From Prosopocoilus inquinatus (lineage: Eukaryota > Arthropoda > Insecta > Coleoptera > Lucanidae): a DNA stretch of 64,000 bases. The stretch is taken from the NCBI GenBank assembly GCA_036172665.1, contig CM069873.1, positions 40,270,001 to 40,334,000 of the forward strand, given 5' to 3'. This document shows positions 1 through 64,000 of the stretch, piece after piece. A program made the translations under genes and the position numbers. Each line of letters opens with the position of its first letter. The stretch's first letter is position 1. The notes beneath the pieces were generated by a model, which was not told where the DNA came from, did no database searches, and worked only from the letters and a program-made list of their open reading frames with translations.

Positions 1-78
1 AATTTTTACTGTGACCTTTATTAACATTTTTATTATTATTACTTAGGCCCTCGCCGTTTGATTCCAACAAGACAGAAT

Positions 79-1858
79 TTAGGGCCTCGTGAAATTCTGT
101 CCGTTCCGGTTTCCCTGCGCTTTATTATATTGTTGATTTTTGTTAAAATATTCAGAATTTTTATTACATATCAATTCATTGTAACGTGACGGATAATTAG
201 CTCTTTGAAAATTGTTTTGGGTTTGATAGCAAATATTAGCAGTATGGCCACTTCGATGACATAATTGACAAATAGGTCTGCCGTTCAATGTTCTACTGCG
301 ATTTTGTAACGTGAAAGAATTATTTGGAATTCTATTTATGTTATTAGTAACTGGATCTGGTTTTTGGTTAACTCCCCCACGGTGACTCTGATAATTTTGC
401 CTATATTGATATAAGTTGTTATAGTTCCGTTTCGTGAAATTCTGATTGTAGTTAGGATAAAATTTCTGATTTTGATTAAACTTGACCTTAGTAAGCTCTA
501 ATTTCATTTGCTTCAATTGCTCTGCAATGTCTGTTACAGTATTCTGTAAAACTTGTGAATTTTGTAGAAATTGTGAATTTTGTACCGAATGTGAGTTCTG
601 TGACGTAGAACCATTCAGTTTACTTATGGTTTTCGACAGTATCTCTGTTTTGAAAGAGTGACCTTCTCGTTCTGTTTCAGCTACATATTCAATGAAATTT
701 TCAATTTCCCCGAGCGATGAAGGACGCGTTAAATTTATCATATATCTGTGATATGGTAATAACCCTGCAATAACTCGTTTAATAATGTCCGTTTCGGCCA
801 TATTTGGGTTAACCTCGTAACATAAGTCTAAAATATCGTAGTAATATGTTATTAATTGCTCATCTGTTTGTTGTCTGCGAGAAATTAATCTAGCTTCAAT
901 ATCTGTATCGTAACTCGGACCGATAAATTTGTTTTTAAATTCTTTTGTTGTCAATGTCCAGTCGGCATTTGGATGTCTTTTAACAAATTCCCGGAACCAC
1001 ACTGCAGCCGAATTTCGTAAAGAATTACCAAAATAACATAATTGAAGTGTATCATCCCACGCGTTCGACTGTGCAGCTAATTTATAGTTTTTTAAGAAAA
1101 AAATTGCGTCATCGGAGGACGGATCAAAAATAGGTGGTGGGAAATATTTCGGTTTTGTAGGAGTTCGATTTTGAAGTAACATTGATAATGTGTTATTGAC
1201 TGTAGCAGGATTACTGTTTGAGAAATTATGAGATTCTTGTGATTCTAAAATAAAAGTGTCCGCTATGTGAGCATCCCTAACTGGTTTAGAACTTTTTCTA
1301 GAATTAGCTTGAGGAAATCTCACAGATTCATTAATTGTTTCTGTTGGCAACTGGAATCTTGTTGATTTTGGAATGGCACCGGTTTTTTTTGATATTAGAA
1401 TTTGGGGTAATTTCTGAGCCAACCACCTCGTCATAAGAGTTATCATTTGTCATACGAACTGACTCGAACATTTTTGATGAATTATTATCTCGGTCAAAAG
1501 CAATTTCGGGGGGTAGTACACTGTTAATAGAGAAACTTGAGGGCGGCGACGGCGGGGGTATTTCTGAATTATCGGAAAGGCATTTAAATTTATTTATTTC
1601 TGGAGGAGTACTTTCCGGAAGAACTGTAATAGTGGTCGGTTCATTAATTGTAGTAACTATCGATGAAATTGGAGGAACCACGGGTTCTAAATATTCACTT
1701 GCGGCAGGAACGGGTGTTTGACTAGGAGAACGCGGAATTAGCGAGCTCCTCGCGCTAGGGAAAAATACATCCTTTTCCAAATTTATCTCTATATCGTATT
1801 TATTTTTGTCGTCTTCTTTGCTTTGTGAACGAGTCTTAGGTTTTTGTCGTTTATCCAT
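79..1858 (-). pseudogene. gag: Gag polyprotein of Gypsy-like element A, frameshifted
   Basis: Two overlapping minus-strand reading frames make up one gag. 1858 to 1331 gives the N-terminus (basic start, then FFPSARSSLIPRSP), and 1446 to 79 gives the capsid and nucleocapsid part. The same order occurs in one frame in the gag at 27544-29328, whose N-terminus has the matching FFPLARSTLTPRSP. The capsid-like core (FLKNYKLAAQSNAW to about ETEREGHSF) aligns by eye with that protein. One CCHC zinc knuckle, CQLCHRSGHTANIC, lies near the C-terminus. The frame change between about 1331 and 1446 indicates a small indel, so the copy is probably dead. Pol would lie to the left, outside the window. Gag packages the element RNA in cytoplasmic particles. 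Element type is clear; the exact Gypsy clade is not. Confidence 0.85.
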
Positions 1859-2421
1859 ATGTCTTCAAGTCAATGTCCGTTATTTTATGAAGAAGGAAAA
1901 AAAAGAAATTAAACACGTGTCATTTGTAGCGCAATTACGGAATCTTATTACGTAAAGTAAAAATGCAAATAATGTAACTTCACGCATTTCCTATTACGTT
2001 CGCGGTTTCAGAATTCGACACCATCCGCTTGACTCCGTCATCAGAAAAAATATTTCATTAACGTAAATAATTAAAATATTACAATAAATTATTTTATTTT
2101 CATTCCCGCACATATTATTATTATTATTATTAAATTTTGTTTAAAACAAGTCATGATTATAAATAACCGAAAACATATATATATATATAAATCGGAGAAA
2201 TACTATTAACATTGTATTAAAATTACTTGAAAATAGTTACCGTTATTTGAAACAAAATAAGTAACAGAATAATATCATCCTAAATTTTTCTATATAAGTA
2301 CACGAAAAAGTGGTGCTTGAACGAATCAAAAAAAAACTTTTCAAATAAATTCGTTAAATTACATTTTTGCATTACAAAAAAAAATAAAATAAAATAGATC
2401 GCTTAAGGCGCCTCCACCACT
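1859..2421 (-). other. 5' leader of element A with primer-binding site
   Basis: Untranslated AT-rich leader between gag and the LTR. The minus-strand stretch TGGTGGAGGCGCC (plus positions 2407-2419) lies two bases from the LTR edge and starts with TGG, as expected for a site that pairs with the CCA end of a tRNA primer. The tRNA was not identified. A short ATT microsatellite lies near 2115-2135. No gene seen. Confidence 0.55.
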
Positions 2422-2640
2422 TGTCACGAACCTGGAAAGATCGAGGGTCGCAAAGGGGGGTTGCTCAGAGGGAGCACTCGCTAGCTAGTAGCGGAGGTAC
2501 CTTAACGGAATGCTGGAAAGTTAAAAATAAAAATAACCATACCTTTCAGAAGCGGTTTATTTGCAAAAACTCAAAGAATCACTTCAGCAAGCAGAGCCCG
2601 GTAACCGCCAGGTGACGTCCACGGCACCGCTAGAGATGGC

Positions 2641-2765
2641 AACGATTAATCGAATTTCGATTATAATCGATTATTTTATTTGAATTAATCGATTAATTAT
2701 AATTAATTTTAAGACGTAATTAATCGATTATTAATCGATTAATTGGTAATAAATCGATTATTTTT
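2641..2765. repeat. Left subterminal AATCGATTA repeats of the hAT element
   Basis: Five copies of AATCGATTA in both orientations (the motif contains the palindrome ATCGAT) lie just inside the left TIR. Four more lie at about 6523-6612 inside the right TIR. In hAT elements such as Ac, clustered subterminal motifs bind transposase; that role is inferred here. Confidence 0.6.
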
Positions 2766-3302
2766 CATAAAATATGTACTTATAAAATTCCTAATTTCTC
2801 AGTACAAGAAATATGGTAAATCAATTTTTACAGTTGTAATAATGATCTACTTTTTACTAAATAATATATATAAATTATTATTATTATTATTATTATTATA
2901 AGGAACACCATCTGTTGATGGTTAGATCCTTATTGTTGCCTTTTTATATATGTCGGTATATACATAGGTACCTACAAATTGTCTGAGTACCACGCCATTT
3001 AGCGTCCAATGGAGATACTTCGTATTCGATTCATAAAGTTAGAATGTATTGCGTCTTTAGTCTCTACTCCGTGGAATTCCCAAGACAGTTCAGACTCGTA
3101 CAACAATGAAAAATACATTTATCTAGGCTGCGGTAATTTAGACAAAATAATCAAGTGAATCAAGTTAACGATCAGACTAAAACACCTATCAAAGATAAGT
3201 GGGACCAATTTGACTGTTCGCTTACCGCAGCCATGCTGTTTATTCACTGACAAATAAACAAATTATTTTTTACTGTCCATTAGTAGTAAATAATTTTAAA
3301 AA

Positions 3303-5815
3303 ATGAGTAGTAAAAAGAGTACAGTGTGGAATTTCTTTACGATAATAAATAACAAAGACTTGGTGAAGTGTAAACTATGTTTAAAAAATTATAAATCGGC
3401 GAAAAATACAACGAATATGCTACAGCATTTAAAATTGAAGCATCCTGAAAAATTTAAAGACACTTCATCTGATTGCCCGAATACTAATAATCCCGATACG
3501 GTAAGTTAAAAATGATTTTTTTCGAATACTGATCACAAAAGTTAACGGGCTTAACGAACTTTAAAGCTAATGCAAGACAATAGCGATAATTAAAACATTT
3601 ATCTCACATACTTGCATTTCATTATACAAAAATTAACCAATTGTTATATTTTTTTAGAGAATAAGTTCACAATCGGATATTACAGTTTCTACAATGGAAA
3701 GTGTTGCGGGGCCAAGCAGAATTTCAACGAATATTGTGACGGTTGAAGAAAATGAATCAGAAACATTAATTGCAACAAATTCTGGATCATATTCACAAAC
3801 CAGCTTGACGGAGATATTTTCAAACGTACAAAGTTACAAAGGTAAGCGTGGTCACAAACTTAATTATTTTCTCAACTGGCATATAAGTGGCAAAAGTTAC
3901 ACCTTATTGCCTAGGCACCTAAAGTAATCACTTTAGTAAACTACTAGTAGCAGTAGACTACTTTATGTGCCTAGGCAATAGAGTGTAACTTTTGCCGCTT
4001 ATATGCCGTTTGATAAAGTAATAAACTGCTTTCACTAGTTTACTAAAGTGTAGTAGTTGACTTATGTGCCTAGGCATATAAAAAAAACAACATATCAGAA
4101 GTGGGTTGCACAAGATTAAATCAGGATTAAATTTAAGGTTTTAAACATAAAAAAATTAATAACATTTGCTGGAAATTTAGGTGTTGAGTTGCATTTGGCA
4201 TTAAATGGCTTAGGAATAGATATGAATAGATACCTAGTTACTTATAATTTTTTTTATAGTTGGTGGATCCAAGAATGCAAAACTTACGCAAGCTATAGTA
4301 GAGATGGTCATCACAGATAATTTGCCATTTAGCTTTGTTGAAGGAAATGGATTCAAGAATTTTGTAAAACAGATCTCTCCACTTTACCAGGTGCCGACCA
4401 GAAACACAATTAAAAATCATGTGGACAAGTTGTATGACACAGAAGTAAAAAAATTTATCGATATGTTAAAAGCAGTACCTTATCTCAGTTTAACCACAGA
4501 TATTTGGACCGATTCCCAAATGAACAGCATGTTAGGCATTACTATACACGGCTTGAATAAATCAGAGATTTTTTCTGGAACAATTGGAGTTTACAAATTA
4601 AGTGAATCTCATACAAGTGATTATATTGGAGTAATACTTACGCAAGCTCTAGCTCAATTTCAAATAGATGACAGTAAGATAATTGCTATTGTTACAGACA
4701 ATGGAGCTAATATTGTGAGAGCGGTAGTTGATAGTTTCGGAAGGCATAAGCATATCCCGTGCTTTGCACATACGCTAAATTTAGTATGTGACGATTCCTT
4801 AAATATTCCAGAGGTGAAGGCACTTATTATACAATGTAGAAATATAGTTACTTGGATGAAGCGTCACGTTAATGCCAATGACGAACTTCGGAAAATGCAA
4901 GCAAGTACTGGGATTCCGGAAGGAAAATTACTTAAAGTATTGTTGGATGTTAAAACAAGGTGGAACTCCACATATTATTACATGTTGGAGCGGCTCATAA
5001 AATTGTTACCTTTCCTAAGTCAGATCATGTTAAACCATATAGACGCTCCACCTATGATTTCTTCAAAGGAAAAAGAGTACATAATTGAAATAATATCTTT
5101 ATTACGTCCCTTAGAGGCATTAACAGTTCAGATAAGTGGCGAGACGTATGCTACATTAAGTCAAATCATTCCTTTAATACACTGTGGTCGCGAACAAATA
5201 AGTAGAATTTCTTGTGACCACCGGATATCTAAAACCTTACAAATGAAAATTTTGACCGAATTTGATCGCCGATTTGGTCAAGTAGAGAAATCGTACTTAT
5301 TGGCAATGTCAACCTTACTGGACCCTAGATTTAAAAGAATTCATTTTACGGACCCCATAGCTCTTTCTACAACAATGGTAAGAGTTCGATCTGAAATGGT
5401 GAGTTTAGATTCAGAAGGCATGCACGTAGATAGCCCTGAAGATATATCGGGATCAGGTGAAGAAGAGTTTGATTTGTGGGCCCACCACAAGGCTCTAGTG
5501 CATAAGAAAAAAAAGAAGGGGAATGAGATACACAGCGACACAGTTATTCAAGACGAACTTAGTTTCTGTTTGAATGCACCAGTAGTCGAATTAAATGTAA
5601 ATCCTGTAAATGTATGGGAGGATGTTAAAGCAGTCTATCCGAAACTCTTTGAATTATCAAAAAAATACTGTTATCTGATTGGCACGTCCGTTCCTGCGGA
5701 ACGTTTGTTTTCCAAAGCTGGAGCGACAGCAAATGATAAACGAAACCGTCTAACAACCAAGCGTTTATCAAAGTTATTATTCTTAAATTCACGGTTTAGT
5801 AAAAAGAAAAGATAG
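3303..5815 (+). CDS. hAT transposase, BED-finger type, three exons
   Basis: The exons that keep the frame open are 3303-3500, 3658-3841 and 4260-5815, with GT...AG introns 3501-3657 and 3842-4259. They total 1938 nt, 645 codons plus stop. Exon 1 is a BED-type zinc finger (CKLCLKNYKS...LKLKHPEKF). Exon 3 holds the RNase-H-like catalytic core: TTDIWTD and VTDNGANI carry the two aspartates, CFAHTLNLV and TRWNSTYYML are conserved hAT blocks, and the C-terminal dimerisation region reads VPAERLFSKAG, which includes the catalytic glutamate. The organisation resembles ZBED-like hAT transposases. The enzyme cuts at the TIRs in the nucleus and reinserts with 8-bp duplications. No internal stop is seen. 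Intron 2 holds a palindromic repeat. Exon joins are predicted from splice consensus and frame only. Confidence 0.9.
3878..4076. repeat. Palindromic repeat block in hAT intron 2
   Basis: Segments 3878-3930 and 3955-4007 form an imperfect inverted repeat. The 10-bp palindrome TGCCTAGGCA occurs three times, at 3908, 3968 and 4067, the third beside a partial copy of the arm. It lies wholly inside intron 2 and would form a hairpin in the pre-mRNA. It may be a small nested MITE remnant. Confidence 0.6.
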
Positions 5816-6781
5816 GATAGAATTTTTTTCAATACACTTAACTTCAGCAACGCTGACGCGACATTACGATACGATTCGAACCGTGTCACTCACTGTCTTT
5901 CCAAAGTTTTGCACCCTCTTTGTATTTCACTAATTCTTGATTTTCTTTACTTTTGAAAAAGTATTTATTTAATAGCGTCTCGTCCTGAATCGCATCGCAC
6001 CAAAACAATATCTGTCTGACCGAGTCTTTATTTTTTCAAAATAAATCAGAATTGCATTTTCTGTTTATGTTTATATAATTTTTATTTTTCAAAGATGAAC
6101 GTTTGTTAATTAAGCTCCTGTCAATTAAAAACAATAACATGAATAATAAATATTGGACAGGGAAAAGTTAATATGTATAGTGCCAGAGTTTATACATTGT
6201 TTCGTGTCCGATATTTTTTATTCATATTTATTCATTTACAATATTTTTCTTTGTTTTCTAAAATATTTCTTTTTAATATAAACTTGAAACCTGTTTTGTT
6301 TTTGCATATACACTGCTAGTCTAAAGACCCGCACACCTTATTAATTTTGAAATCAAACAAGATAAAAAATCCAAATACCACCCAAATGAAACTGCATAAA
6401 AATACCAAATTTTTAGCATATAATACTTTATTAATTCTGACAGATGTGCTGTACTCATCAATAACTGAAAATATTTAAATAGCAAGCTTTATTGGGTTTT
6501 ATTAGAATAAACAACATATCCAAATTAATCGATTAATCGATTATTTTCTTTCGATTATATTAACGTTGCGATTATGACTATCCAATTAATCGAGTAATCG
6601 ATTAATCGATTATTTGAAAAAAATTGCCATCTCTAGGCACCGCACACACACACGCCCTCTGTCTGTCTGTCTATCTCCGCGCGACGCGTTTTCCTAGCGG
6701 TTTTATTATGCCTGCCTGCTGAAGTCAGCAAATCATTTATCCCAATCTATAACTAATTAATTAAAACAGTTATAACAATAA

Positions 6782-9700
6782 TTGATACCTACCTTAGCAT
6801 CATTTGTGGCAATATCTTACAACAGGATGAAGAAATACACGATGAAGGTAGGTACCTTATTTATTGGCTCAATTCAAACAAAAACCACTAACGAGTGGTG
6901 TATTTTAATGAATGTTAATGATAAAAATATAAAAATGAAATTAGATACCGGTACGATGGCTAACATTATGTCTTTGAATATATTAAAAACATTAGATTTT
7001 GATATTTATTGTTTACAAAAATGTAATGTAAAATTAACGACAATTACAAATGAAAAACTAGAAGTCCTAGGTCAAATAAATTTAAGTTGTTTTTACGAAA
7101 ATAAGGAAACGAACTTAAAATTTTATGAACATATAAAATAGCGACATCTTACTATCGCTTTTTGACCTAACATTGCAGTAGGATAGACAAATTGAAGCGG
7201 GATTTGCTCCTAATGATTTGCACAAAATTTTTTTTAAAATTTTATGTTGTAGAAACTAATACGCCTACAATTTTAGGATTAGAAGCTTGTTTAGCCCTAA
7301 ATTTAATCAAACGAATTGATAATGTACATCAAGACATTGTATCAGAGTTTGAAAATTTATTTAAATGTATTGGTTCTATTCCTGGATTATGTACATACAT
7401 ATTGACAAAAATGTTAACCCTGTTGTGCATGCACCTCGTAAAGTACCATTACCATTAATGGAAAAATTAAAAGAGACATTGAAACAAATGGAAATTGATG
7501 GTATTATCAAAAAAGTGAATGAACCAACGGAATGGGTTAATTCCATGGTTATAGTAAAAAAAGGCGATGGCACTTTGCGAGTGTGTATAGACCCTAAAGA
7601 TTTAAACAAAGGTTAAACGAGAAATATTTCAATTACCCACCTTGGATGAAATTACGTGTAATTTAACCGGTGCTAAATATTTTAGTACGCTTGATGTGAA
7701 TAATGGATTTTGGCAAATTAACCTAGATAATTCTAGTTCTAGACTTTGTACCTTTAATACACCTTTCGGGCGTTACAGGTATTTAAGATTGCCTTATGGA
7801 ATTCGGTGTGCTCCTGAAATATTTCACAAAAAAATTTAAAGAATTATTTAATTGTGAAGGAGTAGCAGTATTTATTGATGATATAATTGTCTGGGGTGAT
7901 ACGAAAGAGCAACACGATAGTCGTTTAAGAAACGTTTTAGAAATCGCTCGTAAAAATAATATAAAATTTAACAAATCTAAATGCAAATTCTTTTTAGAAG
8001 AAATTAAATATATGGGCCATACTATCTCAAATGAGGGTATTAAACCAGATGATGCAAAAATACGAGCAATTTGTGAAATGCCTACACCCACTGATAAAAA
8101 AGCGTTAGAACGACTTTTAGGAATGGTTAACTATGTAAGCAAGTTCATTCCAAACATTTCAGATATTACCGCACCTCTTAGAGAATTAACTAGAAACAAA
8201 ATTCAGTGGCATTGGAATGAGAAACATGATCAAGCTATAAGTAAAATTAAAACTATTTTAACAAATAAGCCGGTTTTGCAATTTTATGATAATAAAAAAG
8301 ATACTACTATTTCGGTTGATGCTTCAAAGGAAGGACTTGCCGCAGTTTTACTTCAAGATGGAAAGCCTTGTGCTTATGCTTCTCGTTCCATGACTGATAC
8401 GCAAATAAAGTACGCATAAATAGAAAAAGAGTTGCTGGCAATAGTTTTTGGTTGCGAGCGTTTTTTTCAGTATATTTATGGAAAATCATTTAATGTAGAA
8501 ACCGATCATAAACCACTTATATCTATATTTCGTAAAAATTTAAACGATTGTCCCGCCAGATTACAACGAATGCTTATGCGATTACAGAAATTTGATTTAA
8601 AAGTTTACTATAAACCTGGAAAATATTTATTAATGGCCGATGCTTTGTCGCGAGCTTATATTGTAAATAAAGCAGATTGTATAAATGATAATTTAGACAA
8701 TAATTTTGACAATGATGTTGAAGCACAAATTTGTTTTATAAATTTAGACAAAACAAAATTTAAGGAATTACAGAAATTTACTCAGTTAGATCCAGAATTA
8801 ACTAAACTTTCTACGTATATTAAAAATGGTTGGCCGAAAGTAATACCTCCAGAATTAAAACAGTATTACAATTTTATCAGAAATTTCGGAAAGTCAAGGT
8901 GTACTTTTAAAAAATAAAAAAATTATTGTACCACAGCATTTAAGAAACAAAATGTTGTATCATTTACATTATTCTCACATGGGTATAGATAATACAATGG
9001 ATTTAGCTAGAGAATCTCTTTACTGGCCAAGAATGTATTACGATGTTTACAATATGATTAGTAATTGTGCTAGTTGTTTAAAATTTAGAAAATCTAACAC
9101 AAAAGAACCTTTAATTTCACATAATGTTCCAGACAAGCCTTGGTCAAAATTAGGTTGTGACTTATTTGAATTAAGTGGCCAAAATTATTTATTAGTAGTG
9201 GATTACTTTTCAAAGTATGTTGAAATTCAACACTTGGCAAATAATACGTTTTCTAGCACTGTTATTACTCATTGAAAATCAATTTTCGCTAGACACGGGA
9301 TTCCATTAGAATTGGTTACAGATCAAGGACCGCAATTTTCTTCCAAATTATTTAAGGATTTTGCTAAACAGTGGAATTTTCTGCACACTACTTCCAGTCC
9401 TAGATATCCACAATCTAATGGAATGGCCGAGAATGCGGTGAAAAATGTAAAACATATATTAATGAAAGCTAAAAAGAGTGGACGAGATATGTACTTAGCT
9501 TTACTAAATTACAGAAATACACCCATATCAGGTTTAGGATCTCCGTCACAGATGTTAATGTCGCGTAGATTACGCAGTATTATTCCTATACATGAAAATT
9601 TATTAAAACCAAAAACTGTTAACTTACAAAACATTAAAAATACTATGGAAAATAAACAAATAAAACAAAAAGAATATTATGACAGAAATGCTAAACCTTT

Positions 9701-10037
9701 AAAACAATTAAAAAATAATCAGAAAATCAATGTACAATTAGAAAAGAAAAGATGGGTGCAAGGTAAAGTAATTAAAAAAATAAGAGATAGGACTTATAAA
9801 ATCAAAACTGACGATGGAAATATTTTAGACAGAAATAGAAGATATTTAGCTATAATACCAGATTTTGATGTTAATAATAAGCAAAATGATGACACGGAAA
9901 ATTTTGTAAATGAGGAGATGTCCGGAAGTGATGATGATACCATAAGCGAAGCCAATTACATTCCTCCACAGCAAACAAGCAGTGGTAGACAGGTAAAACT
10001 TCCGAACAGATTCCGTCATTCATTTTATAATAAATGA
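6782..10037 (+). pseudogene. pol: Decayed Gypsy element B pol (PR-RT-RH-IN)
   Basis: Pieces of one pol polyprotein appear in order in shifting frames. Protease around 6900-7000 has LDTGT, where the family has DTGA. RT lies at about 7440-8090 and has a YxDD-type FIDDIIVWG. RNase H lies at about 8290-8660 (VDASKEGLAAVL, ADALSRAY). Integrase lies at about 8950-9700, with a zinc-binding segment, the catalytic blocks CDLFEL and VTDQGPQF, and NGMAENAV for the glutamate. Frame changes near 7600, 7800 and 8920 and in-frame stops near 8420 and 9275 disable it. Gag and the 5' LTR are missing; the left end abuts the LTR of element A, which may have inserted into it. The sequence style is that of K02A2.6/Mag-like Gypsy pol, a tentative clade call. 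Confidence 0.88.
7128..7233. mobile_element. Short retroposon-like insertion (R1 fragment) with 13-bp TSD
   Basis: A 106-bp insert interrupts the protease region of element B. TTAAAATTTTATG is repeated exactly at 7115-7127 and 7234-7246, and the coding sense resumes after it (PTILGLEACLALNL). The insert contains the R1 block AGCGACATCTTACTATCGC and ends in a T-rich tract. A long target duplication with a homopolymer tail suggests LINE-mediated retroposition. Related copies: 14039-14388, 15014-16750, 21596-21662, 22195-22258. Confidence 0.7.
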
Positions 10038-10077
10038 TTGTAATTTTGAAATTCTTAATTTTATTTTTAGGGGAAGA

Positions 10078-10250
10078 TGTAATATAATGTTAATTTTGTA
10101 AAATGTTTTACTGAATTTCTTTTGGGTTGTTTACTCGTAAATCCACCTGTGAGAGTACGTTTTATTTTTAAACGAGTCAGTCAATAAATAGATACACACG
10201 AGTACGGGTGTTTTAATTATTAATAATTTATAATGCACGGCATTATAACA
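10078..10250 (+). repeat. 3' LTR of Gypsy element B
   Basis: Directly after a polypurine tract (AGGGGAAGA, about 10069-10077) a 173-bp segment starts TGTAATATAATG and ends CATTATAACA. These ends are TG...CA and nearly inverted copies of each other. It contains AATAAA near 10183. No 5' LTR partner is in the window, so the right edge rests on the terminal pattern. Confidence 0.6.
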
Positions 10251-11090
10251 GGCAGTAGAACAACAAAGACACACATTGTGGTATTCGTTTGCCTATCTAC
10301 GAAAGCTGTACACCTCGAATTAGTCAGTGATCTAACCATGATGCTTTTTTGAGTGCGCAGAGAGATTCATTTCACGTCGCGGAAATTTTACTGGAGCCGA
10401 GCATGAGTTAGAAAAGCTAAGTCAGACATGTGAAAAAACTTTTCCGAACGAACTATTAAGGGAATTTTCAATGATAAATACCACCTGGCATTTTCTACCG
10501 GCCCGGTCCCCGCATTTCAGTGGATTATGGGAAGCGGGAGTAAAATCTGTGAAGAGACATCTGTAAAGACGCGTAGTTGGGAATACCGTTTTTAATTATG
10601 AAGAAATGTATTCGCTTCTCACACCCATAGAAGCAGTCCTAAATTCCCGTCCTTTGACTCCTTTATCTTCGGACCCTAATGACCTCCAAGCCCTAAAACC
10701 AGGTCACTTTTTGATCGGCGAGCCTCTAACAGCGCCGTTGGAACCGGACTTAACATCGCAGTACACATCTTCTATCTAAATGGCAACACATCGAATATAT
10801 GAGCCAGCACTTTTGGAACTGCTGGTAAAAAGATTATCTTAATCAGCTGCATCAAAGAACAAAATGGAACCGGCATACTCGTCAGCCAAATCTTCAGCCT
10901 GGCACGCTAGTGTTACTCTGAGACGACAACACGCCACCAATGCAGTGGAAGCTAGGGCACATCATCGAGGAGCTCCCCGGTAAAGATGGTATCACCCGAC
11001 TAGTGTCCGTCCGTACTGCAAAGACAATTACCAAACGGGCGGCGAAAACAATTTGTGTAGTGCCAAATGACGCTTTCTAGTATAAGAAGA
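10251..11090 (+). pseudogene. pol: BEL/Pao integrase remnant
   Basis: Translation in shifting frames gives fragments typical of the C-terminal end of BEL/Pao pol: FVCLSTKAVHLELVSDLT (integrase core start), FHFSGLWEAGVKSVKRHL-like text with SPHFSGLWEAGVKS near 10510-10545, EAVLNSRPLTPLSSDPND near 10630-10680, PGHFLIGEPL, and near 10940-11080 WKLGHIIEELPGKDGITR, the terminal domain that follows integrase in this family. Several stops and frameshifts are present (for example near 10349, 10565 and 10779). Only the integrase end remains; element B's LTR abuts its left edge. Confidence 0.85.
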
Positions 11091-11170
11091 AGTTAAAAGG
11101 CATTCATATTAATTTAGTATCTTCAGGCAATAATAATCGATATTGTAGAATTAAGAAATTATGTGCTATG

Positions 11171-13808
11171 TAAATAATAATAATAATAATAATCAGTTTA
11201 TTAGGCACAAAGATAAATACAATTATTGCAATATAAAAAAAAAACTCTAAACAAAATTTTTGTGCTTAAAGTGTGTGAGGTCAGATGAACTAGTAATAAC
11301 TGTTCCCTGGTCTACCCCTCACACACACTTTACTATAAATAATTGGTACCAAACGTATTGAAAATGATTACTACACAGATATATCAACGTAAATCAGTAC
11401 ATGATAAGGAGTATATATTGGTAGTAAGGACATCGATGAGAGATTCACAATCGAAAATCGGTAATGATTGATAAATAATTTATACAGAAAAAAGAAATAT
11501 ATGAAACTCCACTCAACGCGGATCACTAAAAAGTAGGCTCTTTAGTTTTGCCTTGAACTGGGACGGTGACAATTTTAAGAAAGCTTCAGGAAACGTATTC
11601 AAAATGTTGGCAATTTGATAGCTGTAACATCGTTTAAAAAGTTCCGAGTGATGGCGAGGAATTGTCAATAGGTCCTTACGTCTCACGTTAACATTATGAA
11701 CGTCTGTTCGAAGCCGAATTTTTTTGTACAAATATAGAGGACATTTGTATAATAAGACTTTATGAAAAAATTGTGCGCTGTGCAGAAAACGTCTGTTATG
11801 CATATTAAGCCAATGTAATTCTTTCAACTTATGAGAGATGTGACATCATTTTGTACCCGTTGAATTCTCGCGATGTCGGAGACATTCAAACATGGACCAT
11901 ATATACTATCGCAAAAATTGAAATGCGACAAAACCATTGACTCGCACAGTAAACGTTTAATAGACTAAGAAAAATAATGGCGGTTGACGTAAATTACTTT
12001 AAGGTTAGCAAAAGCCCTTTGTATAATTTTAGTAACATGTTGTGTGAATTTAAGATCACAGTCGATGTATAGGCCAAGACTACGACAACAATCAAATAAC
12101 GATAATGTGATGTCACCCATACGTAAGTTAATTTGACTAGAAATTTGCAGGCGAGATTTTTTCTTACCAAACAGCATGATATTTGTTTTGGCGGCATTCA
12201 GACATTTTTACTAGTGTGTTTATATCGTCATTAATTTTAGTGCTGCTACGCCAACATCCTGTAAATTAAATGAATAATATAATTGTGTATCATCGGCGTA
12301 AAGATGATATTTGGAATAATTCATTGATAACAATAATTTAGATGTATAAATTGAGTATAGCAAGGGACCTAAAATTGAACCCTGAGGAACACCACAGGGA
12401 ACATATAAGACGTCAGAAAGTACACCACCACAAAAAACTTTTTGAGTCCTACCAATGAGATAATTATGAAAAAAACTTCAAGCACTTTCACCTAATCCAA
12501 TAGATTTTAAAACAGCAAGTAACACATTGTGATTGATAAGATCGAACGCTTTGGAGTAATCGAGTAAAACTAATAAAACCATTTTATTTTCGTCTACTTC
12601 AGTAATGATATCATCGATTATATTATGTAACGCACTGCAACAGCTGTAGCCTGGACGAAATCCAGATTGCAATTCTGGTAAAATATTATTAGTAGATAAA
12701 AAAATGTCTTAGTTGGTTGTCCAAAATCTTTTCAAGCACTTTGGATAGAACGGGCAAAATGCTTGTAGGACGTAAATTCTTAAATGTTTTGGGATTTCTA
12801 TTTTTGGGTAATGGTAAAATACGTGCCTCTTTCCAAATCTTTGGGAAAACACCATTTTCAATGCAAAAATTTATAATGTGTGTGAAAACAGGTAGTAAAT
12901 AGGGACAACAAAAATATAATAGGTCAATGTTTAAATTATCCATTCCACTCGCTTTCCTAGAAAAGCTCAGTAGTAATTTAGCAAAAACATCCGTCACAGG
13001 AGAGAACTGAAAATTTTCACTATAACTGGAGTTATTGCAGTAGAAGTCCACAGTTTCAGGAAGCTCACAGTCAGAAATATTCAAAGACTCGAGTAAGTAG
13101 TTATTTATTTTATGAGCATCGTTGAGCGTATCAGGAATAGCGCACTGACTGTTGCCACATTAGTTTAGCATTACCATCGGTAATAATACGGTTAAGATAA
13201 GCTTTCTTTTCAGACCTGACTGCCACTGTTACCAAATTCCTTAAGGATTTATAATAAACCCAGTGTTCTTGTAGACCGCTCCGTTTAAAACGAGATAAAG
13301 ATTTGTCTCTAAGAATCATCATGAACCGCACATTGTCAGTCATCCACGGTGACTGCTTGTTGTTGCTTTTAAATATTTTGAAGGCAATATACAAATCAAA
13401 GAGCGCAAGTAAGTCGACATTGAGAAAATCTATTTTACTGTTAATATTATCAAAATTATAAATCTCTTGCCACGGAATAGAAGCCAAATCATTATTAAAA
13501 TCAGTTAGATTGATATTTTTAAAGTCACGATAAAAAAAGGTGATGGGAGTTGTATTTGTAGGTTTAATAAAAGTAGTTGTGCACCAAATCAAGGAGTGGT
13601 CGGAAACTTCATGAACATCAATAATGCCCGAATTATCCACGGCATTATCTTTATTGGTAATAATAAGGTCAATAAGAGAGGCAGAATTTGCTGTGAAACG
13701 AGTTGGTTCACTAATAATTCGCTTTAAATTAAACGACTCTAAAATTTCTGAAAATTGGAGGAAATGACCTTCAAAAGGCGAAAGGAAGTTAATATTGAAG
13801 TCTCCTAG
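11171..13808 (-). pseudogene. Decayed LINE (endonuclease-RT), Jockey/CR1-like
   Basis: Read on the minus strand from the assembly gap: end of an apurinic endonuclease (GDFNINFLSPF near 13790; EVSDHSLIW near 13600), then the RT with RPTSILPVLSKVLEK (near 12750), QSGFRPGYSC...LDYSKAFDLINH (12540-12670) and the catalytic YADD at 12289-12300, then a C-terminal domain to about 11513. Frames change several times (for example between 13131 and 13084, 12689 and 12672, and 12478 and 12177). The 3' end has AATAAA and then a short ATT-type repeat (plus 11172-11192), as in CR1/Jockey-like LINEs. The 5' part is lost in or beyond the gap. Confidence 0.85.
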
Positions 13809-13908
13809 NNNNNNNNNNNNNNNNNNNNNNNNNNNNNNNNNNNNNNNNNNNNNNNNNNNNNNNNNNNNNNNNNNNNNNNNNNNNNNNNNNNNNNNNNNNN
13901 NNNNNNNN
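13809..13908. other. Assembly gap (100 N)
   Basis: Exactly 100 undetermined bases, a usual placeholder for a gap of unknown size. The LINE ORF on its left does not continue recognisably on its right, so missing sequence is likely. Confidence 0.98.
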
Positions 13909-14038
13909 GTTTCTGCTTTTTTTATTTTACCGAAACATTTTCTCGTCTTCTTCTTGATTTTCTGTTCTGCTCGATCGGTCCTTATCTTTTCTCTACTTCG
14001 TTTCCCACGGGTGGCTGGATGGTGTCTACTTATATTTT

Positions 14039-14388
14039 TAGATTTTAGAAAAATTTTTGTGCAAATCGTTTTTGATTGCAGTGAGAACCTCGAGCAGCCT
14101 CTGGACAGCTGTTTCAGCCCTGCTTGGGGCTTCTTCAGCAGAAACGTAGCTCGACATTCCCACTGCAGACCAAAAACGACTTGCCCAATTTATTCGCAAA
14201 TGCGATGTAAGAATGATGAACATATAAAATAGCGACATCTTACTATCGCTTTTTGACCTAACATTGCAGTAGGATAGACAAATTGAAGCGGGATTTGCTC
14301 CTAATGAGTCCCCCATGCAAGGCGGCCATGCTTGCTGTCAAAGCATAATGAAAGATTTTAGAAAAATTTTGTGCAAATCGTTTTTTTT
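14039..14388. repeat. Longest R1 dispersed-repeat copy
   Basis: Bounded on both sides by a near-identical segment of about 30 bp (TTTTAGAAAAATTT then GTGCAAATCG) at about 14039-14072 and 14353-14385. The core includes AGCAGCCTCTGGACAGCTGT and AGCGACATCTTACTATCGC. The second block equals the insert at 7128-7233 and the first equals, inverted, the segment at about 15100-15202 and 16687-16735. No reading frame of note. Class unknown. Confidence 0.6.
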
Positions 14389-15013
14389 TTCTTTTAATGC
14401 CCAAAAACGGGTTTTCATGTCGTTGTGCACCGCCTACTATTTAAAAACAAAACTAGGAAACAGATTAAATAAACATTTTATGAATGGTGGTTTTGATAAA
14501 TTTAGAGTTTATTTAATAATAAAGTTACACTTTGTGAAATAATTTTAATTAATTAATAAGAAGTAGGTGTAAATTAAAGAAGAAATTAAGAAAATTAAAC
14601 TGTTGTAACTTTCTTATTATTGGGTTTTGGTCAAAAGCGAATTAAGAAAACAGCTTTATTTTAATGTCCTACAGTTGTTCCTACGTGTTTCGTTTTGCGT
14701 TTCAGTATTACATCATATTGTGTTCTAATTTCTTATTTAATTTATGTACACTGAAATCAGAATTCTTACAACAGCAAAAGAGCTTTAGCCCCCACTTCTG
14801 TACCTTAGTCTTTGAGAATACAAAATATTAAAGTTCAAATTTATTCTCAAGTATAACAAGTGACACAATGATCAAAACGTACATGAAATTCGTCGAGGTA
14901 AGTACAATGATTAAATCTATGATATGTTATTAAAACAGTAACAAAATCAAACAGGAAATTAACAAAGGTAGTACTAATATTGCGATCGATAAACAACAAT
15001 AATAACAAAGACT
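14389..15013. other. No gene seen
   Basis: AT-rich sequence after the R1 copy. Only short spurious frames; no motif recognised. Confidence 0.5.
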
Positions 15014-15076
15014 AGCTAAAACAGCGACATCCTACGATCGCTTTTGTTTCGATCGTAGGATGTCGCTGTTTTAGCT
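15014..15076. repeat. Perfect 27-bp hairpin in R1
   Basis: Arms 15014-15040 and 15050-15076 are exact reverse complements with a 9-nt loop (CTTTTGTTT). Each arm carries the R1 block ACAGCGACATCCTACGATCG. It looks like a head-to-head fusion of two R1 ends. Confidence 0.9.
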
Positions 15077-16750
15077 TAGCTATTCATTACTATTATATCG
15101 CAATTGCGAATAACCTTGGTCAAGTCGGTTTGGTTTGCAGTAGAACTTTCGAGCTACACTTCTGTCGATGAAGCCCCAAACAGGGCTGAAACAGCTGTAC
15201 AGAGTGGACCATTTCTGATGGTTTTACAGGGTTTCTCAGTTATTTATAGGAATAGAAGAAAATCGTTTTCGCGACTCAACGCTACTTTTTCGAGAAAAAT
15301 ACAGTGGAGAAAACAAAAGTTAGCTATCTCGATTCGTTCGGGAAATATCGGTCGAAAACGAATTTTTCCGAAAAATTATATTTCACAATATCTCAGTTGT
15401 TTGACAAGATATTTTGAAAATACAAAAACTATTTTATTCAGAAATTAATGTAGATTTTGTTGAAACTGCACCAGTTCTGGGAAACAGACTATAATTTTCT
15501 AATTTTAAATGGAAACCGCAGTTAGCTATGACACAAATAAATAGCTTGTTTAATGAGGTTTTCAGAAATATAAAGTTTGATATAATTATTTTTTTAAATA
15601 ACAGAGATGCTGACTTTCATTACTTTGTAGTACCTATCAAGCTATCTATGACACTAGAAACAAAAGAAAATTCAGTTGTTTTCCTCAAAAATCCATTCTT
15701 AGAATAAATAGTACAGGTAATTAAATTAAAAAAAAATAAATAACTGGAAATGCATAATGCTATTACAGAACTCATAAAACCACGAGTAATATAAATATGG
15801 ATTAACTATCAACGCAGTTTTGAAGAATTATGTGTAATTATGCTCCTTTGAAATTATTAAATCTTAAATTTTGAATTACCAAAAATTCCTAGATGTGTTT
15901 ATTTCACTTTTACCAGTGATTAAATTTATTAATACGCAAAAGTTCTTGAAAGCATTTTTAAACTTAAGAAATATCTGACACTTCAATAATTTCTTAAAGA
16001 AACACTAATTAATACAATTTAAAATATATAAAAATCTCTTAGCTGTTCATTTTAATAATTATAGAACTGTTTAAATGGATTTAATTCATTTTTACATACT
16101 TGTGATTTTATGTCAGTGTCTAATAGATACATGAAGCTATTTATTTATTGAATTAAGTTAGCTATTTTACTTAATAATAATTCTGTTTTTGTCGAAAAAA
16201 ACAACAAATTTTTTGTTTTTGTTGCCATGGGTGTTGTTAGCTACCAAGAAATAAAAAAAAATTAGTATCTTTATTATTTGTAAAAATAATTATATCAAAC
16301 TTAATATTTTTGAAAACCTCATTAAACAAGCTATTTATTTGTGTCATACCAACTGCGGTTCCCATTTAAAATTAGAAAGTTATAGTCTGCTTCGCAGAAC
16401 TGATGCAATTTCTACAAAAGGTAATAACACCATTGAAATCTACGTTAATTGCTGAATAAAATAGTTTTTGAATTTTCAAAATATCTTGTCAAACAACAGA
16501 TATTTTGAATAATATTTTTTCGGAAAAATCCGTTTTCGGCCGATATTTCCCGAACAAATCAACATAGCTAACTTTGGTTTTCTCCACTGAGTTTTTCTCG
16601 AAAAAGTAGCAATGGGTCGCGAAAACAGTTTTCTTCTATAACTGAGAAACCCTGTAAAACCATCAAAAATGGACTACACTGTACAGAGGCTGCTCGAGGG
16701 ATTAACTACAATCAAAAACGATTTGCAACAAAACTGTTTAATAATGATAA
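15077..16750. repeat. Inverted R1 copy interrupted by a foldback element
   Basis: 15090-15202 and 16687-16740 together give the reverse complement of the R1 text at 14039-14215 (GAAGCCCC, GCTGAAACAGCTGT, then CAGAGGCTGCTCGAGG and ATCAAAAACGATTTGCA). The 1478-bp foldback at 15203-16680 splits them. Confidence 0.7.
15203..16680. mobile_element. Foldback element 1 (long terminal inverted repeats)
   Basis: It begins AGTGGACCATTTCTGATGG and ends CCATC...GGACTACACT. GTACAG flanks both sides (15197-15202 and 16681-16686). The arms (about 15203-15600 and 16270-16680) are imperfect reverse complements, for example GTTTTACAGGGTTTCTCAG against CTGAGAAACCCTGTAAAAC and TGTTTAATGAGGTTTTC against GAAAACCTCATTAAACA. 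The AT-rich centre has no ORF. It is non-autonomous, and the superfamily is not clear. Target duplication could be 6-8 bp because of ambiguous end bases. Confidence 0.8.
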
Positions 16751-17403
16751 GCGTAATAAAAAGGAATGAAATTGTTGAAAAATCACTGGAAACATTAAAA
16801 GCTATTACATAGTTCGATACTCTCAAAAATATTTTATTACTGGACCAGAAGAGACTTAGACACGAGAAAAAGATATTGAAATATTGCTGATTACTTTGCT
16901 AGTTGTTTAAAGTATTATTTAAAATTGCAAAGGACTAAGATCGCTTTTTCTTTCTAGCCTAAAAAACACATCAAAAATCTCTAATTTCTTTCACATCTCA
17001 AAATAAAAATGTATTTCCGGACACTTTAAAAGAGAATTTAGTTAAAGTTTTAGTGCACAAAGTAGCATTTTTATGTCTGAACCAAAGCAATTGGTTACTC
17101 AAAATCTATAAAGGATGAAACCATGCCAAATTTTCCGTTAAGTGGGTGTAAATCTGAGTATCAGAGAATTAGCACCAAAAGTAGTAAAAGTAGTTTCAAA
17201 TTTTATTTAAAAAAATGATCAAAAAATTAATCTCCATAAAAAATTATATAAATATTTGCAAAAATATTTTAAGTAATATAGTGTTATTTAACAAGAAAAT
17301 AATTTAACTTAAAAAAATTGACAATTGTTAATTAAAAAATAATAATTATTGGTTAATTTAAAAAATTAACAATTGTTAATTAAAAGAAATGATAGGCCAA
17401 TAG
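16751..17403. other. No gene seen
   Basis: AT-rich sequence. Around 17300-17390 a cluster of TTAATTAAAAAAT and AACAATTGTTAATT forms small direct and inverted repeats. No coding signal. Confidence 0.5.
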
Positions 17404-17411
17404 ATATGTTG

Positions 17412-19233
17412 CAGTGGTGTAGCAATAGGAGTTACAGGAGTTGCAAGGCAACTCGGCGCCAACACGTCCTGGGCGCTAGCACTTTGGAATCAATAAATTT
17501 AAATTATTGTTGAAAACAAAAACACTTTTCCCAAAACTGATTTTTCTTGTTCAACTTATATCTATGTCATTTAATTCTCACTTTAATTCTCACCATCATG
17601 ATCTGCTGCTGATTACAACTTCTAACCAAATGTTCTATGGTTCGAAAATTTCAATTTTTAATTAAATGTAAAAACTGCATCAAAATTTTAATATGCAAAT
17701 GACATTTTGCGAAATTGAAGGGAATGGAGTATTTACAGCTTGACAATGACAGCCGTCATGTGAAAGCGTCATTGACAAGTGTCAATTTATATTTCAAATT
17801 CCAATTAAAGCACCGGATATTTCTAATTAGTTTATCTACAGTCGTTTCTACACGATATTTTAATTGGATTTAGTTTAATCTAATGGACAGTCAAATCCTA
17901 TTCATATAACAACAATATTGTAGTCCTCTAAGTTACGTCAAACATCTGTCAAACATCTGTCAAACACTCAACAAAAAGTCAACAAAACACGTCCGGTTGC
18001 GGTGTTTAAAATATCATCGAATCGTAATTTTACTGAATGCGTCATAGTTGACAACAATTCTTTTAACTGGTTTCGACAAAGCTATAGTGGCGAAAAATAA
18101 AATCCGGCCACGTTTTATCCATAACGTAAACCTTCAGTTTAATCAATTTAATTTTATATTTTTGAAGGTAATTAAGTTTAATATAAATTTTACTGTTCGT
18201 AATTCGTATTTATTTCGTATTTTGAGAAAATGTTTTTTTTTTAAATTCTGCTCAAGAAGTAAGAATAGCCGAAAATCGGTTCGTTTTCTGTTCGCTTGTT
18301 ACTCCTGCAGTTACTTAACCTCCATGCTTTATGCAATTCTAAATAAATAAGAGGTCTACAGATGGTACTTTTAGAAAAGAAAACTGAATGTACCAGAAAT
18401 TGCATTAATTTTAACATTTTGAAAACACACTAAAATGAATAAAATACAAAGTGTTTAAGAATGAGTGCCTGAGTAGGCAACATGGATTTTTATTTTGTCG
18501 ACTTGACACTGGCAGCCGTCATGTAAAAGCGTCATTGAAAAGTGTTATTTCTCATTTGATATTTCAAATAATTAAAATAATATAATTTATTTAAAATGAC
18601 TCTTACGGTACAACACAATATTTCAGTACGTGTCATTAGAACGGCCTACTTTTGAAGCGGAATACAGTTTAATCGGGGCTAATCTGTATAGATACGTTAA
18701 ATTTAACAGACCGTTGCTATGGTAACAACTAATCAAAAAGCTTTATGATTGGTTGTTGCCATAACAACCGACCTTTAAATTTAACGTACTCGATACAGAA
18801 TACCCTCTAATGCACCACTATTGTCAAAATTATTATTTACAAAACCTACTTGTCTTGTTATTGTTGTTCAAGTTGTTGATATTATGTCAAATGTCAGTCA
18901 AGTAAACCAATAAAAAAAAATAAGTTTGTATTGTTGCAAAGTACTCTTAATTGTGTTGCTAACTCAAATGGTCATTCTTGTCATTTGTATAGTATTACTG
19001 TTTGATTGACAATATTGCTTTTAGGTAACCGATTTGGGCAAAGATACAGTACTCCCCCTATAGCTAGTTACGGTTCGCTTTTTCAACTTCAAATTTTAAC
19101 ATTTTTTATTATGTGCATCTCATGTGAATGATGACTTTTTGAGTTTCGTTTTTTGTTTGTGAACTTTTTTTTTATTGATAGGCACCAGAAATAATTTTGC
19201 AACCCGGCTGCTTGACATCTAGTTCCGCCACTG
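17412..19233. mobile_element. Non-autonomous hAT-type element with 8-bp TSD
   Basis: Starts CAGTGGTGTAGCAA and ends CTAGTTCCGCCACTG, so the ends match as CAGTGGYGKARC against CAGTGGCGGAAC. ATATGTTG is repeated at 17404-17411 and 19234-19241. CAGTGG-type ends with 8-bp duplications are typical of hAT. No transposase is present in its 1822 bp. Inside are a duplicated block (GCCGTCATGTGAAAGCGTC at about 17750 and a near copy at about 18513) and a hairpin at 18693-18788. Confidence 0.8.
18693..18788. repeat. Imperfect 48-bp hairpin inside the hAT-type element
   Basis: TACGTTAAATTTAA opens the left arm and TTAAATTTAACGTA closes the right arm. The inner parts GGTAACAACTAATCA and TGATTGGTTGTTGCC also pair. 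It may be a nested MITE; no clear target duplication was found. Confidence 0.65.
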
Positions 19234-19241
19234 ATATGTTG

Positions 19242-21212
19242 AAATTGATTTTTTAAAAAGTGTTTAATCTTGTAAATACAAAGTGATATATGTATAAAAC
19301 AAAAAAAAGTAAATTTTTTTTATTTTAATTTAATTAAGAAAATTTATTCAAAAAAAGAAAGAAGGAAGTCGTGGAGATTTCGTTGTTCTGCAATTAAGTG
19401 AAGTGCCTTACTGATTTGATTTGGGACCGCGTTCACAGAAGTAAGAATCGTGACAACGAGACAGGTCACCGATTCGAATCCTTGCGGAATACCAATAACG
19501 TGGTTAAAAGTTACAGATCGTACCCTAATTAGAACTTAACAAATTACCAACAATTAGAAGTTAGGCGAATGTAACTGCAACAGTTTTATCTCTGCGGTTC
19601 CGCATCACGTTTTAATCTAAACTTGGTGGCAGACGTTCCGAAATAACTTTAAATTACATCGACGGGCAATAAACAATCACAATCTTAACGGGATACACTG
19701 AGAAGATCTTCAAGAACCCACTACGACGATCTGTGCGGGATTTCTTTTAAATTCATTTATGATTCTCCACACGTAATGGCTCAAGCTTTCCTCTGTATGT
19801 ATGTAAACGTAGGCACAGAATGCATTCGGAAATGGAAGAAGTCGCAGCTCGGAACAGATTTAACCACTGAATGGAGAGAAACGCTGGATATTGCAATATG
19901 TACTTCTTCTGACTACCAGATTTAGAATTTAATTACGCTAAGAGCAACGCAGAAGTGGCGTTTCTATTTTATATTAACTGCGCTGCAAGAAACGGCCAGC
20001 ACTTTAATGATGTAATAATACTTAAACTAAATTTCCAATTTGGAGATAAAGTAAGGTAATGGGGCTTTGGGTATTTCAGATAAAAACGTTTTTAAGAAGG
20101 TCCATTACAAATTAAATGCTCGTTTGTTTATTTAAATTATAATTTCAAATTTCCCAATAGTATCCAATAATTATCATTAAGCTAATTTGTGTCAGCAAAA
20201 AGTGCTATAGTAATGCATCCCTATAATTATATATTATGTTTTGTAAAAGCTGCAGGCAGTTAGTGATAGGGGGCGCGCACGTAAAACAAACTGTTGGTAA
20301 AACACAACAGCACTAGAAATTATTTTTCAATATTTTATTAGCACGTTGATTTACCCAACTTTCTCCAAGCTGTGCAGTACAAACACAAACGTAGAGAGAG
20401 CATTACGAATTCTGCCGTCGGCTTTAATAACTAGGCAACTACCTAAACATGTCCCTGAGGGAGAGCTGGAGGGCCCTCGTGTGTAATTGCCGCAATGTAA
20501 TGTTAACATTGCGAGGACAACACTCTGCATTGTAATATACAGTGTGTCAACCGGTACACGAACTAATCCCTGTAGTTTGCTCGTAACTCATTATGTAGTC
20601 ATTGATGTGTTCACGGACCACGTAATCCATTAGCGACATCGGCGAGTTTCAAGGTTCCCACTGACATCTTATTAAGTTATTAACAATTATGCTGCGTTAA
20701 GCGATCTGACCCTTCGTTAATATTCCTGAATGCCAGACAAGAGGATGGACGTGTGCCGAAGAAATCCTCCTCCACCACTGCCGCTCGGGGTTTGTATGCA
20801 GAGTAGATCAATATTGATTGCAAATACTTTATCACCGTCGTCTTAGATTACTCGCTAAGATTTCAGTAAACACTGGGACGATTCTGTCGCTTGATATAAA
20901 TGGAACTTGAGCAAACTGGAACTCACTGCGTAAGTTTTATAACTTTTATAATTTGCTGAGTAAAACTGACTGAAAGTACTATAACTTATTCACTGGAGGA
21001 TAAATTTCTTTTAGGAGTTATTAGGAAAATGGCCAATTAGATTTTTAACCTATTTTTTCTTTTTGACTTTTCTAATTCCATTCGTTATTTATACAAATTT
21101 GTTCAGCATGCTGCTAACTTTAATACTTTTTGATATCTAATAATAGAAGAATAGATGACTTAATAAATTCTAAGCAGACAGCAATATCTGAAATAAAACA
21201 TTGTCAAATACA
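19242..21212. other. No gene seen
   Basis: About 2 kb without a recognisable reading frame or repeat. A lone GATTCGAATCC at about 19472 resembles a tRNA T-arm, but no cloverleaf can be built around it. Confidence 0.5.
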
Positions 21213-21595
21213 TACAGGGTGATTCTTAAATAGACCGTCAAATAATAATCCCTACAAGAATATAAATTACTGATTATGATCAAACTGCTAAAAAATTTTT
21301 GGCTGCTTTAGTTTTAGAAAAATAATTAATCAAAGTTTTAAATTTTTTCAAATTACTTGATCGCATTAGAACTAAAATACATGACTCGTGGCTTTCAAGA
21401 TTGGAAAACAAAAATTCCAAATATGTAAAAATAGTAGGGTAGGGTGTTCCATTTAAAATAACAAAGTTGATATTACGTCCGGCAAAACTGAAAGTCCAGT
21501 AGGTATACATCTGAAAATTACGGAATATATGGCCTTGGGACACACGGTAGAAATTTAATGAAGACAAATGAAACGATAACGTTAGAAATAGTTTA

Positions 21596-21662
21596 AACAG
21601 CGACATCCTATGATCGCTTTTTGACCTAACATTGCATTAGGATTGACAAATTGAAGCCAGTG
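21596..21662. repeat. R1 fragment
   Basis: Contains AGCGACATCCTATGATCGC, then TTTTTGACCTAACATTGCA and GACAAATTGAAGC, matching the insert at 7128-7233. Confidence 0.8.
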
Positions 21663-22194
21663 TGCTACATAATAACTCATCCCGTAGCCCGTAGTATGAA
21701 CAGGAAAGTGGAGGACCCAGTATGTTTGAAATCTTAATGAAATAATAAATTGTTAAATATTGAAAAGGTATCTTAAAATTTTACAATACAAGTATTATTC
21801 TAGTGATCAGTAATAATGAATGAACTTATTATAATCAATCTAATGCAATTCAAATTTAATTCAAATCACGCATTGTCTACAATTATTAAAACAATTAATA
21901 TGGGAATAAACTAAAGATTAAAGTTAATCTGTGAGTGAAATACCGACCCTAAACATTTTGCTTTGGTTACACAGTATTACATTGCAAAAATAAAACACTT
22001 TTTTCAAAAGTGTTCTTTTTTTTAGCTTAAAACTAAAAAAAAATAATTTAAAACATTAGCAAAAAAAAACATGTTTAAAACATGTCGTTTAAAACAGACG
22101 GTATGTTTTTAATTCGGTATTTTAACCAGTTTGTTTTAAACTTTCCAACACTGTTTCACAGTAAGCCTAATTTTTACTTTAGTTATTGCATATT

Positions 22195-22258
22195 AGAAAT
22201 GCAATGTTAGGTCAAAAAGCGATAGTAAGATGTCGCTATTTTATATGTTCATCATTTT
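22195..22258. repeat. R1 fragment, inverted
   Basis: Reverse complement of the R1 block: TGCAATGTTAGGTCAAAAAG, then CGATAGTAAGATGTCGCT and ATTTTATATGTTCATC. Opposite orientation to the copy at 21596-21662. Confidence 0.8.
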
Positions 22259-22674
22259 TAGTTATTGCGTTATTGAATGCCCTGCAAATCTAGTTTGTAT
22301 TTTATCTGTAGGTACAATTTTAAAATCGACATTTTTTTCGTCCGGTTCTGACTAAAAACGGCGTTCCCTCTATTAAATAAATTTCAGTGTTAGGATTTAT
22401 AGCTTTATTGCTTTAGAAAAAGACAATAAAACGTACGAAGACACGATATCATAAAACTTACGATTGCGAAATCAGGAATTTAGTCTATACACATTGGCGT
22501 AACATGCTTTTTGGGGTCATTTTTAATTAATAATAATTTTTTTGGAAAATTTTTTTTAACATTTTTCTTGTAATCAGTTATTTAAATTCTCTCACAGGTT
22601 TTTTTTTGGCGTTTTTTTTAAGAATCGCCCTGTATAAACAAAATAAGAAATATATAGTTACGTATACCTGCTGT

Positions 22675-24822
22675 TTCAAACTGGGTGTGCACTGTAGGGA
22701 TCTCCTAAACTGTAAGAGATACAGATTCGGTTAAATTGAAGAAAAGTTGCACGAATCAATGCCTAATTTGGGTCCATAGACAGAATGACTTTTTTCTTAT
22801 TTCTTCTTGAGTTATTAAAGAAAATATAATTTAAGAAAAACCGAGAATACTGAAGCGCTGTTATTAAAACTATTTAAGGAATGGCACGTGCCAGAGCTAT
22901 TTTTTAATTTAATGTAGGCGGGGCTACAAAAAGATGATTACATGAATAAAAAAGAGACGTTTTTGTTTTTGATATTTGAATGTTGTGGGGTCAGACGTGT
23001 TACGGATGTCAGACGGGGCACTTCTATTAAATTATTTTACGGAACGCAGTGTTTGATTTCTTACAACGCGGTGTTTGTTTATCTTACAGTAAAGAAGTCG
23101 ATTTTCTTATTTCCTCTGTATCTCTTTTATTACACATAATTTTGAAATTCTGATATAACTTTCCACAGGCACTTTTTTATTCTGCTTCGAATAGAGGTGG
23201 CAAAATTGAAGTCAAACGTTTTGTCTTTCCACGATTTTCTAAATACAACTTATACCTTTTTACTATTCTATTCGATAGCATTTTTTCTCCTGATTGTAAT
23301 GATATACACACTTAATAGTTGATATTAATCTGAAGCTTAGATAATGCAGATTTTTATATGAAAATTTTATTTAATACATAATTTTTAATGTATAGTCATT
23401 TTCTTTGCTATAGTGTAAATTTTAATAAACTATTTTTTTCTGTATCGTTATTTTAATAATGCACTGCACTTACGAAAATGAATTTTTACTGACAAATATC
23501 GGGTGGATCTAATATAACCTGCTAGACTAGTAGCTAACGAGACTCAGCTTTGGTATAGGAATGAAATCATTTTTAATTTTGACTCGCACTGTTCGTTTAA
23601 AAGAAAAAGTGAATACTAATTATACTAAAAATATTTAGATTTTACTAAATAGTGCCTTCTACAAAGACACTGGCAGCTAGAAACGAATATTTTTGTGATA
23701 AATTTTAAAGATACTTTCTATAACAATGTATTTTTTTTTAATTTCTTTAGCACTCAGTGGCTCTCAACACTTCACTATTTTCAATTTTAAACTTGGTTAA
23801 GTTCAAAAATGGTACTAGATTTCGTTTTGACGAGGTGAATTACCAGTTTAATGGTGGCAAGTTATATTGGGACCATCCTGCATAATTTAAACAGGATAAT
23901 GTAGGCTTTGTATTTTGGACGTTGAAACAGTGACCTGCGTTAAGATAAATAATAAGGAGGATCGAAGAAAGCGAATATTAAATTCTTGCAGAAATGTTAT
24001 CATATTCGACACGCCAGACAACACAGGATTAAGAACGAATATGTGTCTTAAAAACAGTGGCGGACATTTCGAGGATTTACTTTAATTTGTTTATTTCACT
24101 TTATTTATTTCACAAATTTATTTTCTTCTTCTAATAATTTTTGTTCAAGTTATTTATTTTGTTCTTGTAATTTAATATGTTTATTCTGCTGTTTATTTGG
24201 TTTGTGTTACACTCTAATAATAATAAATTTACTTATTCAAAAAAACTTGACGAAACTATCAGTATTTTTGTCATATTTTAACTTTATTTGAAAAAAAGGT
24301 ATTAAGTATTACACATCACTGAAACCGCCAGAAAAAATGCTATCGAACAGAATAATAAAAAGATAAGAAAATGACCCAAAAATTTAAAATTATGTTTTAA
24401 GATTTTCATATAAAATCTGAATTATTTCAGCTTCAAATTAATATTATTACAATCAAGAGAAAAGATGCTATCAAATAGAATAATAAAAAGACATAAGTTG
24501 TATTTACAAAATCGAAACTGATGATGGTTGAGGAAAGACGAAACGTTTGACTTCAATTTTATTACTTCTATTCGAAGCAGAATCAAAAAGTGCCTGTAGA
24601 AAGTTAAATCAGAATTTCAAAGTTATGTATAATAAAAGAGATACAGAGGAAATAAGAGAATCGACTTTTTTACATTTTCATTAATATCTCAAGAAGAAAT
24701 AATAAAAAATCATTCTGTTAATGAATACGTGTTAGGTATTTATTCATACAACTTTTCTTCCATTTAACCAAATTTGTAACTCTTACGGTTTAGGAGATCC
24801 CTTCAGTGCACACCCAATGTGA
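22675..24822. mobile_element. Foldback element 2
   Basis: Long imperfect inverted repeats. Left arm from about 22680 (GGGTGTGCACTG, GGGATCTCCTAAAC) to about 23410; right arm from about 24290 to about 24818 (GTTTAGGAGATCCC, CAGTGCACACCC). Shared inner blocks include CTTATTTCCTCTGTATCTC against GAGATACAGAGGAAATAAG, and CTGCTTCGAATAGA against TCTATTCGAAGCAG. The left arm has extra sequence near 22830-23090. The centre is AT-rich without genes. No certain target duplication, so the edges are approximate. Confidence 0.7.
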
Positions 24823-27253
24823 CAGACGGTATAGTATAGTATAGTAAAGTACAGTTAGTTTTAATAAGAAAAATAATAATCAAATGCCTTTATTTCAGTT
24901 AGCGGAGTTCAGCTATAAAGCTGCTCAACCGGTCAATCAACTTTTAATATAATTGTAATTATACAATAATTATGTGCAATGCGTAGATTACAAGTGTATG
25001 TACAATTCGTAAATAAATAATAAGAAACAAGAAAAAATAAAATAAAAAGAATGTGACAGAGATGTACATTCACGGACTTTAAAGACGCCCAGGTCTTTGC
25101 AACCCCTGTCCACTACTTTACCGGTCGACTATTTAATCCGACCGACCTAAAATTATTTACGACGGGTACTCCTGCAGCCTTTCCAATAATTATCTACACG
25201 TGTTTGTATGTATTCATGCTTCAATGTAATACTGCTTTACACGCCGTGTCCGTAGATCGGGTTTACTATAGGAAAAACGTTTTATTTTTCATTTTTCTGC
25301 TTGCCCTAAAACATAATAAATATTACGAAAGTAATAAATTCCCATTAATAACTGAAAAAGTTAGGATATTTATCTTTTTACTTTAACAAAATGTCAATCA
25401 TGTCAGCTAGGAATTGGCGATATTATGAATTTGATACCTTACCACGTTTTCATTCACAATATTTTTGTTTTATGAAAATGTTTGCAGGTTCTTAAAATTT
25501 TAAAATTGAAGTTAAAAAATGAAAACCCGTTTTTAAGAGAGTTTATTTTAAATTATTTTATTCTACGTAACTATTACCCCTTTTACATTTACAGTAATTG
25601 GAGAGTAACTATAACTGGTTTAAGTGCCAATTTTGTGTTAAAATGTTTTTTTTTTTTGTTAAATTGCTCGTGAGCAAATCGAAGCCACGTTATCATTTAT
25701 CTTAGTAATATAATTACCAAGATCAGGAAATTACAGTAATTCGTTAAATAGTTAATTTAATAAGCCGTTTTGAAAAAAGAAGCGAATTGCTACCCTCGTA
25801 AAGAAGAGTCCCACAACTTACCTTCCGAATCGATAATGAAGTACAGCAGAAATAAACTCCTATGCCTGGCAGCTCGGTGAAGGTGAGGCATAGATTCCAG
25901 ATGTTAGAATAACACATACTCCTACTTTTTTGCTTTATTTAATTTTAATATGACAAACTTTCTGAGGCAGTTTTTAGTATTGTAAAGTAGTACCTGTAGG
26001 ATGAAATATTGTCGGAATTAAAATAATATCTACATAGTACATATTGCGACTACAAAAGCCTTTCTCTATATGAAAAGGCGAAGTTCTGCATAAATCCAAA
26101 GTTATGTAGCTTCATTTATCTTCCAGGGATAAGAGCTTAAGCACTCCGGCATACTATTTATGTACGTGCGAAATTACGCAAACTATCAAATTTATATCTC
26201 GGGCAGCAAATCATGGGGCGTTGACGGTAATTAAGACGCAACAATTTCCTAAATAACGATTCTTAACCCGGTGGTGTTCCGAATTTATTTATTTGAATGG
26301 AACAAGTGATTTTGTTATCAAAGCCGCCCAAACACGCCACTAAGCTGTTTTAAGCTAATGAAATAATTAAAGTAATTCGTGAGATTAATTTAATTAAGTG
26401 TGTAATATAATTACTTAAATCTGGTGAACCTCTTATGATAATTAACGAATGCCTTCGGATTAGTTGGTGTTCACGGAAGCAAGCGGCGCCTACTCTTGTT
26501 TTGATGATAATAACAAATAACATCCGAGAAAATACATTTTTCATCATTTTTATTAAATTAAAACATATGAGACGGAATTGCACAAAATAAAAAAAAATAA
26601 CACCAATAACATCAAGAGTGTGTTTCCTTTTGCTCTGGTGCTCGTACAGTGGAACACTCTACGTTTTAAAAATAAAGGACAACACGTCACTTTGCCGCCG
26701 ATAGCACTGAAATAACGTTAATATCTGAGCTTCAATCGTAAGCGTTTATTTCTGAAAAGTTGTATTTTATTTTGTAATTTTCTGTTATGTATTAAAACTC
26801 CGCGCGAAACGAACATCGTCCATCAATGTTTAAATAAGCAAAAATAAAACGCGCTCCCAATGAAAGATTGAGCAAAAATAAAACGCGGTTTCAGTGAAAG
26901 AAACGTTGTAAATACCATGGGGCTTTTTACAATCTCCAAAGATGCCGCTAATTACAAATGTCGATGCGAATTTCAAAGGGGGAATTAAGTCGACAGAAAC
27001 GCGGTAAGTTTCAATTCGATAAATACCATGACTTTATCTTTGAACGAAAGAATATTTTTATGCATATTGTGTTTTCATGAGAATTTATGACGGCAGGAGC
27101 ACTAAAAAAGTGACTTAATTAAAATCCAATATGGGCCTAATTATGTTTTGATTCAAGATACTTAATAAAACCAACCAGTTTATTTTTAATTCACTTCATA
27201 TAATTTTCTTTAATAATTTAATAAATGGGAGATATTTTTAGAATTAGAAAATT
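24823..27253. other. No gene seen
   Basis: About 2.4 kb of AT-rich sequence. Only short frames without motifs. A GCAAAAATAAAACGCG block is tandemly duplicated at about 26838 and 26874. At 24864-24890, AAAAATAATAATCAAATGCC resembles the 3' tail of a LINE but is too short to assign. ATAT at 27254-27257 is the left target duplication of element C. Confidence 0.5.
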
Positions 27254-27257
27254 ATAT

Positions 27258-27487
27258 TGTCACGAAGGGTGCTTTTGTTAATTTAAACACTCTGTATATA
27301 CATGTTAAATATTGCGGTACGGTGGGGCACACTTTGCTGAGTCGTCCATATCGGAATGAGCGCTCGATCGCGGCTTCGATCGGAGCGGGGGACGAATCGC
27401 TGGGCAAGGGCGACTCAGGAACGTGGGTCTTCCGGAGATTGGGTTGGTTGTGCCAAATAAACGTGATACTCAGTGAGTGGGCTTTTC
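27258..27487 (+). repeat. 5' LTR of element C, 3'-truncated
   Basis: Matches the first 230 bp of the 3' LTR (56799-57028) with three substitutions. After GGCTTTTC the similarity stops and a 56-bp unrelated leader leads to the gag ATG. The last 152 bp of LTR and the primer-binding site are missing. Confidence 0.88.
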
Positions 27488-27543
27488 ATTAATTAAGGCG
27501 GACGGAATAATCTCGGGTAAATTTAATAACGTTTGATACATAA

Positions 27544-29328
27544 ATGGCTGAAGGACCCAGAACAAGGCTAAGGAGCAAAGATGACGAAAAAGTCGAGAAT
27601 TTAATAAAGGAAAAAAAGAAGCCAGAAATTCACGTAACATTAGATAAACACGCTTTTTTCCCACTAGCGAGGAGCACATTGACACCACGATCGCCGCCAG
27701 CAGGTCGCAAAAATTTACAAATAACATTAGGCAGCGAAGAAGACTTAACAATTTTGGAAGATAAAAATGACAAAACAAAGACACTAGAACAAACACCCGC
27801 GATTACCACGCCTAACAGAGGTCAGCAGACTCAAGTCAGTCCGAACCCACACCAATTTCGGACATTGAAACAAGTCTTACATCAAGAAAACCAGCGGCAA
27901 ATTCTAAATCACGGTCCAATACCCGATCCCCCCACTTGGCCAGAACGACTGAGCACAGAGACAACAATTAAACCGAAATCCTTAGCGGAATCGATAATGG
28001 AACAAAGAGAAAAAATACTGGAAACGCGCGTTGCGCCATCACCAGATGATACGTTCTTACGAAAAGGAGCAATTCCGAAACAAAATAATATCGTACAGAG
28101 GAAACAATTGGAACCTAATAACGGAAAATTGAAGCAAAACCCGGAAATCCACGAATTTAATTCGAAGGAACCTAACTGGACGAGTAGAAATAAATCAATT
28201 AGTATGTTTTATAACACACGTAAATCAGTGGCGCCAAAATTTTCGAAACCACCAGCTTTTAATCCGCAGGAAGATGATCCTATGACCTTCTTGAAAAAAT
28301 ATAAAGTTGTAGCCAAAATGAACGGTTGGGACGAATTGGAACAGCTGGGATATTTGGAAAATTCTTTGGAAGGTAGTGCACTTTCCTGGTTTGAAAATTT
28401 GATAAGAAATAATCCAGAGGCCGATTGGGATTGGACAATAAAAAAGTTTAAAGATAAATTTTTAGGTCCCAATTTCGAATTTAAATTGCAAGAAAAATTA
28501 ATTATTCGGAAACAACGAACAAACGAAAGCTTAACGGACTTTTTTTATTCATTTATAGAAATCTGTAACGATTATAATCCGAAAATGCCCGAAAGAGAAA
28601 TTCTACAACGCTTGATGGCGGGATTATTACCCTACTATAGACATATGGTATGCATAAAGTGTCCAACAAGTTTAAAAGATTTAGAACATTTTATGGACAC
28701 CATAGAAGAGACAGAAAAGGAAGGGAAGACAATTCTGCATAAGGACGTGGGGAAAAATCCCGAAGAAGAGAATCACGGCTATGACCTACGAAGATCGGAC
28801 ATAAGACAAGATCAGTCGGAAACAATGGGCATAATAAATAAATTAATCGACAAATTGACTGTTGACCGAAAAGAAGACGCCTTTAGAGATCGAAAGGGGG
28901 ATTCTATTTACTACAATGCCAGAAGAAAACTCGAGCATAAAAAATTTGGAGAGGATGACAAAAGGAATAATTTTCATTTGACAGGAATCAAAAACCAAAA
29001 GCATTATCAACGAACTTCAAACATCTTTAATTGCCAAATTTGTGGTTACGCTGGTCATATGGCCAGAAATTGTAGAAAATTGACTCCAAGAAGAGGATAT
29101 AACAATGACAACAATAAAGAAGCGAGATCAGTGAACGTCCCGACATGTCAATGGTGTAATACAAGAGGACACACAGCGTCAACATATAGAAAATTAATAG
29201 CAGGAAGGCAAATTCCCAATAATCCACTTAACAGAGAGGGGCAATGCGTAATTAAGAAAGGATACGATTATGGCAGAAAGATGAATAATAATTTAAATGG
29301 TACAGGACAGAGCACGAAAAGGCCCTGA
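27544..29328 (+). CDS. gag: Gag of element C
   Basis: Intact 594-aa reading frame from an ATG 56 bp after the truncated LTR. The N-terminus is basic and low-complexity with FFPLARSTLTPRSP, shared with the gag at 79-1858. The capsid-like domain lies around residues 230-390 (PPAFNPQEDDPMTFLKKYK to about IEETEKEG). There are two zinc knuckles near the C-terminus: CQICGYAGHMARNC is a complete CCHC, and CQWCNTRGHTASTY has lost its last cysteine. Gag forms the particle and binds RNA. The stop TGA at 29326-29328 lies inside the overlap with pol, which is in the -1 frame. Family identity is clear. Confidence 0.92.
   Translation: MAEGPRTRLRSKDDEKVENLIKEKKKPEIHVTLDKHAFFPLARSTLTPRSPPAGRKNLQITLGSEEDLTILEDKNDKTKTLEQTPAITTPNRGQQTQVSPNPHQFRTLKQVLHQENQRQILNHGPIPDPPTWPERLSTETTIKPKSLAESIMEQREKILETRVAPSPDDTFLRKGAIPKQNNIVQRKQLEPNNGKLKQNPEIHEFNSKEPNWTSRNKSISMFYNTRKSVAPKFSKPPAFNPQEDDPMTFLKKYKVVAKMNGWDELEQLGYLENSLEGSALSWFENLIRNNPEADWDWTIKKFKDKFLGPNFEFKLQEKLIIRKQRTNESLTDFFYSFIEICNDYNPKMPEREILQRLMAGLLPYYRHMVCIKCPTSLKDLEHFMDTIEETEKEGKTILHKDVGKNPEEENHGYDLRRSDIRQDQSETMGIINKLIDKLTVDRKEDAFRDRKGDSIYYNARRKLEHKKFGEDDKRNNFHLTGIKNQKHYQRTSNIFNCQICGYAGHMARNCRKLTPRRGYNNDNNKEARSVNVPTCQWCNTRGHTASTYRKLIAGRQIPNNPLNREGQCVIKKGYDYGRKMNNNLNGTGQSTKRP
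29292..29298 (+). promoter_or_regulatory. Predicted -1 frameshift site for gag-pol
   Basis: T-TTA-AAT, in phase with gag codons, is a canonical X-XXY-YYZ slippery heptamer. The pol frame is closed by TAA at 29289-29291 and opens exactly here. No ATG starts pol upstream of the protease, so slippage in this 37-nt overlap explains Gag-Pol synthesis. A downstream structure was not modelled. Confidence 0.75.
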
Positions 29329-32036
29329 ACTCTGTCCGGAATTATTTCCAAAAAGGGGCCTCAAGTGATAGTGGTTCGTGTAGTGAAATAAGGAAAAATA
29401 ATAATATTAAGTGTAATGTAATAACAATTCCAACAAATGACGCCAATATATTGACAACAACAGGTAGTCTTAATGGAAGAGATGTTAATATTATTGTGGA
29501 CACGGGAGCAGCATCTAACGTTATTACTAGACGTTTTGCAACCGATATATTACCATTGGAAAATTCGCCCGTTCTGAATACGATTAATAATAAAAAAGTT
29601 GTCCCTTTAGGAATGTCAAAAGTAACGGTTTCACTGAGGGGCAAAATTTTTTTGCTACAGGCACTAGTTGTGGAGAACCTGACAGCACCACTAATTTTAG
29701 GATGCCCTTTTCTTAAGGATTATGATGCCGAAATAAATTTTTCTTCCAAGGAAATTAAGTTGAATAACCTAGAAACGAGCGTTGAAACTAATTTAGAAAT
29801 ACGGCAACAAAATATTGATAGTATTAAAAGTCAAAATTCCCGAAGATTAGGACAGGGTTGGCTAAAAATACCTAAATGGACAAGTCAAAGGGTCTCGTAT
29901 GAGAATTTTAAAAATCAGGACACAACGAAATTTTCCACTGAAATCAAGTACGTGAAGACAGATTTATTTAATTTACCAAAGTCATTTAGTTTAGCTCATT
30001 GCGTACCAGCCGATCTAAGAATGTCTAAAGGTATTGCTAAGTTATTTAAAGCTAAATTTGATAACATCGAGCAACTTAAAAACCAGAGTCCAAATGTGGG
30101 AAATGTGGTTTACTTAAAATTAAAAGAGAGATTTGTTTTTTACTTAATAACAAAAAGACATTCGCAGGATAAACCAACTTTACAAAATATTTTTAATTCC
30201 CTCTTATCGTTAAAACAGCTGATGGTACAAAATAAACTCGAAAATTTAGGGATGCCAAAAATAGCTTGCGGAATGGATAAGCAAAAATGGAAAACTATAG
30301 AAAAAATGATACGTTACATCTTTCAGGGAACAGACATTAACATCAACATATGTGAACTGCCAGAACAAGATTATCAAAAATCAGCAACTACAGCTCATAA
30401 AAATAAAACAGCAGTGTCTTGGAACGAACTACCAGGAGAGGATATCGTAGATGAAATTGTACAAGATCAAATAATTAAAGTCAATATAGCGGAAGATGCA
30501 ATGATTGAAGGAGGAGAATCTAGAAGCTGTCAAATTAAATTTTCAGATAATGCAAACTTTGAAAAACCATTACTGTTTTGTACGTTTCATGCAAGAGGAC
30601 AATTTCTTCATAAAAATAAATTGGAGATAGCAGATGATTTTCGAGATTTTGGAAATAATAAAATTAACATCTCTAATTATGATAAAAACAGGAAACTAAT
30701 CAAGAAGGATACGGCATTGGGCTACATTGTGGTGGATAACAAAAATGAAATTGGAAAATTATTAGCAGAACAAAATAAGCTTTTAAATTTAAATGTAGTG
30801 ATGGAAGAAAAGTCGTCAAAAGTTTATAACATAAACAATCATCTGCAAGACGAAGAAAAGAAGAAATTAGAAAATTTATTACAGAAAAATTCAGACATTA
30901 TGGCATGGACAAACCTACTTCTCGGAAAAACAGATCGGGCAGAACACACGATCGATATTGGACAAAACAGCCCCGTCAAATCACGACCATACAGGGTAAG
31001 TATGAAGGAGCGGGATATCATTAAACAACAAATAGAAGAGATGTTGGAAGCCGGGATCATACGTCCTTCAGACAGCGAATTCGCTTCGCCCGTCGTGTTA
31101 GTAAAAAAACCGGATGGTACATTTAGATTCTGTGTTGATTACCGGAAACTGAATGCCATCACCACGAAGTCATCGTACCCCCTACCGCTGATAGATGATA
31201 TACTAAATTTTTTAGGAGGAAATAAATATTTTTCGACACTAGACTTAAACAGCGGTTATTGGCAATGTCCAGTTAAAGAAGAAGATCGGCATAAAACGGC
31301 ATTTACAACAAACGATGGGCTGTATGAGTTTAACCGCTTGAGCTTCGGACTGTGTAATGCACCAAGTACCTTCCAAAGGCTGACTGACTCAATATTTAAG
31401 GACTTAAAATGGAAGGAAGTGGCAATCTATTTAGACGATATCATCGTGGTAAGCAATACCATGGAGGAACACTTAGAACGTTTACAAAGAGTCTTCAATT
31501 GCATAAAAGGAGCAGGTCTTACTTTAAAACCTTCAAAGTGCTATTTTGGAATGCAGGAACTTAGAGTGTTAGGATTCAAGATTTCAACTAAAGGTATATT
31601 ACCAGACGATACAAAGATCCAAGCAGTAAGAAATTTCCCTACACCAAGAAAAATAAAAGAAGTTCAAAGTTTCTTAGGTTTATGTAATTTTTTCAGACGG
31701 TTTATTAAAAATTTTTCAATTATCGCCGGCCCGTTGTATAACATTATTGGGGCAAATTCAAAATTTGAATGGGGTCAAAACCAGAAAAAAGCTTTCGAAG
31801 CTCTAAAAGAAAAACTAACCAGTGCTCCCATCTTAGGACATTACAATCCTACGGCAGAAACCGAGCTACGAGTAGATGCGAGTGGAAACGGAATCGGAGC
31901 AGTTTTATTGCAAAAAGACGTGGTGTCACAAAAACTTCACCCTATTTCGTATATCTCAAGAACTCTTACCAAATACGAAAAAAGCTACCCCATAACAGAA
32001 TTAGAATGCCTAGCGGCAGTATGGTCGGTGGAATAA
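29292..32036 (+). CDS. pol: Pol part 1: protease, macrodomain, RT, RNase H (premature stop)
   Basis: Counting from 29451: aspartic protease with VDTGAASNVI around residue 17, macrodomain about 163-306, a linker, then RT with FRFCVDYRKLNAIT, YFSTLDLNSGYWQ, FGLCNAPSTF and the catalytic YLDD at 31428-31439, and the start of RNase H (RVDASGNGIGAVLLQ). TAA at 32034-32036 interrupts RNase H; the same frame stays open beyond it (HALCWLQTL, GGRLLRWSLKL) to the Polinton insertion at 32210. The frame is conserved across the Polinton, because the next codons after it continue the motif before integrase (DALSRYP). The polyprotein makes cDNA in the particle. The stop suggests a recent single-base change. 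The macrodomain insertion is the exceptional part. Confidence 0.9.
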   Translation, partial: FKWYRTEHEKALNSVRNYFQKGASSDSGSCSEIRKNNNIKCNVITIPTNDANILTTTGSLNGRDVNIIVDTGAASNVITRRFATDILPLENSPVLNTINNKKVVPLGMSKVTVSLRGKIFLLQALVVENLTAPLILGCPFLKDYDAEINFSSKEIKLNNLETSVETNLEIRQQNIDSIKSQNSRRLGQGWLKIPKWTSQRVSYENFKNQDTTKFSTEIKYVKTDLFNLPKSFSLAHCVPADLRMSKGIAKLFKAKFDNIEQLKNQSPNVGNVVYLKLKERFVFYLITKRHSQDKPTLQNIFNSLLSLKQLMVQNKLENLGMPKIACGMDKQKWKTIEKMIRYIFQGTDININICELPEQDYQKSATTAHKNKTAVSWNELPGEDIVDEIVQDQIIKVNIAEDAMIEGGESRSCQIKFSDNANFEKPLLFCTFHARGQFLHKNKLEIADDFRDFGNNKINISNYDKNRKLIKKDTALGYIVVDNKNEIGKLLAEQNKLLNLNVVMEEKSSKVYNINNHLQDEEKKKLENLLQKNSDIMAWTNLLLGKTDRAEHTIDIGQNSPVKSRPYRVSMKERDIIKQQIEEMLEAGIIRPSDSEFASPVVLVKKPDGTFRFCVDYRKLNAITTKSSYPLPLIDDILNFLGGNKYFSTLDLNSGYWQCPVKEEDRHKTAFTTNDGLYEFNRLSFGLCNAPSTFQRLTDSIFKDLKWKEVAIYLDDIIVVSNTMEEHLERLQRVFNCIKGAGLTLKPSKCYFGMQELRVLGFKISTKGILPDDTKIQAVRNFPTPRKIKEVQSFLGLCNFFRRFIKNFSIIAGPLYNIIGANSKFEWGQNQKKAFEALKEKLTSAPILGHYNPTAETELRVDASGNGIGAVLLQKDVVSQKLHPISYISRTLTKYEKSYPITELECLAAVWSVE
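29937..30368 (+). other. Macrodomain of TARG1/OARD1 type inside pol
   Basis: About 144 residues between protease and RT with the signature of the ALC1-like/TARG1 macrodomain group: HCVPADLRMSKGIAKLFK near the start, FYLITKRHSQDKPT in the middle, LGMPKIACGMDKQKW near the end. As I recall for human TARG1, a lysine in the LITK block and an aspartate in the CG-D block do the catalysis; both are present (Lys codon 30153-30155, Asp codon 30276-30278). Family members remove ADP-ribose from acidic residues or hydrolyse O-acetyl-ADP-ribose. It lies inside the pol frame with no stop, so it would be made as part of Gag-Pol. Function in the element is inferred. Confidence 0.85.
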
Positions 32037-32210
32037 TTTAGATCTTACTTGTGGGGATTGGACAGCTTTAACATAATTACAGATCACCACGCGTTGTGTT
32101 GGCTACAGACGTTAAAAACTCCCGGAGGTCGTCTACTGCGCTGGTCGTTGAAACTGATGGAATATTCATACAAAGTTTTCCATAAAAAAGGAACATCAAA
32201 CAAGGATGCG

Positions 32211-32358
32211 AGTAGTAGGAATAGGCCGATTCTGGAACCTCCTCCGACCTTGACCAATAAAGTTCAAGGTCAAGGTCGGAGGAGGTTCCAGAATCGGCCT
32301 ATTCCTGACGTGACCTCACCATGACCTTAAACTTCAAGGCCATGACCTTGAGGTGACC
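32211..32358 (+). repeat. Left Polinton TIR with internal 39-bp hairpin
   Basis: About 148 bp matching the inverted right end (51269-51416) with a few mismatches. Inside, 32217-32255 and 32268-32306 are perfect 39-bp inverted repeats around a 12-nt loop, so the last about 96 bp can fold on themselves. AGTAGT lies outside the hairpin. Confidence 0.93.
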
Positions 32359-32690
32359 TCGATCAAGGTCAAGATTAGAGGAGGTTCCAGAATCGACCTG
32401 TTCCTAACGTAACCGAGAGGAAACTTTGAAATGACCTTGAGGGTTCAAGGTTAAGATCGGAGGAGGTTCTAAAATTTGCTTTGTGCCGATGTAACTACAA
32501 GGTTAAGGATCAAGTCAGAGGAGGTTGCAAAATTTTCAATGTCATTGACGTGACCTCATCATTACCTCTAAAAGCGAGGTCAGAGGAGGGTTCCAAAAAT
32601 TATCTATCCTTGACGTGACCTTAACTTGACGGAGGATCCAAAAACGGTTTATCTTGAATATGACCGTAAGGTTGGAGGAGGTAGGGACCC
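32359..32690 (+). repeat. Degenerate subterminal repeats, left end
   Basis: Five or six diverged copies of the hairpin arm and its continuation, recognised by GGAGGAGGTTCCA-like cores at about 32382, 32458, 32517, 32583, 32631 and 32676, each followed by a variant of TTGACGTGACC. Unlike the right end, the short 11-bp array is nearly absent. Confidence 0.75.
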
Positions 32691-32706
32691 CCACCTAAAA
32701 TCTTGT

Positions 32707-32740
32707 TATATAAGGTTCTTCATTTGGGAATAGATTCAGT
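32707..32740 (+). promoter_or_regulatory. TATA plus TCAGT initiator promoter
   Basis: TATATAAGG at 32707-32715 and TTCAGTTG with the A at 32738, a spacing of 31 bp. This is the classical arthropod core promoter layout. It precedes a short first exon (about 32738-32796) of the next gene. Confidence 0.75.
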
Positions 32741-32795
32741 TGTTACAGAACTGTGAGTTGTGTTGTTAAGTTAATCACCTACCTACATACATAAA

Positions 32796-33481
32796 AGTAA
32801 GTTTAAGTCATCTTATTGTAATAATTTATAATTTGTATATTTTTATTGTATTTAACAGTGACATCTAAACAAGTGGATTTTTTCCTGAAGCAAAAGAGAA
32901 GGCACGTGAACGATCCTTTTGATGACGTACAGAAGAAAAGACTTCTGACTGAAAACGTTGACAAACCAAAAGAAGAAAAGCCGGATGAGCACGGTTTGAA
33001 TATGCCCTCAGTTCGAAACGAGTTTCAATTTGAAATACTCTCCCAGCCTTACTTCACAGATGAAGATTTTCGTCAATGTGATACTAATGAGACAGCACCT
33101 TCCGAGATTTCAGAAGCAAGAGAGGTGACTGACGTAGATCAGTTGCCACTTTTAGCTCAAAGTGTATATTTTCTAAATAAGAGCCGTACGAAGTGGATTT
33201 GTGTCGGACTGTGTACCGAAACATTTTTTGATCCGATAATACGTATTATGGGTTCCAAAAGGCAGAGCATATCGTTTTTAGAAGAGGAATGGAAAGAATT
33301 TTGTTCTTATAACTACACTTTGAAGTCGTATTTTACTGAGAAGAAAACTATTTATCCGGTAATGAAAATCAGCTCAGTAAAGGCGTCTTTCGAACGCATC
33401 GAAGGAACGAAAATACTGAAATTAGAAAGAGGAGTGGAGACATTATATATATCTTATAAAGGTCTATTGGAACTTGTGTGA
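32796..33481 (+). CDS. Polinton protein of unknown function, split start codon
   Basis: A good intron (GTAAGT at 32797, TTTAACAG ending at 32858) joins A32796 to TG32859-32860, making an ATG in phase with the downstream frame; no other ATG exists before residue about 50. The protein is about 207 aa after splicing, acidic and basic in its first half, then a compact region (KWICVGLCTETFFDPIIRIM, then ISFLEEEWKEFCSY). The second half slightly recalls PC4-like DNA-binding proteins, a weak impression only. It ends at TGA 33479-33481, and a second open frame (33474-33707) follows in the +1 frame. I do not recognise the family. Confidence 0.6.
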
Positions 33482-33707
33482 TATTGTATTATATCGTTTA
33501 GAAGTTTTGAAACAATTGAACTATAAATCATTCTACAGCAACATGATTCCATGCTTGAGTGTTATGGAAAGTGATATGAAGACAAATGTTAAATCATTTC
33601 TCAATAATGAAATATCTGAGAAAGGAGCAATTACAAATGAATTAATGATGTTTGGAATTAGTAAATTAATTTTTGATATAAGTATGCATAAAGCTGTTAA
33701 TATGTAA
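33474..33707 (+). CDS. Small ORF in +1 frame after the previous gene
   Basis: About 77 codons without an ATG at the overlap (first internal ATG about 33543). It reads CDIVLYRLEVLKQLNY, then two helical-looking stretches. It may be the C-terminal part of the preceding protein, reached by a +1 shift, by an indel, or by an intron I do not see. No motif recognised. AATAAA follows at 33760. Confidence 0.4.
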   Translation: MCDIVLYRLEVLKQLNYKSFYSNMIPCLSVMESDMKTNVKSFLNNEISEKGAITNELMMFGISKLIFDISMHKAVNM

Positions 33708-33845
33708 ATGTTATGTGATTTAATATGTATATATTTCTAGATATGACACTGTCAGTTATAAATAAAATTTTCTAAGAACACTGTTTGACCCTTTATTTAA
33801 TAAACTAACGATACTTAACCAAAAAATTAAGAGAAATTTTTACGC

Positions 33846-33860
33846 TATATAAAGATAAGC
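33846..33860 (+). promoter_or_regulatory. TATA box upstream of PLA2-domain gene
   Basis: TATATAAAG at 33846-33854, about 70 bp before the ATG at 33920. A clear TCAGT initiator is not seen; transcription would start near 33875. Confidence 0.5.
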
Positions 33861-33919
33861 AGTGAGTATTGAAGTAGTACACATGTAACATCGTTGACTG
33901 TTAGAAAGAAAAGCCATAA

Positions 33920-34741
33920 ATGCGACGTCGTGTCAAAACAGATTACACTACGAGAAGCACCTTAAAACGAAAAGGTCGTGGTTTACTTAATACGTTAATT
34001 AATAAACTACCAGTAGAGTTACACTTACCAGGTTACAATTACTGCGGTCCGGGCACAAAATTAGACGTTCGACTTAAAAGAGGAGACAGAGGTGTGAATG
34101 CGTTGGATGAGGCTTGCAAGCAACACGATATCGCATATTCTGTAAGTAGCGATTTAGAAAAACGTCACGAAGCAGATAAAAAATTGTATCAAGCGGCAGT
34201 GAAAAGAGTGAAGAGTACAGAAGCGGGATTTGGTGAAAAAGCATCTGCGTTATCTGTAGCCGCCTTAATGAAAGCTAATACAAAGCTTGGAATGGGAAAC
34301 GGAGTGAAGAGAAAGCGTAGTAAAAGGAAGAAGCGTGGTGGTAAATTATCATTTCGACAAGCTGTAAGGAAAGCACAACATGCAATTTCACGTAATGGTA
34401 ACAAGAGTCTGTTAGAAAATGTGAAATTGGCGCAGGCTGTTTTAAAGAAGGACCACAAGAAAATAAGACCTCCACGTCAAAGAGTGATACCAATTCCTAA
34501 GAGAGGAGGGTTTTTACCTTTAATTCCATTATTTGCGGCTTTGGGCGCAATAGGATCGCTCGGCGGCGGTGCAGCTGCAATTGCTAAGGCGGTAAACGAT
34601 GCAAAAGCTGCGAAAGAGCAACTGAAAGAGGCAGAGCGACATAATCGCGCTATGGAAACAAAAGCAGTGGGAAGCGGATTCTATATAAAACCTTACAAAA
34701 CAGGGTGTGGGTTATATTTACGATCCAATCCAAAAAACTGA
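33920..34741 (+). CDS. PLA2-domain capsid-associated protein
   Basis: 273 aa. Residues about 30-90 resemble the phospholipase A2 domain of parvovirus VP1: HLPGYNYCGPGTKLD with the calcium-loop-like GPGT at 43-46, then ACKQHDIAY with the His-Asp pair at 69-70, and a further Asp at 86. A very basic stretch follows (KRKRSKRKKRGGK, about 129-141), then a glycine-rich hydrophobic segment (about 196-226), a coiled-coil-like stretch, and a C-terminal aromatic GSGFYIKPYKTGCGLYL. In parvoviruses this activity opens endosomal membranes; a similar role here is inferred. I recall PLA2-like proteins being described in adintoviruses. The gene ends at AAAAAACTGA, a predicted frameshift point into the protease. 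Confidence 0.8.
   Translation: MRRRVKTDYTTRSTLKRKGRGLLNTLINKLPVELHLPGYNYCGPGTKLDVRLKRGDRGVNALDEACKQHDIAYSVSSDLEKRHEADKKLYQAAVKRVKSTEAGFGEKASALSVAALMKANTKLGMGNGVKRKRSKRKKRGGKLSFRQAVRKAQHAISRNGNKSLLENVKLAQAVLKKDHKKIRPPRQRVIPIPKRGGFLPLIPLFAALGAIGSLGGGAAAIAKAVNDAKAAKEQLKEAERHNRAMETKAVGSGFYIKPYKTGCGLYLRSNPKN
34732..34738 (+). promoter_or_regulatory. Predicted -1 frameshift site, PLA2 protein to protease
   Basis: A-AAA-AAC in phase with the upstream gene, directly followed by its stop TGA (34739-34741). Slippage by -1 enters the protease frame at CTG 34738. The heptamer is among the most efficient known slippery sequences. The protease frame has no ATG before its conserved N-terminal region. Confidence 0.7.
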
Positions 34742-35112
34742 AATATTTGCCTCGGCGACCGTTGACTAACATTGACATACTGAAATATGCTAAAATATGG
34801 AAATTACCTTTCTTTCGAGGTGTGTTTATGAGAGATACTTTACCTAAAAAGATATGGAAGCATGAAAGTGGAGTAGTGAATTTAGATAGCGATTCTGGTG
34901 AAGGAACGCATTGGGTGGCATATTATAAGAGAGGAGGAATCGTAAAATATTTTGACAGCTATGGAGATCTACGACCTCCAGTTGAAGTAGAGAAATATCT
35001 TTTGTCGAACGGATTGGGAGTTATTAACTATAATTATGAAAGGTATCAGAAACAAAATACACAAAATTGTGGACACTTATGTCTACAGTTTTTAAAGTCC
35101 TTTACAAGTTAA
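34738..35112 (+). CDS. Adenain-like cysteine protease (PRO)
   Basis: The frame is open from about 34705, giving 135 codons. Catalytic residues, numbered from 34705, are His69 (GTHWVAYY), Asp84 (YFDSYGD), Gln115 and Cys122 (QNCGHLC), the order of adenovirus protease/ULP1-type peptidases. The N-terminal region LTNIDILKYAK and FRGVFMRDTLP is conserved in Polintons as I recall, and lies before the first ATG (about 34830), so initiation there would lose it. This supports synthesis as a -1 frameshift extension of the upstream protein. The protease matures capsid precursors. Alternatives: a lost start codon or a non-AUG start such as TTG at 34762. Confidence 0.88.
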   Translation: MKYLPRRPLTNIDILKYAKIWKLPFFRGVFMRDTLPKKIWKHESGVVNLDSDSGEGTHWVAYYKRGGIVKYFDSYGDLRPPVEVEKYLLSNGLGVINYNYERYQKQNTQNCGHLCLQFLKSFTS

Positions 35113-35134
35113 GTAAGAATGTAGTACTTGAAAG

Positions 35135-35869
35135 ATGGTCAACATGGAATCTTCACCCGTTGCGTGTACATTCACTCTTACGGGAACTGAATCAGTTTTA
35201 TTTTGTGAATTGAATCCACCACTATACCTCGATGAAGAGGCAACATATGAAATGTGCTTGTTAAATTTTGAAACGTTTAATGCAATACCTAACATAGATG
35301 AAAGTAATAATTTGATACATTATGAAGAAACAGGAAAAACGACGGTTTGGAAAACTATCGTTATACCTACAGGTACATATGAACTAGACGATATCAACCA
35401 ATATCTGAAAGATTATTTTCAAAATAACAATATCCCTGATTATATAAACATTAAAGGAAATAATAATACTTTAAAGGCAACCATACACAGTTCGGTTAAG
35501 CTCGATTTTAGTAAACCAAATTCATTGGGAAAATTGTTGGGTTTTAAACCGCGAACGTTGAAAGTAAACGATAATAACATTGGTGATTTTCCGGTGGAAA
35601 TAAATAAAGTAAATGCTATAAGAATAGAATGTAATCTAACCGGTGGATCTTATAACAACGGAGAACCCGGTCATGTTTTGTATCATTTCTTTCCAAATGT
35701 ACCTCCAGGGTTTAAAATAATAGAATCCCCTCTTCAAGCTATTTATCTTCCAGTGACCGTGAATGTGATTACGAGAATAGTCATTCGACTATTAGATCAA
35801 GAGAATCGATTAGTAAATTTTAGAAACGAAGTAATTACTCTAAGACTTCATTTGAGAAGATTCACATAA
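35135..35869 (+). CDS. Minor capsid protein (penton-like, single jelly roll)
   Basis: Intact 244-aa frame, ATG 22 bp after the protease stop. Predominantly beta-type sequence, with CTFTLTGTESVLFCELNPPLYL at the start and the conserved Polinton penton-like middle (GTYELDDINQYLKDYF; NSLGKLLGF). It ends in alternating hydrophobic strands (ITRIVIRLLD, EVITLRLHLRRF). In Polintons this protein occupies the vertices. Its place between protease and major capsid gene agrees. Assignment is by pattern and position. Confidence 0.8.
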   Translation: MVNMESSPVACTFTLTGTESVLFCELNPPLYLDEEATYEMCLLNFETFNAIPNIDESNNLIHYEETGKTTVWKTIVIPTGTYELDDINQYLKDYFQNNNIPDYINIKGNNNTLKATIHSSVKLDFSKPNSLGKLLGFKPRTLKVNDNNIGDFPVEINKVNAIRIECNLTGGSYNNGEPGHVLYHFFPNVPPGFKIIESPLQAIYLPVTVNVITRIVIRLLDQENRLVNFRNEVITLRLHLRRFT

Positions 35870-36129
35870 TGATTATTTACGATAGCAATTATTCGAAACG
35901 GAAAGAGTGTAGCAGAATTAGACGTAATGTATTATTTAAACCACGGAAACAGATACTGAACTGTTGTCGACAAAAAAAACTGAAATTGACACAGAGAAAT
36001 CGAATATATTTAGAGAGTTTAGGTTATAAGGTGCTAACATAGGGGGAATTATTCTGTAGAAGAAACGTAACCGTCAAAGGGTGAACACCATCATTACACG
36101 TAAGGCAATCATCATCTAAACAGAACGAC

Positions 36130-37350
36130 ATGGATATTTTGGGAGTAACTGATAAAATTAAATTGGACACTTCAATAACCAGTATGGAGTTCCATTCACA
36201 CTTACCATTCAGTTCATCATTTGGTAATAACGATGAAGTGCGTATCACCGTACCTGAGATCGACAATTACACCCTCCCTTGCGAAAGTTATTTGTACGTC
36301 GAGGGAAGACTGCGTTTGGTTAGTGATAATACTAAACACAGTGCGACGGCACAATTGATAAATAATCCGGTAGCTTATATGTTTAGCGAGATTAGATATC
36401 TTCTGAACGGAGTACAGGTGGATTCGGTAAGAAATGTTGGCATAACATCAACAATGAAAGGGTATTTTTCTTTTACTCGCAACGATACAGTAAAATTGGA
36501 AAATGCAGGATGGATTCAGGAGCATGATAAAATGAGCGATATACTCAACGTTAAGGGAGATTTCTCAGCAAGTGTACCTTTAAAGACACTATTAGGTTTT
36601 GGGGAAGATTATAAAAAGATCGTCTTGAATATGAGGCAAGAATTAGTATTGATCAGAGCAAATGATGACGTTGATGCAGTTCTGGAAACAAACAAGACGG
36701 AAAAGATTAAATTAATAATTGACAAAATTGTATGGCGTATACCTCATATTTCTGTTGGACTACGTGAGCAATTGGCTTTAACGAGAGTGACAGACAGAGA
36801 TGTTGAAATACAAATTCCTTTCAGAAGCTGGGAGTTGCACGAGTATCCGTCGCTCCCAACTACGACAAGTCATTCTTGGACAGTAAAAACGGCTCCGCAG
36901 TTGGAAACGCCAAGGTACATAATCATCGGTTTTCAAACTAAGCGAAAGGGTGTCGTCGATGCAAACATGAGTCTGTTTGATGACGTTAAGTTAAAATCAT
37001 TAACGGTATTTCTAAATGGCGAACGCTATCCGTACGACAATATTGATATTGATATTGAAAATAACAAATACGCCGTTATATACGACATGTATTCCAGATT
37101 TCAGGAAAATTATTATCATCGTGAAAGCAGTCAACCTTGGTTCAATCCAAAAGGATTAGCTAGTTGCCCATTAATAGGAATCGACTGCACTTTTCAGAGA
37201 GATGTAATGCATAAAAGTGCAGTAGAAATAAGAATTGAGTTTACAACTAAAGAAAATATTAAAGCTGATACTATTGCTTACTGTTTAATTCTGCATGACA
37301 AAGCGTTCTCTTATTCACCTCTCACCAAAATTGTCCGTCAGTTGATGTAA
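36130..37350 (+). CDS. Major capsid protein (double jelly roll)
   Basis: Intact 406-aa frame, within the range for a Polinton hexon-type protein. The start MDILGVTDKIKLDTSI is followed by YLYVEGRLRLV and NNPVAYMFSEIRYLLNGVQVD, and later VGLREQLALTRV, EIQIPFRSWELHEYPSLP and RYIIIGFQTKRKG, blocks I associate with Polinton MCPs. It would build the icosahedral shell. No stops or shifts. A noncoding space of about 260 bp lies upstream. Confidence 0.88.
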   Translation: MDILGVTDKIKLDTSITSMEFHSHLPFSSSFGNNDEVRITVPEIDNYTLPCESYLYVEGRLRLVSDNTKHSATAQLINNPVAYMFSEIRYLLNGVQVDSVRNVGITSTMKGYFSFTRNDTVKLENAGWIQEHDKMSDILNVKGDFSASVPLKTLLGFGEDYKKIVLNMRQELVLIRANDDVDAVLETNKTEKIKLIIDKIVWRIPHISVGLREQLALTRVTDRDVEIQIPFRSWELHEYPSLPTTTSHSWTVKTAPQLETPRYIIIGFQTKRKGVVDANMSLFDDVKLKSLTVFLNGERYPYDNIDIDIENNKYAVIYDMYSRFQENYYHRESSQPWFNPKGLASCPLIGIDCTFQRDVMHKSAVEIRIEFTTKENIKADTIAYCLILHDKAFSYSPLTKIVRQLM

Positions 37351-37430
37351 ACCGTGAATGGCAGTATTAACAGAGAAGCTAAAACTATTTGATTTAATTT
37401 GATTTTATAAGAAGCAACATCAACCGAACC

Positions 37431-37961
37431 ATGAAAAAACGATTTATTGTCATTGACATTCAAGGATTTAAAGTGGAAAATAATCAGTTTATACCAAAAG
37501 AGTTGGCTTCTTACGATAGTGAAAGAAAAGTGAGTCATTTTTTATTTCAACCACCCACAAGTTTGTCAATGGTCCCCAGAAAATTTCAAAATGTTGCAAA
37601 CTGGTTAATGACCAATCACCATTGCATTGATTGGAATAGAGGATTCGTCCCCTTATCTGAGTTTGACGCAATCATCAACTTTTTATGTTGTACAGCCAAA
37701 GTCGTTTACGTTAAAGGAGTGGAGAAGTCTCGATTTCTATGTGAAATTCTAGCGAAAAGCAATGGTGAAAGTGTACCTGTGTTAGATTTGGGTGAAATTT
37801 ACGAAGATGTACAAAAATTGCAAAAATCCGAACCCAAGTGTCCATTTCACTCAAGAAAAAATTGCATGTGTGCTTTAACGAACGTGTTTGATTTACATAA
37901 ATTTATTCAAACAAAGTTATATGAAGGATTTTTTACACTAAACATTTGTGATATATTATGA
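37431..37961 (+). CDS. Conserved Polinton-type protein, unknown function
   Basis: Intact 176 aa. It starts KKRFIVIDIQGFKVENN, where the acidic IDIQGF strand is reminiscent of DEDD-type exonuclease starts, and continues HFLFQPPTSLSM, NHHCIDWNRGFVPLSE and VVYVKGVEKSRFL, then a Cys/His-rich C-terminus (CPFHSRKNCMCALTNV). A nuclease relationship is an inference from the first strand only. It follows the major capsid gene on the same strand. Confidence 0.6.
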   Translation: MKKRFIVIDIQGFKVENNQFIPKELASYDSERKVSHFLFQPPTSLSMVPRKFQNVANWLMTNHHCIDWNRGFVPLSEFDAIINFLCCTAKVVYVKGVEKSRFLCEILAKSNGESVPVLDLGEIYEDVQKLQKSEPKCPFHSRKNCMCALTNVFDLHKFIQTKLYEGFFTLNICDIL

Positions 37962-38006
37962 GGAAACTTTGGTTCTTAGTTAGTATAAGAAAAGTTCAGC
38001 TTCGCA

Positions 38007-38342
38007 ATGGATTTCTTCTCCCGTCTATTTTGCAAGAACATTATAAAGCATGTTGTAGAGAAGGTTGGCGAAGTTATTGACCAGTACGAAAAAGATTGTT
38101 CGTTCAGTAGTATACCAGATAAGGATTTGAAGTACTTTCCAAAATCGTATCTATGTACCAGAGTCACAGCCGTAGATCTAGAATATATCTGGCCTAAGTT
38201 GCCAATCCATTATCAACGCTGTAAATATCTACAAAGTCAGAGACTCTGTCACCAACATTGGAATCAAACCGAATTTTCTTTGGATGAAATAGATGGTCCA
38301 CCTCCACGGAAGAAGAATTGCTATTTGTGTACTTATTCTTAA
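38007..38342 (+). CDS. Small hypothetical Polinton protein
   Basis: 111 aa, ATG 46 bp after the preceding gene. Helical N-terminus (MDFFSRLFCKNIIKHVVEKVG), then YFPKSYLCTRVTAVDLEYIWPKLP and a Cys-rich end (NCYLCTYS). No family recognised. Open frame, position and spacing support it as real. Confidence 0.5.
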   Translation: MDFFSRLFCKNIIKHVVEKVGEVIDQYEKDCSFSSIPDKDLKYFPKSYLCTRVTAVDLEYIWPKLPIHYQRCKYLQSQRLCHQHWNQTEFSLDEIDGPPPRKKNCYLCTYS

Positions 38343-40090
38343 ATATTATTATTAAAATATTAATTATTAAATATTGTTATTAATAATATATTATTATACA
38401 ATAAACTATAATCAGAAAGGAGTTGTTATTTTATTCGTTATTAATTTTAATAAATCAATTTAAGGATTTAAGAAAGAATTTAGAAATACATTGCGTTATT
38501 AAATTATTTAGATTAACTCTTGATGAGCAATTTAGCTTGACAGATTTTTATTGTCTTTGAAAGTATCGCTTTATTCGATTGAAATTTCAAACGTTGTCAA
38601 ATTTACGAATTTTCTACGATGTAAAAGTCACAAAAATGGTTTTCACTGTGCAGCGTTAAAAATTTCATAGCGAGAAGTGATCTGTATAAAAATTATAATA
38701 AACTAAATCAGAAAGGAGACGTTATTAATTTTAATCGATCAATTTAAAATTTAAGAATTTAGATTCACACACCGTCGTATAATAAATTAAGTGGCATAGA
38801 AAAGATAAACATGTTTGAAGGCGAACGTCGATTAAATATACAAATACTATAAAATTTACATATGTATTCCGAGTTGTGAATGAATATAAATACCGTTTTA
38901 AATAAATAAAAAGAAGCACGTTTTAAAGCGAGCCATACCAGCAAGAATTGCATAACAGTAAATTAACATATTTACGAGCATTCACCGTCGATTTAAAATT
39001 CAAATTCAATTTGCACAGAAATCGTTTAACTAATATATTGGTATTACACACCAGTCTTAATCGGTCTTTCACAAAGCTTAGTGCGTGTTTACTAAGAGAA
39101 TATAAGTAAGAGAATATTTTTAAGAATGTAATTTAAATTTACACGATTCTTACAAATAAAGATTAGGGGCTGACTGTTCGATGAAATCGTGGTTTCTAGA
39201 AGATGAGTGCTCGTGTGTGTAATGTGTATCGTTAAACTGTGTGACACTTGCAAGTTTGATTTAGGAAAATTTTTGCGAATAAAGATTATTATTCGACAGA
39301 TACACTTTTTCCTTACATTCATTTGAATAATGATTATTATAAACTTGGTAATAATAAGATTAGAATTACTATTCAACTTGGTTATAATAAGATTATTATT
39401 AAACTTCGTAAATGTTATTCAAATTCTAAAGTCGTTAGAGAGAATAATTAGTTATTGAAATTTTTTCAAAATAACTGCAAGTAAGAATAAAAAAAGAGAA
39501 GGAAAGAAGAAAAGGACAGAAAGGAAAGAAAAAAAGGAGAGAAGGAAAGAAAAAAAGAGGAGAAAGGAAGGAAAAAAGGAGGAAAGAAAGGAAAGAAGAA
39601 AAGAGGAAAGGTTAGTTCTAGTGGGCCGTGGTTACGCCTTCGTTACGCCTTCGTGACGCCCAGAAAATGGAAAGGGAAGAGTAGGGATGGGAGTGGGGAG
39701 AGGGCTTCCCCCCCCCCCCCCCGGTTGACCCAGATTCCGCGGAAACAGAAAGTTACCCCCACCAAACTCCGCCCACCGCCCACTAAGCCCCGCCCATTCT
39801 CCTCCCATTCATCCTCTTTTACTGCTACTGCAAATGGAAACGGGATAAAATAAATAATAAAAAAAATTTATTATGCGCGTTCGGTTTGACCTTATACAAC
39901 TTTAGTTTTGAATAACATTATGTTCAGGATGTTGTAATACAAAATACGTATTGCATCATTTCTGAGCAAGGTGTTCTTTCACTTTTCGATGTTCCGGTTA
40001 CGCGTGTTTGTTATGTGACCTTTTATAATGTTAATTTTGAATAACATATTACATAATTTCTTACGTGCAGTTTTAGAAGGTTTACCTTCA
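38343..40090. other. Noncoding Polinton spacer
   Basis: About 1.7 kb. A block starting ATCAGAAAGGAG is duplicated at about 38411 and 38707. 39480-39610 is almost pure purine on the plus strand (GGAAAGAAGAAAAGG type), and 39708-39722 is a run of 15 C. The ORF 39653-39853 is low-complexity and not supported. It separates the structural genes from the next transcription unit. Confidence 0.6.
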
Positions 40091-40100
40091 ACTTTTCGAG

Positions 40101-40145
40101 TATAAAAGGAGGCATTTATTTCGAATAAACTCACAAGTTATTTGT
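40101..40145 (+). promoter_or_regulatory. TATA promoter of the S/T/P-rich protein gene
   Basis: TATAAAAGG at 40101-40109 and TTCAGTGAA with its A at about 40148. A donor-like CTG|GTAAGT follows at about 40160, suggesting a short 5' exon. An acceptor-like TTTTGCATGCTAG just before 40333 would place the splice immediately before the ATG at 40334. Confidence 0.6.
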
Positions 40146-40324
40146 TCAGTGAATCTACTGGTAAGTGCTTTTACTTCTTAATTCATTAATAGATCTATAG
40201 TATGATACTCTATTTTTCCAGATATATCTGTTCTGTATCTGTTCTTGTTTGTTTAACAATTTAACTGTGAGTATTATTAAGTAAGATTTACGTTTTAATG
40301 TTTTAATATACTCCGTATTTTTGC

Positions 40325-42025
40325 ATGCTAGTAATGTCCTTTGGAAATGAACGCCCAATTTTACAGCAATATTTACAAGGAAATCCTTCTTCAACAGTAA
40401 CTACTAGCGTGGAATCTGCATTTAGAGAAACACAGACAGGAGTGGCAAGTACTGCTCAAGTAAATGTTTCTCAGAGTGCATTTACCACTCAAGCAAATGT
40501 GCCGCCTTCATGGTGGAATGAAATTGATAATTCCTCTTTCCTGTTGCAAGAAGGAATTATCAATGATTCTACACTGAACGCAGTTGGTGACGTAATAGAT
40601 CGTGTGGATTCTCGAGACATTCATTCCAGTCAACCAATTGTTAGCCAATTGCTGGTTCCTAGCCCTTTTATTCTTAATCAGCAATCTACCCAACCTCCTT
40701 TTATTATTCCACAACAATTAATCGCTACTTCTTCTTTAATGAAACCACCTCAAACTTCGAAACCACCAAATAAACCAGTTTCCCCATCAAATAAATCAGT
40801 TCCCATTCTTAAACAACCCACTCAACCCCTTATTTCTTCTTTCCTTACGCAAACCAAACCTACTCAACCCCTCATTTCTCAACAGTCAATAGTTACTCCT
40901 ATTGTAACATCCACATCAGCCTCTACTACTTCGGTTGCTGTAACATCCGTTCCTATTTCTACATCGGAAACTGTTCCTATTACATCCGTCTTTACAACTC
41001 CGAGTGTCATTTCTAGATCTGTTATTTCTAAATCAAAAACTCCGAGTTCCATTTCTAAATCTGTTTCTAAATCCGCTTCTAATACTCGTGAACCCACACA
41101 ATATTTACGCACCCTACGTGGCAACCAATATTCTCGTCTAAGGACCGTTAGCGACAAGTATGAAAGAGTGTGGTTGCCTAAAGCAGAATATTTGCAACGC
41201 AGAAGGGAACGCACAATGGAACGTAGATTGGAAAGAATTGCTAATGAAAGAGTTTTTCTTTCTTCTTTGCGTTCAAATCATGACTTGATGCATAGTGCGG
41301 AGTTGCAAGGTCAACTGAGTCAGTCGCAACCCCGTGTTGTTGCAGATAATATCCCGCTAAATCCTAATGACTCAGTTTCTGAAATAATTGATATATCAGA
41401 CCGTTCAATGGAGATATCTCAATTATCACCAATTGGGAATAATAATAACACGAACTCATCAATTAATATTAATCCAGTAATGATTAATAATTCTCCTTCT
41501 GTTCGTCGACCGAGGACTATTAATCTACCGAGGACTAATGTTAGTGAATCTGCTAATATTATATCCAATATTCAGAATTTGTCATCTTCACAATCACAAC
41601 CGGAACTACTTATCCCACCCTCTCAAATTCCACCTTCTCGACTTCAGATTTCACCTTCTCGCCTTGAAATATCCTCTCCTAGTGTCCGAACCTCTACACC
41701 TATTCGATCCCTTTCCTCATCACAACATGTTATACCCCTTCCTTCACCCTCTCCCAATTTAGTGGGAGTTATCTCAACAGCAGTCCAAAATTATTATGAC
41801 GGAATTATGCCTGAAGTCAGGAACTGTTGTTTAGAGGGTGAGAAAAATCTTAGAAAAGTCACGGATGAGTTGCAATCTTGTCGTGAAATTTTACGTACAG
41901 TTCGCTTAAGGTCTCCGACTGACCAGGCTTTAAACGAACAATATGACAAAATTTCCCTCATTCACAACCGTCTGAGCCTGATCCAAGATTTGTTTCATAA
42001 TCTTGTCGCAGACATATCTATTTAA
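40325..42025 (+). CDS. Large Ser/Thr/Pro-rich Polinton protein
   Basis: 566 aa if the first ATG is used, 563 from the second (40334), which fits a splice acceptor just upstream. Residues about 1-260 are low-complexity S/T/P/Q-rich (TTSVAVTSVP, VISKSKTPSS). A basic region of about 60 residues follows (RRRERTMERRLERIANERVF), then more low-complexity, and the last about 70 residues look like a coiled coil (NLRKVTDELQSCREILRTV). No enzymatic motif. It could be a disordered scaffold or nucleic-acid-binding protein; nothing more can be said. Confidence 0.6.
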   Translation: MLVMSFGNERPILQQYLQGNPSSTVTTSVESAFRETQTGVASTAQVNVSQSAFTTQANVPPSWWNEIDNSSFLLQEGIINDSTLNAVGDVIDRVDSRDIHSSQPIVSQLLVPSPFILNQQSTQPPFIIPQQLIATSSLMKPPQTSKPPNKPVSPSNKSVPILKQPTQPLISSFLTQTKPTQPLISQQSIVTPIVTSTSASTTSVAVTSVPISTSETVPITSVFTTPSVISRSVISKSKTPSSISKSVSKSASNTREPTQYLRTLRGNQYSRLRTVSDKYERVWLPKAEYLQRRRERTMERRLERIANERVFLSSLRSNHDLMHSAELQGQLSQSQPRVVADNIPLNPNDSVSEIIDISDRSMEISQLSPIGNNNNTNSSININPVMINNSPSVRRPRTINLPRTNVSESANIISNIQNLSSSQSQPELLIPPSQIPPSRLQISPSRLEISSPSVRTSTPIRSLSSSQHVIPLPSPSPNLVGVISTAVQNYYDGIMPEVRNCCLEGEKNLRKVTDELQSCREILRTVRLRSPTDQALNEQYDKISLIHNRLSLIQDLFHNLVADISI

Positions 42026-42220
42026 AAGATTAAGTTTGATTTAGTGTCTTAAGATTTAACTTCTTCTCTTAAGTAGATATGTCTGTGAATTATATTGTTG
42101 TTTAATGGTATGTTCCTCACATGAAGTTGGAAATGTTGTCGAGGTATTAGGTATGTTTTCGAGGATATAAAAAATTATTTTTCTTTGTACAATTTTTAAT
42201 AATTGTTATTCGTTTTACAG

Positions 42221-42693
42221 ATGAGTTCTTCACCAAACGTGCCTCTCGTGAAATCAATTTTTATGAGGCAAGTGGAACTGAAAGTGAGTAATCTAATTTG
42301 TATTTTACGGTTTATATTTTTGATTATTTACTTTTTCAGTTAATGGACGGAACTCTGATTAATGCGGAAACGGCGGTAGTTAATTATCGCATGGTTCATC
42401 CACGTATCGAACGGTCACCTTCACCCAGCTACACTCCAACGCCGCTAGCGGCGGCCACACCTGAACGAAGGCCGCCGGTGCAGCAAGTGGCGGCGCCTCA
42501 ACGCATCCGCCTAAAAAGGAGGGTGTTTGCGCCGCCAGTGTTGGAGCCTCTACCTCGGCCTTTACCACTAAAGGTGGAGGTGGAGGAGGAGGAAAGGGGA
42601 GAGGTGGAAGTGGAATCCACGATGGATGAATCTTGGGTTCGTTATCGTTCATTACCTTTCAACATTTTAATAACATCTTATTTTTTACAGTGA
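42221..42693 (+). CDS. Small two-exon Polinton protein
   Basis: ATG at 42221 follows directly after an acceptor-like CGTTTTACAG. Exon 42221-42283 (21 codons) joins to 42340 by GTGAGT...TTTTTCAG with frame preserved (VELK then LMDGT). The protein is Pro/Arg/Glu-rich with IRLKRRVFAPPVLEPLP and a run of Val-Glu. It ends at 42693, or at a TGA after a further possible splice near 42637-42690 (TTTTTTACAG). About 139 aa without the second splice. Function unknown. Confidence 0.5.
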
Positions 42694-42957
42694 GGAGCAT
42701 TAGAGCATTAATCAGAGTTTAGGTTAGAGATATTAATTTAGTTAGAGTTAGAAATATTAATTTAGTTAGTTAGGAACATTAATTTATTATATTTATTTAA
42801 ATAAATAATTTATGAGTTTTAAAGAGTGTTTATATAGCAGTTGATATTGATAACTACAACACAGTAATAGAGTATCGCGTTTGGTAACGAGGAAATTAAT
42901 AACGTGTTGTAAGGAGCAAAAATATTTTGAATATTTTTGAAAAATATTATTTTAAAT

Positions 42958-43647
42958 ATGAAGTTTCAACAACAGTCTTTAAAGTTACCCGTACAAAATT
43001 TCGACGATGCAATCGCAAATGAAACCTTTAAACGTCACAGTGTTCTCTTCGGAGGATCAAGTAAACGCGTTATCATTAGCGGGAGCTCAGGGGCTGGTAA
43101 AAGTAATTCCTTAGTGACATTATTAACCCATCCGAACGGATTACGTTTCCAAAATTTATACATCTGCTGTAAGACCTTATCTCAGGGGAAGTATAAATTT
43201 CTCCGACATTTGCTATCAACAGTGCCCGAAATAGGCTACTTTGAAATTTCCGATATTGAAAAAATGGTGTCACCTACAAATGTAAAAGAATATTCAGTCG
43301 TTGTTTTTGATGATGTTCAGTGTACTACACAAAATTTAATTAAAGAATATTTCTCCTTTGGACGTCATAGAAATGTTGACTGCTTTTATTTAAGTCAAAC
43401 TTACAGTGCAATACCCAAACAAATGATTCGTGATAATTGTAATTTCTTAATACTATTTCGTCAAGATTTCACAAATTTGAAACACGTTTACGATGATTAC
43501 GTCAGCGGAGATATGACTATGGACCAGTTTCGTAATATCTGTTACGCTTGTTGGAAGGAACCGTTTGGTTTCTTAGTTATTGATACCGATTGTTCCATAA
43601 ACGCAGGGAGATATCGTAAAGGATTCGACACGTACATATATCTTTAA
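42958..43647 (+). CDS. FtsK/HerA-type DNA packaging ATPase
   Basis: 229 aa from the ATG at 42958; the frame is open a little further upstream without ATG. Walker A GSSGAGKS at residues 42-49, Walker B VVVFDDV with the acidic pair at about 118-119, and a sensor-like CFYLSQTYS. This is the A32-like ATPase of Polintons and related viruses that translocates DNA into the capsid. Complete, no defects. Confidence 0.93.
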   Translation: MKFQQQSLKLPVQNFDDAIANETFKRHSVLFGGSSKRVIISGSSGAGKSNSLVTLLTHPNGLRFQNLYICCKTLSQGKYKFLRHLLSTVPEIGYFEISDIEKMVSPTNVKEYSVVVFDDVQCTTQNLIKEYFSFGRHRNVDCFYLSQTYSAIPKQMIRDNCNFLILFRQDFTNLKHVYDDYVSGDMTMDQFRNICYACWKEPFGFLVIDTDCSINAGRYRKGFDTYIYL

Positions 43648-43736
43648 AACCACTACATTTTACATAGTTCTTTCATTTTTACATAGTTCTACAGTTCTTC
43701 AGTACTGTAACAGACGTTAAAGGATGCGGATGCACC

Positions 43737-44963
43737 ATGAGTAACAAACTTAAAGCAGAATTAGCCACTGCGCGCGAAAGTTTGCGTACTAAATTAAAAA
43801 CACTTAAATCCGATATTGCACAAGCAAAACATCATGCGGAGCAATCAAAAAAGTATCTGCAGACAACTTATTCACCTATTGTAGAGCCACTCCGAGATAT
43901 TGTCAATAAGCTAGATGTTGTTCGCAGCGTATTACCTATGAAAGAGGAGCAACAGTCATACGAAGCCAGTGAAAAGAGATTGAAAGAGGAGCCAAAGAGT
44001 TCTTTCCTACGAAAAAGACCGATTTATAAATTGAGATCTGATCCTTCTTTCATACGAAGAAGACCGAGTTATAAATTAAAATCCGATCCTTCGTCGCGAA
44101 TTGGATTGTCAGAGGAGCATGATGTGGGTACTTCAACGCCACTTGGACGTGAAATTAAACAACCTTCCATCTTAGAAGATGAAGAAATTCTTGAGGTTCC
44201 TCATGAAAAGTCCACATCTCCAACTTCAAAATCTGTTTATGAAGAAGCAGAAGAATATGACACCGAAAGCAGTAACCCCCCTGCGGACGAATCCCTGGCT
44301 CATGCTCGTACACTTCTAGAAGAACGAAAATCATTACTTCGGACTAGATTAGAATCACCGCTGGTGGAAGCTGCCTTAGAATCGTATCATCCGTTAGCAC
44401 GTGATTATGTTACACGATTTGAAACTGATGTAGAAAATGAATTCGATACAAAATACGGTGTAAGAGAAGAAGATGAGAGATTGTTTGTTGGGAACCAGGA
44501 GCTTAAGTTTGACGGTCCCGATCTTGTAATTGGAGACTTGGCGTATAAGGGTACTAAAGGTTTATACGAGCTGGTTTTTAAGAAAAATCCAGAGAAATTT
44601 ACGTTTCACGATGTGCGAGACTATAGAGATATATTGAGAAGAACTAGTGCGTTTAAAGTTAATTATAATCCCTCAGGGCGAATATCTGCAAGCAGAGGAT
44701 TTAAATATGTGAATATTATAAAACCAATAATTCAGGGAAAACCACCAAACGTTTGGTGGGCGCGAAGCTGGAAAACAGGTGGAGCTTTGGAGAAAAAGCT
44801 TGTACCTAACAAATGTTTGCAGTATCAATACTGGGATGATCCTAACGAACTAGTAGAACGATTGCGTTTATTGAACGCATCCAAATCAGCAGGTCACTCC
44901 GCACATAACAATGAAATCATAGCGATCATTGAAGAATTAAAAGAGGCTAAAATTATTTTGTAA
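43737..44963 (+). CDS. Conserved Polinton protein, N-terminal coiled coil
   Basis: 408 aa. Residues 1-50 are a heptad-like charged helix (LKAELATARESLRTKLKTLK). A short duplicated segment follows (FLRKRPIYKLRSDPS and FIRRRPSYKLKSDPS at about 87-115), then an acidic low-complexity part. The C-terminal about 150 residues are well ordered in appearance: ELKFDGPDLVIGDLAYKGT, GLYELVFKKNPE, RGFKYVNIIKPII and finally YWDDPNELVERLRLLNAS. I associate this C-terminal block with a protein found in many Maverick elements, role unknown. It lies between ATPase and integrase genes. Confidence 0.65.
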   Translation: MSNKLKAELATARESLRTKLKTLKSDIAQAKHHAEQSKKYLQTTYSPIVEPLRDIVNKLDVVRSVLPMKEEQQSYEASEKRLKEEPKSSFLRKRPIYKLRSDPSFIRRRPSYKLKSDPSSRIGLSEEHDVGTSTPLGREIKQPSILEDEEILEVPHEKSTSPTSKSVYEEAEEYDTESSNPPADESLAHARTLLEERKSLLRTRLESPLVEAALESYHPLARDYVTRFETDVENEFDTKYGVREEDERLFVGNQELKFDGPDLVIGDLAYKGTKGLYELVFKKNPEKFTFHDVRDYRDILRRTSAFKVNYNPSGRISASRGFKYVNIIKPIIQGKPPNVWWARSWKTGGALEKKLVPNKCLQYQYWDDPNELVERLRLLNASKSAGHSAHNNEIIAIIEELKEAKIIL

Positions 44964-45031
44964 ATTGTAGTATTTAGTGGAGTGCAAGCGAGCACACATT
45001 TCAGTTTCACATAGTTGTTGATTGATTCACA

Positions 45032-45415
45032 ATGACTATTGATAAGTTTGGAAGACACGTTCATAAACACACAGTTTTCAAACACATTGCTGCTACACCA
45101 TTATTTTACGAAACATTATTAGACTTTCAGAGTCAAGAGCTTAACGCCGAAAGTGTGTATTTGCTTTCAAATAGAGGTCACCAAACGACGTATACGATCC
45201 AAGAAACTTGCGTTGTTAAAAAAGTACTTATTCATCAACCTACTATTGTCAACATTACAGTATCCATCAACGCTATAAATTGTACTGATACTTTAATTGG
45301 AAGAACGTTGAATGTGGGAGATCAAATCTCGTTTACTTGCACATCTTTAGTTTGTGCAGTTCCATTATTTGTTGAATTCATCGTAAGAAAACGAGTTCTA
45401 ACTGAAAATGTCTAA
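45032..45415 (+). CDS. Small beta-rich Polinton protein
   Basis: 127 aa, no domain recognised. Alternating hydrophobic strands (TYTIQETCVVKKVLIHQP, IVNITVSINAINC, FVEFIVRKRVL) suggest a beta-sandwich. A virion accessory protein is a guess. Its last 8 nt overlap the integrase ATG, which suggests coupled translation. Confidence 0.55.
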   Translation: MTIDKFGRHVHKHTVFKHIAATPLFYETLLDFQSQELNAESVYLLSNRGHQTTYTIQETCVVKKVLIHQPTIVNITVSINAINCTDTLIGRTLNVGDQISFTCTSLVCAVPLFVEFIVRKRVLTENV

Positions 45416-46352
45416 TCTATCTTCTAATGTGAAACGTGATGTTGTTAATGAGTTGCACAAACCAGCAAGGAAAAACTTTCGCCGTCGTCGAGTAATAATA
45501 AAAGGACTCAGAGATCTCTTCCAAGCAGACTTAATTGAAATGCTACCTTATGCCAAGATAAACAAAGGATACAAATACATTCTGACAGTGATCAACGCAT
45601 TTTCCAAGTATGCTTGGGGAATACCATTAAAAAATAAGACAGGTAAAGAAGTAACCAAAGCTTTTCAATCGATTTTATCTGAAGGTAGAAATTCTGTACC
45701 GAAAAATATACAAACAGATAACGGAAAGGAATTTTACAATGCAGAGTTCCAAAATTTAATGAAGAAATATAGAATTAATCACTATAGCGCATACTCTAAT
45801 TTAAAAAGTTCGATAGTCGAAAGATTTAATAGAACCCTAAAACAAAAAATGTGGAAAGAATTTAGCATGCAAGGAAATTTCGGATGGTTCAATTTATTAC
45901 CAAGGCTAATTGAAGAATACAATAACACTGTTCACAGTACGACGGGTTACAAACCCAGCAAGATAAATCAAAGAAATGCGCAAAGTATTTTACAGTCCGT
46001 CTACAGCAACCTTAAAATTGTGGATCCAAGAATTGCAAAATTTAAAATTGGAGATCATGTGCGCATCAGTAAATACAGACAAGCATTTTCGAAGATGTAC
46101 ACTCCGAATTGGTCCAACGAAATATTTACCATTTCGTCGGTGCAGAATACTAATCCCAGAACATATCTAATTAAAGACGCTGATGGTGAAGCCATTCTTG
46201 GTGGGTTTTATGAGTACGAGTTACAAAAAGTAAAACATCCAGATATATATTTAATTAATGTATTGAGAGAAAAAGGTAATAAGGCGCTCGTAAGTTATTT
46301 AGGATTGAGTTCTAAACATGATTCATGGATACCAAAACGCAATGTTTTATAA
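45408..46352 (+). CDS. Polinton integrase (retroviral type)
   Basis: 314 aa, ATG inside the end of the previous gene. Catalytic DDE: Asp41 (FQADLIEML), Asp104 (IQTDNGKEF), Glu138 (SIVERFNRT), with about 33 residues between the last two. After the core come YKPSKINQRNAQ, an SH3-like DPRIAKFKIGDHVRISKY, and a chromodomain-like end (VSYLGLSSKHDSWIP). It inserts the element with the 6-bp duplication seen here. AATAAA follows at about 46353. Confidence 0.94.
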   Translation: MSNLSSNVKRDVVNELHKPARKNFRRRRVIIKGLRDLFQADLIEMLPYAKINKGYKYILTVINAFSKYAWGIPLKNKTGKEVTKAFQSILSEGRNSVPKNIQTDNGKEFYNAEFQNLMKKYRINHYSAYSNLKSSIVERFNRTLKQKMWKEFSMQGNFGWFNLLPRLIEEYNNTVHSTTGYKPSKINQRNAQSILQSVYSNLKIVDPRIAKFKIGDHVRISKYRQAFSKMYTPNWSNEIFTISSVQNTNPRTYLIKDADGEAILGGFYEYELQKVKHPDIYLINVLREKGNKALVSYLGLSSKHDSWIPKRNVL

Positions 46353-46463
46353 TAAATATTTATTAACTACAACTGTAAACATACAATACTCACAATACAC
46401 AATAAATGAATTTTACAAATTAATTTATTTACTTTCTAACAGAACTTATAGATAAAACATACT

Positions 46464-49400
46464 TTATTTATTTTCTAATTCTTTTTCCAGTTTTTCAATT
46501 AGTTCTTTTAGTGTTTTATCTCTTTCTATATCAGCAATTTTATGGTGACCCCACGCCAGAGTATGAATTTTGTCATCCAAAATATAACGTTTATCGTCTT
46601 TAGATGATAAGGCAATTTTATTTTTCAACTCTGTATACACCGTATGAAAATCTGAGTGAAACACGTACATCTTTTTAAAAATAAAACCATCTCGTTCAAT
46701 GATTTCTTTGTAGTCATCTACAGATAAGTATTTATCTATAACGTATTTTTTAACACCTTTTGCTTTCTTAGTACATTTTGAAATAAGCTTTACACAGTAG
46801 GCTTTCGCACCGGTCCCGATAAAAGATTCTATAACCTGTCCTGCGTATTCGTCTTTAAATCGTCCAATAACTGATTCAGTTCGAGGCATTTCATGTACAT
46901 TATTCGGTGGGTAATTTGAAGTATCAAATTTATCTAAATTTTGCTTTATGTCATCGTATACATTATCAGTATTAACGGTCAGTATTAAACTATCCGTATC
47001 AGTATATAATAAAGCTGCTCTATTGTTATATTTTCGCTTTATAAAATTGTAATAAAAATCGTACATTACTGTTTTTGATATTTCCAAAACACAAAACCCT
47101 ACGTATAAAGGTTTATTATAATTTACTTGTACTTTGCATAATTCTATTGCGGCCAGGTGATCACTAAAAATTTTACTCGATTTATAGTTTGGTTTAGCTA
47201 TCAATGATTCAGCTCCCGGTCTTCGATTATGGGTTTCCCAGCTGGTGGCCAATTTAATGTCGACGCGATTCTCAACATTTTCCATAGTTTTACCGAAAAC
47301 ACTATTATTTAATAATTTGTAAAAATTTTTTTCGAATTCGTTTTTAGCTTCAGCTCGTTTTTGTGAATTAAAGTCTATGTATATTTTTAGCCAACGAGAT
47401 TGCTTAAATTTAATTGCCCTATGAATTTGGTTTAATATTAAACCATTTTCCAAACATTGTTTCAGATTTAAATAGTGAATTATGTATTTCCTTTTGTTGT
47501 ACAGATTTGGAATAAGTTTACCATATTTCGAATTTGGAGGAATTATGTTTTCCGGACAAAATGGTAATTCGTTGTGGTTGTCATGTAAATGAGTCGGGTA
47601 TTCCAAATCTACTTCGAATATGTACCCGACATCTGAATTTTCTTCTAACTCTGAAATGTTAAGATTGTTAATCTCTTCTGTACACAACCAAGTAAATTCT
47701 CCCCACGGAAATCTGGAACACATTGCGTGACCGTACAGATTTGTAGCATCAAGATATAGTAAATATTTAGTTGCCTTCTTAGAGTCAAAACCATGCACAA
47801 ATTTATTATTAGCGTTTTCGATTCTTTTAGTGCACATACTCACTCCACCGCGTATACCCATTCTAAAAAAATGTAGCATATCAACATCTTGCAGTAACTC
47901 TAATTTAATTTTTGTCATTCTTAACATTGCATCCCAACTTAATCCTGGAGCGGTGAAAAAATGGCAAGGATCTAGTTTGTAATTATCAATACAAAGGTCT
48001 CTGAAATTTTCAAATACGTCTGCCAACAGTAAAACATCAGATGTTACGTATACATCACTGTAATCACCCATAGTTTTACAGTTAAATAAATTCCAAACGC
48101 GCTGTGCTCTCTCATAATCTTCATCACTTACGTGTTCATCATACAGCACATCATAAAAATCTTTCTTAGAAGGTAAAGTGGCAAAATCTAATTTCATGAG
48201 TGAGTCAATAAAACAATACGGGAAAATTCCTTTTTGACGTATTAATTTAAACATCTCCTCATCGTTAAAATATTTTCTAATTTCCCTACATTGCCAATCT
48301 TCCAAGTATGAACTTAATTTCTCTAAAGACGATTGCATGAAACGAAAAGAATCTACAAATCTTATTTTGAAATATACTTTACGCTTTTTACCTTTACAGT
48401 CTGTCTTATCCCCCACGTGTATTAATTTCGAAAAGGATATATATTTTTCCTTATTTTGTGCGATCACGTCCACATCTTCACCTTCTAATGCCATTGTCTT
48501 TACAAACAAGTGACTGTCATAATTAGAAAGATTATGAAAAAACACTGGAATAAATTTTGGTATTTTAAAATTAATGTTGCACACAGAGTGAGCAGCACCT
48601 CTAAACGCTCCCGATAAATGTTCGTGATCACGCACCTTCTCCTTAACATCTAATATTGGTTTTTCACAAATATGACACATTGTTGCACGGTCGTATGCCT
48701 CTTTTTCTTCTCGTGTTAAATCAGTCATCGGCTCAATTTTACTTAAATATTTATCGTAAATTTCTTTAATATCTTTTTCTAACCATTTTATAAACTCAGT
48801 GGCGGCATTCTCTCCGCGATATAACTTTAACATTGACAAATTAGCATTGAAACTGCACTTAATGTAATATGCAAATGAATGAGGTTCGTGTTCATAACAC
48901 TTAACAGTGAAAGATTTATCTGGATTTGGTTCTACTCTGTCCAGTGGTTTTAGCAATGCTTCGAAATCGGCATATATAACAAAAGGAAGTTTTAACTGTT
49001 TTTCAAAATTTTCAAATTGTAATATATTCTCTGGCAAAGATTCACCATACTTATTTATTTTTAACTCTGTCGATGGTAAAACTGTTTTGATAACTTTACA
49101 GTCTTCCCTCTCGTGTCGTTGCAATTTTTCAATACATGGAAAATACACTAAACATCCTTCACAAATATATTTCTCGTGACCGTGATGTGAAGTCTGTTTT
49201 GACACTAAACGTGATAAATTTTTAATCCAACAATAGTGAGTATTTCCGTTGTTGTCATCAATTAATAATAAGTTTATATGAATATTTTTTCTATTTTTAG
49301 TAAAATGTAACGGTCCTACAACTTCATCAACCGTAACCTTACCATTATAATGGGAACCGAGTCCGTAGACATTTATAGAAATATTGTTCTTGCTTTCAAA

Positions 49401-50317
49401 TTTCTTCACGTCACAAACTTTCAGTGGAAATTCTAGGTCAGTGAAATCCGCTACTGTGTTATAATGGGGATACGAAGACATCCTTTGAGGAAGACCTGTC
49501 GGTTGACACATCGCTGACGTTATCGCCCAGGCAAAGCAAGCGTTGTCGTTATTTCTGACATTTATGACAGCTTTCTTCGCACTTATTGAAGACGGTAATG
49601 GCATGAAGCTGGATGCTTTCAGTGGATTGTATTTATTAATGTTGACTTCCATATATAAAATTCTGCACAAAGTCCATCCTGTAACAATATTTGCAACTTT
49701 AAGTTTTATTCTAAACGATTGCACCTATTATTTGTTTTACCTGAATCTCTCTCCTGAAATTCCGACATTTTTACATGTATTTCGTTTACAAAATCACGAT
49801 ATATATTGTATATATCAGTTCCAAAACAAGTTATTTTATTCTTGGTGTTAAAAGATTTTATCTCAGAACTTTCTTTAGAATCTAAGAAATATACTCCGAA
49901 AATTTCCACATTCCACTTTAATGCTTTATGGATGTCTAATATACTTTGAACCAAAGTTAGTACTTTTTCTTGAATATTGTACATAAAATCCTCGACATCG
50001 ACATAATTGTAAGGTTCCGTTATACGGTACGTTACGATTTTATCTCCGAATGCACCAGCTATCTTCTCCACGCCGTTATCGACGACCACAAAAGCATTAC
50101 TTTTATGTGAATTACTACGCAAATGTGCTGAGAAACACTTTCTGCTGACGTATATTTCACACACATCACATTTCATAACGTTCACCTGGTCAACAACTTT
50201 GGACGGTCCGGCAATTTCATCTAATTTCAAACGTTTTCCCTGGCATGACGTACGCAAATGACGATTCATATTATCGATTCGCGTAAATTGTTTGCCACAC
50301 TGATTGCAATCAAACAT
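46464..50317 (-). CDS. Protein-primed DNA polymerase B, one intron
   Basis: Exons 50317-49741 and 49678-46464 with a 62-bp intron (AG|GTAAAAC, TTACAG|GA) total 3792 nt, 1263 aa. The split restores a continuous conserved block (SGWTLCRILYMEVNINKY). N-terminus: C2H2 finger FDCNQCGKQFTRIDNMNRH and a second CDVCEIYV...HLRSNSH. Exonuclease motifs YADFEAL (about 428-434), HNLSNYDSH (about 574-582) and TSDVLLLADVF (about 738-748). A Cys/His cluster CHICEK...RDHEHL lies between. Polymerase motifs LDATNLYG (about 835), NNSVFGKTMEN (about 983-993) and YTDTDSL (about 1084-1090). It replicates the element from a protein primer. Convergent with integrase; no stop or shift once spliced. Confidence 0.95.
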
Positions 50318-50509
50318 GTTTTATAATTTTAATAAGCACTATCACGTTCACTACGTTCAATAAGTTGGTAAACTCAATCTGAGGGTCAACCGTCGTCTGC
50401 GGATATCAAATTAAACACCTCCTTAAATAGGTACATATTCAATAACAGGTTGCGTCAGGGTTATTTCAAAACAATTACATTTGAGTCACCGCGCTTCAAG
50501 GTCCGTTAC

Positions 50510-51290
50510 GAGGTCACCTCAGTCATTTCAAGGTCGCCTCAAGGTCACCCCAAGGTCATTTAAAGGTCACCTCAGAGTCATTTCAAGGTCATTTCAAGGT
50601 CACCTCGAGGTCATTTCAAGGTCATCTTGGGGTCATTTCAAGGTTATTTCAAGGTCACCTCAAGGTCATTTCAAGGTCACCTCAAGGTCATTTCAAGGTC
50701 ACCTCAAGGTTATTTCAAGGTCACCTCAAGGTCATTTCAAGGTCACCTCAAGGTTATTTCAAGGTCACCTCAAGGTCATTTCAAGGTCACCTCAAGGTCA
50801 TTCCAACGTCACCTCAGGGTCATTTCAAGGTCATTTCAAGGTCATTTCAAGGTCATTTCAAGGTCATTTCAAGGTCACCTCAAGGTCATCTCAAGGTCAT
50901 CTCAAGGTCATCTCAAGGTCACCTCAAGGTCATTTCAAGGTAATTTCAAGGTCATCTCAAGGTCATTTCAAGGTCATTTCAAGGTCACCTCAAGGTCATT
51001 TCAAGGTCACCTCAAGGTCATTTCAAGGTCATCTCAAGGTCACCTCAAGGTCATTTCAAGGTCACCTCAAGGTCATTTCAAGGTCACCTCAAGGTCATTT
51101 CAAGGTCACCTCAAGGTCATTTCAAGGTCACCACAAGGTCATCTCAAGGTCACCACAAGGTCATTTCAAGGTCACCTCAAGGTCATTTCAAGGTCACCTC
51201 AAGGTCATTTCAAGGTCACCTCAAGTTCACCTCACGGTCATTTCAAGGTCACCTCAAGGTCATTTCAAGGTCACCTCAAGGTCATGACCT
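50510..51290 (+). repeat. 11-bp tandem array (TCAAGGTCAYY) at right Polinton end
   Basis: About 0.8 kb of AAGGTCACCTC and AAGGTCATTTC units, roughly 65-70 copies, mostly alternating. Every frame stays open because the unit has no stop, so the long frames found here (HFKVTSRSFQG type) are artefacts. The unit contains TCAAGGTCA. It borders the TIR; the left end has only traces (near 32325-32360). Confidence 0.95.
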
Positions 51291-51416
51291 TGACCTTGAA
51301 GCTCATGGTGGGGTCACGTCAGGAATAGGCCGATTCTGGAACCTCCTCCGACCTTGACCTTGAATTTTATTGGTCAAGGTCGGAGGAGGTTCCAGAATCG
51401 GCCTATTCCTACTACT
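51269..51416 (-). repeat. Right Polinton TIR with internal 39-bp hairpin
   Basis: Inverted copy of 32211-32358. Hairpin arms 51321-51359 and 51372-51410, perfect, with a 12-nt loop at 51360-51371 differing by one base from the left loop. Confidence 0.93.
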
Positions 51417-52964
51417 GATGCGGATGCACTCTCGAGGTACCCTTGTACTCTAGGAACCACAGAAGATGAGAAGGAAGCACAAAATGTTCCAACATTCATT
51501 GCAAGTGCAACAGATCTGGAAAAGTGGCAAAGGAAAGATTCACGTTTACAAGAGATAAAAAAGGCAGTAGAAAATCCTGAATATGGAGGGCCAGCAATCC
51601 AAAGAGCAGCAAAAAATTATGAACTGGTTAATGAGGTTTTGTATAAGAAGGACCCGTCATCCATAACTGACGCAAAACTATTAGTTATCCCGCAAAATTT
51701 AAAAGAAGAGATTATGACAAATTTCCATCGGGATCCCATAAGCGGCCACTTAGGATTGACTAAAACTCTAGATAAGATCAGAAAAAGATATTTCTGGGAA
51801 GGAATGAAACAAGATATCACAAAATTTATTAGGGGTTGCCCAGAATGCCAAATTCGGAAGGGACCAACAAATCGGAAACCTGCAGGATTACTGAAACCCA
51901 TTACAACGGAAACGCCTTTCGCCATGGTAGGAATTGATCTTTTAGGCCCATTTCCACGAAGTTCAGCCGGAGCAAAATTCATAGTTGTAGCAACGGATTA
52001 TGCTACACGTTGGGCTGAAGCTAAGGCTCTGCCAAGTGGAAAAGCTGAACCCGTAGCAAAATTTATAGTAGAGCAGCTCATTTGCAGACACGGATCACCA
52101 AAAAGAATTTTAAGTGATCGCGGAGCAGTGTTTCTATCCAATTTAGTTACAGAAATTTTAAAATTATTATTAAGTGATAGTTTATTTACAACTGCGTACA
52201 AACCCTCAACGAATGGACTAACGGAGCGATTAAATAAAACAATAGCCGACATGATTAGTAAATATACGACTAATTCCCAAAAGGATTGGGATGTTTTCCT
52301 GCCACATTGCATATTTGCTTACAATACATCACGGCAAGAGGCCACTAAGCATAGTCCATTTTCGTTGGTATATGGTCGCGAACCAGTTCTTCCAACCGAT
52401 GCGGAACTTAGCCAACCAATGTCTACAGAATTTACACTCAGAAGTCAACAAGTGATACGTGAGACACGGGAAATCGCCAAAAGAAACATCGAAAGGAAAC
52501 AGGAAAACGACAAAGAAATCTATAATAAAAAGCACAGGTATGTCAGCTTTAACGTGGGCGACAAAGTGAAATTAAGAAATTTTGTCAGAAAAGTAGGAAA
52601 ATGTGAAAAGTTGTTACCAAAATACTTCGGCCCGTTCGTCATAATTGAAAAAAGGAATGATTTGAACTATGTAATTTCAACAGATTCCGGAAAAAATAGC
52701 AAACAGGATGTGGTACATGTTTCAAGATTAGCACCTTTTTATGAACAATGGAAAGAAGATGGTCCCCAAGATACTTTTAAGAGAGCCAAGTGTTTCTACA
52801 AGAGCCGAAAACATGACAACTCAAAAGAAAATATGGAGAACACGGGCTTTAAACCAATTCAAGTAAATGAAATAAAAAGGTTTAAAAAACACGGGAAATA
52901 CGTGTTACCTAAATTCGGTTGTAAGCTGTCTCGCGCATATAGAAGAAGTAACACACTTTTGTAG
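51417..52964 (+). CDS. pol: Pol part 2: integrase of element C
   Basis: The frame continues from pol part 1 across the Polinton target site (DALSRYP). Zinc-binding N-domain (HRDPISGHLG...CPECQIRK), catalytic blocks VGIDLLGPF, ILSDRGAVF and NGLTERLNK giving D, D, E, and a GPY/F-type C-domain (LLPKYFGPFVIIEKRNDLNYVIS). About 515 residues. The last about 29 codons (52876-52964) overlap the USP frame and probably are not native: the USP block in frame +1 is conserved, this stretch is not. Integrates the cDNA with 4-bp duplications. No internal stop. Confidence 0.9.
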   Translation, partial: DADALSRYPCTLGTTEDEKEAQNVPTFIASATDLEKWQRKDSRLQEIKKAVENPEYGGPAIQRAAKNYELVNEVLYKKDPSSITDAKLLVIPQNLKEEIMTNFHRDPISGHLGLTKTLDKIRKRYFWEGMKQDITKFIRGCPECQIRKGPTNRKPAGLLKPITTETPFAMVGIDLLGPFPRSSAGAKFIVVATDYATRWAEAKALPSGKAEPVAKFIVEQLICRHGSPKRILSDRGAVFLSNLVTEILKLLLSDSLFTTAYKPSTNGLTERLNKTIADMISKYTTNSQKDWDVFLPHCIFAYNTSRQEATKHSPFSLVYGREPVLPTDAELSQPMSTEFTLRSQQVIRETREIAKRNIERKQENDKEIYNKKHRYVSFNVGDKVKLRNFVRKVGKCEKLLPKYFGPFVIIEKRNDLNYVISTDSGKNSKQDVVHVSRLAPFYEQWKEDGPQDTFKRAKCFYKSRKHDNSKENMENTGFKPIQVNEIKRFKKHGKYVLPKFGCKLSRAYRRSNTLL

Positions 52965-53799
52965 GCAATATTCACCGAGAAATAATAAAGAAAACGTAAA
53001 TTTTTTAGAAAATTTTGTACAAACAATTAATGATTTAACCAATAATTCTAAGAAGAAAGTAGTATCAATATCAAGATTAAAAAATAAACTAGAAGCGGTA
53101 AATCCCTTATTTAAAGGGAAAGGGCAACAGGACGCCCACGAGTGTCTGTTTTATATTCTACAGATCCTCCACGAAGAAGCAAAACAAGTTGAAAATCGAA
53201 ACAGTGAAAAATCATTTATATCAGACATTTTTGCGGGCGCATACGATTTAATGGCGGAATGTTTAGAATGTGGAAATCAGTCCATCACCAAAAGTCCAGG
53301 ATGGGGCATTTCACTTTCCATAGATAAACATAGAGACACCCGCTTGGAGACTTGTTTGGATAATTACTTCGGAGAAGAGATTCTTTCGGAAGATAATCGG
53401 CCTATTTGTTGGTCTTGCCGTAAAAGAACCAACACTAGAAAATATACAAAAATTGTGGAATTGCCGGAGTACCTGGTGCTACATTTCAACAGTTACTATT
53501 GGTCGGGTCAAGAGACTGAGAAATTACATAAAAGTGTAAAATTTCCATTAACTGATTTAAATGTAGGAACATTCTATAAAAATGTTGAAAGTAAAAATAC
53601 AAGGTATAATTTACAGGGGGCAATTGAACACGTAGGAAGTGCGAATGAAGGACATTACATAAGTTACATTACAGGCAAGAATTCACAAGGAATTGACACC
53701 TGGGTGAAATGTAATGATGATGTAGTAACTAAAATAGACTCAAAAGAACTTTTAGAAAAAAATATGTACATACTTTTTTATAAGCGAGAAAACCATTAG
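52876..53799 (+). CDS. Ubiquitin-specific protease (USP) domain in element C
   Basis: 307 codons with no stop and no ATG near the start; TAA at 52873-52875 closes the frame upstream. Cys box GLKNTGNTCYLNS with the nucleophile at 52903-52905; GQQDAHECLFYILQILHEE (QDAHE box) at about 53122-53178; zinc-finger-like CLECGNQ...CWSCRKR; YLVLHFNSYYW; His box EGHYISY with the His at 53653-53655; WVKCNDD with the Asn/Asp. All catalytic boxes of the USP/UCH family (peptidase C19) are there, in a compact form about 300 aa long. The frame is +1 to integrase. Removing one base in the A-run at 52874-52878 would fuse the two, so either an indel broke a pol-USP fusion or a +1 shift is programmed at AAA-AGG. 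Substrates unknown. Confidence 0.88.
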   Translation, partial: KGLKNTGNTCYLNSVVSCLAHIEEVTHFCRQYSPRNNKENVNFLENFVQTINDLTNNSKKKVVSISRLKNKLEAVNPLFKGKGQQDAHECLFYILQILHEEAKQVENRNSEKSFISDIFAGAYDLMAECLECGNQSITKSPGWGISLSIDKHRDTRLETCLDNYFGEEILSEDNRPICWSCRKRTNTRKYTKIVELPEYLVLHFNSYYWSGQETEKLHKSVKFPLTDLNVGTFYKNVESKNTRYNLQGAIEHVGSANEGHYISYITGKNSQGIDTWVKCNDDVVTKIDSKELLEKNMYILFYKRENH

Positions 53800-54007
53800 T
53801 CAACACGTGTTGGTCAAATTTACATAAATATACAATACGTTAAAGTAGACATCAAATATATTATTATTTTACTTATATTTCTTTATGTTTTAGGTGTAAT
53901 TTAGAAGACATCAATTGGGGCCCCAAACACGAAACTATCTATTATTGTTCTAATATTAAAAATATAGCTTATTTTTATTTTTAGTCATAAAGGTAAACAA
54001 ACAAAAC

Positions 54008-55840
54008 ATGTGGCCACAAAATTTAGCAGCATGTATTTTATATCTGCTAATAACGGAAAATGCGAGAGGCGAATTGGATCAAAAATACGAGATAAAATCC
54101 ATGGATGGGACGTCAGGAATGGTATACGAGGATCTAGGTAAATTCTATATAACGGATTCCTTCTGGAATTTGTTAACTTTCATAGACTTAGATAAATTTG
54201 AAGAAAAATTTGTGCAGATCATTAATCCTTTTAAAGATACTGAAAAAATATGTAATGATAAAACATTAAAAGCGTCTGATTTATGCGGAAATTACTTAAA
54301 TATAATAAATGCAACAATTAATCGCGTAAAATGGGAAAAAGATATGATTCCAAATTTATTAGGGCATAATTTGGTAAAACGAGGATATTTTGACGCAATT
54401 GGAAAAATTTCTAAGACTTTATTCGGTACTCTAACGACTGATGATGCAGAAAGATTTGAAAAGATGATAAATGAAGTTGAAGCTGACCAGGACACTTTGT
54501 CTAAAGTTATGAAAAATCAAACAATAATAGTAATGTCAACATTAGATACACTAAATAATACATTAGGCCATATTGAGCATAATGAAAAACTGATTTCCCA
54601 GAGTTACAATTCGATAAAAAATATTTTAGGTAAAACTGCAACGGAAGTGGATTTCTTGTATAGAATAGACAGGCATTTGTAAGATCATATATCGATACTA
54701 ACGACAATTATTGAGCAGTATAAATTAGAGGTAATAAATTTAATAAATATTATTGTTTCGGCAAAGCAGGGAATATTTCATCCATTATTTATCTCTCCAA
54801 CAACCCTATTAGAAAATTTGAAGTCCATAATCACATTTATACCGGCAGGGGTTAAATTCCCTACAAATATTGATAACCCAAATGCAATAGAAGCCTTATT
54901 TAAAATTAGTAAATTAAGTATATTTTTCAAAAATTCAAAGTTATATGGAGTAGTCAGAATACCGTTAGTCCAAATTAAGCCGTTTACATTCTACAAATTA
55001 ATTTCTATCCCTGTGAGATTGCATAAGAATATATTTGTAGTAATTAATCTTTCATACGCATACCTTGCAATAAATGAAATAAGATCAGAATTCGTCCTGT
55101 TGGACAAAGATGAAATGTTAACAATTATTTCTCTACAAGATCAGGTGTATATTTCACTTAAAGAAAAAACTTTAATTACTACAAACAAAAATATTTGTGA
55201 GATACAATTATTGTCATATAAAAAATCAATTCCAGATATTTGCGAGCGGCACGTGTTAACTATTAACCACATTTATTTTATGGAGTCTGTATTAGCAAAT
55301 TCGTGGATGTTTGTAACCCCAAATGCAGAATCGTTAACATTAACTTGCACCGGTCAAGGTGGCAACAACACAATTAAATATATAAATTTAAACGGCACCG
55401 GTAAACTTTATTTGGCAACAGGATGTAAGGCATTCTCTGAAAATGTAATACTGAAGGCAATACAAACGAAAGAATTCGAATTATTTCAACATATACCTTC
55501 TTTAAACATGAAAGATTTTAATGAGAAAGGGAATAATTTGACGTCACCATTAATCGAAGATCTAAAAATATTAGATTTAGAAAAATTAGAAAAAGTAATG
55601 AACATTAATGAATCTCTGATAAATAAACGCCAAAAGCTAGAATCAGTTCTAAACGATATTAATAATATCCAAATAAAACATAAACACAAACTAAAAGAAA
55701 ATTATGAATCGATTATATTATACTGTGTAACAATAACTATTATTATAAGTATAGGCACATATTGTTTTAAAAAAAGATTAGGAACGTGTAATCGAAAAAA
55801 ACCAGAAAAGGAGAGAAAATATCCTTATGAAGGAGTATGA
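54008..55840 (+). pseudogene. env: Envelope gene (baculovirus F-like), one premature stop
   Basis: One frame from ATG 54008 to 55840, interrupted only by TAA at 54680-54682. A hydrophobic signal-peptide-like N-terminus (residues 1-21) is followed by a dibasic KR at 124-125, after which GYFDAIGKISKTLFG resembles the fusion-peptide region of F-type proteins. A long helical region, then a Cys-containing ectodomain, a single membrane anchor at about 55705-55765 (ILYCVTITIIISIGTYCF) and a basic tail. This is the layout of errantivirus env proteins related to baculovirus F. A splice acceptor TTTTTATTTTTAG at about 53984 could serve a subgenomic env mRNA. The stop truncates the protein before its anchor. 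Confidence 0.85.
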
Positions 55841-56798
55841 GGAAGGAACCTTCGTATTACCTGACGGAAGGAAGTGTACGGTAAACCTACGGGAGGCGAC
55901 TTCACGTGAAGAATTGGATCGTCTGAACTGATCAGCAGACATCCAACCCTCGACGGAAGTAGTGTCCCGAGGTTAACTACTAATAAGAAAATTACAATTT
56001 CTAATAGCATTTTCCGTTAGCTTAAGAAAATTGTAGCACTTAGTAGTAAACATGTACTATATAAGTATTACTCATTTTTTTTCCTTGACCTACGCAAGGA
56101 AATGGCCAATCGTTGCGTCGGTACTAGATATTTTTGTTATTACCATTATAATTATTATATTAAAGTTCTTGTTAATTCTACGATTGTAATACATGTATGT
56201 CATTCAAGCATAATACCAAATTTAACAGAAAATATTTTTATAACTTTATATTGAATCAGAGATTAGTCAAATATTGTAATTCATTGGGCACAACCTACAA
56301 ACCTAACGTATATTGTAAATGTAAAATTCTGATGCTGCCTTTTCTTTTATGGACACTGCCGAAGAACCAAGGATATTATCGAGTTAATCAACGGACAAAG
56401 GAAAGAAAATATGGAACCAAAAAATCCTAGTGGAGGGAAAAGTAGTTGAGGCTCCTAAACGATAAACCGAAGGTCAACACCAGAGCAAAATGAAGATGAT
56501 GCCTGAATTAAGTAGGGCATCACACAAGTACATGTACTACGAATTCAAGACCGAGTTTACTACCTTAAATCACTTCGACCTATAAGCAAACGAGAAGTCC
56601 CTCCAACATCTTGAATTTGAACATCATTCGGACCATGGAATAAATAGAAAATCAGCAGTTGATCCATTAAGAATAATGTGTAGCTTTGTTAACATATTTA
56701 AATTATAATTCAATTAGCTATTAGGAAAAGTAATATCTTCGTGACGGCTATTGGTAATGTAAATATGCGTGGAAGCATATTCTCCGGCGGGGCGGAAA
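55841..56798 (+). other. 3' noncoding region and polypurine tract of element C
   Basis: About 950 bp without a supported gene; the 77-codon frame 56197-56430 has no recognisable motif. TATATAAG occurs at about 56059. GGCGGGGCGGAAA at 56786-56798 directly precedes the LTR and fits the plus-strand primer. Confidence 0.6.
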
Positions 56799-57180
56799 TG
56801 TCACGAAGGGTGCTTTTGTTAATTTAAACACTCTGTATATACATGTTAAATATTGCGGTACGGTGGGGCACACTTTGCTGAGTCGTCCATATCGGAATGA
56901 GCGCTCGATCGCGGCTTCGATCGGAGCGGGGGACGATTCGCTGGGCAAGGGCGACTCAGGAACGTGGGTCTTCCGGAGATTGGGTTGGTTGTGCCAAGTA
57001 AACGTGATACTCAGTGAGTTGGCTTTTCCTGGACCCCTTTACCCTCATACCAGCTTCAGGCGACCCCAAGAAGGCCGGTAAGTCGATCCAATTTTTAAAC
57101 GGCAAAACGGTTCCTTTACCACTGAGCTACCCCCTCATTTTTTCTGATAGCATCGCCGCTACCCCGGAGCGAGCGTGACA
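56799..57180 (+). repeat. 3' LTR of element C
   Basis: 382 bp from TGTCACG to CGTGACA, followed by the ATAT target duplication. Its first 230 bp match the 5' LTR. The part missing on the left contains, inverted, TAGCTCAGTGGTA (57117-57129), a tRNA A-box-like string. Confidence 0.92.
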
Positions 57181-57184
57181 ATAT

Positions 57185-60100
57185 TCTGTCTACTAATACA
57201 AGTGGAATTAATATTAATGATTATCGAAGTTATTAAAATAACTCCTAACAAGATCCAAACGTTATCCTAAACTGGAAGATTATTTTCACAATGCTTACAC
57301 GAGTCAACAGTAGCTTAAGAACATAGATGAATGTTCACAAGTTTTCGTTAAAACGACCTCCAAGTCGTGGCTTATATTTAACAAGTCGAAGAAGAGTCGG
57401 ATCGTTTGATCTTTGCTTCTATGACCTTCGAAGAGTTGTCGCTTTAAATTGATATAGCCAGGCGTGACGAAAACATCTGCGACATAAGAGCGTTAATGTG
57501 GCGTTCAGTTTTCACCAACCAGAATATCTGCCTATTTTCATGGTCAAGAATTTGATCTTCGAGTAGCTTCTTTTTATTACTGCCTGTTCTTACACTTAAC
57601 CATAAAATAGAATCAGTCTTACTACTCCTACGTCTCCATCAAATGTTACGGGAAACGCATTTAATTAAAAATGCGCCTCCAGTAAAGCCGTGCGCTTCAT
57701 CGAATGTTACGATTATCTCTTAGGGGTAGCCATAACTTATTATTCCTTAGGACGTAGTTAAAATAAGAAATACGTTTATTAAATAAATGAGCAAATAGTT
57801 GTCACTTACATGGTTTTGTAGAAGTAGGGACTTACGGAATTTATAATTAGAGCAGGCTGTGATATTTTCCAAAAAGTTCGCAACACGGGCTTACAGTTCG
57901 AAATAAAAAAAAATTAATGTCAGAATTGTGACATTTATTTTTTTAACGATCGATAATGAACGATTTGTCTTGCAGAACCCCCCTAATATTCTAAAAAAAG
58001 GGTTTAAACCAGCATCCATACAAAATACAATAACAAAATAAAGATTATATGAATCACGAGCATAACCTCAATTATCACAACTGTCAACTTATATTTATTT
58101 CTCATTGTATCCAACTACGCAGCATAAAATAGCACCAATCACAGCCTCCTCTAATTATGAATTCCATTGAACAACCGATACAATAGACTAACGTAGGTTA
58201 CAGACCAGAATCCGACTACCTGCTTGCTTTGCTATCGGTTTGGTTATATACGAATGCACCCAGAGTTTGGGAATATCGGAGTATTTTTAGACTGCAGACA
58301 CCGGAGTTTTCCAGAATTTTTAGGTCTATAGGTGTGCTTTATCCGTTACGGGCGTGATGTTGGCGGCGACTTTGCGAAAGTTCGTGCGGTGCACTCGGTT
58401 ATATGCGTCATCTTCTAAAGTTAGCGATGAACAACATATGGGAATTTCCATATATCACGGACGCTCGACGCTGTTATGGAAGGTTGTTGGAACAACTGAT
58501 AAAAGATGGACTAGAGGATAAAATTCTTGTAGGTAAGGAACAATGTATGAGAAGAACTTTAAAACTAACTATGAGGGGATATAAATATAAAAATATAAAT
58601 TTTATTATACATTGTTCCCAGAAAATAAAAAAGAGATGAAGATGCCAAAACGAGAGAGTGTGTCTGCTATGTACGTTCAACCTCCATCTTGTTACAAGTT
58701 GTTTCAAACACAATTTACGTAAGGAAAAAATCTGTAAACGACTATCGCAGCGGTTAAACAATGCCAGTAACCACTGGAGAAAACATTACAAAATACTGGA
58801 AGATCGACAAATTAAGATTCAGCAGAAAGCTGAAGCATTGGGCGTGTTTTCAACAGAATTCATAAACACTTAGCGATGAGAAAGGTGAATGCCCAAAATT
58901 ATAACGGGGAATGAAATCTGGATTTACCAGTTTGACCTTAAAATAAACAAATATAAGAAATATAAGAATTACCAGCAAACAAATTCTTTAAGAATATCTT
59001 ATTTATCAAATTTCCTTCGAAATTTTACCGTTGAGTGTTCTTTGATTGATCTTTGCCATTGAAAAAGTATAGTTGACTCTTCTTTTCAGAAAAAAATTGA
59101 AGGAAACATATCCAACTTTTTTTTAGCAAGATTGGTGTACAGAAAAAATTATTTCTCAATAGATTTGGAATGAGTCTTGCCAGTTCGATGCAAAAACAGT
59201 AATAGATTTCTCTCCAATCTAAGCCGCGTTGATGCTCGAAGCAACTTGATTTGGCAATTCAGAACCAGATGAAGTTCTGCTTCTTCTCGTCTGTCAACGA
59301 TTGCAGATGTATTGTATTGTAACGGACGCGGGTTATTTTTCTACTAAATTTAGGGGTGGTCAGCCTGAATGCTCAACCAAAATTCTTTTACCTTAAACAA
59401 CAACGGAAAACCACCCCGTTTTACAAATAATCCCACCTGCTTTTTTGACCCACGAACCACCGTTAGAAACCAAGTTTTCTGTTCGGTAGCTAATTTGAGT
59501 AAACAAAGCTAAAAATGCTCTCGCACCGATGTTTTCTTTGAAAAGTCCAAACAGTACTGTTATAGTTGCCTGAAGATTGTCAAATTTTCCCACTTTCATT
59601 GTCTCTTTCCTATTCTCTTTAAGCAGAATTGAACCGACTTACCAATCTGAATCCAATTTTCTTCTCGTAATCTAATATTTTAGAAGGCACAATGATTTTA
59701 TTTATATCAAATGAAACACTTTATTCGGAACGGTTTTAAATACACAAAAGAAGTCACTTCGCGGAAAAGCTTTTGCATTCCGTTCGCGAATTTCAAACTT
59801 AGAGAGAAAATTACAGAATTTAACAAATCTGAAATTCAATTCGACGTCTGTGATTACGGATTCAATTGTTAAAGGTTTTTAATAACATTCAAGCAGCATC
59901 TCCCCGCCTTCCCTCCGGACCCTTCTACCATAAATTCCTCCGTCCGCCAGGTGGCGTGGTGATATTGCTTGAGGATGTTTTCTCAGTTTCCCACGCGCTT
60001 TCGGACTCGTGCATGAGAACTGCATCGCCAGCTTTTCACTTAATCATCAAAAAGTGAAACTTAAAGATCTTACTGAATATCGTCTTTCATCCAATGCGCG

Positions 60101-60324
60101 AAATTAAATAAAACGTATTATTTTCCGTGAAAGAACTATTTTTGCATATCTCATCCTATCATCATCATCTACTTCAGGCCTGGGCATAAAATACGAGAAG
60201 AGCGAGGACACGCTATCCCCACTATTCGATAGATCAATGAAACGTCGACATCAATGAGCCAGCCTGCCAGCCGATCGTGTACCAACAGAAGTTATAAAAC
60301 GTGTGGCTCTCGTGAAATACAAAC
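57185..60324. other. No gene seen
   Basis: About 3.1 kb right of element C, presumably continuous with the sequence left of 27254 before insertion. Frames at 58403-58873 and 59393-59599 are short and motif-free. No repeat ends recognised. Confidence 0.5.
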
Positions 60325-60615
60325 ATGAACCAAAATTATGAACTTAAGTATCTGTGTTTTATAAACAGTACAGGTAATGTAGAATGTATTATTTGCGGTA
60401 AACTGTTGAGCGTAAAACGATATAATATTGCTAGTCACTACAACATTTTTCATAAAGAATATTATCTACATAAGTTTTGTATATCGTTGGTTGTTGAAAT
60501 TGAAACGACTGAGCGTCAAGCGGGAACCGGCACTGCCTGTGCGATGGTAGAAGGAGAATATACCCCGACATATTCCCCTCGCATGATTAGACCTGATCTA
60601 CTTGATACAAAATGA
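60325..60615 (+). CDS. Lone zinc-finger ORF
   Basis: 96 aa from ATG. A single Cys2His2-like finger, ECIICGKLLSVKRYNIASHY then NIFH, preceded by YLCFINSTGNV. Such a short start plus CLICGK-type finger is found in transposase-derived zinc-finger proteins (GTF2I-repeat/ZBED-like). The rest of the frame is unrelated low-information sequence, so this may be an exon or a remnant. TTATAAAAC lies at about 60292. Confidence 0.35.
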   Translation: MNQNYELKYLCFINSTGNVECIICGKLLSVKRYNIASHYNIFHKEYYLHKFCISLVVEIETTERQAGTGTACAMVEGEYTPTYSPRMIRPDLLDTK

Positions 60616-62430
60616 AATTAAATACTGTTTATACGTATTGAAGTTTTCGCATTCTTACACTATTATTCAATGAAAGCCAGTCAGGAAGACTGTAATTGGT
60701 TTACAAAGAAGTTTGCGTATTGTTTTTTCTATGAAAGAAAGTTGAGTTGGTCGGGTTGAAGGACAAAGAAAAACGCTAACTGTAATGTAACTATGATTTA
60801 AATAAAAATTTTCACTTCATGTAATTCTATTGTGGAAAAGCCATATATTTTGAAGGAACTTATACTTACATTTTGTCACGCTTTGTTATTAATTTAATTA
60901 ATTAATTATTAGGATAATTCAATTCCAAATATTAAATTGTAATAAATAATAGCTTTACAAATTTAGTTTATACGAACATAACGACATAATTAGTTCTCCA
61001 GTGGAAATTTTCCAGCTTCTTTTCCAAATCGATTGAAGATCCAAATATTTCCCTTGGCTCTGAATATAAAGGCGGCGTTTCAATATGATTTTCGATTATA
61101 GGATATTGTATTTGCGAACGCGCAGAAACCTCTTTTAGCCCGAATAACAAGCGCTGACAGACGAACAAGTATCCAGGGTATATTAAAATTCGCATTATAT
61201 AACAGTTTCTTTAAGGCGGACAGAACATTGAAATCCGAGAACAGATGCCCCTGTTTCCTTCGAATCGTAATTTAACGCAATGGATCCTGTTAAGTAATCG
61301 TCGACAGTAACTTCTAACGCTTCTTAACACATAAGTTAATTACAATTTTAAAGAACACATGGTGTATGTTTCCACTTGAATTAAGCAAATATTAATTAAA
61401 CAAATAGTAACTTATTGGGTCAGGAAATTGTGAAAACTTTAAAAACTTTAGGAAAACAGTTTAGTTTGATTAAATGAAGAGTAGTATACCGGGTGTTCAC
61501 ACTTGAACATAGGCAATTAACACACACGTATATTCAATTCTGAGGCTCTTTCACGTTATTTCTATAATAAACCAAAAATAAGTATACATAAAGTAATAAG
61601 GCTGCTCACAATTTTTATTTAAAAAAGTGACAAGAAAAAAGTAAATGTTGGTTACATTCCACATACTACCACGCTCAACTTAAATGATAGTCCTGCATGC
61701 GAATCACACCCTTAAGAACATGCAGCGTAAGGGCTACCAAACTGTTAAATGGTATCGTTTATGGTGAGCATCGTTGCTCATGTTGGACTTTGGGAGCGGA
61801 CGGCGGTATATGTAATATTTAATAAAAAAAGTGTCAGTTTCATGAAAAATTTAATTACTGAAATCAGAAATAAAATTAATACCTGCCTTGTTTTTATCGC
61901 TCACCGGAGTGTGAAAATTGAAATTTATTATCGATTATTAATGCTTTTATGTGGGGAACGTTAAATTCGCAAAACATTCACAATGCGCGTGATGACTATT
62001 GCGAATTTGTAATTTTCAACGCCGTAATTAAATTAGTAAAATAAATTACGTTTTCAGCGCTTTACATGAATTGGCGCTTTTAATAACACATATCGCTTTA
62101 AATACAGAGAGATGTGCGTTGATTAAACGGATTGCGTCGATATTTCTATATTTGTTTTTGGCCTGCCCTCGCCTGTTTGCACGTGAATATTTGTTTGATA
62201 AAATAAACATAATTACACTGTAATAATTATTGCAGTTGTTTTCAATCCAAACAGGGTTATTAACGAAAAATCGATAAATATTTTATTTTCTACCTTCGTT
62301 TACACAATTTTCCTTTTTTTCTTGTTTGGTATAACATATGATAAAAATATTGATACGATTAAGATAGAATAATCGAATAAACGAAATATGACCAAGAAAA
62401 ATTCTTAGAATGTTAATATTTTTTACCTCT
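60616..62430. other. No gene seen
   Basis: About 1.8 kb AT-rich sequence. CCGGGTGTTCACACTTGAAC at about 61490 resembles the ends of insect repeats but has no partner in the window. No coding signal. Confidence 0.5.
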
Positions 62431-62439
62431 ATCTGGGAA

Positions 62440-63740
62440 ACTTGTCCCAGGAAGAAATGGCTATCAGCAAGGTCATAAGGAATCAGATGGCTGGGACATA
62501 TAGCCGGAATATCTAACTAAAAGTGTGTGAAGAAGACTTTATTTGGAGGAGAAGGAGGAAGAAAAATCCTCTTCCTGCGAAAAACGAACAAAAAGGAAAA
62601 AGAAACTTGTAGTATGGAAGAGAAGAATGTTAAGAAAAGATTTATGAAGCCAGAATATGTTATATAATGTATAGAAGAAGGATGAATGAAATAGAGGGGA
62701 ACTCTACAAAAAGCCGAGCATTATCCAAGCAATAAAGGATTATTAGGACGATTGGGATATCTGACTATGTCTGGAAAAGGTGTGTGAAGAAGTTTTTATC
62801 AGGAGGACAAAGAAGAAGGAAAAAAGTTACCCCAGAAAGGGATGGCAAAGAGCAAGGACATAAGGAATCAGATGGCTGCGACGTATAGCCGGATTGTGTA
62901 ACTAAAAGTTTGTAAAGATGACTTGATTTGAAGGAGAAGGAGGAAGGGAAGAACCTCTGCCTGCGAAAGAAGGATAATGAGCATAAAGGGAGAAGTAAAA
63001 CTTGAAGTACGGGAGAGAAGAATGTTAAGAAAGTTTTATGAAGGTATAAAAATGTAATGTAAAGTGTAGAAGAAGGACAAATAAGGAGGAAATAAAGAGG
63101 AACTCTACAGAAAGCCGAGCATTCTTCAAGCAGTAAAGGATTAGACGAATGAATTATCTGACGACACGTGTGTAAAGAGTGTTTTATCAGGAGCAAAAAG
63201 AAGGAAAAGAACAGGTTGCCCCAAGAAGAGATGGCAAACTGCAAGGACATAAGGAATCAGATGGCTGGGACATGTAGCCAAAATGTCTAACTAAAAGTGT
63301 GTGAAGAAGAATTTATTTGGAGGAGAAAGACGAAGGAGAAACCTCTGCCTGCGAAATTTGGACAATGAACAAAAAGGAAGAAATAAAACTTGAAGTATAG
63401 GAGAGAAGAATGTTAGGAAAGATTTATGAAGAAATAAAAGTGAAATATAAAGTACAGAAGGGCAAATAAGGAAGAAATAAAGAAAAAAACGAGCACCGAG
63501 TCAAGGATTAGGCAATTGGAATATCTGACGACAGGTGCGTGAAAAAGGTTTTATAGGAGAAAAAAGAAGAAGGACACCAAACAGTTGCCTCAGGAAGAGA
63601 TAGTAAACACCAAGTAGATAAGGATTCAGATGACTGGAACGTATAATCGGAATGTCTAAGGTGTGTGATGAAGTCTTTATTTGGAAGAGAAGGAGGAAGG
63701 AAAAGAAGAGATGTCAAACAGTAAGAGTATGAAGAATCTG
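62440..63740 (+). repeat. About 385-bp tandem repeat, 3-4 copies
   Basis: Landmarks recur at regular distance: GGAATCAGATGGCTG near 62478, 62866 and 63253, with a diverged copy near 63622; TGAAGAAG...TTTATTTGGAGGAGAA near 62530, 62920 and 63305; GAGAAGAATGTTAAG near 62620 and 63015. The units are purine-rich and broken in all frames. The text ATGGCTGGGACATGTAGCC resembles the WLGHVAR motif of LINE C-termini, so the unit may derive from one. Confidence 0.75.
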
Positions 63741-63749
63741 ATGGATGTG

Positions 63750-63949
63750 ACATATAGCCAGAAGCAGAGATATGTGAAAAAAGTTTTATTGGGAGGAGGA
63801 AGGAAAAAAGAGGACGCATTAAAAAGAGATGGCTGGAACAAGTAAAGAAGGATCTGAAAAAGATCGAAATAAGAGACTGGAGAGAAGAAGCTAAGGACAA
63901 AGAAAAGAGGGGAAAAAAGAACACTAGACGTGTAGGGTGGTATTATTAG
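63750..63949 (+). pseudogene. C-terminal fragment of a LINE polyprotein
   Basis: 63809-63949 reads RGRIKKRWLEQVKKDLKKI, then RDWREEAKDKEKR and a stop, the usual end of many insect LINE polyproteins (GRPKxRW...DL...WR..A.DR type). The upstream text (LLGGGRKK) agrees in another frame. It is the last, least repeated copy of the array to its left. Confidence 0.65.
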
Positions 63950-64000
63950 TTACTAAGAATTTGAATTTGAATTTTAAACGATTCAAAATATAATAGATGT

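What the first reader, a model, noticed from the sequence alone, without database searches (positions are those of the whole stretch)
29292..55840. One retroelement carrying both an ADP-ribose eraser and a ubiquitin eraser
The same env-bearing element encodes a TARG1-like macrodomain and a USP. Both would remove host protein modifications used in immunity and DNA-damage signalling. Being in or next to pol, they could be packaged in particles and delivered at entry. The co-occurrence is seen; the joint counter-defence role is inference. I rate this the most likely undescribed system in the window.
Basis: inference. Interest (0 to 1): 0.92.

Follow-up and report, generated by a model that had tools for sequence, protein, structure and literature searches.

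The report
Retroelement Pol with two modification erasers
A group of envelope-bearing retroelements, probably in a beetle genome, carries inside its polymerase polyprotein two host-like enzymes, one predicted to strip ADP-ribose tags and one predicted to strip ubiquitin tags, with their active sites kept in many copies, which suggests that the elements use them against host control.

Summary
A Ty3/gypsy-type LTR element (27258-57028) encodes a TARG1-like macrodomain between protease and RT and a complete USP domain after integrase. The copy is nested: a 19.2 kb Polinton with a 6-bp target duplication sits in pol between the two domains. This copy is also broken: a stop in RNase H, integrase and USP out of register, env split.
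The window's genome answers the question asked. In 17 of 26 close USP copies, macrodomain and USP lie in one stop-free 1764-codon frame. Of 77 related RT loci paired by coordinates, those in the window's clade (RT 81-100%) carry USP in 41 of 43 and both domains in 36 of 43. A sister group (RT 74-81%) has the macrodomain in 18 of 25 and USP in none. An outgroup (RT 62-64%) has neither, 0 of 9. The domains were therefore probably added stepwise and then kept. Catalytic residues are conserved (macro K and D in 55 of 56 sequences, USP C/H/D in 10 of 10), and between lineages both change faster than integrase. TARG1-like macrodomains occupy three different pol slots in several gypsy lineages here, and occur in Popillia and Harmonia proteins. 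Counter-defence is plausible but untested.

The parts
27258..27487 (+). 5' LTR (about 230 bp, begins TGTCACG)
   Evidence: 98.7% identical to 56799-57028; no target-site duplication seen by eye
27544..29328 (+). gag ORF, 594 aa
   Evidence: Retrotrans_gag 4.9e-10
29292..29298 (+). -1 slippery heptamer TTTAAAT in the gag/pol overlap, first bases of the pol frame
   Evidence: function inferred
29460..29717 (+). aspartyl protease domain of pol
   Evidence: gag-asp_proteas 2.6e-7
29934..30353 (+). TARG1/OARD1-like macrodomain inside pol; residues aligned with TARG1 catalytic Lys84 and residue 125 are K (30153-30155) and D (30276-30278)
   Evidence: PDB 4j5r 1.9e-37, fold match 4j5s 1.1e-16 TMt 0.95
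31101..31583 (+). reverse transcriptase
   Evidence: RVT_1 9e-35
31770..32210 (+). RNase H, left part, with an in-frame stop at 32034-32036; cut at 32210 by the Polinton
32211..51416 (.). inserted Polinton/Maverick (not part of the retroelement): TIRs 32211-32362 and 51265-51416, TSD GATGCG 32205-32210 / 51417-51422, DJR capsid 36130-37350, A32-like ATPase 42937-43647, rve integrase 45408-46352, minus-strand ORFs 46464-50317
   Evidence: the two pol flanks align, apart, to adjacent residues of Popillia proteins
51417..52964 (+). rest of pol: RNase H-integrase linker and integrase (H2C2, rve, SH3-like)
52876..53796 (+). USP (C19 ubiquitin-specific protease) domain, 307 codons, Cys 52903-52905, His 53653-53655; out of register with integrase in this copy
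   Evidence: UCH 1e-26, USP2 7.5e-43, fold match USP2 5.5e-29
54008..54682 (+). env, first part (Baculo_F)
   Evidence: PF12259 4.1e-10
54818..55840 (+). env, second part (Baculo_F), split from the first
   Evidence: PF12259 8.1e-19
56799..57028 (+). 3' LTR, preceded by a purine-rich tract

Best explanation
The window holds a dead, Polinton-interrupted copy of a Ty3/gypsy-type LTR retroelement family with a baculovirus-F-like env, whose Pol is protease - TARG1-like macrodomain - RT - RNase H - integrase - USP (shown). The macrodomain was gained first, in the protease-RT slot; the USP was gained later, after integrase, in one subclade; both have been kept since with their catalytic residues (supported for this genome). 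Most likely mechanism (inferred): both are made as domains of Gag-Pol by -1 frameshifting, packaged at Pol stoichiometry, freed by the element's protease, and act in newly entered cells and during assembly. There the macrodomain removes mono-ADP-ribose placed by host PARPs on element proteins or on RNA/cDNA ends, and the USP removes ubiquitin from element proteins (saving Gag/Pol/integrase from the proteasome) or from host immune signalling proteins. They are thus two separate erasers of host marks that limit the element, rather than one joint machine.
For: Domain identity and fold. One frame: 17 of 26 close copies, 1764 codons. Survey by RT: 36 of 43 loci of the clade have both, USP in 41 of 43; sister group macro 18 of 25, USP 0 of 25; outgroup 0 of 9 for both. 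Empty slot in the outgroup: protease-to-RT gap 682 nt in the two loci examined against 1273 nt in the window. Integrase tree: the USP-bearing families are one clade (98/98), the macro-only family with env is sister (94/92). Catalytic residues: macro K and D in 55 of 56, USP C/H/D in 10 of 10. Macro dN/dS at most 0.56 in all 278 usable pairs, median 0.26. Between lineages USP and macro change faster than integrase: A against B dN 0.37 and 0.24 against 0.10. Identity to the window in single elements, RT / macro / USP: C2:39.59M 90/64/49, C5:52.24M 89/55/44, C1:33.32M 83/47/31. The macrodomain recurs in three pol slots and in Popillia and Harmonia proteins. TARG1 is reported to act on ADP-ribose at acidic residues and at nucleic-acid ends (passages of PMC7050489 and PMC8053099); Drosophila USP2 deubiquitinates Imd (title and abstract start of PMC4140012).
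Against: No activity, expression or particle data. Only one genome could be surveyed. Outside the window's own close family, the copies with both domains are degraded, so one-frame co-residence is shown only for that family. dS is near saturation for the divergent USP pairs and saturated for integrase, and copies within a family are not independent, so the selection test is weak there. Among the near-identical C/D-type copies the USP is not faster than integrase (for example dN 0.017 against 0.024). Fast change could be loose constraint rather than conflict. Macro-only (19 of 77) and USP-only (5 of 77) loci exist, so the two are separable; nine further loci of the clade and sister group have neither or only one listed.
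Confidence: 0.58

Rival explanations
1. The enzymes serve the element's own replication, not counter-defence: the macrodomain clears ADP-ribose from cDNA or RNA ends, or binds ADP-ribosylated chromatin to steer integration, and the USP sets the half-life of Gag, Pol or integrase.
For: In other families the macrodomain sits next to integrase, before or after it. Its only NCBIfam match is DarG, a DNA ADP-ribosyl glycohydrolase (2.6e-9, 36.8 bits, far below the cut-off of 250). The USP follows integrase in the families where both were looked at.
Against: Faster change of both domains than of integrase between lineages is less expected for a purely internal job. The RT 62-64% outgroup, with frames of up to 1205 codons, does without either.
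Confidence: 0.27
2. Passenger capture: host exons were picked up by recombination and persist without function.
For: Retroelements do pick up host sequence (general knowledge, recalled); this copy and most divergent copies are broken.
Against: Catalytic residues kept, macro dN/dS of 0.56 or less in 278 of 278 usable pairs, 17 uninterrupted frames, and retention in lineages with macro identity down to 47% and USP down to 31%.
Confidence: 0.06
3. Artefact of nesting: the macrodomain and the USP belong to different elements or host genes brought together by the Polinton insertion.
For: The two domains lie on either side of a 19.2 kb insert in this window.
Against: Seventeen copies without the insert have both in one frame; left and right pol flanks align to adjacent residues of the same Popillia protein.
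Confidence: 0.01
4. The macrodomain is a reader that tethers Pol to ADP-ribosylated chromatin or proteins; hydrolysis is incidental. The USP likewise may mainly bind ubiquitin.
For: The ALC1-like macrodomain class is said to contain both readers and erasers (passage of PMC7050489).
Against: The residue pair needed for hydrolysis is kept in 55 of 56 sequences, and the USP triad in 10 of 10.
Confidence: 0.08

Closest known systems
TARG1/OARD1 (C6orf130), ALC1-like macrodomain hydrolase
   Same: Whole domain aligns, 42-45% identity; partners of Lys84 and residue 125 kept
   Different: Here a domain of a retroelement Pol in several lineages; [quoted passage not shown]
Viral macrodomains of coronaviruses and alphaviruses
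   Same: A virus-borne macrodomain that removes ADP-ribose and counters host PARPs (abstract starts, passages)
   Different: Alphavirus domains match the fold at only 9-12% identity; RNA viruses without reverse transcription (recalled)
USP2/USP21-type ubiquitin-specific proteases
   Same: Full C19 domain with Cys, His and Asp
   Different: Compact domain fused behind a retroelement integrase
Insect errantiviruses and other env-bearing Ty3/gypsy elements
   Same: gag, pol, baculovirus-F-like env, -1 frameshift signal, LTRs
   Different: Extra enzymes between protease and RT and after integrase; no reference errantivirus was compared
Harmonia axyridis LOC123686668 (P0002) and Popillia japonica protein P0019
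   Same: TARG1-like macrodomain in a gypsy-type Pol
   Different: P0002 has it after integrase with a CCCH finger; P0019 has only part of it in the predicted protein; neither shows a USP

Membership tests
Ty3/gypsy LTR retroelement (Metaviridae-like) | gag, protease-RT-RNase H-integrase order, LTR pair | tested here: met
Errantivirus genus | env of baculovirus-F type downstream of pol | tested here: met
   PF12259 in both env frames of the window; open 630-aa frame in a relative, L074
Errantivirus genus | RT phylogeny with Drosophila gypsy/ZAM-type references | not tested
   no reference sequences were at hand; the integrase tree used only database hits
Errantivirus genus | primer site and 4-bp target duplication | tested here: inconclusive
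   no target duplication recognised at the LTR ends by eye; primer site not assigned
TARG1-like (ALC1-like) macrodomain hydrolases | ALC1-like macrodomain fold closest to TARG1 | tested here: met
   TARG1 entries are ranks 1-8 of the fold search, then DarG
TARG1-like (ALC1-like) macrodomain hydrolases | catalytic Lys84 and acidic residue 125 | tested here: met
   55 of 56 sequences have both; L123 has N for D
TARG1-like (ALC1-like) macrodomain hydrolases | ADP-ribose hydrolysis | not testable with these tools
   needs purified domain
USP (peptidase C19) | UCH domain with Cys, His and Asp/Asn triad | tested here: met
   10 of 10 sequences, one of them with an internal stop
USP (peptidase C19) | ubiquitin cleavage | not testable with these tools
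   needs purified domain
Polinton/Maverick (insert) | TIRs, 6-bp target duplication, DJR capsid, packaging ATPase, rve integrase | tested here: met
Polinton/Maverick (insert) | protein-primed family B DNA polymerase | tested here: inconclusive
   the 1086-aa minus-strand ORF gave only a just sub-threshold Endonuclease_7 match and the 203-aa ORF only zinc fingers

The most novel reading that the evidence does not exclude
Retroelements of beetles have repeatedly armed their Pol with a TARG1-like ADP-ribose hydrolase, placed in three different slots, and one env-bearing clade added a ubiquitin protease, so that Pol carries two erasers of host marks into the cell. If so, host ADP-ribosylation of retroelement proteins or cDNA/RNA is a standing insect defence against retroelements, and these enzymes are its counter-measure.
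Probability: 0.42. Interest if true: 0.93.

Novelty: new variant of a known kind. Interest (0 to 1): 0.82.

Why it matters
I found no report of a retroelement or retrovirus Pol with a TARG1-type macrodomain, or with a macrodomain and a USP together (listings; open-licence papers only, and listings were capped). The repeated placement of an ADP-ribose hydrolase in Pol points to ADP-ribosylation as a pressure on insect retroelements. That can be tested directly with small soluble domains, and the empty-slot, macro-only and macro-plus-USP relatives in one genome form a natural series.

Tried and rejected
Viral contigs: the macrodomain search gave one weak locus (L001, 32% over 59 residues, not followed), the USP search none. 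Protein database: macro region 2 hits, USP 6 hits without retroelement domains, integrase 399 hits with 120 listed, of which only P0019 matched the macrodomain and none the USP. Papers: nothing on the topic in the listings. Rfam and tRNA scans of the window: nothing.

The host OARD1 search of the own genome did not complete (tool busy), so the retroelement macrodomains could not be rooted against the host gene; the only outside row, P0003 (Frankliniella), sits on a long branch. Whether the several macrodomain lineages are one capture that moved, or several captures, is open.

My error: the RT and RNase H queries in the scripts (RT only), and, were out of frame; those RT/RNase H numbers are discarded and were redone in frame. 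The integrase part failed for the same reason and was redone.

Full report
WHAT IS IN THE WINDOW. A pair of about 230-bp LTRs (27258-27487, 56799-57028; 98.7% identical) bounds an LTR element. Pfam finds gag (27544-29328), then a pol frame with aspartyl protease, RT and RNase H (29451-32036), integrase (51354-52964), a UCH/USP match (53251-53799) and baculovirus-F-like env in two frames (54008-54682, 54818-55840). The gag frame overlaps the pol frame by 37 nt, and the pol frame opens exactly at a TTTAAAT heptamer (29292), the usual form of a -1 frameshift site (recalled). Between RNase H and integrase lies a second mobile element, 32211-51416, with 152-nt terminal inverted repeats (95%), a 6-bp duplication GATGCG on both sides, a double-jelly-roll capsid (1.5e-103), an A32-like ATPase and an rve integrase: a Polinton/Maverick, although no Pfam DNA polymerase hit was obtained. 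The pol flanks align, apart from each other, to adjacent residues of the same Popillia japonica protein (P0010 276-332 and 332-827), so the insert split a contiguous pol.

THE TWO DOMAINS. The stretch between protease and RT is a TARG1/OARD1-like macrodomain: human TARG1 structures match at about 2e-37 over 140 residues, and the predicted model (mean pLDDT 77.5) has TARG1 entries as its first eight fold matches, with 42-45% identity, followed by DarG at 17-20%. Residues aligned with TARG1 Lys84 and residue 125 are K and D (alignment, with the chain numbering shifted by 6, recalled; the review passage prints Glu125, while the aligned solved sequence has Asp). The USP frame 52876-53796 has no stop and holds the whole catalytic domain; USP2 is the nearest solved relative (model pLDDT 78.5). 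Its first ATG (53251) lies past the Cys box and its frame is out of register with integrase. With the in-frame stop in RNase H and the split env, this copy is dead.

THE SAME FAMILY ELSEWHERE IN THE GENOME. The window's assembly is held (649.6 Mb, 173 contigs). The USP query gives 64 matches; 26 are 97-100% identical, and 17 of these lie in stop-free frames of 1764 codons. The macrodomain query gives the same 17 loci with the same frame length. That length matches the distance from the slippery heptamer to the end of the USP once the insert is left out (my arithmetic), so Pol in these copies is protease-macro-RT-RNase H-integrase-USP. In 22 copies of the macro piece (the window's among them) the median nucleotide difference is 0.22%; the window copy is about 0.9% from the others. 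Env is open to the end of the fetched piece, at least 445 codons, in four of the eight loci looked at (L005-L008). The copies are not all independent: three are tandem (C5:47.39-47.41 Mb), and a second locus (C5:31.03 Mb) has flanks and junctions 100% identical to the window, a segmental duplication or an assembly duplicate.

FAMILY SURVEY. The RT query reported 151 matches (3705 first-look candidates, 150 scored). I paired the 77 listed matches with at least 62% identity with the macro places at 46% identity or more and the USP places, same strand, macro within 9 kb upstream, USP within 8 kb downstream (23 kb allowed for the RT 100% group, because of the Polinton). The other listed RT matches, at 56% or less, were not paired. 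RT 98-100%: 27 loci, 25 with both, 1 macro only, 1 USP only. RT 86-92%: 9 loci, 6 both, 3 USP only. RT 81-83%: 7 loci, 5 both, 1 USP only, 1 neither. RT 74-81%: 25 loci, 18 macro only, 7 neither, none with USP; two loci at 81% were put here by hand because their frames and macrodomains are of this family. RT 62-64%: 9 loci, none with either. The 93 listed macro matches left out of the pairing (38-45% identity) lie at least 9.0 kb from every one of the 22 RT loci without a paired macro, all but one over 150 kb. Absences remain lower bounds, since only the best candidates are scored. Eighteen of the 64 USP matches are not attached to a listed RT; some of these have integrase directly upstream (L045, L104, L105, L107), and one is a host USP38-like gene (L149). 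Longest frames are 1205 codons (neither domain), 1430 (macro only) and 1764 (both). In the macro-only family the env frame opens 127 nt past the aligned end of integrase, so there is no room for a USP (one locus, L074). In the RT 62-64% group the protease-RT gap is 682 nt against 1273 nt in the window, with no macro or USP match in the pieces (two of nine loci examined): the empty slot.

HISTORY. In the integrase tree the USP-bearing families form one clade (98/98); the macro-only family is its sister (94/92); Popillia proteins branch below, and one of them, P0019, has part of the macrodomain in the same slot. So the macrodomain came first and the USP later, once within this clade as sampled. 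Beyond this clade, TARG1-like macrodomains sit between RNase H and integrase (L085, L090) and after integrase (L087, L088, L091), as well as between protease and RT in more distant families (L086, L089) (their RT is 44-54% identical to the window). The post-integrase type with a CCCH finger forms a well-supported macro clade (100/98) with Harmonia axyridis P0002. One macro-bearing family is followed by a mononegavirus-type fusion glycoprotein (L080, PF24664, 1e-123). Macro candidates number 1303 at first look, of which 150 were scored.

CONSTRAINT. Macro K and D are both present in 55 of 56 sequences (54 of 60 pieces long enough, the window's included, plus P0002 and P0003; six shorter pieces dropped; L123 has N for D). 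Besides the window, 21 of the 54 are near-identical family members. Of 1431 macro pairs, 278 had usable dS (0.05-2); all have dN/dS of 0.56 or less, median 0.26. Of 171 USP pairs, 99 were usable, median 0.35, maximum 0.46, but the listed ones have dS of 1.45 or more, near saturation. The USP triad is kept in 10 of 10 sequences from four lineages, one of which has an internal stop. In the printed pairs between lineages USP dN is about 2.6-4.8 times, and macro dN about 1.5-2.8 times, that of integrase; integrase dS is saturated there, so this is a rate comparison, not a selection test. Among the near-identical C/D-type copies the numbers are tiny and the USP is not consistently faster (for example 0.017 against 0.024).

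HOW IT MOST LIKELY WORKS. Shown: domain identity, position in Pol, retention with catalytic residues; supported: stepwise gain. Inferred: translation as Gag-Pol, packaging, release by protease, action on host marks. TARG1-type enzymes are reported to remove mono-ADP-ribose from acidic residues and from nucleic-acid ends (passages of PMC7050489 and PMC8053099), and viral macrodomains counter PARP-based control (abstract starts). Drosophila USP2 deubiquitinates Imd (title and abstract start of PMC4140012). I therefore favour two separate erasers of host marks, with replication-internal roles as the main rival.

LIMITS. One genome, no name given; a beetle is my inference from the nearest matches (Popillia, Harmonia). 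No activity data. The host OARD1 gene could not be searched. Errantivirus membership is untested beyond env type. The paper searches cover open-licence texts only.

Noticed in passing
32211-51416: Polinton/Maverick inside pol, with an 11/22-bp tandem array near its right end (about 50412-51400) and a PLA2-like ORF (33920-34741).
   Followed up: partly
G000:C5:31034600-31062900 (L137-L140): Second locus with 100% identical LTR flanks and Polinton junctions; macro-to-USP distance 2815 bp shorter than in the window, so the insert differs in length. Segmental duplication or assembly duplicate.
   Followed up: partly
window 79-1446 (-) and G000:C5:40267618-40269416 (-): The gag at the left window edge probably belongs to a macro-bearing, USP-less relative whose macrodomain and RT lie just outside the window.
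   Followed up: no
G000:C5:47386738-47414354: Three full-frame copies in tandem at 11,482-bp spacing.
   Followed up: no
L080:1880-3067: A macro-bearing gypsy-type element followed by a Monjiviricetes fusion glycoprotein frame (PF24664, 1e-123), a different env class.
   Followed up: no
L088, L091, P0002: Integrase-macrodomain-CCCH zinc finger fusion shared between this genome and Harmonia axyridis.
   Followed up: partly
L077:2339-2914: KH-domain ORF downstream of a macro-bearing pol.
   Followed up: no
window 4304-5815 and 7796-10037: hAT transposase and a second, decayed gypsy-type pol without macro or USP matches.
   Followed up: no
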